From: Chrysopilus asiliformis
Taxonomy: Eukaryota > Arthropoda > Insecta > Diptera > Rhagionidae
Direction of reading: 5' to 3'
Length of the DNA stretch: 64,000 nt
Assembly: GCA_964034945.1 (NCBI GenBank)
Contig: OZ035960.1
Coordinates: 64,527,970 to 64,591,969 of the forward strand
Shown: piece after piece, positions 1 to 64,000 of the stretch
Layout of the letters: each line of letters opens with the position of its first letter
Position numbering within the stretch: position 1 is the first letter of the stretch
The notes under the pieces: model-generated
What the model was told of the DNA's origin: nothing
Database searches by the model: none
Seen by the model: the letters and a program-made list of their open reading frames with translations, nothing else
Program-made: the position numbers and the translations under genes

Positions 1-112
1 TGGTGTTCAGAAATTTCCTCTCTAATTTTATTTTGCTCTATACAGTCTTCAAAAAAAAAAATCGATTTTTTCTGTATAAAAAAAGCAAATGAAAGCAAAT
101 CAGCATTCTTAA

Positions 113-650
113 CCCATTTTTCGCCACCCGGTAAAAATTCTTACCACAACTTTAAATGTTCATCAAAGCTCATCAAATTACTTTTTCGTTGATTGCAGTG
201 CCAAGAAAGATTCTTTAATCAATTGATTATAAAATGAAAAACTTGGGTAATTGGATGTTCCCATTTTTGGCCACAAAACAGACAAAAACCCTCCCAGAAA
301 CGTAAAAATACTCGTTTCTCGCCATTGGTAAGAATTCGTACTACCAAACCTTTTTTCACATTTTTGTTTATTTTTTCGAAGAATGTACCGCAAAGCGGTA
401 AGGGGTTGAACCCTTAGATGATTTTTATTCCAAAATCAATAAAAATTTTCACGTTTTTCTGGAAAAAATACCACATATTGAGCATAGTATTGGCTATTTG
501 CCGTGGTTAAGAATTTTTACCACAATTTTCCGGAAAACTGTTGGTCGGAAAATTCTGAAACTTTTTGAAAGTCATATTCGACCCAAAAGTAGCTTCCACA
601 CAAATTTTGATGGAAAAATTCCCACTCGTCTAAGAGCGGCGAAAAATGGG
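113..650. mobile_element. piggyBac-like MITE
   Basis: The element is bounded by TTAA at 109-112 and 651-654, the target duplication typical of the piggyBac superfamily. Its ends are perfect 13-bp inverted repeats (CCCATTTTTCGCC at the left, its complement at the right) and begin with CCC as piggyBac termini often do. A second motif resembling GTAAGAATTTTTACCAC recurs inside on both strands near 140-150, 330 and 500-520, so the interior has subterminal repeats. No transposase frame is visible in 538 bp, so it is a non-autonomous copy. The superfamily call is inferred from TTAA plus the terminal CCC. Confidence 0.7.
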
Positions 651-784
651 TTAAGCTGTTAAATTAGCATGTCGGTGACGCGAACTCATAAGGTTTTACC
701 CATCCAAAAATCGCCCAACGCGCCCAAAGCAGTATAATATAAATAAAATAAATAATTGAAGGTAAAAAAAATTAAAAAAAAAAT

Positions 785-852
785 ATTTTGTCACCACTCG
801 GAATCGAACCCGCACATCTGGCGCATTGTAGTCTAACACTTATTCAGCAGTA
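785..852 (-). repeat. tRNA-like fragment, probably tRNA-derived SINE (copy 1)
   Basis: On the minus strand a perfect B-box-like motif GGTTCGATTCC lies at 800-810, preceded by a segment GACTACAATGCGCCAG also found in copy 2. No complete cloverleaf or CCA-proximal pairing can be drawn, so it is read as a SINE head or decayed tRNA copy rather than a functional tRNA gene. Confidence 0.45.
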
Positions 853-944
853 AAAATGTAAACTTAAAGATAAATTAAGTAATAAAATATTAATAAAAGT
901 AAAAAATTCAAAAAAAAAAATTTGAAAAGAAAAAAAAAAGAATT

Positions 945-1015
945 TGTCATCGATAAGAATTGAACCCGGGCCTGGCGCATGGTAGTCCAACTTCTAACTC
1001 ACTGCACTAATCGAA
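945..1015 (-). repeat. tRNA-like fragment, probably tRNA-derived SINE (copy 2)
   Basis: On the minus strand there is an A-box-like TTAGTGCAGTGAG followed by GACTACCATGCGCCAG and a B-box-like GGTTCAATTC, in tRNA order and spacing. TCGAT at the 5' side can pair with ATCGA at the 3' side, as an acceptor-stem relic. Copies 1 and 2 share the central segment and the same orientation and are separated by A-rich sequence, consistent with two SINE insertions or a dimeric SINE. The T-arm pairing is poor, so a functional tRNA is unlikely. Confidence 0.5.
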
Positions 1016-1247
1016 CAGTACGAAATGTCGTTTTAACATTGAAGACTTAGTTAGCGGCATATTTATAATTTTGAAAGGCAAATTACTAAAAAAGTATTAT
1101 TAAAAATGGGGAAAAAAGTAAAACGGACATATCTGCAGCTATAGAGCTTTCATTTAAAAAAAAATCATCAAAATCGGTTCAATAGGAACTCCAGGAGCTC
1201 TGTCGAAAGAAATCCATACAAAATCGCTTTGCCTTTTAAATATATAG
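1016..1247. other. unassigned AT-rich spacer
   Basis: Sequence between the tRNA-like repeats and the foldback. No coding frame, terminal repeat or RNA motif that I can support. Confidence 0.4.
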
Positions 1248-2055
1248 ATTGGTATTTTTCAAAACTTTTTTTTTATATTTATTGGGCCACACAACAGCCA
1301 CAAATCATAGAACACATTATTCGAAAATACCGCCATTTGATTTAACACCACGCCTTTAACGATGGAGCCAATAGGGCTGCAAAATACGCGCTCGATCTAT
1401 TTGAAAGTTATCCAATGTTTTTGTTGAAATACTTCTTCAAGGACTCAATATTTTGGTGTCTTTTTTGGCAAATCATGCTCACTACAGTCCAACGGGTCTA
1501 TACTTCAACGACTTAAGGTCTGAACTTCCGGGGGCGGACTTTTGGAGGCATGAAGTCATGAAAATTGTTTTTGAGCCTTTTTTGTGAAAAAGAAGCGCAA
1601 ACGGCAGCCAAATTTGCTCAAGAACCTGTTTAAAATGTATAGTTAGGGATGTAAACGAAAACTTATTCAAAAATGGGGACTGGAATTTTCCACAGGATTC
1701 ATTTCTGGCTCAAAAAGCCAAATGACCACAAAAAATGCTTCAAAATCAAATGTATGATTTCATTAGAAGCGAAGAGTTGAATAACTCAACGTGTTGGACT
1801 ATAGACTATGATCTACTTTAGAGAATATGGTGTGCTAAAAAACACTCGCTAACATTGAATCCATGGAGCAGGAATCTAACCACAGCTTTGGACAGCTTTC
1901 AAATAGATCGAGCGCGTATTTTGCAGCCCTATTGGCTCCATCGTTAAAGGCGTGGTGTTAAATCAAATGGCGGTATTTTCGAATAATGTGTTCTATGATT
2001 TGTGGCTGTTGTGTGGCCCAATAAATATAAAAAAAAAGTTTTGAAAAATACCAAT
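1248..2055. mobile_element. foldback element with 160-bp inverted arms
   Basis: Positions 1248-1407 are repeated in inverted orientation at 1896-2055, apparently without mismatch. The arms flank a 488-bp centre (1408-1895) with no credible protein. Arms this long relative to the centre give a snapback structure. No target duplication is obvious: the flanks read TATATAG on the left and GCGTTCTC on the right. It could be a foldback/MITE or an inverted duplication; no superfamily can be named from the termini. Confidence 0.7.
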
Positions 2056-2219
2056 GCGTTCTCATTTGGCATCAATTTTTCCTTGTGTCAGTATTTATGG
2101 CTAGACTAGGTAGTTTGACGAAAAGTGATCAAAGTGTGCAACCCCTAAATATTATCCAATCTTCTTAAAATTTGGCATATATATATTTTTCATCACTGAG
2201 ACTCGGGGCGTAAGCAAAG

Positions 2220-3934
2220 TCATATGAAAATCACATCTTTGGAAAAATGAAACACCCTAGGCAGCATGTTGTATTTGGCTTTCAGCAATAAGACGATCAC
2301 ATTGTAATAAATTATTTGTTTTACGTCAAGGAGTTGTGCTTCGTTTAACATAGATTTAATACTTCTATATCTGTCAGCTCTCAATATGGACCTTAAAGCT
2401 CTATTTTGTAATTTTTGCATTTCTTTCAATTTTGTATCGTTCATCAAAAACAATATTGTGTTACAATAATCAAGATGTGGGGCTATCAAGCTTTTATATA
2501 ACAAGAGCGCAGTATCAATATCTAATTTCTTTTTCTGTCTCTTCAAGAAACTTATTTTTGCTGCCATTTTTTTACAAACATAATCAAAATTTTCATCAAA
2601 TTTCAGTTTGTCATCAATAATTACTCCCAGATATTTGTGTTTGTGTACTTTCTCAACAGTCTCTCCATTTATATCCAAACTTAGTTCTTTTTCATCACAT
2701 ATAACCATATATTTAGTTTTGGCAACGTTCAATTTAAGTTTACACATAGCTAGATATTTTGTGACATTTATCAAATCTACTTTAATCATTGCCATGGCTT
2801 CCTGTAGATTGTTAGCTGCTTTCCAGAGTACAGCATCGTCAGCGAACGGATTCAAGACACATTTTTTAATAAATAATACAACATCATTAATGTATATATT
2901 GAACATATCACACGACAAAGGAGCTCCTTGAGGGACTCCTAATTCACTTACAATAGCATTAGACTTTTTACCTCCGAATGTTGTATATTGCATTCTACCA
3001 CTAAGCCACGAGTTAAACCAATTATATACTGTTCCTTTTGTTTTATATGATTTCAATTTTTTTAGAAGAATTTTTCTATCGACTGTTTCGAAAGCTCTTT
3101 TTAGATCTAGGAACACCGCTACAAAAACTTTCTTCTTTTCACGGTAATCTTTCCATTGGGATACAATCAAGTTAACAGATGTTTCACACGAATGATTTTT
3201 CCTGCATCCTGATTGGAACTCTGTTATTATATTGTTTTTCTCCAGGTATTTATTCAATTGTTTTTTAACAACACTTTGCAATATTTTGTCTAGTGTGGGT
3301 GCCATATTTATTGGTCTAAATTCTTCTGCTTTTATTGAATTAGCTACTTTTGGTATTGGGTGAATTACTTCCATGTACTTCCATGCGGTAGGAGAGTTTC
3401 CACTCGCTAGACATTCGTTTATCAAGCCTGTTAATAAATCCCCATATTCGTCCATGATATGTTCCACAACTGCGACATTGACATTTTCAAGGCCACCTTT
3501 TGATTTGGTCTCGCTCATAATTGCCACTATATCCTTCTTGGCGACGGAAGAGAATTCAGTCCATTCATCCGGAGGGGCTAGAATACGATCTTCAAAATCA
3601 ATATTTTCAATTGATGCATTTATATCTTTGATGCTTTCAACAAAAAATTCATTAAAGTTCTTAGCCATATTCAGTGGTTGATCTAAGCGGCCGTTTTTAA
3701 ACTGGATTTGTTTTTCAGTTGCATTTTTGATTTCGAAGAGGTCTTTAAAACACTTTCACATATTTTTATAATCTCCTTTATTTTGAATAATCGTATTTCG
3801 GATTCACACTTACTTGTCTTTAGCTTTCTATTATATTCATTTCGTAATTTTTTATAATCCTCCCATGATTCGACTGTTTGTAAAACATTTGCACTAGTAG
3901 AGGCATCATCCCTTTGTTTTCTTATGGTCGCCAA
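2220..3934 (-). pseudogene. LINE ORF2, linker and reverse transcriptase
   Basis: 3934-3683 holds the linker between endonuclease and RT, with a basic RNEYNRKLKTSK-like stretch. The frame then shifts and 3668-2220 (482 codons) is the RT. RT motifs in order are PIPK/FRPINMAPTLDKI, AVFLDLKRAFETVD, GVPQGAPLS and the catalytic FADDAVLW at about residue 277, then a thumb with PHLDYCNTIL. The C-terminus stops at LPRVF and beyond, shorter than usual for the group, so the 3' end may be truncated or frameshifted. Confidence 0.85.
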
Positions 3935-4050
3935 CTCATTTGTGTACCATTTTTGGGCGAAATTTACATCAATTTGCTTTTCACTTACTAAATATGCAAC
4001 CGTTTCATGGATTGTGTCAGTGAAAATAGTTATTCTGTAGTCGAGTGGTT

Positions 4051-4803
4051 TTAAGCAGGGTTTTTTTTTGAAAGAATTGTATGCATTGTTGACAAAATAT
4101 TTTCTTTATTTAATTTTCTTCTATCAAAAATGGTTTTACGTTGTATTTCTTTAAAACAAAACTTTCTTTTGGCAATAACTACTCTGTGATCAGAGATATC
4201 GTTTTTATTTTCTACGTAAACGGAGATATTACGATCGTTATTTGTATAAAACAAGTCTATAGTCGTTTTACTATCTTTACTTATTCTTGTAAAATCAGAA
4301 ACTAGTTGTTTAAGACCAAAGGAAGCCGCAATACTTTTAAGACGTTTTTTGTAGGTATCAGAGATCATATTTGCATGCATATTTTTGTTAAAATCACCTG
4401 TCATGTAAACTGTGCAGTTTATATTAAGATACAATTCACATACTTCTTCCAGTTTATCTAAGAATTCAGCATGACTAGAACTAGGAGGGTGATATATAAA
4501 AATATAACGACCGGCACATTCATTTTCATGCACGTCAATTATTAAAATATTATTATTACCAAATAAAATATCATCAACAACTTCATATTTAAGATGATTA
4601 ATAAAATAAACAACTATTCCCGCAGTATGCCTACTTGGAAACGGACTTCTAATGGCACAATAATTGTTAATAAAAATTTCTGATTCAAGTATTTGGGGGG
4701 TAACTCTCGCTTCTGTGCAACACATCATATATGGGTTAATTTCAGAAATTTTAAGTTCGATTTTTGTCAAATTTGCTAACAGGCTTTGGACATTTGATAA
4801 CAC
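4051..4803 (-). pseudogene. LINE ORF2, endonuclease domain
   Basis: 250 codons of an exonuclease-endonuclease-phosphatase fold like those that nick target DNA for LINE integration. Visible motifs in order are NVQSL near the start, a metal-binding glutamate in CTEARV, MTGDFNKN with the catalytic Asp-Asn, and SDHRVVI with the catalytic histidine. The frame runs out just after a run of A on the minus strand (T-run at about 4062-4070 on the plus strand), a likely slippage frameshift. The reverse transcriptase follows in other frames. Confidence 0.75.
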
Positions 4804-4818
4804 TAGAAATGGTCGTTG

Positions 4819-5424
4819 CTATTGTCTATTATATCGAGTATTTTTAGATAGTTGTTCCCTTTTTCTTTTTAAAACTGGGCAATCGAAGTTCCAAACAGCA
4901 TGATCAGTTAGCAGAGGCTCATGAAAGTTGAATTTCAAGTTAGCACGACAGCAATTAATACAATTAAAGGTATCATTCTTGCATTCACTAATTTTGTGTT
5001 TGCCGGCACATTTTGGACAAACCAACTCATTTTTGCAATCGGCAGCAGCATGATGAAATTCTTGACAATTGTAGCATCTGTAGACATTTATATGTTCATC
5101 GACAAAACAGCGCTTCCATCCAATGTTCAAGAAACCTTTAGTAATAATATTTTCAAACGTATCATATGTTGTGCGTATATACGCAGTGGCTGTTTGAGAA
5201 CGTGCTTTGTATTTGATCTCCACTATCTCTGTATTATCAATATTCATTTGTATCTCCGGATTCTGATTAAAAATATTAGTAAGTAATCTACTTTTATCAT
5301 CAAAATCCATATTTACAATACAAACAACAGGTTTTCTTTCTTTAGGGATCTCCACTGTGTAGTTATCACCAATTCTTTGCAATAATTTCTCTTTCACTAT
5401 ATTGGCATCTGGCTTACTATTCAT
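4819..5424 (-). pseudogene. LINE ORF1, C-terminal zinc-knuckle segment
   Basis: 201 codons with three tandem cysteine clusters: CYNCQEFHHAAADC, CPKCAGKHKISEC and CINCC. These are retroviral-type CCHC knuckles as in Jockey-group ORF1 proteins, and would bind the element's RNA. The stretch before them (residues 30-100) resembles the RNA-binding region that usually precedes the knuckles. The endonuclease frame of ORF2 begins at 4803, 16 bp downstream. Confidence 0.7.
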
Positions 5425-5831
5425 TGCACTATGATTTTACCAGTTGCAGTCTCACTCATTCTTGCTACAGGGTCGCTTTGAGGATTAATTACATTTTTTA
5501 TATTTTGTTTTATTGTGCTCTTATGTTCTTCACTTTTCGGTGCAATAATAACTACCGGGTTGGGTTCAGAACCTTTTTTAATAGCCTGTTTAAAAATTTT
5601 ATTCGGATTTTGTATTTCAGGGTGAGAGTTTTCACTATCTACAACACTTTTATGACTAATGTTATCGGGATTGTTAATTTTATTGACATTATTGTGTTTT
5701 ACCGAAGACTTGTTTTGTACCGCTTTGTTTAGGTTTGTTAATAAATCATCATGTTTGTTTAATTTTTCATCATGGTTCATCACAAATTGCTCAATTGCCA
5801 TTAACTTCTCAACAATTATATCGATTTGCAA
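5421..5831 (-). pseudogene. LINE ORF1, middle coiled-coil/low-complexity segment
   Basis: An open frame of 136 codons that begins at a TTG rather than an ATG, so it is read as a continuation of ORF1 after a frameshift near 5820. It has a heptad-like start (KLMAIEQFVMNHDEKLNKHD), consistent with a coiled coil, then an Asn/Lys-rich linker. Its TGA overlaps the ATG of the next segment (ATGA at 5424-5421). This could be a second frameshift or a stop-start overlap; with the first break present, decay is the simpler reading. Confidence 0.5.
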
Positions 5832-6031
5832 TTAAATCTAACATGATCAGTGTTCTCTTTAAAATAGTCAAATACAGATTTAGACATATTGGCACACTCT
5901 ACATGTACATATAAATTACAAATGGAACATTTTAAATTTTCTTCACAATTTTTTGAGATAAATAGAAGTTCTCCAAATTCAGCACAAATTCCTTTCTTGG
6001 CCACCGATGGGCCTCCACTTTCTTCGTCCAT
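5816..6031 (-). pseudogene. LINE ORF1, N-terminal PHD-like zinc finger segment
   Basis: 71 codons starting at ATG 6031. Cysteines and a histidine are spaced like a PHD finger (CSICNLYVHVEC, then VRFNC near the end). PHD fingers are known in ORF1 proteins of some CR1/Jockey-group LINEs, where they are thought to help form the RNA-protein particle. The frame ends at TAA near 5816. The next part of ORF1 continues in the neighbouring frame, so this is the first exposed break in ORF1 and not a separate gene. Confidence 0.6.
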
Positions 6032-6141
6032 TTTAAAAGATTCGAATGATAAATTGTCTATAAAACTTTCAGATTTAGATAAAATTTTTACAGATTAAGT
6101 GACGCGTCTTTTAGTGATACACATACACGTGACATATAGAC

Positions 6142-6716
6142 CTATTATGAAAGTCACGGGGACTTGGCGCTTGCGGTGACTCGATAAGTCACGTCGTCGA
6201 GCAAGCGGTATTACAGAAGTCCCCATATTTCAAGCGACACGGCTCACTGAGCTGTCAAATCGTCCAATTTCAAATTGAACCGCGTTAGATTTTCTTACGG
6301 AAAAAGCGGATTTTTTTTTTTAAATGTGGAGTTCGGTGGAGTTATCTTACGATAGTGAAGCAGAGGATAACATTCTAAACATGAAAGTAATGAGAAAAAC
6401 CATAAGAGATTCTTCTTCAAATCCACTGGAATTACCAGATCCAATGTGAGTTGAATTGGTTATTGTTCTTGTATTTTTCAGAAACAGTCAGGTTGAAAAT
6501 ATTTTCAGACTTTTCAGTTCATTTCGCTTATCTAAAGAGGCAGTGAAATATTTAATGGATAAAATAGAAAACAAATTCCAACCAACTATAAAAGGAAGTG
6601 CCATTCCATCTCTGTTAAAACTTTGTATGGCATTGAGATTTTTTGCATCCGGAAGCTACCAAAAAAATATTGGAAATTATTTATCTATTGGTTTTGGCCA
6701 ACCGTATCGGTTATAG
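6142..6716 (+). mobile_element. 5' part of a Harbinger-type DNA transposon
   Basis: A Harbinger-like nuclease gene starts at 6324 behind a candidate terminal region at 6142 (GACCTATTATGAAAGTCACGG). A very similar sequence occurs in inverted form at 34479-34497 next to another Harbinger remnant, which supports it being a terminus. The element is cut off at about 6716, where unrelated repeat sequence begins. The boundary at 6142 is inferred. Confidence 0.55.
6324..6716 (+). pseudogene. Harbinger/HARBI1-like nuclease, N-terminal part, two exons
   Basis: Exon 1 runs from ATG 6324 to 6445. The unspliced frame would stop at TGA 6447-6449, directly within a donor-like GTGAGT. A pyrimidine-rich acceptor at 6481 (or 6487) restores the frame and gives an intron of only 36 or 42 bp. 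Exon 2 contains the N-terminal hallmark of Harbinger nucleases: a helical FRLSKEAVKYLMD segment, SAIPSLLKLCMALRFFA and GSYQKNIGNYL. The catalytic DDE region is missing because the frame ends at 6716 as another repeat begins. It is a truncated transposase, not a host gene. Confidence 0.75.
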
Positions 6717-6763
6717 GGTAAAGTATCCAGATCTGAGCCCCGGCACCAGTTCTGAGCACCCCT
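6717..6763 (-). repeat. short deleted copy of the GGGGCTCAGA repeat seen at 33.5 kb
   Basis: On the minus strand this segment reads as GCTCAGAACTGG then GGGGCTCAGATC then a TTTACCC end. The same three pieces in the same order occur at 33503-33716, but there the two GGGGCTCAGA motifs are about 180 bp apart instead of about 20. So this is an internally deleted copy of the same small repeat. Confidence 0.5.
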
Positions 6764-7434
6764 GCAGCGGTATTGTGATTTTAATCTGTAAAAAAGGTGG
6801 AAAAACTCACACGTGTGATTTCTCGCCTATTCATTTCCACTTCACCTTTGAAGAATTCGGTATTATGATTTTCCAAGTGAAACCTAGTACATACTTAATA
6901 CAAATCTATTACAGAATATGATAAATTTATATTTCAAAGTTGTTTTTGGTTGCTATTTTGCAAATTTTAACTAAATTCAAGAAAAGTGTTACAGTTTTTT
7001 GTATTAAAAACAATATAAATGATTCTCTAGATGTTGTTTCAACATTTGAAACATCATTTGTGCGGTATTTCAACATTTTTTTTGCACTTTTGATTACATA
7101 GGAAATTTTACACATAAAATTTATAACAGCTTTTCTATGTCTAGCAGGTACTTTCTTCTGGCAATATATGTGCGGAATGCAATTTTAATTAGTTTCGAAT
7201 AAAAGAAATACCATTAAAAGTAACCGCTTTTGGTTTCATTTATTTCGCCCGAATAAACTCACTTTTCGTTTGCACGTCCGATATGGGTGGCGGATTTTTT
7301 GACATTTCGAGGTGAGAAATTTCACGGTGAAATTCTACCGTATTTGTGATCACAATACCAAATAATGAGAAAACTCACTTATTCAGTTTTCTCACGCAAA
7401 AAATTTTCTCACTTGGCAATCACAATACCGCTGC
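6764..7434. mobile_element. 0.67-kb TIR element (non-autonomous DNA transposon)
   Basis: Perfect 17-bp terminal inverted repeats: GCAGCGGTATTGTGATT at 6764-6780 and its complement at 7418-7434. Related motifs (CGGTATTATGATT near 6860, GATCACAATACC near 7345) recur inside in both orientations as subterminal repeats. There is no coding capacity beyond short chance frames. A clean target duplication is not visible. The superfamily is unassigned; the interior repeats recall Harbinger MITEs. Confidence 0.65.
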
Positions 7435-7515
7435 TGGTTATTTTCCGGCTAAAACAAGAATTGTGCGCGATTGAGCCGATTAAACTGCGAATTCAATTCT
7501 TATTTCTATAAGTTA

Positions 7516-7560
7516 CTAGGGGCTCCGCCCCGAACCGCTCCGCGGTTCATATCCGCCCCA
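7516..7560 (-). other. Helitron 3' terminus: GC hairpin plus CTAG
   Basis: Minus strand reads GGTTCGGGGCGGAGCCCC then TAG, followed by T of the target. The stem GGGGC/GCCCC sits directly against the CTAG end. Canonical Helitrons leave about 10 nt between hairpin and end, so the spacing is unusual. The copy at 51588-51610 differs by one base in the loop. Confidence 0.65.
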
Positions 7561-7726
7561 CGCATCGGCCTTCGGCCTCCGCGTCGACTTCTTCCTCGGC
7601 CTACGGCCTCGATTGCTAAATTTTCGTTCCAAAATTTTCGTTACAGTTGTAATTTTGACGATAAATAAAATTATTTTTGTTTTCATTATTTAAACATTTC
7701 TTTTAAATATAATTTTAAATGTAATA

Positions 7727-8207
7727 CAGTAGAACGCGCTTAAATGCAACAGGCGTAAATGCAAAACTCGTGTCATTGCACACAAAATTTGTGCATAGAA
7801 GATTTTTAAGCATTTTTCATATAAATATACACGGATAAATGAAACACGCTTAATTGCAATACTTGCTTAAATGCAACCACTTTCACATCCGCAAAAGTAT
7901 AAATTATATGAAATTTTACACGCTTAAATGCAGATGTGCAAAAATGAAATGTGATTACCCAAAAAAAAGTTATTATTATTTTAATTTGATAAAATGAATT
8001 CTTAATTAGATTCTTTGTTTTTGTGTAGCCTCGTTGAATTTAAATGTTTATTACAGGAATATTAAAGTTGCATGTTTATCTTTTACTCGCATAATTGCAC
8101 ATTAATGTGCATTTATCCGTGCTTCCGTGCTACGTATAAATGCAAAACGCGGATAAATGCACATAAAATTCTGCGAAATTCGATGTGCATTTAAGCGTGT
8201 TCTACTG
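7727..8207. mobile_element. pogo-type MITE in the Helitron 3' UTR
   Basis: TA duplications at 7725-7726 and 8208-8209 flank inverted ends CAGTAGAACRCGCTTAAATGC (first and last about 21 bp, with one or two mismatches). The body repeats AAATGCA and its complement many times. CAGT termini with TA duplication fit the pogo/Tigger branch of Tc1/mariner. No transposase is seen in 481 bp. Confidence 0.75.
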
Positions 8208-8427
8208 TAAAAATGAAATAAAAACTTATTGTAATGCTAGTTGTTTACGCACAGCTCGAGTAAACGTATAATCGGAACAGAAACAAATAAGAAACCAGCA
8301 CTTTTAATTGTAAAATATATTAACTTTATATTTTCAATTTTAATATATATATAATTCAATCAATTCTAAATCGTCAAAGTTGTTGAATGAAATGTTTGTA
8401 AATAATTAAATCCTTTACAATAATTCT

Positions 8428-9696
8428 TTCCTTCCGATGGCGCTACAGCCCGAAGCGAGCCTTGGCCTCCCTGATGCACCTCCTCCAGTTGTCTTGGTCT
8501 AACGCCTTCGACCTCCAGTTGGCGAAATTTAGGACTGCTCTGCAGTCTGCGTCGATTGAGTCCTCCCAGCGTTTTCGCGGTTTTCCTTTCGGCCGGTTTC
8601 CTTGAGCTCTGCCCCTTAGTACCCGTTTCGGTATTCTGCCGTCGTGCATTCTTTCGACATGGCCAGCCCATTGGAGTTTACGGAGCTTGATTGTGGTCGA
8701 CACGGGCGGGTCGTCGAATAGCTGGTATAATTCGTGATTGTATCGGAGTCGCCACGAGTTTCCTTCTTTCACCGGTCCATATATTTTTCGGAGGACCTTT
8801 CGCTCGAAATTGTCGAGAAGTCTTTCTAGGGACTGCGTTAGCGTCCACGTTTCGCATCCATATATCAGTACAGGACGAATTAATATTTTGTAGATGCGTT
8901 GCTTGTTGTTTTTGTGGACATTTTTAGACTTCAATACGGGAAGCACCGCATAGAGCGCCTTATTGGCAGCGGTGATCCTTTGCTGGATTTCGTGGCGTTC
9001 GGTGCATTCTTGACTGAGTAGGGCTCCCAGGTATACAAATTTATCTGCCTGCTCGAAATTATAATCGCCCATGGTTATGTTTTGCCTGCTCGGGGCAGCT
9101 TTTCGAGTTTGAGTCATGAATTTGGTTTTGATTTCGTTGACTCTGAGCCCTACTTCTCTCGCTGCTGACTCTAATTCCTGGAAAACTTCCTTCACACAAA
9201 GTGTTGATCGCGCGATGATATCTACGTCGTCTGCATACGCCACCAGTTGTGAAGATTTGACGAGTAGTGTACCTCCGGTATCCACTGAGGTAATCTTTCT
9301 GACGACATATTCTAGGGCCAAATTAAAGAGCATGGGGGCAAGACCATCTCCTTGTTTGAGACCTGTTTCCGTTGGGAAGCTTTGAGACAGCTCATTTTGA
9401 ATTTTAACTTGCAACTCAATGTTATGCATCGTGGCTTTAACTAGCCGTACTAGTTTCGGCGGCACTCCGAATTCGATCCGAGGCTGTGTCCTGGGTTCCT
9501 TGATATATTAGGTTTTCCGGGGAGACGTTATCAGCGCCTCGCCAAACCCCCAACCTGGAGGGCCAGTCTGGGTAACCATCCCGTTTAAAGCGCGGGATAC
9601 TCGCTTTCACCCTTCTCCGTCTGCTGTGTAAAAAGACACCCAGTGGTCACCACGAGGAGGTGGAGATAGGATTCGATAGCAGAGCTATAGGATTCG
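8428..9696 (-). mobile_element. RTE-like LINE deletion derivative
   Basis: Flanked by an 11-bp duplication ACAATAATTCT at 8417-8427 and 9697-9707, inside the BEL 3' LTR. The minus strand starts with a non-coding leader (9696 to about 9470, with CACTGGGTGTC and GAAAGCGAGTATCCC), then enters the RT in mid-domain, and ends right after the stop with a very short 3' end (TAGCGCCATCGGAAGGA). Both termini are kept while the endonuclease and RT N-terminus are missing, so this is an internal deletion rather than the usual 5' truncation. Confidence 0.7.
8443..9465 (-). pseudogene. RTE-like reverse transcriptase, C-terminal half
   Basis: 340 open codons. TGLKQGDGLAPMLFNLALE is the RT motif before the catalytic box, YADDVDIIAR (residues about 75-84) is the catalytic box, and the thumb follows (RPVLIYGCETWTL). 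The C-terminus WAGHVERM, RPKGKPRKRW and DNWRRCIREAK is typical of RTE-group and related insect endonuclease-RT proteins. The frame is intact to its stop at 8443, but the enzyme lacks the fingers and endonuclease, so it is non-functional alone. R4/Dong-type LINEs are the alternative. Confidence 0.8.
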
Positions 9697-9856
9697 ACAA
9701 TAATTCTAGTGACATTAATTCAAAGTTATAAAATTTGCGTTTAGTAATAATTCAATGATGATTTCAAATTCTGATGCGGAATCCAATATTGTTGCAATTC
9801 ACGGTACTGCGTTGATAGTAAAAAATGTGCCCAATACGGCTGGTTGGTTGATTGTA

Positions 9857-10310
9857 AAACAGCGGTTGACCAGGCAAGGCTGGTATGTTGGTCGCAAAAA
9901 CGACGGTTGGCTGCAAAAACAGCGGGTTGACCAGGCAAGGCTGGTATGTTGGTCGCAAAAACGACGGTTGGCTGCGAAAACAGCGGTTGACCAGTCAAAG
10001 CTGGTATGTTGGTCGCAAAAACGACGGTTGGCTGCGAAAACAGCGGTTGACCAGTCAAAGCTGGTAGGGTTGTCGCAAAAACGACGGTTGGCTGCGAAAA
10101 CAGCGGTTGACCAGTCAAAGGTGGTAGGTTTGTCGCAAAAACGACGGTTGGCTGCAAAAACAGCGGTTGACCAGTCAAAGCTGGTAGATTTGTCGCAAAA
10201 ACGATGGTTGGCTGCAAAAACAGCGGTTGACCAGTCAAAGCTGGTAGGTTTGTCGCAAAAACGACGGTTGGCTGCAAAAACAGCGGTTGACTAGTCAGAG
10301 CTGGTAGATC
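9857..10310. repeat. 60-bp minisatellite in the BEL LTR
   Basis: The unit contains CAGCGGTTGACCAGTCAAAG, a variable GGTAGGTTTGTCGC and AAAACGACGGTTGGCTGC. About 7.5 units start at 9857, 9918, 9979, 10039, 10099, 10159 and 10219. The period is 60 bp, with one 61-bp unit. Because 60 is a multiple of three, long repetitive frames stay open on both strands; these are by-products and not genes. The 5' LTR has one unit. Confidence 0.95.
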
Positions 10311-11360
10311 GGAATCCTTCCACAGCTGGATGAACTCTGATGGTGCTGAGTGTGTTACTCTGTTTTTATAGGCACTCTACCGGATGTGTTCGATCTTCTA
10401 GAAACATCTGACAGATCTCAGCACCTCTAAGTCAAAACCCTACAAATGTTTGATGTTTATTACTTTTGGATTTGACGTTTTAAGTTGGTTTGTGTTTTCC
10501 ATGATGATCCGAAAAGGTAAATTTTTTATGTTATTTTTGTAAATATCCTTTGGACTTTTCTAGGTTTTCCCGGTACATGGATAGAATTCGTTTTGGTAAG
10601 TTTGATCTTGATATTTACATATTTTTGATTTTAATTTTTATAATTTTATGTATTTTAGGTTAGGATCTTCCGGCGGTACGGAACATACTCCCCGCCTTGA
10701 AATATCGAAGAATTTCAATGAACACATGTTGCTATAGGTTGATATTAGTTATTTTTATGTAAATCGACCGTATTTTATGTATTTATGGTGTGTTCGACGG
10801 GCTAATCGGTCCAAATTTAGCTTTACAAGGTGTTAAATAAAAGCAATCAATTTTTTCCTTCTTTTGTTGTTTTTATTTCGACGATGCTCAACGTTTCGGT
10901 CACGATGGTGACCATCTTCAGGAGCCTTATATCTAAATACAATAAAAATCATCACAATGTGAAATATATAATGTTTGTTGTTACTTTGATTTAATGGTAC
11001 TTACAAATTATTTATTGGAAAAATTGCATGTCGCGTTTTTGTTATTTTCAGTGTAAAAAGACTTGAACGCTTATGTTCATAGGTCAGCAAAAAAAAAAAT
11101 AAAAAAAAATTTAAAAAATTTTTTTAAAAAAAGTTTTTATTAAAAAAGAATGCACTAAAAAGAAAAAAATAATTTTCTGGACGCTGTGTATCACAAATAT
11201 AAAAGCTTTTAAAAAGCGAAATAAAGCATAAAACAATAAACAATAAAAAAAAAATTTCTTTTTTTGTGTTATGCTTTATCTCGCTTTTTAAAAGCTTTTA
11301 TATTTGTGATACACAGCGTCCAGAAAATTATTTTTTTCTTTTTAGTGCATTCTTTTTTAA

Positions 11361-11598
11361 CACTAGATTGCCCAAGGAAGTCAAGCAGTCAAAATGACTG
11401 CTTTTGGCAATATAGGTATAACACATATATATATACCGGAATTGAAGGAGGGGGGAGGTAACTACAATTATTAATAAACGCATTTATATGTTGTACAAAA
11501 AGTCACAAAATTCTAACAAATTGTGTCATTATATACATAATTGTTTTTCTGAGTGAAATTAAAAAGCAGTCAAAATGACTTGCTTGGGCGATCTAGTG
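11361..11598. mobile_element. piggyBac-like MITE inside the hairpin arm
   Basis: TTAA at 11357-11360 and 11599-11602. Inverted ends CACTAGATTGCCCAAG and CTTGGGCGATCTAGTG, with an adjacent inner repeat AAGCAGTCAAAATGACT that is itself nearly palindromic. With the 238 bp and one TTAA removed, the right hairpin arm pairs with the left arm without a gap, which independently confirms the insertion. Confidence 0.85.
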
Positions 11599-11698
11599 TT
11601 AATAAAAGCTTTTTTAAAAAAAAAAATTTTTATTTTTTTTATTTTGTTCTTTTTAGTCTTCGAATATATATCCTTACATTTGAGATGTCCTTACAGGC

Positions 11699-12186
11699 TT
11701 TTTAACTTGAGAATCGTATTCAGCGACCCCAAAAACCCCCAGAATAGATTTTTTTCCGGAAAATTTGGAGAAAGGGATAATCACGTTATCCTTACAGGAC
11801 CTTCCGTTATCCTTACTGACTTTTTAATGACAGATTCGGATTCAGCGACCCCAAATACCCCCAGAATAGATTTTTTTCCGGAAAATTTGGAGAAAAGGAT
11901 AATCACGTTATCCTTACAGGACCTTCCGTTATCCTTACAGACTTTTTAATGACAGATTCGGATTCAGCGACCTCAAAAACCCCCAGAATAGATTTTTTTC
12001 CGGAAAATTTGGAGAAAAGGATAATCACGTTATCCTTACGGGACCTTCCGTTATCCTTACTGACTTTTTAATGACAGATTCGGATTCAGCGACCCCAAAA
12101 ACCCCCAGAATAGATTTTTTTCCGGAAAATTTGGAGAAAAGGATAATCACGTTATCCTTACAGGACCTTCCGTTATCCTTACAAGG
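11699..12186. repeat. four tandem 122-bp units
   Basis: Units begin with CTTTTTAA at 11698, 11820, 11942 and 12064 and contain GATTCGGATTCAGCGACC, CCCCAGAATAGA, TTCCGGAAAATTTGGAGA and CACGTTATCCTTACAGGACC. They are very similar; the first unit is the most diverged. Confidence 0.95.
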
Positions 12187-12623
12187 ACGAAGTAGTGAAA
12201 ATATTGTATTGTCATCGGACTTATATAAGTGTGCAAAATTTCAAGTCAATCGGACAAGTGGAAGTGGGTCAAAATTTGATTGCAAGATTTGACCCCGACA
12301 AACAAACAAGATAGCGAGCTAAATAAAAGCTTTTAAAAACATTAAGCACGTTGTAAACTTAACAACAAAAATGAATCGAAGATAATGAAAATAAATAAAC
12401 AATTATAATAAATTAAACACGACGTCACAATATGGCTAATTGAACTAAAAAAATATATTTTTGAAACCAGCTGATTGCTTAAATCACAGTGAGCACAATA
12501 ACAGTTTTTCTTTCTTAGTAGTGTTCACTCAGTCTCAGTATCGTATTCGTTTGTTGTCATCGTTGTGTTCGTCATCGTCAGAGGGAATTCTTTTCCTTTT
12601 GTTTTTATTTTCTATTTTGTCGT

Positions 12624-12655
12624 TTAAGAGAGCACAATATACAGCAGAGATGTGA
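12624..12655 (-). pseudogene. Penelope protein, last codons and stop
   Basis: Minus-strand codons ITSLLYIVLS and TAA (12626-12624) continue in frame the ...EILATQ that ends at the LINE's right-hand target duplication (24746-24739). This frame continuity across 12 kb is direct evidence that the LINE inserted into the Penelope coding region. Confidence 0.75.
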
Positions 12656-12663
12656 TCTGTGTC

Positions 12664-13156
12664 TCGTTTTATATTGTAAGTGTCTTCACTATATATGTGT
12701 AGGGCTTCGACAGTGAGTCTTTTGCTGTAGTTACTCTGTGTCTCGGGTGATCATGGCGACTGCTATGGGGGGGAATCGGCTGACTACTGTCAGCCCCGTA
12801 GTAGGATCGTCCCCCCACCGCAACTGGGCCGGTCATGTTTCGGGTAGTTGTGGGTGTGTGGGGCTGATAGTCGTAATGGGGCCCGCTCCATTACGATTCG
12901 CAAGTGCATGCGTTGCCTCCTCGTGGCGATCACCGGTAACTAGTATCTCTAGGCCAAAACGCAGCGCTAAAGGAGCAAACCTTGACAAAAAACCCCCAAT
13001 CCAAGGTGGAACAGCATATGCTGAGGGATGAATGGCTAGAGGGTTATCTAGTCGCGAATATGCGGACTCAGGATACCTGGCGATCTCCTGTTTTAATCAG
13101 CCTTACGCCCGTAAGGGAGCTCTGCGGGCGCGGACCTTCCCCTTCTCGCCTTACTC
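12664..13156 (+). other. LINE 5' UTR
   Basis: GC-rich leader between the target duplication and ORF1. It includes an open frame of 97 codons from ATG 12738 with no domain I recognise, most likely part of the untranslated leader that holds the internal promoter. There is no direct evidence for a promoter. Confidence 0.5.
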
Positions 13157-14554
13157 GTGGGACCAAGCATGAATCCTGAAACTAATACTTCTTGTAGTGA
13201 TGTCTTACACCCAACCCCCATCCCAACCCCCTCCACCCCTAATCCACCAAATCCCACTCCATCTTCCATCCCCCCAAAATCCCCAACTATACAGGGTAAT
13301 AAGGACACCCCTAAACCCTTCCCTTCACCGGCTTCATCTTTGACGTCTTCAATATCGCTGAGTGCGCTAAATTTCCGGGAACTTAGCAGTTCTCTGGATA
13401 GCCTGGACACTCTAGTGGAACTGGAGCCATCAGAGGTGAAGTACAGTGCTACTGAGAGTGCGCTGGAGACCGTCAAGTCTTCGGAAGATTCTCGTAGTGC
13501 GAATCCAGACCCGTCAGGAAGAAAGAAGTACGTCTTCTACAAATCTTCGCGACGGTATCTGGAAAAGATGAAGAAAACTGATCCCGCAGCCTTAAGCGCA
13601 AGAGATAAGGCTCTGATAGCAATGCACCGAAAGGTAGTTGCATCCTTTGAAAAAACCAAGGATTGCCTAATCGGAAGGTGAACCACCGCTCAGCCTGTCT
13701 CTTGAAGCGAAGGGCAAGTTGATAAAAACCGCAAACCCCCCTGCGCAGGAGGGGAGCGCGTCTAGTAGGAAAACAGGAGGCAATACCAGCAAGCAACAGG
13801 CGGTTGCAACAGCTAGGGCATCTGCCGGACCCTCAACCTCAACGGGAGCTAACGCCAGCACAGGCAAGAGCTCGGTTAAGACCAAGAGGGTGAGATCTCA
13901 GGGGGAGGAAACTGGCAACGAGCCGAAAAACAGAGAACATCTGCGAGCGTAGGCACTGCCGATGTGGGCACCCCCGACCATCTTAAAGTGGCCATCGTCG
14001 ATAACAGTGATCCTGATGGTAAGATCACATACGATCGGTGGCTACTCATAGAAGCCAAAATACTTGAAGCACTAGCCGGGGACCCCGAGAAAAGCATTCC
14101 TCCAGTCGGATGCACCTTCCACGGGGCCGGCTGGCTTAAAGGGGTCAAGGTGGTCATGTGCGACAGCGAGGAGTCCTTTAGCTTCCTCTCCAAAACCATC
14201 TCCAGTATAGGAGAACTTTGGGAAGGGGCCCAACTACAGGTCATCCCACGCAGTGCACTGCCGCTGAGACCCAAAGCTTGGATGTGGATTCCCCCACCGG
14301 AACTACCGGATGAATCCATATTGAGGATATTGGAGTCGCAGAACCCTGAAATCTCAGTCAAAGACTGGAAGATTTTAAAGTCCCTCAAAGGGGCTAAGGG
14401 TAACGGCAAGGACTACCAGATCCTATTGGATCAAAAGTCCAGCCTATCCCTTGGAAAGTCTTCTGGGACCATTCATTTTGGCCTGGGAACAGTCAGGGTG
14501 AGGTTGGAGGGTAACCATGTTGAGCCCGAAGCAGCTGTCAGTGGTGCAGATTAA
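13157..14554 (+). pseudogene. LINE ORF1 (gag-like, DUF4780-type), frameshifted
   Basis: Three frames together make one ORF1: 13157-13681 with a proline/serine/threonine-rich start and a basic RKKYVFYKSSRRYLEKMKK region; 13681-13952, Ala/Ser-rich; and 13964-14554 with the conserved globular part (GWLKGVKVVMCDSEESF, LWEGAQLQVIP, then SQNPEISVKDWKIL and a W). This is the domain found in ORF1 of several insect LINEs, presumed to bind the RNA. Breaks near 13680 and 13955 inactivate it. ORF2 starts at 14517, overlapping the ORF1 end. Confidence 0.75.
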
Positions 14555-15337
14555 TCTGTATCATTGTCAGGCGGCGACAGAGGATCTGGTGCTTACCATG
14601 GCAGAGGACGACATCGACGTGGCTTTAGTCCAGGAGCCCTGGTTAAACGGCAGTAACAAGATCCTTGGACTGACACCTAAAGGGTATGTATTACATTATA
14701 GTAAGACTGATGAAAAACTAAGGAGCTGCATCGTCGCCTAGAAAAACATTAATGCTTTCTTTTTAGGTAGCCTCTGCAGCGGAGATGTGTCGTCAATTTT
14801 ATTTGAGCAACGGAGAAGAGAGCAATCTCTGATCATTGCTTCAATTTACATGCCATACGAGGAAAGGGATCCACCAGGGAACAAGGTACGCAGTTTGGTG
14901 AGTTTTGCCAAAAACCGCCACCTAAACCTAGTGATGTGATGTGATGCCAACGCTCATTCATTAACAAAAACAGAGAAGAGGTAATCGACATAACACTCGC
15001 GACTAGCTACCAAGACTTGAGGCTTGACAATTGGAGAGTATCGCCCACGCACTCCTTTTCGGATTATGCTAGGATACTCTTCGGTATTACCTTCTCAAAG
15101 GAGGTACCTGCACACTACAGGAATGCTAGGAGAACTGACTGGAACAAATTCTCAGAGGAAATAAGGCGGGAGACCGTTGGTCCGACTGGACCCACACCTC
15201 TCACTGCTTCTTCCATTGAGAAAGTAGTAGGGAATATTAAGCACAAACTTACTCAAGCCTTTAACGCTTCCTGTCCGATAACACGCAGTACGAAAGGTAC
15301 GACCACACCATGGTGGAGTGGAGAGCTATGTAATGAA
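14517..15337 (+). pseudogene. LINE ORF2, endonuclease domain with internal deletions
   Basis: Begins SPKQLSVVQINLYHCQ and DIDVALVQEPWLN, the first endonuclease motifs, then breaks at 14741. Fragments continue in other frames: SLIIASIYMPYEERDPP, CDANAHS near 14945, then VIDITLAT and NWRVSPTHSFSDYARI near 15050, where the catalytic SDH-type site reads SDY. The segment between CDANAH and VIDITL is far too short, so 100 bp or more were deleted. The linker TTPWWSGELCNE ends at 15337, where another sequence is inserted. Confidence 0.75.
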
Positions 15338-15713
15338 TTTAAAGCTGGGAGCAGCAATTATGCTTTAATTCCATTCGAAGTAGCTAAAAAGCACAACTTC
15401 CTTAATCGATGGGAGCAGGCCTTAACTCCAGGTCTAAATAAGGCAAAAACTTTGTGATACTAAGACGGTCGTTTATTACACTCACTTTCTTTTATATCAT
15501 ATTAATGCTTATTTAGCTAAAGTGTATAATTATTAGTTAAGGTCTACTTTTGCTGATTCACATCAATTTGTTTACGCTCGCGATGGACTCGCGATCAAAA
15601 ATGTCGACGCAGATATTTCATACTAGCAGAGTGCATTGACACGCGTGCTACTTCATAAATTGATGTGAATCATTGTTTTGATTTCTTATGCATGTTAATT
15701 ATGCATATCACAG
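15338..15713. mobile_element. 376-bp insertion in the LINE ORF2 linker
   Basis: The LINE frame reads ...GELCNE to 15337 and resumes LRQLRKQTRKLFNKAKF at 15714, so the interval is extra DNA. It contains a small TIR unit (GATTCACATCAATTT at 15555-15569, inverted at 15657-15671). A target duplication is not apparent and no protein is recognised. It could be one MITE or an element with a nested MITE. Confidence 0.65.
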
Positions 15714-18173
15714 CTACGTCAACTGCGAAAACAGACTAGGAAACTGTTTAATAAGGCAAAGTTTACGAAGAACGAAGAAGCGTGGACCAATTACAAGGCC
15801 AGCTTCAATGAGTATAAAAAAGAGATTAGGAGGTCCAAGTGGACATCGTGGAAAGATTTCTGTTGCTCAATCGAGGAAACACAAGATGCTGCCAGACTCC
15901 GAAGGATCCTAAGTAGGACTCCTTCGGCCCCGGTGCTCCTGGAAAATCCAGATGGAGGCACAACGGAATCAAGCCAGGAAACACTGGACCTCCTAATGGA
16001 CACCCATTTCCCTATAGATTGTCAGAGCAGAGTTAGTAGATACTACGCTCCAGAAATAGGAACTTTCGGGTAGCAAAAGAAATAATTAATGAACGTTCGA
16101 TAGCGTGGGCAGTACATTCCTTCAGCCCCTACAAAGCGGCGGGCACGGATGGGATTATCCCGGCCATGCTTCAGAACGCGTTGCCTTTTATCAAATCTTG
16201 GTTGATAAAACTCTTTAGAGGTTGCTTGCTAGCCAGGTATATACCGGAGTGCTGGAGAGAAGTTCGTGTGGCATTCATCCCCAAGGCTGGGAAACGTTGT
16301 CACGTTAAACCAAAGGACTTCCGACCTATAAGTCTTTCATCGTTTTTACTAAAAACACTAGAAAGAGTTATTGATCTTAGCATTAAGAATTCCTTGGACA
16401 GCAGCTCAATATCTACGGCCCAACATGCCCACACTAAAGGCAAGTCTGTAGAGACAGCTCTGCACAAGGTGGTGCGAACTCTAGAGGAAACTGCCCACCA
16501 TAAGGAGTATGCCCTAGCAGCATTCCTGGACATTGAAGGTGCGTTTAATAACGTACATATAAGGTCTTTAGTGGGTGCACTTAGGGCACACAGTGTCGAC
16601 GAGATGCTAACTGAGTTGACAGAGCAGTTGCTCAACAGCAGAACAGTTTCGGCCACCATTGGTATAAGTAACGTAAAGAGAGCGATCAGTAGGGGAACAC
16701 CGCAGGGGGGGGGGATCCTATCTCCACTTCTGTGGAATCTAGCTCTGAACGAAATACTCCTATCGTTACAAGGAAAGGGAATAGAAGTTGTTGCGTACGC
16801 TGACGATGTGGTCGTTTTGGTAACAGGAAAATTTCTCCCAATACTAAGCGAACTCATGGAATCAGCATTACGCGATATCACAAAGTGGGTGGAGCGCAAT
16901 GGTCTTGGGGTTAACCCCTCCAAAACTGAACTAGTGCTCTTCACAAGAAAAAGGAAGGTGCCAACCTTACAACTTCCAAAGATAGGAACAACGCAACTCA
17001 GTCTCTCTCCTGAGGCGAAATACCTTGGTTTTATTCTGGACTCCAAACTTTCTTGGAAAAGGAATACGGAAGAGAGGATAAACAAAGCGTTGTGCGCGTT
17101 TTACGCATGTAAAAAAATGATTGGCAGGAATTGGGGCACATCACCGCGCATTACCCATTGGTTATACACATCGGTGATCAGACCCATTCTCACATACGGA
17201 TGTCTGGTTTGGTGGCCGACCATGAGGGTCAACTGCCGATATCAAACCCTTAACAAAGTACAAAGACTAGCGGCGCTAGGAATCACAGGAGCTGTTAGAT
17301 CAACACCAACAGCGGGAATGGAAGCTCTACTGCACCTCATTCCCCTGAATGAGTACACGAGATGTACGGCTGCCAAGAGTGCACTAAGGCTCAGAGAGTC
17401 CGGCCTCTGGAAGCACAGTACCTTCGGTCATAATAGCATCCTTAAAAGCGATGAATGGGGTATCCCGGACTCTACGGATTACTGTATCTCAGTTTTGATT
17501 CCTGAAAGGAGACTTTGGGATCTCGGCAGCGTCATAGACGAGCAAGAGGTCTCGGTTTACACGGATGGATCTAAGACTGGAGAAGGCACAGGGGCGGGAG
17601 TGTTCTCGGATAACCTTGACCTCCAAAGGAGCTACAAACTGCCTGATGAGAGCAGTGTATTTCAAGCTGAGGTCTACGCCATAAGTGCGGCTGCAAGCTT
17701 GATAATGACGAGACCGAAATGGCTATGGAGAGCGCGGATCGCTCGGTCGAAATGTCGATCGAATGCACAAAAAGTATAATCGATAGGAAAGGGGTGAACA
17801 ACATAAATATCCGTTGGCAAACAAGGAGCGATTGTGTAATCACAAGGTCGCCCTGGCCTAGATTTAATAGGAACAGAACCGACACCCTTCTGAGACTCAG
17901 CAGGACCTCCGTAAGGCTACTCACAGGCTTAATCACGGGGCACTGCCCCCTTGGCGCTATGGCCAGAAGGTGGCCGCAAATGATTTTTGCCGCAGTTGTG
18001 GTGACGGGGAGGAGCCGGAGACTGTGAAACACTTACTCTGTGAGTGTCCAGCCCTACAAGCACGCCGATATGGGACGCTTGGGGCCAGATTTTATAGTGG
18101 CCTGACGGAGCTTGGCAACCACCCACTCGAGGACATGCTGAGCTTCGTCAACAAGTCGGGCTGGTTCAAATAG
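15714..18173 (+). pseudogene. LINE ORF2, reverse transcriptase, RNase H and C-terminal zinc motif
   Basis: After a basic linker (15714-16060, with a break near 16070) the RT is open at 16166-17779 (537 codons). Motifs are VAFIPKAGK, FRPISLSSFLLKTLE, AAFLDIEGAFNNV, GTPQGGGILSPLLWNL and the catalytic YADDVVVLV (about residue 213). An RNase H follows with VYTDGSKTGEGTGAGV and the E-bearing FQAEVYAI. The frame is lost near 17730, probably with a deletion, and reopens to give FCRSCGDGEEPETVKHLLCE, a CCHC-type C-terminus typical of I/LOA/R1 elements, ending at 18173. RNase H separates it from Jockey/CR1. Confidence 0.85.
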
Positions 18174-18270
18174 GATCAGCTAGTTTGATGAAAGGTCTTA
18201 TGAGTACCGAAGACATCACAATGGGCCTGTAGGCCTCCGAGTGTAGCGCTGTGCTCACGCCTGGGCGCGC
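18174..18270 (+). other. LINE 3' UTR, left part
   Basis: Non-coding 3' sequence ending CACGCCTGGGCGCGC, where the errantivirus integrated. The remainder of the UTR, GGTCTTCTCAACCTAACC, is at 24712 onward. Confidence 0.75.
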
Positions 18271-18610
18271 GGGTTATATATCCGACGCCGACAGTAATTG
18301 AAGACAAAACAAAGGTTGTCGAAGGAATTTCCATAGAAAATGGACCACCGACGCAAAGAACAAGTAGAGTTTTCTAGGAAAACTGATTAGAAGAGAAAAA
18401 TGCATCTTATGCATTTTTCAAGATAAATCTTTGTCTTCGTGCATCATAGAAGTTAAGCATTAAGTTAGTTGATTGTAAATCGCCGAGCTATAACCATTCC
18501 GCTTTCAATAAAGTATATTAAAGAATTAAACTGTGTTTTTTTATATATTATAATCAACAGTAGTTCAAAGTTGATTTTTTTTAATAAAGAAACCGTGTGA
18601 AATTATAATT
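18271..18610 (+). repeat. errantivirus 5' LTR
   Basis: Starts at GG(G)TTATATATCC and ends ...ATTATAATT, with a polyadenylation-like TTCAATAAAG near 18508. The exact first base is ambiguous within GGG because the duplicated CGCGCGG overlaps it. Confidence 0.85.
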
Positions 18611-18628
18611 GGCGCAGTCGGTAGGATC
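18610..18628 (+). other. errantivirus primer-binding site
   Basis: TGGCGCAGTCGGTAGGAT directly follows the LTR. Complementary in type to the tRNA-Ser 3' end used by related fly elements. Confidence 0.8.
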
Positions 18629-18819
18629 CTGTTCGTATGAAATAGGATCTAGTGAAACGAATCTAATTAGAAAGAAAGTGTTCGATAAAAACTCAATAAC
18701 TGATCAATAAGTGAGCAACGAAACGAAGTGAAGTGAAATTTACCAAATCGTGAAGATACAACACAGATCAACATTGAATCGACGACTTTCTCGACAAAGA
18801 TTTTATTAATAATACTACA

Positions 18820-19824
18820 ATGGCGAATCATTTAGAGCAGTGCGTACTGGCGCTATCAGAAATAGTGATCCAGAACAATCAACCACACCACAGAAGGACG
18901 AGAATCGAAGGAGAAATCCGCTATCTACCGATCTTCAAAGGAGAAGCTGGAACTCTGCCTTCTTTCATCGATTCCGTAACAAGGACACTCCAAGACTACG
19001 AAAACGAAGATGAAGCAGCATTAGTTTTTAACATCATATACAACACCAAGATTCAAGGACCAGCGAAAAATCTTCTGAATGCAACTCCACCGGAAGACTG
19101 GGAGCAGTGTCAGCAGTACTTGAAGAACCACTTCAAATCAACAAAGGACCAGATGACTTTAACAAGGGAAATCGGAAATTTAAGAGTGAGTAGTATAAAA
19201 GAATTAATTGATAAAGTGAGAAAACTAGTAGAGGATATAACAGAATACTCCGCATTTACGGAAAATAGAATTGTAGTTTTAGAAATATTCAGTGGCATGC
19301 TAGTTCAGAAAATTAAAGAATTGTCATCAGGTACACTTGCCTATGTAATTTTAGATAAAAATAATTTAACAGAAATTCGAAGAATTCTTGACAGTTTTAT
19401 AGGTCAAGATCAACATAATTTAAATATAAATGCTTTTAACAGAAATTTCCAAAAGAATAAATTTAGTGAAAAAAGAATGAATGAACAAAATCACAGAACA
19501 GAATATAGACAAAACAATTATAATACGGGACAGAATAGAAGTAATTTCAATGACCAAAATCGTAATAATCGACAATCGAATTTTAACCAAAATCCAAATC
19601 ATTATAGACAGAATAATAATAATTATAGATCGCAACAGTTTAGACCAAATTATAATAGATCGCAACAATACGGACAAAATAACGATAGATCGCAACAGTA
19701 CAGACCAATGAATCAAGAAAATAATCAAAGTAGACAAAACAGACCAAGACCAGAACCAATGGAAGTAGATAATTTAAGTAGAATCGAAACCAATACTATT
19801 GATGATGCGTTTTTTATAAATTAG
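18820..19824 (+). CDS. gag: errantivirus Gag
   Basis: 334 codons from ATG 18820. The N-terminal two thirds are helical capsid-like sequence (LPIFKGEAGTLPSFIDSV, then a WEQCQQYLKNHF segment) as in Gag of the 17.6/ZAM group. The C-terminus is strongly Asn/Gln/Arg-rich with repeated YRSQQ and YGQNN motifs and no zinc knuckle, which is usual in errantiviruses; it presumably binds RNA by its arginines. The stop at 19822-19824 lies in a 19-nt overlap (19806-19824) with the pol frame, which is -1 relative to gag. A T6 run at 19810-19815 is the candidate slip site. Confidence 0.9.
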   Translation: MANHLEQCVLALSEIVIQNNQPHHRRTRIEGEIRYLPIFKGEAGTLPSFIDSVTRTLQDYENEDEAALVFNIIYNTKIQGPAKNLLNATPPEDWEQCQQYLKNHFKSTKDQMTLTREIGNLRVSSIKELIDKVRKLVEDITEYSAFTENRIVVLEIFSGMLVQKIKELSSGTLAYVILDKNNLTEIRRILDSFIGQDQHNLNINAFNRNFQKNKFSEKRMNEQNHRTEYRQNNYNTGQNRSNFNDQNRNNRQSNFNQNPNHYRQNNNNYRSQQFRPNYNRSQQYGQNNDRSQQYRPMNQENNQSRQNRPRPEPMEVDNLSRIETNTIDDAFFIN

Positions 19825-19877
19825 CCTCGGATCATAAAAAAATATTTATTACAGTAACTATTCAAGACGAAGAATTT

Positions 19878-22800
19878 TTGGCTTTAATCGATACAGGTTC
19901 AACGGTTAGCATTTTAAACGAAAACAGATTCCCTAAAACCAAATATGAAATAATAGATAGAGAAAAAGTTATAATTAACACAATTCAGGGAGAAGTAAAT
20001 AAACCTAATTTTTCAGTGGCAACGCAATGTCCAATAGAATTTAAATATCCCAATAATGCAAGATTCAAATGGATTGCCATGTTATTAAATAAACCATACG
20101 ATTTATTAATTGGTATGGATTGGATACAGAAAAACGTAAAAGTAATCGATATAGTAAATCAAGTCATTGTAATGACCAATGAAGTGAGTCTTCCATTCTT
20201 AACAAAAAACCTGACAGAAGAAGTTAATGTTATGGAAGTAAGCGAAGTTCAAAATCTTCAATTGGAGCATTTAAATGAAAAAGAAAAAAATTTAGTTACC
20301 AAATTATTGGAAAAGTATCATAAACTTCTCTTTAAGGAAGGAGATATATTAACAAGTACGAAAACTATTGTTCACGAAATAAAAACGACCACAAATGATC
20401 AAATAAATTCGAAATTATATCGATATCCAGCAAAACACGAAGCAGAAGTTAGAAAGCAAATGTTAGAGATGGAAAAACAGGGTATTATTAGAAAAAGTCA
20501 TAGCAGGTACAGTTCACCAATTATTGTAGTGCCAAAGAAGAAAGATAACTCAGGAATTGAAAAATTTAGAATTGTAGTAGATTATAGAAGATTAAATCAA
20601 ATTACAATTGACGATAAGTATCCGTTACCAAATATTGATAGTATTCTAGATAAACTAGGAAAAGCTCAGTATTTTAGTACGATAGATTTAGCGAAAGGAT
20701 ACCATCAGATTTTAGTAGCAGATAAAGATATAGAGAAAACAGCATTTGTCACCCCCGCAGGATTATATGAATATGTAAGGATGCCGTTTGGTTTAAAAAA
20801 TGCCCCGGCTACATTTCAAAGATTAATTAATGACATTCTTAGAGAATACATAAATCAAATATGTGTAGTTTACCTGGACGACATTTTGATTTTTTCGACG
20901 ACTTTAGAGGAACACATTAAATCTTTAGAAAAAATTTTCGTTAAACTCCAACAACATAATTTAAAGATTCAAATAGATAAATGTAGTTTTTTGAAAAAGG
21001 ATACAGAATTTTTAGGACATGTTTTAACTAGTGAAGGTATAAAACCGAACCCAGATAAAATTAAGAATATTCAGGATTTAGAATTACCAAAAACAGAAAG
21101 ACAATTAAAAGGATTTTTAGGAGCAACAGGTTATTACAGAAAGTTTATAAAAGATTATTCAAAAGTAGCATATCCGATGATTAAATATTTGAAGAAAGGA
21201 AGTAGAATTAACAAAAATGATCCTCAATATATTGAAGCATTTGAGAATTTAAAAGCTTTGATTACTTCACACCCAATATTAAAATATCCAGAATACGATA
21301 AACCATTTGTTGTTACAACAGATGCGAGTGATTATGCCATAGGCGCGGTTTTGTCACAACAAGGACATCCAATTTGTTACGTCTCCAGAACTCTTAATGA
21401 TCATGAAAAAAATTATTGTACCACAGATAAAGAATTTCTAGCTATTATGTATGCAGTTAATTATTTTAGGCCGTATTTATATGGAAATAAATTTAAAATA
21501 GTAACAGATCACGTACCGATTAAGTATTTAAATAGCAAATACAAAGGCAAAGAATTTTCCCAAAGACATCAAAGATGGTTATTAAAACTTCAAGAATTTA
21601 ATTATGAAATAGAGTATTTACAGGGAAAAGAGAATAAGGTAGCTGATTTTTTAAGCAGAATTGAAAATTCAGATAGAATTAATGAAAACAACGATACAGA
21701 ATCTAATTTAAATCTTTCGGATGATACAATGCATTCCGTTGATGAACAATTGTTAGATCACATAGGTATCAAAGACGAAATAGTAAATAAATATAAAACT
21801 CAAATCATTCTAACTTATAGTCCAGAAAAGGAAATTGAGATTTCACATAATCGAAGAATTATTGAGGTAGATCCATTACAAAGTGAAGATTCATTAAAAG
21901 ACATTTTTATTCGTTACATTAAACCAGGTTGTACAGGTATCTATTCAGAGGTCACTGATACGGATTATAATAAAGTTCAATTAATACTAGTATCTATGTT
22001 TACCAATAACAGAAAAATTAAATTTATAAAATGTTCTAAAAGAGCAAGGGAAATCCAAACCGAGGAGGAGATACATAGACAGATCTCTCTATACCATACA
22101 ATTGAATCAATGCACAGTGGAGTAAATGAATCTTATTATAGTTTAAAAGACAAAATATATTATCCAAAACTACAGGAACATGTAAGATTAATTATTAGTA
22201 ATTGCAGAAAATGTCAAGAAATAAAATATGATAGAAAACCTATTAAAGCAAAATTTATGTTGACCGAAACACCAAATGCAAAGAATGAAATTATTCATTT
22301 AGATATCTTTCATTTTAAGAAACAAGCATTTTTTACTGTAATTGATAAACTAACGAAGTTTGCAGCAGCATATAAAATAACAGATAGAAATTGGAGAACA
22401 AAGAAATCTCTAATGATGGAACATTTCGTAAAGTTCGGTAAACCAAAAAAGATAATAATGGATAATGAATTTAGGGCAGAGCAAATTTTAGAATATTTAA
22501 GAGAAGAAAATATTGAATACCACTTAACAAAACCAAACAGTCATACAGGTAATTCTGATATAGAAAGAATTCACTCAACCCTCTTAGAAAAACTAACAGG
22601 AATTGATGATAATGATCTTTCAGTAGAAATGAAGATGCAGATGGCTATAGGAAACTATAACAATCGATATCATTCATCAATAAAATGTACCCCAAATGAC
22701 GCTAAAGAAAAAGTACAAGTTTCTGATCTCCAAGATAGGTTAAATAAAATGAAAAATAGTATGTTAAATAAAAGAAATGCAAATAGGGAAGATTATACTG

Positions 22801-23012
22801 AAAATAGACTAATAGGACCAATTAGAAATTACAAAAGACTAAGACATAAAGATGAAACGTATTACAAATATAAACAGTTACGAAACGTACATAAGACAAA
22901 TATTAAAAGACCATTAAAACTTACAGATCCAGCACATTATAATAATGCTATTATTAGTAATGCCAGCAATGCCAGCAACGCAAGCATTGTTGCAAATCAA
23001 TCCAATATATGA
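19878..23012 (+). CDS. pol: errantivirus Pol (protease, RT, RNase H, integrase)
   Basis: 1044 codons from the first ATG; the frame is open from 19806, so it is most likely made by -1 frameshifting from gag. Domains in order: aspartic protease with LIDTGSTVSILN (residue about 4); RT with FRIVVDYRRLN, IDLAKGYHQI and catalytic YLDDILIFS (about 331); RNase H with TTDASDYAIGAVLSQ (about 480); an integrase with an HHCC zinc region (MHSGVN to CRKCQE, about 745-790); and a DDE core (LDIFHF about 807, MDNEF about 860, SDIERIHS about 895). No break is seen. The end overlaps env by 68 nt in another frame. Confidence 0.93.
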   Translation: MALIDTGSTVSILNENRFPKTKYEIIDREKVIINTIQGEVNKPNFSVATQCPIEFKYPNNARFKWIAMLLNKPYDLLIGMDWIQKNVKVIDIVNQVIVMTNEVSLPFLTKNLTEEVNVMEVSEVQNLQLEHLNEKEKNLVTKLLEKYHKLLFKEGDILTSTKTIVHEIKTTTNDQINSKLYRYPAKHEAEVRKQMLEMEKQGIIRKSHSRYSSPIIVVPKKKDNSGIEKFRIVVDYRRLNQITIDDKYPLPNIDSILDKLGKAQYFSTIDLAKGYHQILVADKDIEKTAFVTPAGLYEYVRMPFGLKNAPATFQRLINDILREYINQICVVYLDDILIFSTTLEEHIKSLEKIFVKLQQHNLKIQIDKCSFLKKDTEFLGHVLTSEGIKPNPDKIKNIQDLELPKTERQLKGFLGATGYYRKFIKDYSKVAYPMIKYLKKGSRINKNDPQYIEAFENLKALITSHPILKYPEYDKPFVVTTDASDYAIGAVLSQQGHPICYVSRTLNDHEKNYCTTDKEFLAIMYAVNYFRPYLYGNKFKIVTDHVPIKYLNSKYKGKEFSQRHQRWLLKLQEFNYEIEYLQGKENKVADFLSRIENSDRINENNDTESNLNLSDDTMHSVDEQLLDHIGIKDEIVNKYKTQIILTYSPEKEIEISHNRRIIEVDPLQSEDSLKDIFIRYIKPGCTGIYSEVTDTDYNKVQLILVSMFTNNRKIKFIKCSKRAREIQTEEEIHRQISLYHTIESMHSGVNESYYSLKDKIYYPKLQEHVRLIISNCRKCQEIKYDRKPIKAKFMLTETPNAKNEIIHLDIFHFKKQAFFTVIDKLTKFAAAYKITDRNWRTKKSLMMEHFVKFGKPKKIIMDNEFRAEQILEYLREENIEYHLTKPNSHTGNSDIERIHSTLLEKLTGIDDNDLSVEMKMQMAIGNYNNRYHSSIKCTPNDAKEKVQVSDLQDRLNKMKNSMLNKRNANREDYTENRLIGPIRNYKRLRHKDETYYKYKQLRNVHKTNIKRPLKLTDPAHYNNAIISNASNASNASIVANQSNI

Positions 23013-24474
23013 AGAGTTAGGATATATAAAAATTAAGCTTCATGATGTCGAAATAGTTAATGAAACAAACATAATTTTACATATTATTAATCCCAATGAA
23101 ATTTCTAATATTTTAACAAAAATTGAAGAAAACGTTAAGCAAGTAGACTTCGACAATAAAAATCTAATAGAAGAAGAAATTAAAACTATCAGAGCAAAAA
23201 TTAAGTCGATCATACCTAAAATAAATAGGAAGAAAAGAGGTTTATTAAATTTTGTAGGATTAGCTTCAAAATGGTTATTTGGTACAATGGACGATTACGA
23301 CAGACAAGATATACTAGAACATTTAAATACGCTTGAATATAATGACAGAAATGCTATTAGTACATTAAACCAACAAATTTCAATAAATTCACATTTTAAC
23401 GAAACAATAAATATGATAAAAGAAGCAATATATAATGACAGAAATAAAATAATAAAAGCAAATAATGAATTTGTTAAAGTTAACAAAGAAATTTTAAATC
23501 ATGCTCAATATTTAGATTATATAATAAAATTAAGATATTTAGAAAATAAGGTAAATCAAATACAAGATAATATAGCTTCAGCTAAATATAATATGATACA
23601 TCCAAGTTTATTAACTGCAGAAGAATTGGAAACTTTTAAAATAGATTTTTTTAAACTAAAACTGATAAAAATGGGAGTTATTGAATACAAAGATCAGTCG
23701 ATAATTTTAGCAATTAAGATTCCGAAAAATTATTTGAAAACAGAATTAAAATTAATTATGCCATTACCCAATACAGATAGTTTTGAAATTATGGATAAGA
23801 AGGAATATATTGTTGTAATTAATAATAAAACTTATACATATAAAGAAAACACTATACTAAACGATTTGAAAATCAGTAAAAATTGTATTTGGAAGAATTC
23901 ATGCAAATTGAAATATAATAATGAAACAAGAATTGAAGTATTAGATGAAGAAACATTATTAGTAATAAATGCTATAGACGAAAAACTAGTTCAAAATTGT
24001 GATGATAGGAATATATCCCTAAATAAAAATTATTTGATTATATTTAATGATTGTGAAATGAAACTTATGCAGGAAACATTTTATAACAAAAAGGAAGTTA
24101 TTCATGAAAAATATTTCTACCAAAATGAAAAAATTAATCAATCATTCATAAAAACTTTAACATTCGATAATATTGCAATTAAGCATTTTGATAACATAAA
24201 GCAAATAGAAGAGCTGCAAAAACATAAAATTGTATCTTACGGAATTAATATAATAATTTTCATAATTGTAATTATATTAATAATCATTATATTTTGTATA
24301 TGCAAAAAGACAAAGATTGAATTTTTAAACAAAAGAATTCAGGAGAATTCTTACTCTTACCGGGGAGGGGTTATATATCCGACGCCGACAGTAATTGAAG
24401 ACAAAACAAAGGTTGTCGAAGGAATTTCCATAGAAAATGGACCACCGACGCAAAGAACAAGTAGAGTTTTCTAG
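22945..24474 (+). CDS. env: errantivirus Env (F-type glycoprotein)
   Basis: 509 codons in the frame overlapping the end of pol. A hydrophobic start (MLLLVMPAMPATQALL) could act as a signal peptide. A furin-type RKKR at about residue 96 is followed by a GLLNFVG fusion-peptide-like stretch. A membrane segment of mostly Ile/Val lies at about 432-452, with a short cytoplasmic tail whose last 35 codons are inside the 3' LTR. This matches errantiviral Env, related to baculovirus F proteins. In this group Env is usually made from a spliced RNA, so the first exon may lie upstream. No break is seen. Confidence 0.88.
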   Translation: MLLLVMPAMPATQALLQINPIYEELGYIKIKLHDVEIVNETNIILHIINPNEISNILTKIEENVKQVDFDNKNLIEEEIKTIRAKIKSIIPKINRKKRGLLNFVGLASKWLFGTMDDYDRQDILEHLNTLEYNDRNAISTLNQQISINSHFNETINMIKEAIYNDRNKIIKANNEFVKVNKEILNHAQYLDYIIKLRYLENKVNQIQDNIASAKYNMIHPSLLTAEELETFKIDFFKLKLIKMGVIEYKDQSIILAIKIPKNYLKTELKLIMPLPNTDSFEIMDKKEYIVVINNKTYTYKENTILNDLKISKNCIWKNSCKLKYNNETRIEVLDEETLLVINAIDEKLVQNCDDRNISLNKNYLIIFNDCEMKLMQETFYNKKEVIHEKYFYQNEKINQSFIKTLTFDNIAIKHFDNIKQIEELQKHKIVSYGINIIIFIIVIILIIIIFCICKKTKIEFLNKRIQENSYSYRGGVIYPTPTVIEDKTKVVEGISIENGPPTQRTSRVF

Positions 24475-24707
24475 GAAAACTGATTAGAAGAGAAAAATGC
24501 ATCTTATGCATTTTTCAAGATAAATCTTTGTCTTCGTGCATCATAGAAGTTAAGCATTAAGTTAGTTGATTGTAAATCGCCGAGCTATAACCATTCCGCT
24601 TTCAATAAAGTATATTAAAGAATTAAACTGTGTTTTTTTATATATTATAATCAACAGTAGTTCAAAGTTGATTTTTTTTAATAAAGAAACCGTGTGAAAT
24701 TATAATT
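24368..24707 (+). repeat. errantivirus 3' LTR
   Basis: Preceded by a purine tract CGGGGAGGGG (24361-24370) that blends into the LTR start. No difference from the 5' LTR was noticed by eye. The env stop at 24472-24474 lies inside it. Confidence 0.85.
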
Positions 24708-24738
24708 CGCGCGGTCTTCTCAACCTAACCTAACCTAC
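24708..24738 (+). other. LINE 3' tail with AACCT repeats
   Basis: CGCGCGGTCTTCTC followed by (AACCT) repeats and AC, directly before the LINE's right target duplication. The tail matches the insect-type telomere repeat (TTAGG)n on the opposite strand. Confidence 0.75.
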
Positions 24739-24895
24739 TCTGTGTCGCTAAAATTTCTGTCTTTTCAAAATCTGGTTCATGTCCATGTGTTTTGTAATGT
24801 TCAACTAAGGCTGTGTGTGGTATGTCATCGGGTATTTTCTTTTCTCTTGTTCTCTTTAAGTCGTTTATGTGGTTACCAATTCAACATACCCCCCA

Positions 24896-25716
24896 ATTCT
24901 ACTTTAAATATTTTAGTCTTTTAACCTTTTAACGCAGCTTAAAAGGAAATTAAAAGATTTCGCATTCTACTTAAAAGGTTATAAGATTGTCAAAAACAGC
25001 TGATCTTTTAACTGGTGTGGTGAAAATTGTTATAAGATTTTAAGGCCATTAGGTATTCTACAATTAAGGTTAAAAGACATTTCTAACCTAAAAATTCTTT
25101 TACGTTATAAGGTGATCTGAAGGTGCTTAAATAGCTACTCAATTTCATTTTCATTCATTTAATCTAAAAAATTGAACGTGTTTTGCTTGCAGCAATTCTG
25201 AACGAGGTAGAGAATTTGATTGATAGAAGATCTAGGAAGTGAGTAACATTTTAATTTGTTCAGTTTTGTCATAATACGAGTACATGCATTAAAATTTATT
25301 TTTAGTCAAATCGAAAGGATAACCAACAGACGTTTGAGAGATGTTATGGATCCATTCTCGGTATCAGAGAATTTGTTTCGCAAGTCTTATCGAATGCCAC
25401 AAGAATTGGCTTTAAAACTAATTCAATGTTTGGAGCCTTTTAACAATAATTTAAACAGTCAAATACCATTTCACATCCGAAATATTCCATAATTAAATAA
25501 TTTTTTTGGTATTTTGTTTGCGCGCAAACAGAAGATTTCACTTGAGAAATGTCATTTCGCAGGTATTGCCAGAGCGTAAAAATAATTACCCTCTTTTAAC
25601 ATTTTAGTCTCAATTTTCACCACAAACATTTAAAGTAGAATAGCAATTCTTTTTAATCCCTTATAAACTTTTGACTTAAAAGTTTATAAGATCTTTTAGA
25701 ATATTTAAAGTAGAAT
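24896..25716. mobile_element. Harbinger remnant inside the Penelope endonuclease
   Basis: Ends are inverted repeats ATTCTACTTTAAATATT.TA (24896-24915 and 25697-25716). Repeats of the type CTTTTAACCTTTTAA/CTTATAAACTTTT lie just inside both ends. It carries the N-terminal exons of a Harbinger-like nuclease. The target duplication is not clear, and the host codons missing around it suggest a deletion at insertion or later. Confidence 0.7.
25187..25492 (+). pseudogene. Harbinger/HARBI1-like nuclease N-terminus, spliced, truncated
   Basis: An exon (about 25187-25238) reads AILNEVENLIDRRSR. A GTGAGT donor at 25239 and TTTTTAG acceptor at 25315 define a 77-bp intron. Exon 2 (25316-25492) reads RRLRDVMDPFSVSENLFRKS, RMPQELALKLIQCLEP and SQIPFHIRN, the N-terminal layout of HARBI1-like proteins. 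The frame stops before the catalytic region. It is only about 30% similar in style to the copy at 6324, so a different family. Confidence 0.65.
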
Positions 25717-25990
25717 CGAGGGGATAGTTTAGGTTGCACTTTATGTTATTTTCTCTGTTTCCTTTGCATGGAATCTTATAAATTACATTTGTTTGTTTTA
25801 ATTTAGGTATAGGGTCTTTTAATTTACTATATATATCGCGTAATGTTGTTTTGTTTCTGTATGCTAACATTGTATTTTCTGTGTGTTCTTTTAATGTTTT
25901 AGTTATTCTTTCTGTAACATCTTTGACATAAGTTATGCTCCTATAGATATAGGTGTCATTACTTCTATCAATTTGTGTAAGTCACGGCAT

Positions 25991-26257
25991 ACAGACAACC
26001 AAGGTATGCTGTAAACTCAAATCTGACATTTCGTTGCTACGTCACTTGTGCCGATTAGTTCGTCAAGTGCAGAAGGAATTTTGTATTCTGGATGGTTTTT
26101 TTTAAATTTGTGCGATCTAAATAAGATATTTGTAAATTAGTGGACTGATTGCATTAAATAGTGATCAATAAACATAAAAATTAATTAAAAAAAAGTCGGC
26201 ACAAATGACGTCACACCTGACTATCAAAAGTTTACAGCATACCTTGGTTGTCTCTGT
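25991..26257. mobile_element. 267-bp TIR element in the Penelope protein
   Basis: Near-perfect inverted ends of about 27 bp (ACAGACAACCAAGGTATGCT at 25991, complement ending at 26257 with two extra bases), flanked by Penelope codons on both sides. The centre is AT-rich and non-coding. No superfamily is assigned. Confidence 0.75.
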
Positions 26258-26970
26258 GGAGTTTTATCGTTGTTGCTTCTAGTTCTTTGCAATTTGGTAA
26301 TTAGTTTTTCCGGGTAATTATTTTCAAGTAGTATATTTTTAAGTATTTTTTTGTTTTTAAGGTGGAATTTGGGTGAACTAAGTGTAAGGACTGTTTTTAT
26401 GAATTGTTTTGCTGTGTTTATTTTTTGTGATTCAGGGTGGTTGGATAGGTAATTGAGTATGCGGTTCGAAGTGATTGCTTTTTGGTGCCAATCTGTGTCG
26501 ATGGTGTTGTTATGATTTCTAATACATGTGACATTAAGATATGGCAGTTTGTTGTTATGTTCAATTTCGTGTGTGAATTGGATTTTTGGGTGAAAGGAAT
26601 TTAATTTTAGTAGGGTTTGATCTATTTTATTTTTTGGGATAATCGCAAATATATCGTCTACATATTTTACAAAAAGTTTGGGTATAAATTGTAAGTCTGT
26701 AAGTATACTATCTAGCAAATTTTGGGTGACTATATCTGCAATTATAGAAGACAAAGGGTTACCCATTGGGATACCATATATTTGTCTGTAAAATGTGTTG
26801 TTACAGGTGAAGAAATTTGTGTCTATTAAGCAGAACTTCAAAAGTTGCATAAAAATATTTTTTGGTGTATTTGTTCTAGTAGTAATGGTTTCCCATTTTT
26901 TACTAATGATGTTGATGGCCAAGTCTACAGGGATGCTAGTGAATAATGAAACAACATCAAAACTAACCAT
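26258..26970 (-). pseudogene. Penelope reverse transcriptase core
   Basis: Begins MVSFDVVSLFTSIPVD, the catalytic-Asp motif, followed by YGIPMGNPLSSIIADI and the second catalytic box YVDDIFAI at 26664-26653. Then come LPYLNV and the thumb with LNYLSNHPESQK. Penelope RTs are related to telomerase and use an attached endonuclease for target-primed reverse transcription. The frame is lost where a 267-bp TIR element interrupts it at 26257. Confidence 0.9.
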
Positions 26971-26990
26971 TGTTTCTGTTTCATCGATTG

Positions 26991-28195
26991 TTATGTTAGA
27001 AATCTTGTTTTTTCAAATGCGTTATTTATGTTGTATTTATCATTTTGAGTGACTGATTTTAGGCAATAAGCTATCATTTTAGACATGTATGAACCGGGTG
27101 TGTTTATGGTTGATACTATTGGTCTTAAGGGGATATTTTGTTTATGAATTTTTGGCAATGCATATAGTTTCGGCGCAGTGGTGTTATATTTGGTTAACTG
27201 GTTTTTCTCATGTATGTTAATTAGTTTGTTATTATAAAGTAATCTACTAAAGTAGTTATTTCTGTTTTGGAGTTTTGTTGTAGGGTCTTCTTTCAGTTCC
27301 AGATAGGTGTTCTTATCCTGTAATAAGGAGTTTATTTTTTTGGTGTAGTCTGTTTTGTACATCAATACCACGGATTTTCCTTTATCACTAGAAGTAACAA
27401 TGATATTTTTATTTTTACTTAGAAAAAGTTTGGCGTCTTTAAAAATTCGTTTTATAATAGTGTTTATCGTTTGTTGTTTTTGACTAAGCTTTATACTCTG
27501 GTTATTGGATACAATGTTTGCAATTTTTGTTCTAACTATTTCTTTGGTCGTTAATTGTTTTTATGATTTCCTCAACATCAGCGATTATGTCAAACAGTGG
27601 AAACTCTTTGTTATTAGGTGGGGGTGCAAATTTTGGTCACAGAGATAGCAACCACATAATTTCTTTAGGAACAGGATTGTCAGTTAAATTGGTGAAACAA
27701 TTATTGTCAAGTTTTAAATTTAATTTTTTAAGTAACTGTGTGTATAGAATGTCAAATTTGTTGTCATGTGTCATGTTATGTGTTTTAAATATTTTGTCAA
27801 AGGTACGTTTTTGAGTAGTCAGAAATTCATCAGCTACATGTGATGGAAATTCTCGTAAAATCTGTTCTTGTAGTGTATAAAGTTTCTCGTTTGCATTGAA
27901 AGTGAGGGAACATTTTTGTTTTATAATGATGTTCAATAATTTTTTATGGAAATTATATATGATGTTTTCTATGTTGTTATTGTACTTACTGTCATTTATT
28001 ACAAATTTTTTTATGTTGTTTGTGCTATTTTTTAAGAAATTTGGAATGATTGTGTGTTTTCTGCATTTTAATAGGAAGTTTCTGCTAGTTTGTAGTTTAG
28101 CTGTTACTTTTACTTGTTTGGCATATTCTTTGAGTAGTTGTGTTTTGTTCTTTCCGTATTGTATTAGTGTTTGGGTGTATATTGTGCTCTCTTAA
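26991..28195 (-). pseudogene. Penelope protein, N-terminal region and RT fingers
   Basis: The minus strand is open from about 28195 without an ATG (a stop lies just upstream), as if translation started in a spliced leader. Visible are a KLQTSRNFLLKC then IPNFL segment and, at 27680-27640, NLTDNPVPKEIMWLL. After a frameshift near 27630 and a second break near 27550 the frame resumes at 27371 with PKLYALPKIHK and LRPIVSTINTPGSY, the first conserved RT motifs of Penelope proteins. It ends at 26991 by another frameshift. At least three breaks make it a pseudogene. Confidence 0.8.
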
Positions 28196-28801
28196 ACGAC
28201 AAAATAGAAAATAAAAACAAAAGGAAAAGAATTCCCTCTGACGATGACGAACACAACGATGACAACAAACGAATACGATACTGAGACTGAGTGAACACTA
28301 CTAAGAAAGAAAAACTGTTATTGTGCTCACTGTGATTTAAGCAATCAGCTGGTTTCAAAAATATATTTTTTTAGTTCAATTAGCCATATTGTGACGTCGT
28401 GTTTAATTTATTATAATTGTTTATTTATTTTCATTATCTTCGATTCATTTTTGTTGTTAAGTTTACAACGTGCTTAATGTTTTTATTTTTATTTTTGCTG
28501 ACCTATGAACATAAGCGTTCAAGTCTTTTTACACTGAAAATAACATAAACGCGACATGCAATTTTTCCAATAAATAATTTGTAAGTACCATTAAATCAAA
28601 GTAACAACAAACATTATATATTTCACATTGTGAGGATTTTTATTGTATTTAGATATAAGGCTCCTGAAGATGGTCACCATCGTGACCGAAACGTTGAGCA
28701 TCGTCGAAATAAAAACAACAAAAGAAGGAAAAAATTGATTGCTTTTATTTAACACCTTGTAAAGCTAAATTTGGACCGATTAGCCCGTCGAACACACCAT
28801 A
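28190..28801 (-). repeat. Penelope terminal pLTR, right copy
   Basis: About 610 bp, uninterrupted, inverted relative to 10785-12650. Only scattered differences are seen by eye. It contains the leader from which the Penelope protein would be expressed. A 64-codon frame shared by both copies (28358-28164 and 12461-12655) looks like a by-product of the repeat. Confidence 0.8.
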
Positions 28802-28805
28802 GATA

Positions 28806-30418
28806 TTAGTTATGTTGATTGATATGAATTAATTTGTTGTTCATTAATTTTAATTTTATTATTCCGAATGGTGTTTTGAATTTAAATTTGACTCGGTTTA
28901 ATTTTAGGACCTTCTTCCTGTCGAAGTTGATAACGGCCTGGATGGTATCTTCGGGAACTTTGGAATCTCTGCACGATGTTGATGGAAGATTTGGTGATGG
29001 TTCTGATTTGCAATTTCGTTTTAATTTGTCATCAATGTGACAATGAAGTGCTTGGACCTGATATCGTTTGTTTACGGACTTTGCGGAATTTGTATCGGAA
29101 TTGGTTTCTACATTAACCAAAGCTGTGGCGAGTAAAGTCTGAGCGGATTGATGTTGTGATGTGAGTGCGGTGACTTCACTAGTTGATGGTGTGGAGTCTG
29201 ATGTAGAAGAACCAAATGCGTCTATATGTATAAGGGTATGATGACGCTGATCACAAATGAAGCACCTTTTTTTGTCTGAACAATTGGCCAACTTGTGACT
29301 GTTTGATAAACAATTTCGGCATAATTTCAATTTTTCCACCTCTTCCAATCGTTTTTTGGAGTTTAATTGCTTGAATCTAAGACACTGATTCGATGAATGG
29401 GTCCCTTGACAAAACACGCATTTGTAATTTTGATTGGTAGATATGAATGACTGTTTTGTCTTTGGATTAAACTCGCTTTTAGATATCGTAGCCTTTCGAT
29501 ACTCAACTGCTTCCAATGTCCTGAATCTAGTTTCGAGAAATGTTTTGAGCTCATTGAAATTTGGGAGCGTTGTTTTTTGTGTTAATGATTGTTCCCATAA
29601 CACAAGAGAATCAGGATGTAACTTTTGAGTGATTAAGTATATTAATATTGGATCCCAATCTGTCATGCTCACACCAAGGTTTTTTAATGCTACTAAGCTC
29701 TCATTAGTTGTATCTAAGAGTTTTTTTTATTATTTTCGGCAGTGTCAGATGCAATGTTTGGCTGTGAGAATAGTCTTTTTAATTCTGTGAAAATTAAAAC
29801 TCTTTTGTTGTTGTATCGAGATTGTAACACGTTCCAAGGTAACATATAATTTGTGTCTGTAGTTTGATAATGGCTGATTAAGTTAGCTGCTTCTCCGCGT
29901 ACACTGGCCTTTAAATAATGTAATTTTTCTACGTTGCTAAGTTTACTTGTATGTATTAGTGATTGGAATAAATCATGGAATGTTACCCAATCAGAATAAT
30001 TACCAGAGAAGTTTGGTAAACTGATTCTTGGAAGTTTGACTGTGTTAGAGTTTGCATTTGTATTTTCTACGAGAGTTTGGTTAGTGAGCTCAGGGGTCAC
30101 TAGTGGTATTTTAAGTTCTTCTAGTTCAGAGCAAAATGATGTGTAAAGTTCCTCGATTGTAAAATAAATATCTTTTTTAAAATATTCATCGTCTTTGTAA
30201 TTTTTTGGACGGCAAGTATAAAGTTTTCGATTATTTGCCTTGAACTCGATCCAATACTCATTCAAACAGAAAAATTTTTTGTTGATGTAGGCGAGAGATG
30301 TGCGTGTAGCTGAATCTTTCTTGAAATTTCGTTTCAGATTAGTGATTTGTTCAGCGAGCATGTCCTGATGGACTAAAATCTCCTCATATGGAGTGAGAGT
30401 TGTGTCTTCTTCACTCAT
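28806..30418 (-). pseudogene. gag: BEL/Pao Gag of the pol-less element, one frameshift
   Basis: 30418-29714 (ATG at 30418) carries the N-terminal helical part and the conserved capsid region (LPRISLPNFSGNYSDWVTFH, then LHYLKASVRGEAANLI and RYNNKR) typical of BEL Gag. The frame shifts at an A-run near 29690-29713 and continues 29672-28806 with two zinc motifs (CVFCQGTHSSNQC and CRNCLSNSHKLANC) and a third CFICDQRHH. The protein ends at a TAA two codons before the Penelope insertion, with no protease or RT after it. Confidence 0.85.
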
Positions 30419-30486
30419 GATTGCAAATCGTATGCAACTTTGGATTGAATTGATTGATAATTTACTAAGTTTGTTTTATTTGTTTC

Positions 30487-30508
30487 TATCCGGCTCGAAG
30501 GACCAAAA
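30487..30508 (-). other. BEL primer-binding site
   Basis: Minus strand TTTTGGTCCTTCGAGCCGG immediately after the LTR end GTAAACA. This is a primer-site type common in BEL/Pao elements. Confidence 0.75.
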
Positions 30509-30926
30509 TGTTTACGCACAGCTCGAGTAAACGTATAATCGGAACAGAAACAAATAAGAAACCAGCACATTTAATTGTAAAATATATTAACTTTATATTT
30601 TCAATTTTAATATATATATAATTCAATCAATTCTAAATCGTCAAAGTTGTTGAATGAAATGTTTGTAAATAATTAAATCCTTTAGAATAATTCTAGTGAC
30701 ATTAATTCAAAGTTATAAAATTTGCGTTTAGTAATAATTCAATGATGATTTCAAATTCTGATGCGGAATCCAATATTGTTGCAATTCACGGTACTGCGTT
30801 GATAGTAAAAAATGTGCCCAATACGGCTGGTTGGTTGATTGTAAAACAGCGGTTGACCAGGCAAGGCTGGTATGTTGGTCGCAAAAACGACGGTTTTAGG
30901 TTAGGATCTTCCGGCGGTACGGAACA
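30509..30926 (-). repeat. 5' LTR of the gag-only BEL element
   Basis: 418 bp, from TGTTCCGTACC (30926) to GCGTAAACA (30509) on the minus strand. Relative to the 3' LTR it has a deletion that removes all but one minisatellite unit and the adjoining 350 bp (junction at CGACGG/TTTTAGG, 30893). Confidence 0.85.
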
Positions 30927-30931
30927 CTAGT

Positions 30932-31448
30932 GGATAGACAACATTCTTTGTCCTGCTGTGTGGAGCGTAAATGAACAGATCTTTTGGTTTGCCAACGCGT
31001 GAGCATGCTACATACAGCTGTCCATGGGCAAAACATGGATTTTTCAAGTTAATTCCACAAACTTGTAGCGACTGGCCTTGCGCTTTATTGGGCGCGTTTA
31101 TTCCGGTGTTAAGATGGCACTGCCAATCTGCAGGGATTTTGCTGCATTTTCTCTGCGGAACTCATCGCAAACAGTGCGAAATACAAAATGTCACAATTCT
31201 GAGGTTAAAACAGCACTGCCAGAATATAATTCCGTTCATACCGCCTGAAAATAGCAGCGCTAAAAATTAACAGTGCCAAAAACCTACTGCTCAACTGGCA
31301 GGCATTGCTAAAGTAAAATGCGTTTAGACCGGCGCTACATTGAAAAAACTGCCACTTTAGCACCGGTATAAACGCGCCCATTGATTGTCATGGCAAATGC
31401 CAGTCGTACTGGAAACTGCAACCGTTTGAATTGGAATGGTATATCAGT
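30932..31448 (-). pseudogene. Helitron helicase (PIF1-like), C-terminal motifs, split by a MITE
   Basis: Minus-strand codons give FKRLQFPVRLAFAMTIN up to 31383. After a 290-bp TIR element they give KAQGQSLQV, NLKNPCFAH and GQLYVACSRVG down to 30932. These are the last superfamily-1 helicase motifs of Rep-helicase proteins, which drive rolling-circle transposition. The fragment ends at the BEL insertion and its last few codons and stop are at 8240-8226. The Rep nuclease domain and upstream helicase motifs are not in the window, so the copy is dead. Confidence 0.9.
31090..31379. mobile_element. 290-bp TIR element in the Helitron helicase
   Basis: Inverted ends GGGCGCGTTTATWCCGGTG (about 30 bp, few mismatches) with ATT at 31087-31089 and 31380-31382. 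Removing the element and one ATT restores the helicase frame between ...MTIN and KAQG. Internal GCACTGCCA-type motifs recur on both strands. A 3-bp duplication suggests a Harbinger-like relative, but the ends are not diagnostic. Confidence 0.8.
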
Positions 31449-31496
31449 GGGCATGAATCAAACACAATTGATTGTATTTGATTCATGATCAGTGGG
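31443..31496. repeat. 36-bp palindrome flanked by a 9-bp duplication
   Basis: ATCAGTGGG at 31443-31451 and 31488-31496 flanks a 36-bp near-palindrome (31452-31487, 16 of 18 positions pair). It sits in the Helitron helicase frame just upstream of the conserved ITDIPFQF-like region. Confidence 0.7.
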
Positions 31497-31499
31497 TAT

Positions 31500-31860
31500 C
31501 ATTTCATCTCATTTCATCTCATTTATTCTCATTTGATGTCATTTCATCTCTTTTGATCTCATTTCATATCATTTCATCTCATTTATTCTCATTTGATGTC
31601 ATTTCATCTCATTTGATCTCAATTCATATCATTTCATCTCATTTCATCTCATTTCATCTCATTTGATCTCATTTCATCTCATTTCATCTCATTTCATCTC
31701 ATTTATTCTCATTTGATCTCATTTCATCTCATTTATTCTCATTTGATGTCATTTCATCTCATTTGATCTCATTTCATCTCATTTGATCTCATTTCATATC
31801 ATTTCATCTCATTTGATCTCATTTCAATTCAATTGATCTCATTTCAATTCAATTGATCTC
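31500..31860. repeat. 10-bp tandem array, consensus ATTTCATCTC
   Basis: About 36 decamers in exact register, with variants ATTTATTCTC, ATTTGATGTC, ATTTGATCTC and ATTTCATATC. Some variants recur in blocks, suggesting expansion of higher-order groups. It abuts the broken Helitron helicase. Confidence 0.95.
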
Positions 31861-32231
31861 ACTTCAACACCATCCCAAAACCCATCCGAAGACCCATCAA
31901 TACCATCCCAAAACCCACCCGAAGACCCATAAATACCATCCCAAAACCCATCAATACCATCCCAAAACCCACCCGAAGACCCATCAATACCATCCCAAAA
32001 CCCATCAATACCATCCCAAAACCCATCAATACCATCCCAAAACCCACCCGAAGACAATATCCCAAAACCCACCCGAAAACCCATAAATACCATCCCAAAA
32101 CCCATCCGAAGATCCATCAATACCATCCCAAAACCCACCCGAAAACTCATCAATACCATCCCAAAACCCACCCGAAAACCCATCAATACCATCCCAAAAC
32201 CCATCCAATCAAAACCATCCCAAAACCCACA
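31861..32231. repeat. compound 21/33-bp tandem array
   Basis: Units are built from CCATCCCAAAACCCA followed either by TCAATA (21-bp unit) or by CCCGAAGACCCATCAATA (33-bp unit). Both lengths are multiples of three, so repetitive frames are open on both strands; none is likely to be a gene. Confidence 0.95.
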
Positions 32232-32261
32232 CAAAAAGACAAACATTAATTTATATATATA

Positions 32262-33168
32262 CAGTGGAATCCGGTTATAACGACCTCCAACAAATCTGGT
32301 CGTTATATCCGGTTGTTCGTTATAACCGATTCATATTTTTAAAGGTTTCTAAAATACAAAATATTTATTGCAAATCGTCCGTACATTAAAAAATTAAATT
32401 TATTTAATTTTTCTGCAGATATTGAGTAATCTGTGTTTGTTTGGATTTTTGGTGCAAGAACTCCTTTTCAATTTTCTTTTCAATTCTTAGCACAGCTTCT
32501 TTTGAAATCTCATCAAAAATGTTATTGAATAATAGGAATGAACTCAATGTCGTAATACCCCGAAGTGCTTCATTGACTGAAGGTATGACACAACCTGTTT
32601 CGGAAATTTTCCCCCGATTTTAAAATTATGTATTGTGATGCATAAAACATTATTTACCAGTAGTATCTTCTTCATCCTTTTCCTCGACACTAAATTGTCG
32701 CCTTTTAGCATTCATTGTGGAATTCACAGTATAAACTACGAAATAAACTGAATTAACACAACGTAGATGCACAAAACTTTGACATAACTGATTAGGGGAA
32801 TTCCCGAAAACTTCCAACTTTCAATTAATGACTTAAGCAAATGACGTTTAGAAGTGCAACAAGTTTGCAAATTGGGCAAAAACTAGGGTATCTGACATGG
32901 CGGCCAATTTAGAACATTTGTTAAAAACTTAATCTACCAGATTTTGATTTTTTTTCTATGAGATCTTAAGTTTGGGTCGTTATAAACGATATTTTTTCTG
33001 TTTTCGTAGAAAAAGGTGTCGTTAAAGCCGATATGTCGTTATATCCGGTGTCGTTATAACCAATACCAAAACGCACAGAGTCTTATGGGCTCTGGCCGGG
33101 ACCTAAGAAATGTGTCGTTAAAGCCGGTATGTCGTTATAACCGGTGTCGTTATAAGCGGATTCCACTG
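32262..33168. mobile_element. pogo/Tigger-type element, internally deleted
   Basis: TA at 32260-32261 and 33169-33170 flanks inverted ends CAGTGGAATCCGGTTATAA (left) and TTATAAGCGGATTCCACTG (right). GTCGTTATA-type motifs are repeated several times near both ends. It keeps a fragment of transposase on the minus strand. Confidence 0.8.
32407..32604 (-). pseudogene. Tigger/pogo transposase C-terminal remnant
   Basis: The minus-strand frame reads CVIPSVNEALRGITTLSSF, FDEISKEAVLRIEKKIEKEF and KQTQITQYLQ. The helical end followed by a KQ-x-x-IT motif resembles the C-terminus of Tigger-type transposases. The DDD catalytic region is missing. Identification is moderate, but it is supported by the pogo-type ends of the carrier. 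Confidence 0.55.
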
Positions 33169-33170
33169 TA

Positions 33171-33502
33171 TATAGATTGATAGAATTATTTTTTGATTTT
33201 AATTTCTCGACATGTCAAAATAAAATCGTTGCCTACTAAAAAATAAATTCTTACATTGTTTCTAAATTCTTACAGTTATTTTTGATGAAACTGTATAGGG
33301 CGGGGGGAGGAGTAATGCAAAATCGTCATTCTATATACACAAACCATCCTCTCTTCAAAACCTACTTTATGTAAAAGTTTGAACTCAATCGGACTGGTAG
33401 TTTTTGAGATTTTTGGAAACAAACAGAAATTATTACAGACAAATATTCATTTTTATATATAAAGATTATATATAAAGACTAGGCGTACTTAATTTAATAC
33501 GG
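33171..33502. other. unassigned AT-rich sequence
   Basis: No protein or terminal repeat is recognised. A CTTTATGTAAAAGTTTGAACTC stretch near 33365 looks like dispersed repeat sequence but has no second copy here. Confidence 0.3.
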
Positions 33503-33716
33503 GGGGCTCAGAACTGGATTTTGGGATAATTTCCACATTTACACATAATTCTTTTTTTATCCAAATTGTTGAGGAATATGTATATGTTAATTTAATTTAA
33601 ACATTCCATACTTTCGACCAGTAAGTATAAGTTTCTCAGAAAGTATACGGAAGCCAAATAAAATATGGTATGAAGTGAAAAAAGGCTTAAGGGGGCTCAG
33701 ATCAGGGTATTTTACC
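33503..33716. repeat. 214-bp repeat with two GGGGCTCAGA motifs
   Basis: GGGGGCTCAGAACTGG at the left and GGGGGCTCAGATCAGGGTA near the right, ending TTTTACCCT. A deleted, inverted copy is at 6717-6763. Confidence 0.5.
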
Positions 33717-33822
33717 CTATTAAGCGAAATATTAGATATATTTGAAGAACATATGGGTTATTCTGCTCCTTTTGTAGGTCGAAAATGTCTCCATGGTCAG
33801 TTCAACGAAATAATAACATATA

Positions 33823-33981
33823 CAGTAAAACCCGCTTATAAGGAAAACCCTCTTACAAGATCACATTTTAAAAACCCATTGTAATGTATAATCGTGTATT
33901 TTACCCCGCTTATAAGGAAACCCCGCATATTAGCAACAAAAATGCTGCCAAATTGAAATTGCTTATAAGCGGGTTTTACTG
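33823..33981. mobile_element. 159-bp pogo/Tigger MITE
   Basis: TA at 33821-33822 and 33982-33983. Ends CAGTAAAACCCGCTTATAAG and its complement, with an internal CCCGCTTATAAGGAAA copy at 33905. Confidence 0.9.
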
Positions 33982-34382
33982 TAACTCATTAGATCGATAA
34001 ATAATGAAATACTTTGTTTTTAAAAACTGGTCCTTCGATTTTTAGTTTAAAAAAAATCGTTTTCACGGGAATGACGCTCTTTTTCTGCGCGTATCTGTTT
34101 ATCATTGGCTGCTCTACCAGCGGTTTTGCGTCGTCTCATAATACTAAAGAAGGATGTAAGTATTTCGCATTGATTACAACTTAGTAAATGTTAAAAAAAA
34201 AATATATAAAAGTTAATACCAAACATAAGTCATTTCCGTGACATTATCGTCATTCCCATGACTAAGAGCGAAACACGGGAATGATGAAAAACGAAGTTTT
34301 TTCTTCTCAAAACCAAAACTATAAACCCACTTGACATAACCCCACTTTTGCATTTCGTAACACACTAGTCACTTGTAAATTG

Positions 34383-34497
34383 ATGTGGAATTGGAAAGAC
34401 GTGAGCGACAGCATTCGGTGATTTTCATAATACCAAAAGTAAGCGCCGTGACTTGCTTTCCACAGTGCGATGGTCGCCGTGACTCCCATAATAGGAC
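34383..34497. repeat. terminal fragment of a Harbinger-like element
   Basis: The right end, CCGTGACTCCCATAATAGGAC, is the inverted counterpart of the start of the Harbinger copy at 6142 (GACCTATTATGAAAGTCACGG). Internal GTGATTTTCATAATACC and GCCGTGACTTGC repeats agree. The left limit is not defined. Confidence 0.4.
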
Positions 34498-34890
34498 TAA
34501 AAGGCTAAACAGAATGCGAGCGGCAACGGCGGGCGTTCGCGTCATTTTTTTTAAACCAATGGAGCGCAATTGAAGCTGACAGAATGACGACGGCAACGGC
34601 GCCGTCGCCGCTGAGTTTGAACCAAATCCAAAAAGTGCCGCGGCGGCAAATTTTTAGTTACAAGACCCACCACGAGCATCGCTACTATCTATGCAAAAGT
34701 ATTTACGATTTTCACCACGAGTGGCACTACTATAGGTATTTTTGACAGTCGTGTTCGGTTGTTTTTTCGACATTCTGATTCAACTGGTATCCTGATTCAA
34801 TTGGTGTCCTGTACAGCGATTTTTGTGCAAAAGGTGATAATTTTCCCGTGATCTTTCCCGTGATAAATGAAATGGGAAGTTTTTCAAATT

Positions 34891-35091
34891 TCAATTCAGA
34901 AAGTCACAAGACTGGGAAATTTTATCTCGAAAACAAAAAAAAAATTGGATTTGGGAACCCGGTTGCCCTGTAGTTTTTTGTGGTGGCCCTTTTCTGTTGA
35001 CCTCCCTTGTTATCTCTTCCCAAACACGCTGTTTGTTGGCTTTTCCGTTGGAGGTTAGACGGCGGTGCAAAACAGAGAAGTGCTTCTCCAC
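34891..35091 (-). pseudogene. Myb/SANT-like DNA-binding protein of Harbinger, fragment
   Basis: 66 codons. RRLTSNGKANKQRVWEEITR and EVNRKGPP fit the last two helices of the Myb/SANT-like domain that Harbinger elements encode as a partner of the transposase (nuclear import and terminal binding in known systems). The region after PPQKT is not conserved and the frame soon ends. Confidence 0.5.
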
Positions 35092-35577
35092 TAAATTTAT
35101 GAGAAGCAGCCGATGTTCCGCCGTTGGCCTAGCAACCTAAACATTAACAATTTTAACATTAATTTATTCAAATATGATTATTAAACTTACCCGTGACATT
35201 TTTTCGCGAATCAATCAACACACAAAAATTGAAATTCAAGTTCAAATTCGATTTATTGCGGCTTATATTTACACAAAATTTTTTTACAGATGAAGTTTTG
35301 ATTTTATTTTATAACGATGGAGGAGACACATCTAATATGACAGGAATTCGCGTATTACAAATTTCCACACACAAAACAAAACTCAGCCACCCTCGAAAAA
35401 TCTCGGTGCGTCAGTGACAGTTCAAAGTGAAGAGCACAGCTAGTGTGACCATATACAAATTTCGAGGGAGATTTCCACTCGACTTTCCAATAAAATCTCA
35501 CCAATACAGGTGCATGCGAACAAGCATACATTGACAGGAATTTGTGTCTTTATTGTTATCACGGCTTTTATCACTTA

Positions 35578-35883
35578 TCACCTTTTGCACAAAAATCGCT
35601 GTACTGATTCAATTGGTGTCCTGATTGCATGTTTTGCTAATTTTTCACACAATAATCTGGGAAATGTATCAAATTGGGTGATATACATTCTCGCTAGCAA
35701 ATAAAAATGTTCGGGATCCTTAATTTTCATCTCTCGAAATGTTTTTAGGAAAAATCCATATTGATGTCTCGTCTGATTAATTTCTCGAACCCACCAACGT
35801 ATATTTCCCACAAGATTGCAGTATTTCTCATAAGCGAGATAAACTGTTGATACTATTTGCACTATTTTGAAAACTTTATCCAC
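35578..35883 (-). pseudogene. Harbinger/HARBI1-like nuclease N-terminus
   Basis: 101 codons. WWVREINQTRHQYGFFLKTF, then DPEHFYLLARMYITQFDTF and RLLCEKLAKHAIRTPI, is the N-terminal pattern of HARBI1/ALP1-like nucleases. The frame ends at 35578 in the internal inverted repeat; the catalytic part is deleted. Confidence 0.75.
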
Positions 35884-36100
35884 ATGTTTAACCGAATAGT
35901 AACATTTGACAGCAAATGCCGCCGTCCGCCGTTGACGCTTCTCATTGTGTCAAGTCGGCGTCATCTGACGACGGCACCAAGCCGGCCGCCGTTGCCGCTT
36001 GCCGTTGCCGCTCGCATTCTGTTTAGCTTTTAATAGTTTTAGTCAAAACCTGCTCAGTGTTTTTATTCATCTCCTTTGGCAATTTTCAATTTACTCCCCT

Positions 36101-36116
36101 CCCCCCCCCCCCCCCC
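36101..36116. repeat. poly-C run
   Basis: Sixteen uninterrupted C, preceded by CTCCCCT. Unusual in this AT-rich context and prone to assembly or sequencing error. Confidence 0.95.
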
Positions 36117-36772
36117 TAGCTATGGCGCAAATAGTTTGGTATTTGAAAATGAAGGTTTTTACAAATATTAGGAATTGGCTTGTATTTAACTAGGGATTGC
36201 AAATTTACCGAACTTTGTCATTACCGGTAACGCGGTAAAATATAAAACGCAATGAGGGAATTCACAGTCCTCTTTTAAAATGCGGGTAAATTTACCGCTC
36301 GGTAATTCAGTCAAATTTAACAGATTTTTACCGAGACGGTAACTTGGTTCATGTAAAAATGAATTACCGGATTCGGTAATTGTATACATGCCTCGAGTCG
36401 TGTTTTTCAGCCTCGGTATTCGGTATCAAGAATCAACCGCGAGTGGCGCTAGTAATGTTTTTAGTTGTCAAATTTTCTCGCTGGTTTTTTGTTAATCTCA
36501 TCGGACTGCAATTTTTTTCAATTTTGATAGCCGTTTCCACAAAAGAAATTCAAAAGAATACATCAAACATGGATTTAAAGGTATGTGATATATTTTACAA
36601 TCAAATTCGCAGTTCATGATTTGGTCACGTATCAAATAAAAGCGCTGTTCTCAAATCTGTGCTGTGGGATGTTCACAGCAGAATATTTTCAGTCTTTTAA
36701 TATTACCGAAAATACCGAATACCGAATACCGAAGAGGATTGTGAATACCCTCAATATAATATAATAATATTA

Positions 36773-36896
36773 AGAATAATAAACCAAAATTCTCACCACT
36801 TTGTTGAGCTATTTTGAGAAGCTTGCTTATGTTTATGCATAAGCAAGCTTCTCAAAATAGCTCAACAAAGTGGTGAGAATTTTGGTTTATTATTCT
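36773..36896. repeat. perfect 59-bp inverted repeat with 6-nt loop
   Basis: Left arm 36773-36831, loop TTTATG, right arm 36838-36896. The arms pair without any mismatch by direct reading. It lies in the left part of hAT element 1. It could fold as a long cruciform or hairpin RNA; no flanking duplication is evident. Confidence 0.95.
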
Positions 36897-37309
36897 TATG
36901 TTTATGTTATCTATTTTAAAAACTTTTTTTTGCACAGAAATATATATTACTTACTGTACTCAGTGGCGGTCCTAGCCAAATTTTTAGGTGGTGCGAGATC
37001 TCAAAGTGGCGCCCCTCCAAATACAAAACTTTAGTGTTCCTTCTATGCAGTTGCTTACTCGTCATTTTGCTGCACAGAATTTACATTGAGACAAAATTGA
37101 ATGTAATTTTTCACATCTATCAACAGTATCAGACGACCAAATATCTATGGTATATATGAGACGAAAACTTTTCCAGATGAGAAATAATACAATTAATATT
37201 TTGTTCGACAACTTTTATTTAAACTTTTTGCTGCAGACAGTAATCACTAATGAAAATTAAAAAAAAAATAAAAGGACAACCAATTTGATAAAAAAAAACT
37301 TAGATGACA

Positions 37310-37467
37310 ACTTTTATAGCTTTTGCGCTTGCAATTTTTTTTATTAAGTCGGAATAATTTAACTCCTGGGTAATAGCATTTTCTATGGATCTGACAGTCT
37401 TTCCTCACACACAGTAGAACGTAGGTAAGTTTTTATAAGTTTTAATTTACTGAAACTTCGTTCTCCT
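37310..37467 (-). pseudogene. hAT transposase, end of dimerisation domain
   Basis: The frame reads GERSFSKLKLIKTYLRSTV, CEERLSDP (then an in-frame stop) and ENAITQELNYSDLIKKIA, the hATC dimerisation hallmark. It continues in frame from VTVA at 38928-38916, once the 37471-38915 element is removed. Confidence 0.85.
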
Positions 37468-37470
37468 TTA

Positions 37471-38915
37471 AGCGTCGTTGTCATTGATCAAGTTACTTGA
37501 ATCAAGTAGTCGTACATGCACGATATTTGACGTTGTGTACGTCGCACGCATATGTGTTAGTTGCTGACAAATCAACTTGATTCAAAGTAGACGGCATTCC
37601 TACTTTGACCACGATTAGACGCAGACACACTGAACTTCCACACTGAACCTGTCGTGATTACACAGGTTGAGCTGAACCCAAACGAAAATGAAACGAATGG
37701 AAATTGGGCCATTTTGTTTTTAATTTCGTGTTTGTGAAATTTTTTTTTTGTATTTAATTTCGTGTTTGTGAATGTCGGATAAACCGCGGTGTTGCTTTAA
37801 TCAAAACCGTTGTCTGACTTGTATTCCAGTTTGCCATTGAATAAACAAATTTTAGCTAAACAACATGTACGCATTCTACGACGATCACGGAGTAAATGAT
37901 TTTTTTGTAACAAGTGGAAATGAATCAGCCAATCAGCATTCGTTCCGCTCCTTGAGCAACTGAAATTTTTAGTTTGGGTTCGACTTTTCGTGTCATCGTT
38001 CCCACTTCGTCCCTCGCCAGTAAAGAGTCGATTTGTGTCGCCACACTAAAGCAGGGTTTATACACAGCGAGTAACTCGCTGCAAGTAAAGAGAGGCAAGT
38101 AGTTTGCTTCGTTTACACGATGCAAGTAAATCGTTACAAGTAGAATGACAACCGAAGGAAAACATAACCTAAAATTTTCTAAGAAAAAATATCACGACTC
38201 TTTTTTGTGGAAAAATTTGCGAATTTCGACCTGAAACTGTTTGTTGCCGACGTGTTTTTTATATCCGTGTCGTTTTTTCCTTAAAATGTTACGACGTTTT
38301 CTGGCAAAGCAGCAAATATAAAATGAACCGAAACACACACACATAAAACCACCTCTTGTCTACACGGTTCCATATTGTTGTATTGGTTTTTACTTGCTAG
38401 AAAAATAGAATGGCTTTCTATTATTTTTGGGAGAGCAGCGAGTATTCTCACACATATGCGAGCGTCGCACACTAGCTCAAATCGCGTGTATTTACGTCTA
38501 CTTGCAGCGAGCTACTTGCTTCGTCTAAACCCTGCTTAAGCCTGTGTAATCGTGGTCTTTTGTTTCAACTTGATTCCAACACATGCTCATAAAAGCGTGT
38601 TGAAACGAAGCAGTTCTATATGTCTGTGTTTAAATTCATTTTGTTTTATGTTTTCGCTGGAGAAGGTTGCCGACTTTTGTGACTGCCTAATGCCAAAACA
38701 AACACAAATGTCACAAATCTTCGTACAACACAATTTAAGGTTAAATTTAATGTAGCGATTTATTTCCTCAGAAAATTTTAGGTTATGTTTTCGCCCAGAT
38801 GTCAATTTTACTTGCAAGAGCTAACATACTTGATACGTGTGGATGGCTGAATGTAGCGGAATGTTGCTGAATTATCTACTTGCAATTAAGTAACTTGCAA
38901 AATGACAACGGCGCT
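37471..38915. mobile_element. Harbinger-type non-autonomous element in the hAT transposase
   Basis: TTA at 37468-37470 and 38916-38918. Inverted ends AGCGTCGTTGTCATTGATCA (left) and matching right end with a few mismatches, followed by AAGTTACTTGA-like repeats. Removing it rejoins the hAT frame. No transposase is recognised. A further TIR unit is nested at 38050-38536, and CCACGATTAGACGCAG (37617) recurs inverted at 38546. Confidence 0.75.
38050..38536. mobile_element. Harbinger-type MITE with TAA duplication
   Basis: TAA at 38047-38049 and 38537-38539. Inverted ends AGCAGGGTTTA and TAAACCCTGCT, then CAGCGAGTWACTCGC/GCAAGTA subterminal repeats in both orientations. Confidence 0.85.
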
Positions 38916-38928
38916 TTAGCGACAGTTA

Positions 38929-38983
38929 CTTGGTGATACACCAAAATTCAAATCTGTTTAAATAAAAGAATTTAAATTCAACA
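38929..38983 (+). repeat. 5' LTR stub of the roo-like element
   Basis: 55 bp matching 46990-47044 with one difference (AATTCAACA against AATACAACA). The rest of the LTR and the left target duplication are deleted. The breakpoint falls in GGT, which is shared by host target and LTR. Confidence 0.8.
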
Positions 38984-39003
38984 TTTGGTGACCCCGACGT
39001 GAT
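38984..39003 (+). other. primer-binding site of the roo-like element
   Basis: TTTGGTGACCCCGACGTGAT directly after the LTR end ACA; a primer-site type common in BEL/roo elements. Confidence 0.8.
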
Positions 39004-39152
39004 TATCACGTGATAATTACATTCGCTAAAAAATTTTATCGCGGTAATCATTACAGTTTAATAATCAATAAATCAAAAGTGCGCGATTTTCGTCGAAAAG
39101 TAACAACGCGAACGTGCGACAGTTTTTTTTTTTTTTGATATAAACCATTTTT

Positions 39153-42100
39153 GTGATTGAAGGCATCATGAGTTCCCTTGAGGATTTATTCGCTAAACAA
39201 GCTGCCGATGGGGCTGAGATCATCAGGCTCATCACGAATTACAGAAAGGATTCTGTCGACAGAAAGAATGCCGCGTACTTAAACAAGAAGTCAGCTGAAT
39301 TGGATCAACTCTGGAGTATCTTCGAATCCACTGATTACGATATCAAGGTCAAATGCGAAGACCGCTCACAGCATGACTACTTCAAGAAGGAGTACTTCAA
39401 AAACATTGAGAAAACATACAACTGGTTCACAGAAGATGTAAAGAAACTTCGAGATCAGCTTAGCAAACCAAATCCAGCACCTGAAGTTGGCAGCGTCGAT
39501 CCATCAATGAAACCGACATCATTCGAAATCAATGACGATCCATTTACTACCTCATCAAACGTCAAAGGTGCTCCAGCTGTCACATCCACTGTTCGACGTC
39601 TGAAAATATCAACAGCGTCCCTGCAACGAGTCTTAAAACAATTAGATGACATCAGCGACACTCAAACAGCGTCTTTTTACCAAATAAAATTACGTACAAT
39701 TGAGCGATATTGGGCGAACATCGAACAGCTCCACGAGACATTGTGGGAAAATACTGACAATCCAGCAGAAGCAGGCTTCGACATGGAAGAATATTATGCC
39801 CTGGAAGACAAAGTTCAGCAAGCACTCATAACCATATGTCAAAACTCCATAGACACCGCGAAAAGGGATCAAATTGATAGTTCAACTCAATTAAAACTCC
39901 CTAAAATTACATTACCGAAATTCGACGGTAACTACCTGCACTGGAGGCAATTCCACGATCTGTTTGAGAAAATGATACATCAGCAGAACATCAGCAATGC
40001 GCAAAAAATGTGGTACTTGAAAACCAGTCTTTCTGGGGAAGCGGAAAGACTCTTGCATCACCTAAACATTTCGGACGAAAATTACCTGTCTGCATGGAAC
40101 ATACTAAAGGATCGGTACAATAACACACGACTTTTAGTCACCGCCTTACTGAATAAGTTGACTACACAACCGTCAACTCACACCGGATCGGCATCTTCCA
40201 TCAAGGTCTTACACGACACAACTAAGGAATGCTTGTTAGGCCTTCAAAATCTCAATGTTTCAACCAAGGACTGGGACCCACTGCTCCTTCATCTGCTTAT
40301 TCGTATGGTAGACACAGTGACTCACATTCTCTACGAGCAAAGGTTGCAGAATCCCAAGGAATTACAATCGGTTCAGCATTTTCTTAAATTTCTGGAAACG
40401 CATTTCCAGTCACTAGAGTCGCTGGCCAGCAAGCCAACAAGAGGAGGCCCTGATGAACGTCGCAAGTCACAACCTCAACACTCATCAAGGGCTCTGATGA
40501 CAACGACAACCAAAGTTCATTGTGCCCTTTGCAAGGGAGACCACCAGTTGTTTTCCTGCAAGGACTTTCTTCAAATGAGCATCGAAAAAAGATTGCAATT
40601 CATACAAGCAATTAAGCACTGTGTAAATTGTCTAAAGGCTGGTCATCGTTCTAGTGAATGCAAGGCTAGAGATTGCACAAAATGCTCTAAGAAACATAAC
40701 ACATTATTGCATTTGGAGAAAATTGGCAAACCACAAGAAGATGCGAACAACAAATCAAAGAAACCAGAACCGCAAGAGCAACCAAGCCAACCTGGGACGA
40801 GCAAGGGTATGGAACAAAAAACATCCTTCAGCAGCAGTTCATCGGAGGCTAAATCATCGTATGTGGTATTGAGTACAGCAGTGGTCAAATTGGCAGACAA
40901 GTGGGGAAATTTAGTTGAATCAAGAGCAATTCTTGACTCTGGTTCCCAGTTAAATTTCATATCTGAAAGGCTTTTGAAGAAATTGGGTCTTCGACAATCA
41001 AGACAGTCAATCTGCATCGAAGGCATCGGCAAGAGCAAACAGGAAACTCAAAAACGAGTAAACTTGCAGATTAAATCAAATACCACTGGATTTAAGGCAA
41101 ATTTAGAAGCACACGTCTTGCCCAAAATCATATCTCCACAGCCGTCTCAACAAATCAACACAACCTCATGGCCAATTCCAGGCAACATAAGACTAGCAGA
41201 TCCTAAATTTCACCAACCTGGACCAATTGATATTCTGATAGGAGCCGAACTCTTCTATGGCATATTGGCAGTAGGTCAAATCAAGTTGGGAGATGGTTTG
41301 CCCTTGTTGCAGAACACTGTGTTCGGTTGGACAGTAGCAGGGCGAACGCGAGGCACCTACCATCCTCGGAATCAAGAGTATTGCGGCATATGCAGCGAGG
41401 ACGAACTTTTGAGTAAACAATCAGAGAAATTTTGGCGTTTGGAAGAAGTACAGCACCAATCCAGCCTCACATTAGCTGAAAAACGTTGTGAGAATCATTT
41501 TCTACAAACAACGACACGAGATCAAAATGGTCGCTTCATAGTAAAACTTCCATTTAAGATCGATCCTAGCAAACTAGGAAAATCAAGCGATATTGCTCTC
41601 CAGCGTTTTTACTCACTCGAGCGTAAACTGTCACGAAATGAAAACCTTAAGCTGCAATATACTCAGTTCATGAATGAATATCTGGATTTGGGGCATATGG
41701 AGGAAGTGTGCTTCACGATGATCCAGGAGCCATACTTCTTCCTTCCACACCACTGCGTGATAAAGCCGGAAAGTACAACTACAAAGCTTCGGGTTGTTTT
41801 CGATGGATCGGCAAAAACATCAACAAATTTGTCATTGAATGATGTTCTCGCCACTGGTCCTACCATTCAAGATTATGTCTTTACCATTTTACTACGCTTT
41901 CGTCTACCTCGTTTTGTTTTCACGGCAGACATCGAGAAAATGTATCGACAGATCGTCATCGATTCCTCAGAACGAAAGTACCAACTCATCTGGTGGCGTA
42001 GTGATAATGACAAGCCTCTTAAATGTTATCAACTGAGCACAGTAACATATGGAACAACCCCAGCATCATATCTAGCTACACGAAGCCTACACAAACTGGC

Positions 42101-43943
42101 TGACGATGTGGTGTCCTCTCATCCATTAGCTTCACAAGCCCTCAAGCGCGACTTCTACGTCGATGACGTATTGTCAGGATCAAACAATCTGACAACAGCA
42201 ATACAAACTCAAATTCAACTGATAGCAGCCTTGAACACTGCCGGTTTTAAATTACATAAATGGTGTGCAAATCATCCTCAGCTACTTAAAAATATTGATG
42301 CAAGAAATCAGGCCATAGAATTAAACTTCTTACAACATTCGGGAGACAGCATTAAAACTATGGGCCTCACCTGGCACCCCAAGACGGATTCCTTTGCAGT
42401 AAAAACTTCATGGTCACATAAAGATAGGATAACGAAAAGAACAGCAACATCCGATATTGCCCACATCTTTGACCCGTTGGGGATTTTAGCACCAGTCGTC
42501 GTTACGGCAAAAATCTTCCAACAACAATTATGGGAGCTAAAAATGGACTGGGATGCGGCACTTCCACAAAAATTGCACACCACCTGGTCAAAATTCCGAG
42601 CAGGCTTAAAATCCTTGGGCGAAATTACTTTCCCAAGGCATGTATTTGCACACAAAACACCAAAAAATGTGCAATTACACATATTCGCAGATGCTTCCGA
42701 GAAAGCATATGGTGCAGCGGCTTACATAAGAGCCTTGGATCAGGACAATATTGTCATGGTCCGCCTTCTATGTGCAAAATCTAGGGTAGCGCCTTTGAAG
42801 CGGGAGACAATACCCCGTCTTGAGTTGTGCGCTGCCAAGCTAGCAGCTCAGCTCACGGAACGTATCCTAAAGGACCTCAAACTTAACAACATAAGGTCCT
42901 ACCTTTGGACCGACTCAACAGCTGTTTTAGATTGGATTAACGCTGAGTCCTCTAAACCTGAAGTCTTCGTGGCAAACAGAGTCTCGGCTATCCAGCAATT
43001 AACTATTCCAGAACAATGGAGACACGTCGAATCACACGACAACCCGGCTGACATTTTATCAAGAGGTGTCAGTCCCGAAAATCTAAGCAATAAAACAATG
43101 TGGTTTTATGGACCTACTTTTCTACATGGACGCGAAGAGCTTTGGCCTAAGCCTTACATCAAAAACAAGCAAAATAACATCGAAGGGCGTAAAGGGTTGC
43201 AAGCAGTATGCACTGGATTAAAACATGACACCGAAGCCCATTTCATTCAAGGAATCGACCATCAGAACTCCTTCCGTCGTTTACAACGTATTGTCGCATA
43301 CATATGTGGATTCATATCTGCGATAAGAAGCCATGGCAAAATTAAGTTTTCACTTTCGCCAACAGTCACAGAATTGGACGATGCACAGCACATCATAATC
43401 AAACATTTGCAAGAGTCCGAATTTGCCGATGACTTGGAGCACCTAAGAAAATACAAAGAAGTAGCCAAAGCCAGCGCTATCGGTAATCTAACCCCCTTCA
43501 TAGACGAGAGGGGCATACTGCTAGTCGGAGGCCGTCTGGAATCATCCAATCTGAGTTTCAGTGCCAAGCATCCAGCACTTTTACCTTACTCGCATCCTTT
43601 CACCAAGATGATACTTAATGATTTTCACAAAGAAAATATGCATGCAGGCCCTCAAGCTCTCCTAGCCATTACGAGACAAACATTTTGGCCAATAAAAGGA
43701 AAATACATTGCCCGCGCGGTCGTTCAACATTGCGTGCCGTGCGCTAAGGCGAAGCCAAAATTGTTCTCACAACTTATGGGCAACCTTCCATCGGATCGAG
43801 TTCAACCCGCTCGTCCATTCATCAACTCAGGTGTCGATTTTTGTGGCCCAGTCTACACACACTATAAGACTAGGGGAAAAAGACCGCCTATAATGCAGTA
43901 TTTTGCTGTTTCGCCACTAAGGCAGTCCACCTGGAACTTGTAA
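39153..43943 (+). pseudogene. roo-like Gag-Pol up to the integrase
   Basis: 1596 open codons; the likely initiator is the ATG at 39153 or 39168. Gag (about 1-480) has LPKFDGNYLHWRQFHDLFEK and WYLKTSLSGEAERLL, followed by zinc motifs CALCKGDHQLFSC and CVNCLKAGHRSSEC. Aspartic protease is seen at ILDSGSQLNFIS (about 593-604). RT has KLRVVFDGSAKT, FTADIEKMYRQI and the catalytic YVDDVLSGS (about 1002). RNase H has IFADASEKAYGAAAY and TDSTAVLDWI. The integrase zinc region (MHAGPQ to CVPCAKAK) and first Asp (GVDFCGP) follow. A one-base frameshift near 43910 ends the frame. Confidence 0.9.
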
Positions 43944-43948
43944 GCGAC

Positions 43949-45685
43949 TTGTCAAGCGACGGTTTTATAGGAGCGTTGCGGCGATTCATGGCCAGACGAG
44001 GACATTGCAGAAAGATTTACTGCGACAATGCAACAAACTTCGTAGGTGCTCGAAATCAACTTGAAGAGCTCCGTACCATTTTCGTAAACGACAATTCTAA
44101 AAAGAAAATTACCACTGAGTGCAGCACAAGAGGAATTGACTTTCATTTCATACCACCAAGAGCACCACATTTCGGTGGTTTATGGGAAGCAGCAGTCAAA
44201 TCAGCAAAAAAATTGCTACAGCATAGTTTAGCCTCTGCCTCCTTGACATACGAAGAGATAGAAACGGCCGTGATTGAAGTAGAAGCAATATTAAATTCTC
44301 GCCCAATCACACCGCTTTCGCCAGATCCAAATGATATGACTGCGCTTACACCAGCTCATCTGCTAATTGCCGATACTCTAACAGCTCCAATAGATCCACA
44401 TGCTCAACCGCTAAAGGCCAATTTATTAACCCGTTGGAAGCGCGTCATGCAAGTAAAACATCATTTCTGGGAAAAATGGTCCCACGAATATCTAAACTTG
44501 CTTCAACAGCGACACAAGTGGAAGCACTGCTGTGACAATGTAAAGGAAGGCACAATGGTTATTATAAAAGAGGATAATTGTCCTCCCTTGAAATGGGCCC
44601 TTGGACGCATAATAAAAACAATACGAGGTGAGGACGGACTAGTTAGGGTAGTTGACGTTAAAACTGCAAACAATATATTACGTAGACCAATTACTCGACT
44701 AGCACCCCTACCAATTGACATCGACGACCAGGACGCTACACTTGACGCTCAGGCCTCCTCAGCCGAAGTTTTGAGCCCACTGACAAGTTCAGACTTGACA
44801 GAAGCAGACGTTCAACCGAGTTCTTCAAAAAGGATGCGTTGCTCCGGGAACGTATTGTTAAACGCGTTGCTGATTATAGGATGTATACTGCCTGTGACGA
44901 TGGGATCAAGTATACAGATAACTCCGTTTCAAATGCAACCTGGCATACACTTTGAAAATCAAGGAATCACAAATTTCATCGCAAACGAGTGGGATTTGGT
45001 CATGTATTATGACATGAAGGAGTATTGGAAAGAATTTGGGGCATTCCGCAACGGCACCAGTGCCCTAGAAAATTTGTGCAAAATCTCCACCGATAGAACA
45101 ATTTGTAGTCACATAATTGATCAATTTAAACACGTTGAGGCAGATCTATCTAAAAACAATGAACTGCTGCAGATAAGGTCTAAGCCTACGCGACGCAAAA
45201 GAGCTCCATTTAATTTTATCGGAAACATCGCCAGCGGTTTATTCGGTGTCTTGGACTCTGAATATGCTGAAAAAATGTCAGCCACCATAGACAAAATTCA
45301 AAACAATGAAGTTCACTTGATGAGTTTATTAAAAAATCAAACATCAGTAATCGATTCCACAGTAAACGTCATCAAAAGGAACCAGGAGGTAGTAACACGA
45401 CAATTCGAAAAAATCGACCATGAGATCAAACAATTAATAAACAGCAGCAATATTGTTAGTTTGGCCTTGCATCAGCAAAAGATTTCACAACTGTTTCTAC
45501 TACTTTCGGTCCATTTAATGTTAATATCGTCCAACATTCAAAAGACCAATGCAGCAATTTCCGAAGTCCTAGTCGATACACATCATGGCAAAATCGGACC
45601 GCAATTGCTACCGCCACACCAATTCGAAAAGGCTTTACAAGACATCAAAGGACATCTTCCAGCTGGTGCGTCTACCGGTAGATGA
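43949..45685 (+). pseudogene. roo-like integrase C-terminal part fused to Env N-terminal part
   Basis: 578 open codons continuing the polyprotein. The integrase has YCDNATNFVGA (second catalytic Asp), the catalytic Glu in FGGLWEAAVKSA, and a C-terminal region with WALGRII. At about residue 302 a hydrophobic NALLIIGCILPVTMG could be an internal signal peptide that starts Env. A furin-type RRKR at about 414 is followed by APFNFIGNIASGLFG, a fusion-peptide-like stretch related to errantiviral/baculovirus F proteins. A frameshift near 45665 separates it from the Env C-terminus. Confidence 0.85.
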
Positions 45686-46625
45686 AGGTAAAGCAACCAG
45701 GCTGTACAACATAGCTACCATTCAGGGTCGTATGGCTGTAAATCACATTATATTCAGGTTGAAAATACCACTGCTGTCTTTGGAACACTTCCAAACCTTC
45801 AGAGTGATACCAGTACCAGTTCTAATAAATGACAGTTTCGTTTCTATCAAACCTTCAACCGATTATTTGGCAGTTAACCTTCATCGAGATCGATTTTATG
45901 AATTATCGGAAGCTGAATTCAAATCATGTACCACACTGTATGATCGAAATTACATGTGTCAACAAAAACGGCCAATTTTTAAGAAAGGAACCAAAGGCAA
46001 TAGTTGCGAGATGGAACTTATTAATCATCATCCAATAAACCCAAGTTGTGAATTACAAGAAACCAAGGTCAATTCCCAGTGGATTCAATTAGAAAATCCA
46101 AACCGATGGATTTATGCAGTCCGGCACAAAACCTTGATAAACGTGGTATGTCAAGACAATGCATCTGAACATCAATTGCAGCATTCCGGCATACTGATGA
46201 TACAGGGAAGCTGTGCTCTCAACACAGAGTTTTTTACCATCCACAGTCACAGCATATATCCTAGTATGTCGAAATTATCCTATACGCCATCCAGTAATTT
46301 GGCTAAGATAGTAGAGCCAAATCGTCTCCAGCTAATGCAGCATAACGCGACATTATTTCAATTAAAAATGGACGAACTTGAACTCCAAACCAAACAACTA
46401 AAGAATCAAATTCATCAGCTGCCATCAAACATCAGTTCACATGATATTCATCAATATTCCATTGGATATGCTGGCATTCTTTTGATGATCTTCATCGCCG
46501 TTTGTATGATCTGCAGGCACTTCATAAATAGAAGAAAAACCAAATCTAAGCCTACACCTCTACCCAGAACCAATCGAGGCGATTTTGAAGTCAACTTCAA
46601 CACCGAAGATGTCGGCACTTGTTGA
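45585..46625 (+). pseudogene. roo-like Env C-terminal part with membrane anchor
   Basis: 346 codons in the frame that takes over near 45665 (the first 30 codons overlap the previous frame and are not real). Cysteine-rich ectodomain with CTTLYDRNYMC and several N-glycosylation-type NAS/NAT sites. A single hydrophobic segment (GILLMIFIAVCMIC, about 296-309) and a basic cytoplasmic tail ending at 46625 follow. The polypurine GGCGGGAGAA and LTR come 20 bp later. This is a type-I membrane glycoprotein layout. Function is inferred from the family. Confidence 0.8.
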
Positions 46626-46649
46626 ACTATTCGTTCAACAGGCGGGAGA

Positions 46650-47044
46650 ATGTTTGCATTTACATTTCAAATAAAATCTGCAGTAGTTGCAGATTATACG
46701 AAAAATGTTCTCACGAATCGTTCCATGCATCGGTCACCTGAAGCGTTCTTATTTTGTCTTTGTCTGTAATGAGACACCTTTAAAAACAAGCATTTCGCGC
46801 AACTTATTTCGGTGATGGTGCATGGGAAGATTTGTGCACTCCATATATTATTAATGTAAATAATTGTATATAAAGAAATGACAATAGATTAATAAAATTC
46901 ATTCCTAAATTGAATCGCGCGTTGTTAATAACTCAACATTTTATATTTCGTGTTCTGGTTTAAGACCTGAATACCTCACATTATAGAATCTTGGTGATAC
47001 ACCAAAATTCAAATCTGTTTAAATAAAAGAATTTAAATACAACA
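46650..47044 (+). repeat. 3' LTR of the roo-like element
   Basis: 395 bp from TGTTTGCATT to TACAACA, preceded by the purine tract GGCGGGAGAA. AATAAA-type signals are at 46890. It is followed by GGTAC, the remaining target site in the hAT gene. Confidence 0.85.
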
Positions 47045-47265
47045 GGTACAGTCAACAAGAAACGTAGCGCTGTCCACACATTCGGAAAAATATCCTGCCA
47101 ATCATTTTGTTTAATAAGTCGAAGAACTTTTAACGGGTCTGCTGATTGAAGATCCTTTAATAATGGGTCCAGACTCATAAGTTCCTCAACCAATTCACAA
47201 CCAGACACGTCATATTTATCCTCATTGGTTAACTTGATTTGCAAGTCAGCACAGGCTTTTTGCAA
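47045..47265 (-). pseudogene. hAT transposase, start of dimerisation region
   Basis: The frame reads CADLQIKLTNEDKYDVSGCE, LVEELMSLDPLL and FPNVWTALRFLLTVP, then meets the BEL LTR at 47044. The next codons are found at 38928-38919 and 37467-37310. The block is typical of the C-terminal hATC region of ZMYM/hAT-type transposases. Confidence 0.75.
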
Positions 47266-47730
47266 TATGAACTTTTCAGGAATTATTTTGATGTTTATAT
47301 AACATCATTGAATTTTGATAGTTGTCTAAATCGAGTGACCAATGCATTCTCAATTGTATGAATCATTGGTCGGTCAATAACGAGTCGGTGGCGGCGGTCG
47401 CGTTTCGGTTGATTTCGGCGCCCCCTCATGACGGCGCCCGGTGCGGTCGCACCGTTCGCACCGCCCTAGAGCCGCCGCTGACTGTACTTATGCTAAGAAC
47501 ATGCAAGATTTCATAGCTTACTAAAACAACAATTTGTTTTGAAAATACATTGCTTACTATGAAATTTTAAACTGCACTGAGAGAACATAAATCTATATTT
47601 TGAGAGCCAATCACTAGTGTCAAATTCTGATATAGGGCTTTCCATATAGTGGAAAGACAAATGAGCGAAAAGCTTCTCAATATTCTCTCAATATCTTTTC
47701 TCTCAGAAATTTTTCAATAGCACCTAAAGA

Positions 47731-48153
47731 TTGTCCCACAATTGGCGCGGTGCGGCAGCGGCGCGGCGCGGTTAGCTCAGAGCGGCAGGGCGACAGCCGC
47801 AGTCATTTTTAAACCGAAATTACGCGGCGCGGTTGCAGCTCTATTTGTGTTCTCATAACCTAAAAATCGCAGAAAATTTGAAGATTATTAATTTTTCCGT
47901 TTCATTTTCCGTTTCGAATGCGTTTTCAAAGTTCTTTTCCATCTTTTTACTTGATAAAAAGATTTGCAACAACACTCAGAAAACATAAACAACTGTCACC
48001 GCGTCTGAAAGTAGAAACTAGACCTACTCTTCGCGGTGCCGCGCGGCTGCCGCGTTTGGTCACCGCGCAATTATAAACCAACTCATATAAACCTATAGTT
48101 TCTACTACCATCTGTCACCGCGCCGCGCCGCTTTGCGCGTAATTGTGGGACAA
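47731..48153. mobile_element. GC-rich TIR element
   Basis: Inverted ends TTGTCCCACAATT and AATTGTGGGACAA (47731-47743, 48141-48153). Both ends run into very GC-rich stretches (GGCGCGGTGCGGCAGCGGCG and CGCGCCGCGCCGC) that contrast with the AT-rich surroundings. The centre is AT-rich and non-coding. The flanks CCTAAAG and CTTAAAG could be a diverged 7-bp duplication. It lies in the right part of hAT element 1; superfamily unassigned. Confidence 0.7.
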
Positions 48154-48591
48154 GCTTAAAGTTCAAGCGAGATAGAAACTATTCATGTTTAGTCTCGCTT
48201 TGTTTAATCTTATAATACGTAAAAAAATATTTATAATATATAAATAACTGTAAAAAGTAAAAAACGCTACCGGGAAATTGGAAAACTTTTGCTCATACTT
48301 TGAGTTTGAAGTCTACTCACCAACGCATATCAAAAAAAATTTTTTCACTAGTAATAATCATCCACATTAATATATTGACTTTAAATTTGGTTGAGTTAAA
48401 AGAAAACACTTTTAAATAAGTATAACATTTAATGTATTCATAACAAGAGTAGTTTCACGCCTCACTATAAAAATAATGTTTTTACCGAATTTACCGGTAA
48501 TGAGCTGTAAAATTACCGGTAAAAAAATTATGCATTTTCAGCCGATTTACCGGTAAACCGGTTTACCGGTATTGCAATCCCTATATTTAAC

Positions 48592-49680
48592 CCTTTCAGA
48601 CCTTAATTTTTTCTAGAAGGATATGAAGAAATAGAAAGTATGTTTCAAAAAAGAAGGTGTCTGTCTCGCAGAGACGGCCAGAAGACGTGGATCCGCCTAC
48701 AACGATCGCCAATAGATATTTAAGTAAGAAATTTTAGTGAAAAGGAGATTAAGGAAACAAATTTTTATTTAAAAATAATTTTATTTATAATTGGTTTATG
48801 ATAAGAGAAGTATGAAAAAAATATCATACATACAGTGTTCAAAGCGCTCCCACTTCTAGTCTTTCGTTCTGCTCCCAAGGAGGAATTGAAATCAATGGAA
48901 AAAAATTCAGCATTTCAGTAAACCCCCCAAAGAACGAGAACGAAATTATGGTTTTTACGTTCTTTCTCTTAAGATCTTTACATTTGCGTTTTGTTTTTAC
49001 GTTCTTTGAGAACAGTACACCGCTTCTAAGCATAATCGAAACTTTTCGCCAGTGAAATATCCAAAAGAGGGATTTTTTTTAAAGTTAGGAAATTTACTTG
49101 AAGATCCGCAGCGATTTCTGAAAAATACAAGTACAATAACCCGATGTGAATTTTATAAGTTGCAAGTGTAAGAAGTAACCCAAATATTCTCAATTTGACA
49201 GCCGCAAATGTGAGTGAAATGCACAACGAAAAGTACCACGAAAAACTTTAGATAGTGTTTTTAACAATTCTGTGGTCACAATGAAAAACCGCTTAAGTCG
49301 AGTTATGTACTTTTAAAGGTTGGTGAATATTAGAATTCTCAATATTCAGTTCTATATTCTGTCAAAGTTTGGTTTTCATGCTGTACCCCTCTGAGGAATG
49401 GCAGAGCAAAAACTATATAACCTAAGTCAGTTTTGCTTTACTATGGTTTTGGAAAAACTTATTAAATAATATGAAAGAAACGCCTAAGTATTTTGATTTA
49501 TGATAACACTTTAACCAAATTGGATTTTAAGATTCTTTTGAGTTGAAAGTAGTCTTTAATGTGTTTACTTCAAACTGGAAAACATTTTTCGTTTAAAAGA
49601 ATAACCAATTTTTTCCAGAAATTAATCAAAACTTTAAACCGAAATTACTCAAAATACGCTTTTTCGACTTAAGCAGTTTT
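48592..49680. other. no gene recognised between hAT 1 and the DINE-like element
   Basis: A short frame at 48620-48715 (EEIESMFQKRRCLSRRDGQK) ending near a GTAAG could be an exon fragment but matches nothing I recognise. The rest is AT-rich, including CTTAAGTCGAGTTATGTAC near 49290 whose inverse GACTTAAGCAG occurs at 49668. Nothing else can be supported. Confidence 0.35.
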
Positions 49681-50226
49681 TATACCCGTATGGTGAAACC
49701 AAAGGGTATATTAACTTTGCCTTACCGTTTGTAACGCCAAGATCCCGTCATCGCACAAAAAAATGAATTACACCAGTGTGTTTAAAATGATAAAAATATT
49801 TAATTTTTGCATGTCCGTCCGTCTGTCCGTCTGTCCGTCTGTCTGTCCGTCTGTCTGTCTGTCCGTCTGTCTGTCTGTCTGTGGCGCGGATTGCGGGCGC
49901 ACGGATTGAGCTAGAGACCTAAAAGTTTGCACAGATCCGTTTTTCATAAAATGCGAGGCTAAGTTCGTTAATGGGCAAAAATGGACCATTAGGGGGGGTA
50001 CCCCCCATACGAACGAAATCGTTTTTTGTAAATATCTCAAAAACGGTGCATTTTATCAAAAAAGTCCAAGAACAAAAGTTATTTAGGATATGATTCTACA
50101 TAAATCTCCTATACATCAAAATCCGATTGGAATAAATTTTAAAAAATCTTATTGGAAAGTTTGACTTCAAATTGGAATTTTGGTATAACTGTTCGAATTT
50201 TGATACGAATATCACCATACGGGTCT
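49681..50226. mobile_element. DINE-1/mini-me-like element with (GTCY)n core
   Basis: ACCCGTATGGTGA at 49684-49696 and its complement at 50212-50224 form subterminal inverted repeats. A (GTCY)n microsatellite occupies 49812-49881. Small dispersed elements with a GTCY tract are known from flies as mini-me and INE/DINE-1 (Helentron relatives). It lies just upstream of HARBI1-like exons. Confidence 0.65.
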
Positions 50227-50259
50227 CCAATGATTGCCAGATTGGCAATTATAGCTTTT

Positions 50260-50790
50260 GTTATGTTTCCTTTTACCAAAGACAATGGATTCCGCAGTAT
50301 CCATTTATTATTACCTTAGGAGGAATCAAATGAATGCGAATAATGAGGCGAAATCTATGGGACGCGTCAGATCCTTTTGCGATACTATTAATGTTCAAAT
50401 AGTAATAATTTTGTCTATAAAGTCCACAAAAATGTAACTCGTTATTATGTTTCAGATATGTGATGAACATTTAAGAATTTTAAATTTGAATGAACGTTAT
50501 CCTGGATCTTCTCATGATGCATATATTTGGGCGAATAGCTTAGCATCTATCCACATCGAGAGGCTGTATGGAAATTTTGATCATTTGTGTAATTTGAACC
50601 AAAGTTTTATATTGTAACTTTTAACCTCCAAAGTTTTATGTTGTAACTTTTAACTTTTTAACTTGTTATAACTAGCTAATGAACTTTTTTAGGAGACTCT
50701 GGATACCCTCTGGAACCTCATTTATTGACACCAATGAGGAATCCTACTGATGAAAGACAGCGTCGTTATAATGAGGTCCATAGCATATTT
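50260..50790 (+). pseudogene. Harbinger/HARBI1-like nuclease, catalytic region exons
   Basis: Exon up to 50401 (…DTINVQ), a 54-bp intron 50402-50455 (GTAATA to TTTCAG), then ICDEHLRILNLNERYPGSSH and DAYIWANSLASIHIERLYG, a further gap (50610-50692, probably an intron) and GDSGYPLEPHLLTP with RRYNEVHS. These are the conserved centre and the second catalytic Asp of Harbinger nucleases. Upstream and downstream parts are missing or unreadable, and stops occur, so it is a pseudogene. It is not the missing half of the 6324 copy by any evidence seen. Confidence 0.75.
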
Positions 50791-50929
50791 TTTAATTTTT
50801 TTTTCTTTAATAACGATCGGCAAAACACTCACACAAACTGTTTCCACCACCTTATAAAGCAAGTGAATTCCATTGGAAATATCGATAACAACGTTGTAAA
50901 TGTGGAATAGATTTCCAGACGTCAAAACA

Positions 50930-51535
50930 TTAGTGTTACCCGAGTGAAGGAAATCGCATTGGAAGTCAAACCTGCATTAGTGTGCATTATCCGCCAACAC
51001 AATTAAAAGAAAGTTGAATATGTGCACATAAATCGCTTGTCGATAATTATCGACAGTTCCGTCAGAATCCCTATACAGAACTTTAATGCTGGGAGCGAAA
51101 TATCGCTCTCTTACTAATGAAATACATACTTATATATGTGTGTGCATCATATCCAACAGCCATCGCTCGAGGCTTTCATTCATTTTTATGCGAAAAAAAC
51201 AAACCGCTTTGAACAAGGAGCGAAAACTTAAATAGAAATCATTTTTGTTCCCAATAACGAGAGTCGGAAACCACAGCAAACGCTTTTGCCGTTAAGAGCG
51301 AAACTTTTAAGAACGAAAAGAGCGAAAAGAACGAAATAACATGACATCCAATACATCAGATTCAATACACACAAAGGAGGAGCATAAAAAGCATAGTTAA
51401 ACTATAGTTAGGAAACCTAGGGATTTTTCCGTATACCTACGTTGGAGTAAAGATAACCGATATACTCGTGGACGCAGTTTTTCTTTCTTTCCTATGCGTA
51501 AATTACCAACAAAACACAACACATGTAAAACCTAG
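50930..51535. other. unassigned sequence, no gene recognised
   Basis: Contains GGAGCGAAAA/GAGCGAAA repeats at 51090-51330 and CGCTTTGAAC at 51211, whose inverse GTTCAAAGCG is at 48837, hinting at a further degraded element. No protein is supported. Confidence 0.3.
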
Positions 51536-51539
51536 CCAC

Positions 51540-51610
51540 ATTTTCATACACCACCAACACATGCAATCTTCCGAAAATCTTCCGCTGGCGGTTCGGGGCG
51601 CAGCCCCTAG
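51540..51610 (+). mobile_element. Helitron 3' end (second copy)
   Basis: Plus strand GGTTCGGGGCGCAGCCCC then TAG, followed by T. Same terminus as at 7516 (one loop base differs). The 5' end of this copy cannot be placed; it may include part of 51360-51540. Confidence 0.6.
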
Positions 51611-52085
51611 TTAATATAAATAACGAAAAAGAACAAAAAGTACATGTATCACTTTTTCACCAATTATAATTAAATAAAACAATGAACAGTGAAACATGGA
51701 AATTAAATAAATAAATTAAATAAAAATTATGTCGTCGATATTGTTAAAAATAATTGTGTCCAGAATCAGGACAACCGGCTTTGTAAATGTTAAAAAAAAA
51801 TTTTGTGTCAAATTTAAACATTATTGCTCAATTCCTCTTTAGGAGAGCACAGTAGGTTTCATTTATGTTTTCAGTGTCCGCTCTTTTATTGATTGTATCG
51901 TTAGATTGGTAAATGTGTCCAATGAGTATTAGCTGTATCTGGCATGCCAGGATAGAGGTAAACTGTCGTAACTACACTTACAACTGTTTACCTCTAAAGG
52001 CGTAATCTTGATGGAGTCGTAAGTGGCACTTACGAGTGTTTACCTCTAGAAGGCGTATTTCCTGATGGAGTTTTAAGGACAGTTT
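51611..52085. other. spacer with two diverged 54-bp direct repeats
   Basis: GTTTACCTCTAAAGGCGTAA and TTGATGGAGT at about 51988-52022 recur as GTTTACCTCTAGAAGGCGTA and CTGATGGAGT at about 52039-52073. The rest is AT-rich without a recognised gene. Confidence 0.5.
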
Positions 52086-54259
52086 GAAGCGAAACGACTT
52101 TGGCGGGCTTCAAGTCGTTCACTTCTATTTTTTTTTGGTTTGGTTTCTTCTCAGATGCATATCAGAACGTCCATCAGCGATTCTGAAACGGAAAATGATT
52201 AACCACAAAGAGACGTGTCCAAATACAAAAAGAAAAAGGATACTTATCTGATAATCCGGGGATATTTTGTTTGTTTTTCTTCTCCTGTCCATTGTTGATG
52301 GTGGATATGGGCAGCTTGATATCAGCGGTGTACAGCAGTCAGTTTGAATACCTAAAATCTAACCCAGAAATGTATGAATAACCAAATAAATAAGTTCTCT
52401 TACATAGAAAAACGATCACCATAAGTTGTACTAAACAAATTCCATCATGCAATTTTCGTAAAATCGAGTTTGGTCGATTTTTGTTTACACCCACTTAACC
52501 CACTTAACCTCAAAATTTTCAAACGCGAATTAAAAACAAACCCTCATAGAAGGACGACTTAACAAACATTTACGGCAACCACTGAAAACATAACTTTCGA
52601 CGAGTCACAAATATAGAACACGAAATCAAAATTTTTTTTAATTTTTTTTATGTTTATAAGAGGAGGGGAAATTCGCGAAGTTTTGCGCGGGAAAAGTTAC
52701 TGGCGGGTGGCCGCCCGAAAAGCGTACTGAGCGCCCTCCCGTATTTTTTTTGTTCTTTTTATGCTGGTTAGCTGGGAGTTATGAAAAAGGGTCGAAAAAA
52801 AACTGCTGAAATGGTCATAGAGGGAAAAGGAATTGTTTACGTTTAATTAAGGATGGAATGGGTTGATCAATATTCTGGGCAAAAGGTTTTACCTTGTTTT
52901 TCCGCCAGTTTCCGGTTAGCGGAAACCGCTTTTGGGTTGGAGGAGCTGCGCGAAAAACGGGGATTCGAAAAAAAGATTTCGTAGAGTTCGGATCGATTTT
53001 CGCTGTTTTTTTCTGAAAATTTTAAAAGAAAGAATTTCAAAATTTTATTTTTTATTTTTTTACTTACCGAGTTGAAGGTTGTGATTTGTTCTGTGAAAAA
53101 CGAAAGGAGCATCGTTGGATATTTTTTCCCTCGTCGCAGGAACTGAAGCGCTGCAAATTTTCCGAGCACACACAGGAACTTTTCTTTGTTTCCATATCTC
53201 CAGGAAGTATTTTTTTATTATTTTCTCTTGCACTTATATTTTGAATTATTTTTTTTTTCTATAATTTTGGTTAATGGGTTCTTTTTTCATATTTATAATT
53301 TTTTTAGTTTAAGTTTTTTTTTTTTTTACTTCTAAGAAAGAAAGAAAGAAAGAAAAGGGTGAACAATACGTTGAGAAGGGAGAAGAGTGGGGAAATCACT
53401 GTCACGGTTTTCTTTTATAGTTTTATTTCACTCTTTTGGTTCTAGTTTTTCATTTTTTTTCATTTTCATTTAGTTTTTTTTATTCACTGGCACTTGCGAT
53501 TCATTTTATTTTCCAAATTACCATTTTGGTTTTTTTTTAATTTTCTTATTTTTTTTCACTACGAATATTAAGTTCTTTTTTAACGCGCTCGACTGATCCG
53601 TATTTTTGTTTGGGCACTAACATTTTTTCCGAGTTGCGCGGCAGTAACATCTTGAATTTAATTAAATTTTTGCACAATCACAAAACAAAACAAAACAAAC
53701 GTCAAACACTCGGCAAAACACGTGCGTGTCGCGAATCGAAAGAACTCGATGATGATCGCCAATTTGACGTTAATGTCATCGACATAACGATCAAATCGCG
53801 AGCTGTACGGGCACCTGAGAGTTCCTACGTAAAAATAATAAGGATTTCTCGGTAGCTTTTGGGGTGTTCACATTGGGAGTTTTTAATTTTGCATTAGAGT
53901 ACCTCTATAGTAGAGTGAAGCACAAGAATTGGTGGTATTTTTGCGCGATTTCTTTATCTTTCATATATTTTGCTGCTGTTATAAAATTATATTAAGTCAA
54001 TTGCTAGTCTAAACTATGTTTAGATAAATACTTTTTAAAAGAAGGGGTTGTCATGTGGTGATGGTCGAATGTGGAAAACAGTATGCATGCGGTGTGTAAA
54101 TTGTTTTTTTGAACTGGTTTATATTGCAGAATATTTTTTTCAAGCTCTTTTACAGTTGGCCGAACTCTGGCGATTTAATGCCAAATCTGGGTACCGGGAA
54201 TAACTGCATAGCCGACAACGTAAAAGAGAGAATGATTAAGCGAAAGTGATTTCGTTACA
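52086..54259 (+). repeat. 5' LTR (2174 bp)
   Basis: Starts TGAAGCGAAACGACTTTGGC and ends TTTCGTTACA. It contains GAAA repeats (53335-53355), long T-runs and a CAAAA repeat. Short open frames in it recur in the other LTR and are not genes. The promoter position is not evident. Confidence 0.95.
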
Positions 54260-54260
54260 A

Positions 54261-54279
54261 TGGCGCCCGAGCAGGGACC
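54261..54279 (+). other. primer-binding site, tRNA-Lys type
   Basis: TGGCGCCCGAGCAGGGACC, one base after the LTR. Confidence 0.85.
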
Positions 54280-55411
54280 TGAAGGATATAACCTTGAGGT
54301 TTCCGTTTTATTTGTTTTGAACGTGTTCGTATGAATTTTGAATATGTATGTTGTGTGACCTTTTTGTCCAACCATGAGAAAACTGGCAGTCGTAAGTCTG
54401 GTGACCCTAGAACTTGGGATATGTTCAGAGTGTGGAGTGCTTGGTACTGTTTACGAGTAGCTGGTTAGCGATTGACGCCCAGGTAATAAACTGCCTTTGT
54501 GGTGTTGACACGCTATTCTGTGCGAAAGAGGTATTGAGACGTGGAGGAAAGGTTGCATAAGCGCGTACGTCATTTAGTAAAGATGGTAGTTTGAATGGTT
54601 TAAGGTAATGGTAGCATATAGCTCGTTTTGAGTGTTTCAGGATCTCGTCGAGTAGGTGGAATACCTGGATAGGATAGTCATCGATGGTGTGCTTACCTGT
54701 CAGTGCAGGGTTCCAACGAAAGAAATGTGAATGAAGGCTTGAAAGCGGGTTATGTGTGAGTATGTGAATTGGGCTGAGTATGGTTAATGCAAATGGGATG
54801 AAAGGGTGGTGCTTCAGGTGTGAGTTTGCGATCTGTCAGAGTTCTGGACTGGTATGAGCTATTGGTGTTGGAACGGAGTGAATTGTGTGTAAATGCGCAT
54901 GCTGTGTTTCGCAGAGTGTTTGTCCGATCATGATGACCCCTACTTATCTTATGAATTTAAAAAAAAAAAATAATATAGATAGTAATAAATAACAGTAAAT
55001 AGCGAAAGGGAGGAAGAAAGAAAAAAGAAATAATTGAAGCGCTGAGGGTGATATGTGAAGGGAAGGAAATCGGTAAAGTCGTTTTTTTTTATTTAATACT
55101 GGTTAATACGGTATTGTACTCATAGAGTGTGGATTTTCACTTCTTTGGTTTTTTGGAATCAGAGTCGCTATTGTTAGTCTCTTTTTTTTAGTAGTGGTAA
55201 AACGGAGAAAGAGTGAAGGAGGAAGTAAGAAGAAGGAAGGGGAGAGAGGAGTTAAATATAATTCGAGGTATTACGTTTAGCGTTTTTACTTTCTGTTTCT
55301 TTCGCAAGAAATTGTTTTTGGGATCGTTTAGACACATATTTTTTTTTTTGGTAGGGGAAGATTGTTTCTTGTTTTTGTTTGGTTTTTTTTTAAAGCCGAT
55401 TAGTCGCAACC
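54280..55411 (+). other. long untranslated leader of the LTR element
   Basis: 1.13 kb between primer site and gag. G-rich and T-rich tracts with no long frame in the gag orientation. It likely carries packaging signals by analogy with other LTR elements; no specific structure is claimed. Confidence 0.6.
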
Positions 55412-56974
55412 ATGAGGCATTTGCGTAAAATCGATATTCGCCGTTTGGAAGAAACGGAAGTGGAAATTGAAAGGAAAGTACGCGATATCACTGCAGAAGG
55501 TGAAGAGGGTTTAGTAGAACTGGAACAAATGGTAGACGAGGAGGTCAGGGATTTAACCAGGTGGCCGACCAGAACGCACAACTCCAAAGCGCCTAGTCGC
55601 GAACTAGTTGCGTGTGCAGATTTTTCGAAATATGTATTACTTAGATTAAATGCGGGCACAGATGAAGAAGAGTTGTGGGTACTTGCTGCAAAGGTTCGGC
55701 ATTATATGGATAGGGCCGAGCGAATTTGCAATAGTTCGCCGACTTACAAAGATCAAGCTGCGAAGGGGGTAGAGACTCTGGCGTGTTTTATGGATCAGAT
55801 AGATCAACGGTTGATGGAGAGGGCTGATAATGAAAACGGTTGTGACGTGATAGACTGGGCGGACGTCACTGGGCTTAAAAATGAAGTAAATACCAGGCCT
55901 GGGACCTCTACGTCTACAGGGAACGAGCGCGGAAAGAAAGCATCAACGCCGATGCGAAATGAGTCGCTTTTTTTTACGGATTTCGTGCGAGCTGGACGTC
56001 GAAGACCAAATTGGAACATCAGTTTCAATGGTGGTTCCGATGGTCTCGATGTGAACGAGTTTGTTTATCGTATTGGAGAACTGGCACGAAGAGACCACGT
56101 CCAAGACGATGAATTGATGGCAGTATTGCCGAATTATTTGAAAGGAACTGCTGAAGACTGGTTCTGGATATACTCCAGAAAACATCCAGGAATAACTTGG
56201 CGAGGAATGCAGACTGGTTTACGAGTTAGATTCAGCCGCTGCGAAACTGAAAGAGAATTAAGAAGAGCAGTGGAGTCAAGGAAGCAAAAACACAAAGAAT
56301 CATTCAACAATTTTATATTGGATGTGGAAAAATTAAATGGCCGGCTTCGCAGTCCATTCCGAGACGGTGAATTACTGGAGATCCTGCAGGAGAACATGAA
56401 TCCGGCCCTGAGAAGTGCGACCATGACCAGTTATTTTAGCGAACCTGAAGAGTTGCGAATTATCTGTCAACGCTTGGAGAAGTTATGGTCGAAGTCGGGA
56501 TACGATCCAAGACAGTTGTGTTCTCCGCAGTTGAGAGCTGCAGAAGTGATACATGCAGATGAATCTAACAACAACGAGCATGAGAGGGCAATTTTTCAAG
56601 TCAGCGAAATATCGCGCAGACCTTGGGAGACGCGCAAGGGTCCGCAAAAATCTAATACTGCAGAGTCGAGTGGATCGTTTAGCAACCGTCCTTCAACCTC
56701 TCAGCGAAGTTTTATGATCTGCTGGAACTGCCGAGACATGGGACACGGGTATCCTGACTGCCCCAAGCCTCACCAAGGTACTTTTTGTTATGGGTGTGGG
56801 AAGGCCGGAGTATTGAAGCGGAATTGCGTAGCGTGTACTGCTAATCGGGAGGAAAACATGTCGACGAACGCGAGAAGCAGTGGGACGCCGCGTTCGGTGG
56901 ACACTCCAAGACGTCCCAACGCACTGGAGACAGTGGAGGCTGCGTCGAATACGGAGCCAGCAGCGCACCGTTAA
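55412..56974 (+). CDS. gag: Gag of the Ulysses/Osvaldo-like element
   Basis: 520 codons from ATG 55412. Acidic, helical N-terminus (RKIDIRRLEETEVEIERKVR). The central capsid-type region has WNISFNGGSDGLDVNEFVYR, NYLKGTAEDWFW and SFNNFILDVEKLNGRL, the retrotransposon Gag fold with its conserved Trp. Two zinc knuckles follow at about 436-475 (CWNCRDMGHGYPDC and CYGCGKAGVLKRNC). The stop at 56972 is overlapped by the pol frame, which is -1 relative to gag, so -1 frameshifting is the likely route to Gag-Pol. No break is seen. Confidence 0.92.
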   Translation: MRHLRKIDIRRLEETEVEIERKVRDITAEGEEGLVELEQMVDEEVRDLTRWPTRTHNSKAPSRELVACADFSKYVLLRLNAGTDEEELWVLAAKVRHYMDRAERICNSSPTYKDQAAKGVETLACFMDQIDQRLMERADNENGCDVIDWADVTGLKNEVNTRPGTSTSTGNERGKKASTPMRNESLFFTDFVRAGRRRPNWNISFNGGSDGLDVNEFVYRIGELARRDHVQDDELMAVLPNYLKGTAEDWFWIYSRKHPGITWRGMQTGLRVRFSRCETERELRRAVESRKQKHKESFNNFILDVEKLNGRLRSPFRDGELLEILQENMNPALRSATMTSYFSEPEELRIICQRLEKLWSKSGYDPRQLCSPQLRAAEVIHADESNNNEHERAIFQVSEISRRPWETRKGPQKSNTAESSGSFSNRPSTSQRSFMICWNCRDMGHGYPDCPKPHQGTFCYGCGKAGVLKRNCVACTANREENMSTNARSSGTPRSVDTPRRPNALETVEAASNTEPAAHR

Positions 56975-56985
56975 CAAGCGAGGAG

Positions 56986-59900
56986 ATGTCGCACAGTCGG
57001 TACTGGAAAGAAAGACGAGACATAAAACAAGCAGTACTAGCCGCCAGTACGATACATCTTTCTAGTATCGATACTAGGCCTTATGCGACAGTAAAATTGG
57101 GTGACGTGGAGTTCAGGGGATTATTAGACAGCGGTGCGTCGGTCAGTATTTTGGGATTAGGGGCGCTAGAGTTCTTGAGGGAACATAATATTGAAATTCG
57201 GGGTGTTAATTCAAGCGTTCGTACTGCCGACGGTACCGCGAATCAGGTATTAGGGTATTGTAATTTAGTTACAACGTATGAAGGTAAGGTATGCAATGTT
57301 CGTTATCACATAGTGCCAAGTTTGGCCGAGAGATTATATTTAGGTATTGATTTTTGGGAAATTTTTGGTATTCGTCCCGTGATGGTCGAATCATTAGAGC
57401 CGGATCAAGTAAATAGGACTCCTACACATGAGCTATCAGCTGAAAACCGTGCAGAGTTAGAAGAGGTGATAGCGCTTTTTCCGTCGTATTCCAAGAATGG
57501 TCTAGGGAAAACGACGATCGAGGAACACTTTATCGATGTGGGAAATACAAAACCAATAAAACAGCGTCATTACCCCATCTCGCCAGCTGTTCAGAAAGAG
57601 TTAGACACCGAATTACAGCGTATGCTGGACATGGGGGTGATTGAAGTCAGTAACAGCGCTTGGAGTTCGCCAATGGTGCTTGTAAGGAAGTCAAATGGTA
57701 AGATCAGGGCTTGCTTGGACTCCAGGAAACTGAACGCGGTCACAAAGAAGGATGCATACCCGCTACCACACATCGAGGGTCTATTGAGTCGGCTCCAGGA
57801 GACGAAATTTATCTCAAGCCTTGATTTAAAGGACGCCTTTTGGCAAATCCCTTTGGATCCTACCTCAAGAGAGAAAACAGCGTTTACCGTCGCTGGTAGG
57901 CCATTGTATCAGTTTACAGTTATGCCGTTCGGGCTCTGCAATGCCGCGCAAAGGATGTCCAGATTAATGGACAAAGTCATCCCCCATGAGTTGAGAGACA
58001 GAGTGTTTGTTTATCTGGATGATCTTCTGGTAATATCAGCTACCATGGAAGAACATCTGGGTTTGCTTAAACAAGTAGCCAGCCATTTGCAAAAAGCGAA
58101 TTTGACGATAAATGTGGAGAAAAGCCGGTTTGTTTTAAAAGAGATAAAGTATCTTGGTCATATAGTGGGAGAAAATGGCGTTCGTCCAGATCCGGAAAAG
58201 GTGTCAGCCATATTGGATTTTCCCTCACCAACCACAGTGAGACAAGTGCGAAGGTTGATGGGTATGGCAGGTTGGTATAGACGGTTTATACCAAACTTCG
58301 CGTCTGTAACGTCTGCAATTACTGACTTGCTGAAGAAGGGTCAGAAGTTTCGATGGACCGTAGAAGCACAGCAGGCCTTTGAACAGTTGAAAACAGTTTT
58401 GTCCACAGAACCGTTTTTAGTTCATCCCGATTTTAACAGGCGTTTTTACATAAGGTGTGACGCGAGTTGCACAGGTTTAGGGAGTGTCCTGTTTCAGTTG
58501 ACTGACAATGGAGACGAGCGTCCGTTAGCATTCATGTCCCAAAAGCTTAATGGGGCTCAAAAGAACTATAGTGTGACTGAATTGGAATGCTTGGCAGCAG
58601 TACTGAGTGTCAAAAAGTTTCGACAATATATAGAGGGTTTCCCTTTTACTATCATTACGGATCATGCCAGTCTAAAATGGCTGATGCAGCAACGCGATCT
58701 AAGTGGCAAATTGGCACGATGGAGTTTGAAACTGCAGGGGTTCGATTTTGATATTGTTCACCAAAAAGGGTCCCGCAATGTGGTACCTGACACGTTGTCA
58801 CGGGTGTTCGAAGACACTCCGGAATTGTTGGTTGAGGAACTGGCTAAATTTGATGATAAACTAGTTTTGGATTCTGAAGGATTCAGTGACCCTGAATATG
58901 TAAGATTCTTGACGGCAGTAACGCAAACACCTGACGTTTATCCAAACTTAATAACGAATGACGAACGGTTGTACATTAGATTGGAGCCAAAGAAAAACGA
59001 ACCTATGAGCAATGTATCGTTGTACAAATTATGGATTCCTCTACCGTTAAGATCTGCTATCATTCGCGATTCTCATGATGCTCCGTTGGCTGCGCATGGT
59101 GGGTTGAAAAAAACATTAGAGCGGATTCGGTGTTTTTATTATTGGCCGAAGATGACTAGAGACGTCGCAGAATTTGTTCGTGCTTGCGAAACCTGCAAAG
59201 CGTCCAAACCCGTGAACAAAATATTAAGGCCACCCATGGGAGAAAGGGTAGATACCGTGAGACCATTTCAAAAATTATATTTGGACTTTTTAGGGCCATA
59301 TGTAAGGTCGAAGAAAGGGAATACGGTGATTCTTGTGTTGGTGGACCATTTTAGCAAGTTCGTTCTGCTGAAAGCGATGCCAAAAGCTACAGCAGCCAAA
59401 ATGGTAGAATATTTATATAAGGAAGTATTCTGCGTTTATGGGTTTCCTGAATTAATCCATACAGACAACGGACCTCAATTCATTTCCAAAGAGTTCAAGA
59501 ATTTCTTACAAATACACGGGGTAAAGCATATGCTTTCAGCATACTATTCTCCACAGGCAAATGCTGCTGAGAGGGTAAACCGTTCTGTTTTAGCAGCTAT
59601 TCGATCTTACATTGGTTCAGACCACCGGAATTGGGAGGATCACTTGCCGGAAATTGGAAGCGCACTCCGTAGTGCATACCACGATTCCATAGGTAATTCT
59701 CCGTATTGCGTTCTTTTTGGGCTGAATTTTATCAATCATGGTGCCGAATATGAGATTTTGAGGAAACTAGATTCTCTAGAAGATTCAGAAGTCGAAGTTA
59801 TTACACGAGAAACTCAACGCAGCCTCGTTCATGCTACCGTAAAACGTTTGTTAGTCAACGCGTACGACAAAAATGTACATAATTATAATCTACGGACGCG

Positions 59901-60099
59901 AGAGAGAACATTTGAGCCTCAACAAACAGTTTTCGTAAGAAACTTTCCCCAAAGTGACGCAAACAAGAAGATTTCGGCTAAATTTTGCGCCAAATTTTTG
60001 AAAGCACGTATTAGGAGAAAGATCGGTAACGTGAATTACGAAATCGAAGACTTCAACGGTAAGCTACTTGGCATCTTTCACGCCAAAGACATTCAATAG
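56986..60099 (+). CDS. pol: Pol of the Ulysses/Osvaldo-like element
   Basis: 1037 codons from the first ATG; the frame is also open upstream across the gag stop. Protease has LLDSGASVSILGLGA (about 45). RT has VLVRKSNGKIRACLDSRKLN, SLDLKDAFWQIPLD and catalytic YLDDLLVIS (about 342). RNase H has IRCDASCTGLGSVLFQ (about 487) and ITDHASLKWLM. The integrase has an HHCC finger (AHGGLK to CETCKASK, about 700-745), LDFLGPY, HTDNGPQFIS and SPQANAAERVN for the DDE triad. No env follows; the stop at 60099 is 53 bp before the polypurine tract. Confidence 0.95.
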   Translation: MSHSRYWKERRDIKQAVLAASTIHLSSIDTRPYATVKLGDVEFRGLLDSGASVSILGLGALEFLREHNIEIRGVNSSVRTADGTANQVLGYCNLVTTYEGKVCNVRYHIVPSLAERLYLGIDFWEIFGIRPVMVESLEPDQVNRTPTHELSAENRAELEEVIALFPSYSKNGLGKTTIEEHFIDVGNTKPIKQRHYPISPAVQKELDTELQRMLDMGVIEVSNSAWSSPMVLVRKSNGKIRACLDSRKLNAVTKKDAYPLPHIEGLLSRLQETKFISSLDLKDAFWQIPLDPTSREKTAFTVAGRPLYQFTVMPFGLCNAAQRMSRLMDKVIPHELRDRVFVYLDDLLVISATMEEHLGLLKQVASHLQKANLTINVEKSRFVLKEIKYLGHIVGENGVRPDPEKVSAILDFPSPTTVRQVRRLMGMAGWYRRFIPNFASVTSAITDLLKKGQKFRWTVEAQQAFEQLKTVLSTEPFLVHPDFNRRFYIRCDASCTGLGSVLFQLTDNGDERPLAFMSQKLNGAQKNYSVTELECLAAVLSVKKFRQYIEGFPFTIITDHASLKWLMQQRDLSGKLARWSLKLQGFDFDIVHQKGSRNVVPDTLSRVFEDTPELLVEELAKFDDKLVLDSEGFSDPEYVRFLTAVTQTPDVYPNLITNDERLYIRLEPKKNEPMSNVSLYKLWIPLPLRSAIIRDSHDAPLAAHGGLKKTLERIRCFYYWPKMTRDVAEFVRACETCKASKPVNKILRPPMGERVDTVRPFQKLYLDFLGPYVRSKKGNTVILVLVDHFSKFVLLKAMPKATAAKMVEYLYKEVFCVYGFPELIHTDNGPQFISKEFKNFLQIHGVKHMLSAYYSPQANAAERVNRSVLAAIRSYIGSDHRNWEDHLPEIGSALRSAYHDSIGNSPYCVLFGLNFINHGAEYEILRKLDSLEDSEVEVITRETQRSLVHATVKRLLVNAYDKNVHNYNLRTRERTFEPQQTVFVRNFPQSDANKKISAKFCAKFLKARIRRKIGNVNYEIEDFNGKLLGIFHAKDIQ

Positions 60100-60151
60100 T
60101 TTTGTGTGTCCACAGGTAGTTTAAGACTTTTTTTTTTCGTTTTTTTTTCCC

Positions 60152-60165
60152 AAACAAGGGGGGTA
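60152..60165 (+). other. polypurine tract
   Basis: ACAAGGGGGGTAA immediately before the 3' LTR; primes plus-strand synthesis in LTR elements. Confidence 0.8.
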
Positions 60166-62341
60166 ATGAAGCGAAACGACTTTGGCGGGCTTCAAGTCGT
60201 TCACTTCTATTTTTTTTTGGTTTGGTTTCTTCTCAGATGCATATCAGAACGTCCATCAGCGATTCTGAAACGGAAAATGATTAACCACAAAGAGACGTGT
60301 CCAAATACAAAAAGAAAAAGGATACTTATCTAATAATCCGGGGATATTTTGTTTGTTTTTCTTCTCCTGTCCATTGTTGATGGTGGATATGGGCAGCTTG
60401 ATATCAGCGGTGTACAGCAGTCAGTTTGAATACCTAAAATCTAACCCAGAAATGTATGAATAACCAAATAAATAAGTTCTCTTACATAGAAAAACGATCA
60501 CCATAAGTTGTACTAAACAAATTCCATCATGCAATTTTCGTAAAATCGAGTTTGGTCGATTTTTGTTTACACCCACTTAACCCACTTAACCTAAAAATTT
60601 TCAAACGCGAATTAAAAACAAACCCTCATAGAAGGACGACTTAACAAACATTTACGGCAACCACTGAAAACATAACTTTCGACGAGTCACAAATATAGAA
60701 CACGAAATCAAAATTTTTTTTAATTTTTTTTATGTTTATAAGAGGAGGGGAAATTCTCGAAGTTTTGCGCGGGAAAAGTTACTGGCGGGTGGCCGCCCGA
60801 AAAGCGTACTGAGCGCCCTCCCGTATTTTTTTTGTTCTTTTTATGCTGGTTAGCTGGGAGTTATGAAAAAGGGTCGAAAAAAAACTGCTGAAATGGTCAT
60901 AGAGGGAAAAGGAATTGTTTACGTTTAATTAAGGATGGAATGGGTTGATCAATATTCTGGGCAAAAGGTTTTACCTTGTTTTTCCGCCAGTTTCCGGTTA
61001 GCGGAAAACCGCTTTTGGGTTGGAGGAGCTGCGCGAAAAACGGGGATTCGAAAAAAAGATTTCGTAGAGTTCGGATCGATTTTCGCTGTTTTTTTCTGAA
61101 AATTTTAAAAGAAAGAATTTCAAAATTTTATTTTTTATTTTTTTACTTACCGAGTTGAAGGTTGTGATTTGTTCTGTGAAAAACGAAAGGAGCATCGTTG
61201 GATATTTTTTCCCTCGTCGCAGGAACTGAAGCGCTGCAAATTTTCCGAGCACACACAGGAACTTTTCTTTGTTTCCATATCTCCAGGAAGTATTTTTTTA
61301 TTATTTTCTCTTGCACTTATATTTTGAATTATTTTTTTTTCTATAATTTTGGTTAATGGGTTCTTTTTTCATATTTATAATTTTTTTAGTTTAAGTTTTT
61401 TTTTTTTTTACTTCTAAGAAAGAAAGAAAGAAAGAAAAGGGTGAACAATACGTTGAGAAGGGAGAAGAGTGGGGAAATCACTGTCACGGTTTTCTTTTAT
61501 AGTTTTATTTCACTCTTTTGGTTCTAGTTTTTCATTTTTTTTCATTTTCATTTAGTTTTTTTTATTCACTGGCACTTGCGATTCATTTTATTTTCCAAAT
61601 TACCATTTTGGTTTTTTTTTAATTTTCTTATTTTTTTTCACTACGAATATTAAGTTCTTTTTTAACGCGCTCGACTGATCCGTATTTTTGTTTGGGCACT
61701 AACATTTTTTCCGAGTTGCGCGGCAGTAACATCTTGAATTTAATTAAATTTTTGCACAATCACAAAACAAAACAAAACAAACGTCAAACACTCGGCAAAA
61801 CACGTGCGTGTCGCGAATCGAAAGAACTCGATGATGATCGCCAATTTGACGTTAATGTCATCGACATAACGATCAAATCGCGAGCTGTACGGGCACCTGA
61901 GAGTTCCTACGTAAAAATAATAAGGATTTCTCGGTAGCTTTTGGGGTGTTCACATTGGGAGTTTTTAATTTTGCATTAGAGTACCTCTATAGTAGAGTGA
62001 AGCACAAGAATTGGTGGTATTTTTGCGCGATTTCTTTATCTTTCATATATTTTGCTGCTGTTATAAAATTATATTAAGTCAATTGCTAGTCTAAACTATG
62101 TTTAGATAAATACTTTTTAAAAGAAGGGGTTGTCATGTGGTGATGGTCGAATGTGGAAAACAGTATGCATGCGGTGTGTAAATTGTTTTTTTGAACTGGT
62201 TTATATTGCAGAATATTTTTTTCAAGCTCTTTTACAGTTGGCCGAACTCTGGCGATTTAATGCCAAATCTGGGTACCGGGAATAACTGCATAGCCGACAA
62301 CGTAAAAGAGAGAATGATTAAGCGAAAGTGATTTCGTTACA
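60166..62341 (+). repeat. 3' LTR (2176 bp)
   Basis: Differences from the 5' LTR seen by eye include G to A at 60330, C to A near 60593, G to T near 60757, one extra A near 61006 and T-run changes near 61335. Few differences over 2.17 kb suggest recent insertion. Confidence 0.95.
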
Positions 62342-62501
62342 AGTTACCACTGGTTAGTTGGTCATACTGGAGCAACGGTGACACTCAGGAACAAGCTAAC
62401 TGCAGATTTGTTCAGATTATAAACCTTCTGTCAACAAGTGTTAACATTTTTTAGTGTCTTTTATTTTTAAATGAATACTAAATAATTATTATTTTGAAAT
62501 A

Positions 62502-63387
62502 ATGAGTGAGAGAAGTAAATATATTTTAGCCCTTGCATTGAAACGCAAAAAGGTACGTCCTAATTTTTATTTATTCCTAAAAATAAAAAGTTTTTTTATA
62601 AAATTAAATAATTACATAGTTAGAAAATCCCAAAGAAGCAAGTCAACCAAATTTTAAGATGATGATCGACGATCAATTAGAAGAGACTTCGACTAGTACT
62701 ATAGAATATTATAATATTGGTGTAGCTGTTACTGGTGTTTCGGGAAATGTTCAGCAAGAACTTGAGTTGAACAAATTGGGTGAAATATCTCAGAATGGTG
62801 ACAACAATCATAATCATAATAACTTGGAAGAGGATTCTGATAACTTTCTCGTTTTGGATAATTATTCAGTCAAAAATGATAATGATTCACCTGAGATTAA
62901 TGATCTTTTGCAACCAAGTAATGATTTGCTGATATTGGATGGTGCTCAAACAGTGTGTAACTTCAATCCTACAGCTACATGTTCAACATTTTCCGATAAA
63001 ACCCAAGTAAGCATGCTGAATAAAATTATTTAAAATAATAATTTGTCTTAATTTCTGAACGATTTTTTTAATGTTACGCATATTTTTTAGGTTGATAAAC
63101 ATACTTATGGAGAAAATTATGATGACGTACCTGACTACGGCTCTGATAAAGACCCCGAATATCTTTTTAACATTTTGGAATCTGAGAGTACCACAGAAGG
63201 AGAAGAGGCTGCTAATAATGCATTTGATGGAACAGAACAAAATGTATCTCAAATTGATAACATATCTAGTAAAAAAAACCAGAAAGAGAAAAAAATGTGA
63301 AAAAACATGGAAATGTAATGTTAGGAAGAGCTTGAAGTGTGCTGGAAAAGAATACGTTTCTAAAAAAGGAAAGGTTATGTGTTGCTA
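62502..63387 (+). pseudogene. spliced gene-like unit of an unassigned insect repeat family
   Basis: A possible first exon (62502-62552, MSERSKYILALALKRKK, GTACGT donor) does not match the phase of the next one, so ATG 62659 may be the real start. The main exon 62659-63006 is acidic and Asn/Asp-rich. A phase-0 intron 63007-63090 (GTAAGC to TTTTTTAG) leads to DYGSDKDPEYLFN. The frame stops at 63298-63300; one frame over, past an A8 run near 63271-63278, a basic KCEKTWKCNVRKSLKCAGKE segment continues to 63387. That block resembles a family I have seen in many insect genomes with no assigned function. Likely a broken mobile gene. Confidence 0.5.
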
Positions 63388-63439
63388 GACAAGACCGATT
63401 TTAAGAAGCACTAAATTTTATCAGCTACCAGAGACACAT

Positions 63440-63751
63440 TGAATAAAACACAGATTATTAATAACAATTTCTTATTTATTTCACTACTGGCGTGAAGCGC
63501 TATAAAAACTTTTAGTCTTCTTCGGTCGCTAGCTTTTTTCCAACTACTATTAATTTTGATTTTTTACATTCATTACAAAGAAGAAAATCCTACTTGTTCA
63601 ATATTAAATTATGTACAAAGTAAAATAAAATTTAAAGCTATCTTTGATTAAAAGAAAATTAACATAATTAACAATTTACAAGTACTGTGAAATTCATAAA
63701 GTTTATATTATTAAATTAAAGATATTAGATAAATTTGATACTTCCGTAACA
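63440..63751 (-). repeat. 3' LTR of a BEL/Pao element (minus strand)
   Basis: On the minus strand it begins TGTTACGGAAGTATC right after a purine tract CCGGGGGGAGAAA (63764-63752) and ends near TTTTATTCA at 63440. The start is well supported by the tract. The end is inferred from the TG...CA rule, since the partner LTR is outside the window. Confidence 0.6.
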
Positions 63752-63773
63752 TTTCTCCCCCCGGTAAGAGACT

Positions 63774-64000
63774 TCAGCTTACGATATTGTTATAACACCT
63801 TGGAATTTTAATATCTTGCTCAGGTAAGACATTTATCCACTGTAACAATTTTTTCAAGGAATCTTCCGGAAGTTTATTATCCCAATCAATACCGCTTCGC
63901 CAAATTTCTTGAAGGAGTATTTTTCTTTTTATCAGGAAAAAGGCTAGAAATCCTAACAGATCAAATATGGACATGAAAGCTTTAAAACCTTCTCGTTTTG
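63774..64000 (-). pseudogene. BEL/Pao Pol fragment (RT to RNase H region), window edge
   Basis: 66 or more codons entering from the right edge: FDLLGFLAFFLIKRKILLQE, then IWRSGIDWDNKLPEDSLKK and IKIPRCYNN, as in the segment that follows the RT in BEL Pol (compare FDPLGILAPVV and LWELKMDWDAALP of the roo-like element at about 42470-42560). The frame ends only about 10 bp before the purine tract, so RNase H and integrase were deleted. Confidence 0.8.

Follow-up and report, generated by a model that had tools for sequence, protein, structure and literature searches.

How many transposable elements lie inside one another at this locus of Chrysopilus asiliformis, and in which order did they arrive? 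Within the 64,000-nucleotide stretch that we analysed (the window; contig OZ035960.1), a sequence-only reading had described a nest of five levels, in the order Helitron, BEL, Penelope, LINE and errantivirus. The five named elements, the four shared sequences and the order all proved right, but a depth of five was too low: there are at least six layers and probably seven, two enclosing layers (6137-34499 and 6714-33719) having been missed. From the outside inwards, the stack of about 28 kb runs Harbinger-like transposon, 404-bp element, Helitron, BEL, Penelope, LINE, errantivirus. The empty sites that this reading had proposed to look for were sought within one genome, not between strains, and an intact site was found for all four of its steps. 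Copies were fetched from part of the genome matches (Helitron 11/41, LINE 11/84, Penelope 7/150, gag 3/137, 404-bp element 15/40, the totals including the window's own). Five insertion steps are demonstrated by uninterrupted copies from the same genome, and the outermost we infer from other evidence. It is very probable, in our judgement, that six transposable elements are stacked inside a likely seventh, most likely through independent transpositions in succession, each newcomer entering the element that landed before it.

The candidate outermost layer (6137-34499, + strand) is an internally deleted Harbinger-like transposon, recognised from its inverted ends, from its match to locus L043 and from a reading frame. 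Members of the PIF/Harbinger superfamily make a 3-bp TWA target duplication. At this locus no clear target duplication was seen at the ends, which match at 23 of 27 positions, and no right end matching this layer was found in L043; these points would suit a stack of six layers only, in which 6137 and 34499 match as inverted ends by coincidence and the host of the 404-bp element is a Harbinger fragment that lacks ends. We regard that reading as rather unlikely, because L043 matches the flanks of the 27-kb insert on both sides, in the same order and on the same strand, and because the transposase N-terminal frame (6480-6713) resumes at 33720 and is open across the 404-bp element. In the relatives L044 and L045, which have longer frames, the transposase frame runs intact through the insertion point. 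The transposase N-terminal fragment had 121 matches in the genome and no Harbinger match in Pfam, and no uninterrupted copy of the layer's own family was found. A MITE with 25-nt inverted ends (96%) occupies 33821-33983. With a seventh layer in place, the 404-bp element would have inserted itself into the frame that encodes the Harbinger-like transposase.

This 404-bp inverted-repeat element, the second layer (6714-33719), is now divided into three pieces (6714-6764, 7440-7515 and 33478-33719) with inverted ends. All 40 scored genome matches end at 33719, and the 15 fetched copies measure mostly 402-405 bp; four of them (L058, L061, L064 and L066) are not independent, since they have a flank in common. 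TTA stands on both sides of the element at this locus, and was rejected as a family trait because the fetched copies elsewhere had no consistent target duplication. An insert with inverted ends CAGCGGTATTGTGATT (6765-7439) is absent from the aligned copies.

Helitrons carry a 3′ CTRR end behind a hairpin and a 5′ TC end, and insert between A and T. The third layer (7516-33477, - strand) ends in CTAG behind the hairpin GGGGCGGAGCCCC, as do all 11 fetched copies; the 5′ side was located in eight of the 11, with a TC end in five of those eight. A host T follows the 3′ end in 10/11 copies, and at this locus the neighbours are G and T, not the usual A and T. The insertion site is unbroken in 14 of the 15 fetched copies of the 404-bp element, and no part of it is doubled here. 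A helicase-like C-terminal fragment was recognised by eye only, and Pfam gave no significant helicase match; because a Rep and helicase gene was not found, the element was filed as non-autonomous, and it may have needed the proteins of relatives. Its frame does rejoin across BEL to a stop codon, as had been claimed (KNVVYP/LALQ-stop). The right limit once placed at 31499 had to be given up: this is merely the start of an internal minisatellite, and Helitron copies continue to about 33477. Two minisatellites of the family fill 31499-32229, the second being matched in 9/11 fetched copies. A pogo-like insert with 24-nt inverted ends (7725-8209) and a MITE with 31-nt inverted ends in the helicase fragment (31089-31380) do not count as side insertions of this nest; each of the 11 fetched copies aligns across both without a break, so they were inherited by the Helitron family. 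One further insert (32253-33168), with pogo-like 32-nt inverted ends, had no match in the other fetched Helitron loci. The element resembles tandem-repeat-bearing Helitrons, as these appear in the accessible part of a review (PMC9659126), in being non-autonomous and in spreading tandem repeats, and has in addition the helicase fragment and the two inherited inverted-repeat inserts.

Into this Helitron went a BEL/Pao element (8242-30926, - strand). The site is unbroken in 11/11 fetched Helitron copies, and the CTAGT duplication of 5 bp was found where it had been described (8237-8241 and 30927-30931). The LTRs (left, 8242-10685, containing an insert; right, 30509-30926, which shows a gap of 744 bp when set against the left) end in TGTT..AACA, and gag was identified by DUF1759 (PF03564, E 7.2e-24). 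No pol was present in the window copy or in any of the three fetched relatives, where the 3′ end comes immediately after gag; loss of pol from this copy through nesting was therefore rejected. Some gag relatives sit in open frames as long as 1767 aa (82% identity), and a gag-only element would have needed the proteins of relatives. The insert in the left LTR (8428-9698, - strand) holds a reverse transcriptase fragment (RVT_1, E 4.2e-16), has AATAATTCT on both sides and gave at its 5′ end an HDV-like ribozyme match (drz-agam-1) of 34.7 bits, below the gathering score of 37. Matches to microRNA families, also below gathering scores, were set aside as plain hairpins. A second BEL lies in the window at 38929-47044; a 55-bp LTR was rejected for it, and its left LTR appears truncated, since by eye the right one seems to begin close to 46652.

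The fifth layer (10753-28801, - strand), which we take from its layout to be a Penelope-like element, interrupts BEL at the stop codon of gag. All three fetched BEL relatives, one of them diverged, are unbroken at the site, and the 12-bp duplication GATATTAGTTAT is confirmed at 10741-10752 and 28802-28813, its only two + strand occurrences in the window. The reverse transcriptase match lies just above threshold (RVT_1, E 6.6e-7; 29.7 bits against a cut-off of 29.6), and a putative GIY-YIG endonuclease was seen by eye only. The terminal repeats (pLTRs) form inverted arms with 4/636 differences; both L023 and L024 have them in direct orientation. The frame rejoins across the LINE as stated (EILATQ/SNYSKR), and reads the same in the uninterrupted copy L023. 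An insert made of a hairpin and 122-bp tandem repeats (11106-12333) is absent from L023, with a 6-base overlap at the site, and L026 holds a related copy; inside it lies a piggyBac-like MITE (11361-11598) with TTAA on both sides, the site of which is unbroken in L026 with a 4-base overlap. Two more inserts have inverted ends: at 24883-25723, L023 has 31 bases instead, and that at 25983-26255 is absent from L023. A reverse transcriptase frame between pLTR copies and a hammerhead-like core motif, seen here by eye only and with no hammerhead match in Rfam, are likenesses to the Penelope-like elements described in the available portion of PMC11167929.

At the end of the Penelope frame stands the sixth layer, a degenerate LINE whose short tail is (AACCT)n (12743-24738, + strand). 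Among the seven fetched Penelope copies the site is unbroken exactly in three (L023, L024 and L027) and near-exactly in L026. The 8-bp duplication TCTGTGTC (10 bp counting two bases in common with the tail) is present as reported on both sides of the LINE; according to the uninterrupted Penelope copies, however, its left site is 12735-12742, not 12656-12663, the right one being 24739-24746, and a LINE start at 12664 was rejected in the same way. The octamer has four + strand occurrences in the window. LINEs have a reverse transcriptase, no LTRs, a target duplication of variable length and a 3′ tail. This element has a reverse transcriptase (RVT_1, E 6.1e-35) and DUF4780 (E 7.1e-30), no LTRs, the duplication TCTGTGTC and a 3′ tail, and copies of its family end in AACC-type repeats. 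An insert of 385 bp (15329-15713) is absent from 10 of the 11 LINE copies, the ones that align there.

The innermost element is an errantivirus (18272-24707, + strand) with 339-bp LTRs (18272-18610 and 24369-24707), and its site is unbroken in 11/11 fetched LINE copies. It has the LTR-gag-pol-env layout in open frames at 18820-19824, 19878-23012 and 22945-24474; Pfam recognised pol domains and Baculo_F (E 8.1e-7), and gag, for which Pfam gave no match, was assigned solely from its position. The CGCGCG said to be shared by its flanks is there, but the duplication itself is CGCG, 4 bp, in a (CG)4 tract, because the uninterrupted LINE copies read (CG)4; a 6-bp duplication was rejected on the same ground. 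As far as the accessible text of PMC5408687 goes, errantiviruses prefer the palindromic 4-bp targets TATA, CGCG and ATAT. The window copy shares with them LTRs, gag-pol-env and a CGCG target, and nothing tested sets it apart.

Successive landing has to be weighed against the transfer of part of the stack as a unit, an inner pair having nested elsewhere and been carried here by its outer element or by segmental duplication. Such transfer is considered for D. melanogaster nests in the part of PMC1794594 available to us; here, however, a separate duplication or a clean junction marks every step, and of the fetched host-element copies, a partial sample of the matches, none bears the following layer at that position, so that we hold such a transfer to be very unlikely. 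From base composition, the probability that a given position matches exactly is 0.0014 for 5 bp, 2.6e-5 for 8 bp and 1.3e-7 for 12 bp. Least credible of all is an assembly chimaera uniting unrelated repeat copies at some junctions, for, repeat-rich though this DNA is and known from assembled sequence alone, the junctions have exact duplications, frames run on across them, and the joined sequence is, base for base, the one expected from the unbroken sites.

Under successive independent transposition, nesting order would be landing order, and each layer probably offered the next a target where insertion costs the host little. The LTR divergences agree with this order: those of BEL differ at 2/420 sites and those of the errantivirus, for which the sequence-only reading had proposed LTR dating, at 0/339. 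The inner layers therefore look recent, and the degeneracy of the LINE strains this reading, because the BEL LTRs are young. One speculative and, we think, improbable scenario is that the four inner layers piled up in the short time that the BEL LTRs took to acquire their two differences. The mid-chromosome DNA would then be an insertion trap that feeds itself, each newcomer hitting the newest arrival, and the already defective LINE would have been copied in by the machinery of intact relatives. We see no sign of selection for the stack, and every component belongs to a known kind.

In the accessible part of the D. melanogaster Release 4 survey (PMC1794594), 294 nests comprise 263 of one step, 25 of two and six of three. 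Serial insertion across classes is common to those nests and ours; theirs lie most often in pericentromeric DNA and go no deeper than three steps, against six here, five of them shown. Brassica nigra centromeres, in what we could consult of PMC7419231, hold 262 nesting events, most of two LTR elements and often of one family; young elements are likewise stacked in repeat-rich regions, whereas different classes are involved here. That this stack is deeper than any Release 4 nest is a hint that nesting in long-read insect assemblies may go further than older catalogues show. Insertions that lie inside one another can be ranked by age with no need of a clock. A stack of probably seven layers, placed by differing transposition mechanisms and checked at five of its steps against unbroken sites, makes a good internal calibration, since a single locus allows LTR clocks, family divergence and nesting order to be set side by side; here the three are in accord for the two LTR elements and under strain for the LINE.

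The junctions between the layers of the nest were placed first, and further copies of every host element, drawn from the same genome (429 Mb in 42 contigs; the window, G000:C1:64527970-64591969, lies in the mid-part of a 117-Mb contig) were then examined for an insert-free site, match totals being lower bounds throughout. The sequence-only reading, which described a Helitron, BEL, Penelope, LINE and errantivirus within one another, had proposed a search for empty sites in related strains or species; run instead within this genome, it yielded uninterrupted host copies for the BEL, Penelope, LINE and errantivirus steps.

The innermost element, the errantivirus (18272-24707), has LTRs, a Baculo_F-type envelope and pol domains for protease, RT, RNase H and integrase. 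Its insertion site was uninterrupted, as CCTGGG(CG)4GTCTTC, in 11 of 11 fetched LINE copies (of at least 84 matches, the window's own counted), and the window reads GGG(CG)3 at the left edge of the element and (CG)3G at the right. Because the window holds 12 CG-tract bases and the uninterrupted copies hold 8, the duplication is 4 bp, CGCG. Thus, the CGCGCG previously noticed on both sides is indeed present, but exceeds the true duplication. According to the consulted excerpt of a review (PMC5408687), errantiviruses prefer TATA, CGCG and ATAT as targets, CGCG being the one used here.

Seven Penelope copies beyond the window's were fetched (of at least 150 matches), and the LINE insertion site was compared in L023, L024, L026, L027 and L029; L025 does not span it. 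TTACTCTGTGTCGCTAAAA was uninterrupted in L023, L024 and L027, L026 had two bases fewer at the site, and L029, a 74% relative, was continuous over it, though diverged. Since Penelope sequence reaches 12742 in the window, the LINE occupies 12743-24738, with a duplication of TCTGTGTC, or ACTCTGTGTC when two bases common with the tail are counted. Translation of the joined Penelope flanks matched the L023 frame, in agreement with the rejoined frame proposed earlier. LINE tails differed among the 3′ ends of copies L031-L041, which carry AACCT, AACCC or AACC repeats that resemble insect telomere repeats.

At least 137 matches to the BEL gag were found, and the stretch downstream was fetched for the three outside the window that had at least 90% identity and reached the last residue. 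CATAACTAATAGCAACC was uninterrupted in L055 and L056 and present in a diverged form in L054. In these relatives and in the window, the gag end is followed directly by a polypurine tract and LTR, without pol, and the Penelope insertion point is at the gag stop codon, inside the duplicated 12 bases. The Penelope terminal repeats (10780-28805) are inverted in the window and direct in L023 and L024; they differ within one copy at 0-1/209 positions (L023, L024) or 2/208 (window), and at 11-14/209 between the window and L023/L024. Inspection by eye revealed in them a hammerhead-like core (CUGAAGA, stem, GAAA) at 28628-28712, with an inverted copy near 10880. The shorter hammerhead-like piece folds with a z of -2.07, and no match of the core to Rfam hammerhead families was obtained. 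Several Penelope RT matches, among those listed in G000, form inverted pairs 1-3 kb apart.

The BEL site was uninterrupted in all 11 fetched Helitron copies (L009-L019; of at least 41 matches, the window's own counted), which join window position 8241 (8240 in L010) to 30927 with a single CTAGT. A drz-agam-1 (HDV-like ribozyme) match at 9611-9681 on the minus strand (34.7 bits, gathering 37) lies near the 5′ end of an RT fragment in the BEL LTR. All 11 copies have the Helitron 3′ end at 7516; DNA from 33169 onward is matched in eight, five of which end in AAAGA|T as in the window, and end-to-end distances are 1951-3182 bp (partly extrapolated). The right Helitron limit had been set at 31499, which is too short: because 9 of the 11 copies match the second minisatellite, the stretch past this position is part of the Helitron. 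The target AAGTTACTAGGCG was kept in 14 of 15 fetched copies of layer 2, a 404-bp inverted-repeat element (at least 40 matches, the window's own counted), read by eye in L061 and L062 and with two extra bases in L059; L068 is the one copy without it, and L058, L061, L064 and L066 have a common flank and hence do not count as independent. This unbroken target places the Helitron end at ∼33477, counting 13 bp that repeat its 5′ end. The bases next to the Helitron at this locus are G|T, where A|T would be usual.

The 40 listed matches of the ∼404-bp family, which has inverted ends, all end at 33719. Layer 2 sits inside a frame (6480-6713; at least 121 genome matches) that resembles the N-terminus of Harbinger transposase, although Pfam gave no Harbinger match for it, and the relatives L044 and L045 run on through the insertion point. 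The inverted ends (6137 and 34499) agree at 23/27 positions, and a further locus, L043, matches DNA on either side of the 27-kb insert, with no right end matching that of layer 1. From these sequences, layer 1 is likely a Harbinger-like transposon enclosing layer 2. Two further Harbinger-like exons, which may belong to layer 1 or to a different copy, lie at 50456-50605 (DDE_Tnp_4, E 0.0035, below cut-off) and 50695-50781, and an element at 34498-36032, whose inverted ends match in 32 of 33 columns with one gap, adjoins the right end of layer 1.

Penelope carries three side inserts absent from other copies, one of which holds its own MITE, and such inserts also occur in layer 2, the Helitron, BEL and the LINE; an inverted-repeat insert in layer 1 was recognized solely by its ends. 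The side insertions described earlier stand where other copies of the host layer lack them; those at 7725-8209 and 31089-31380 were inherited by the Helitron family. Long, near-perfect hairpins occur at 36759-36910 (73-nt arms, 93%) and 11140-11360 (101-nt arms, 97%). Elsewhere in the window, a second BEL/Pao element (38929-47044; Peptidase_A17, DUF1759, Baculo_F-type envelope) has a left LTR cut down to its last 55 bp and a right LTR apparently starting, by eye, near 46652, and a Gypsy-type LTR element (52085-62342), with 99.77% identity between its 2.2-kb LTRs, contains gag and pol frames. Among 62 envelope relatives, the named proteins are all from flies (Hermetia illucens and Musca autumnalis), which suggests a fly host.

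LTR divergence, proposed earlier for dating the errantivirus, fits the nesting order. BEL LTRs differ at 2/420 compared positions, inserted RT fragment and 744-bp length difference left out (0.24% per lineage, 95% interval 0.03-0.86%), and the 339-bp errantivirus LTRs at none (upper bound 0.44%). LINE divergence fits less well: the window LINE differs at 79/2484 positions where ten copies agree (L035 excluded), and it contains several stops and has lost stretches of ∼0.1 and 0.2 kb. Among the 84 listed LINE matches, by contrast, 24 fall within a 1212-aa open frame. In the RT frame, the window and L031 differ by 44 changes, 29 synonymous and 15 non-synonymous (random expectation 74% non-synonymous; P 3e-8); this synonymous excess indicates that most of the divergence arose before insertion, within a functional lineage. 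The deletions and stops would be accounted for if a defective LINE was copied in trans, or if the BEL LTRs had undergone conversion with each other.

Every component of the nest is of an already known kind. Compared with the 294 nests of D. melanogaster Release 4 (263 with a single step, 25 with two and 6 with three, the maximum; excerpt of PMC1794594), the nest described here has six steps, five of them demonstrated.
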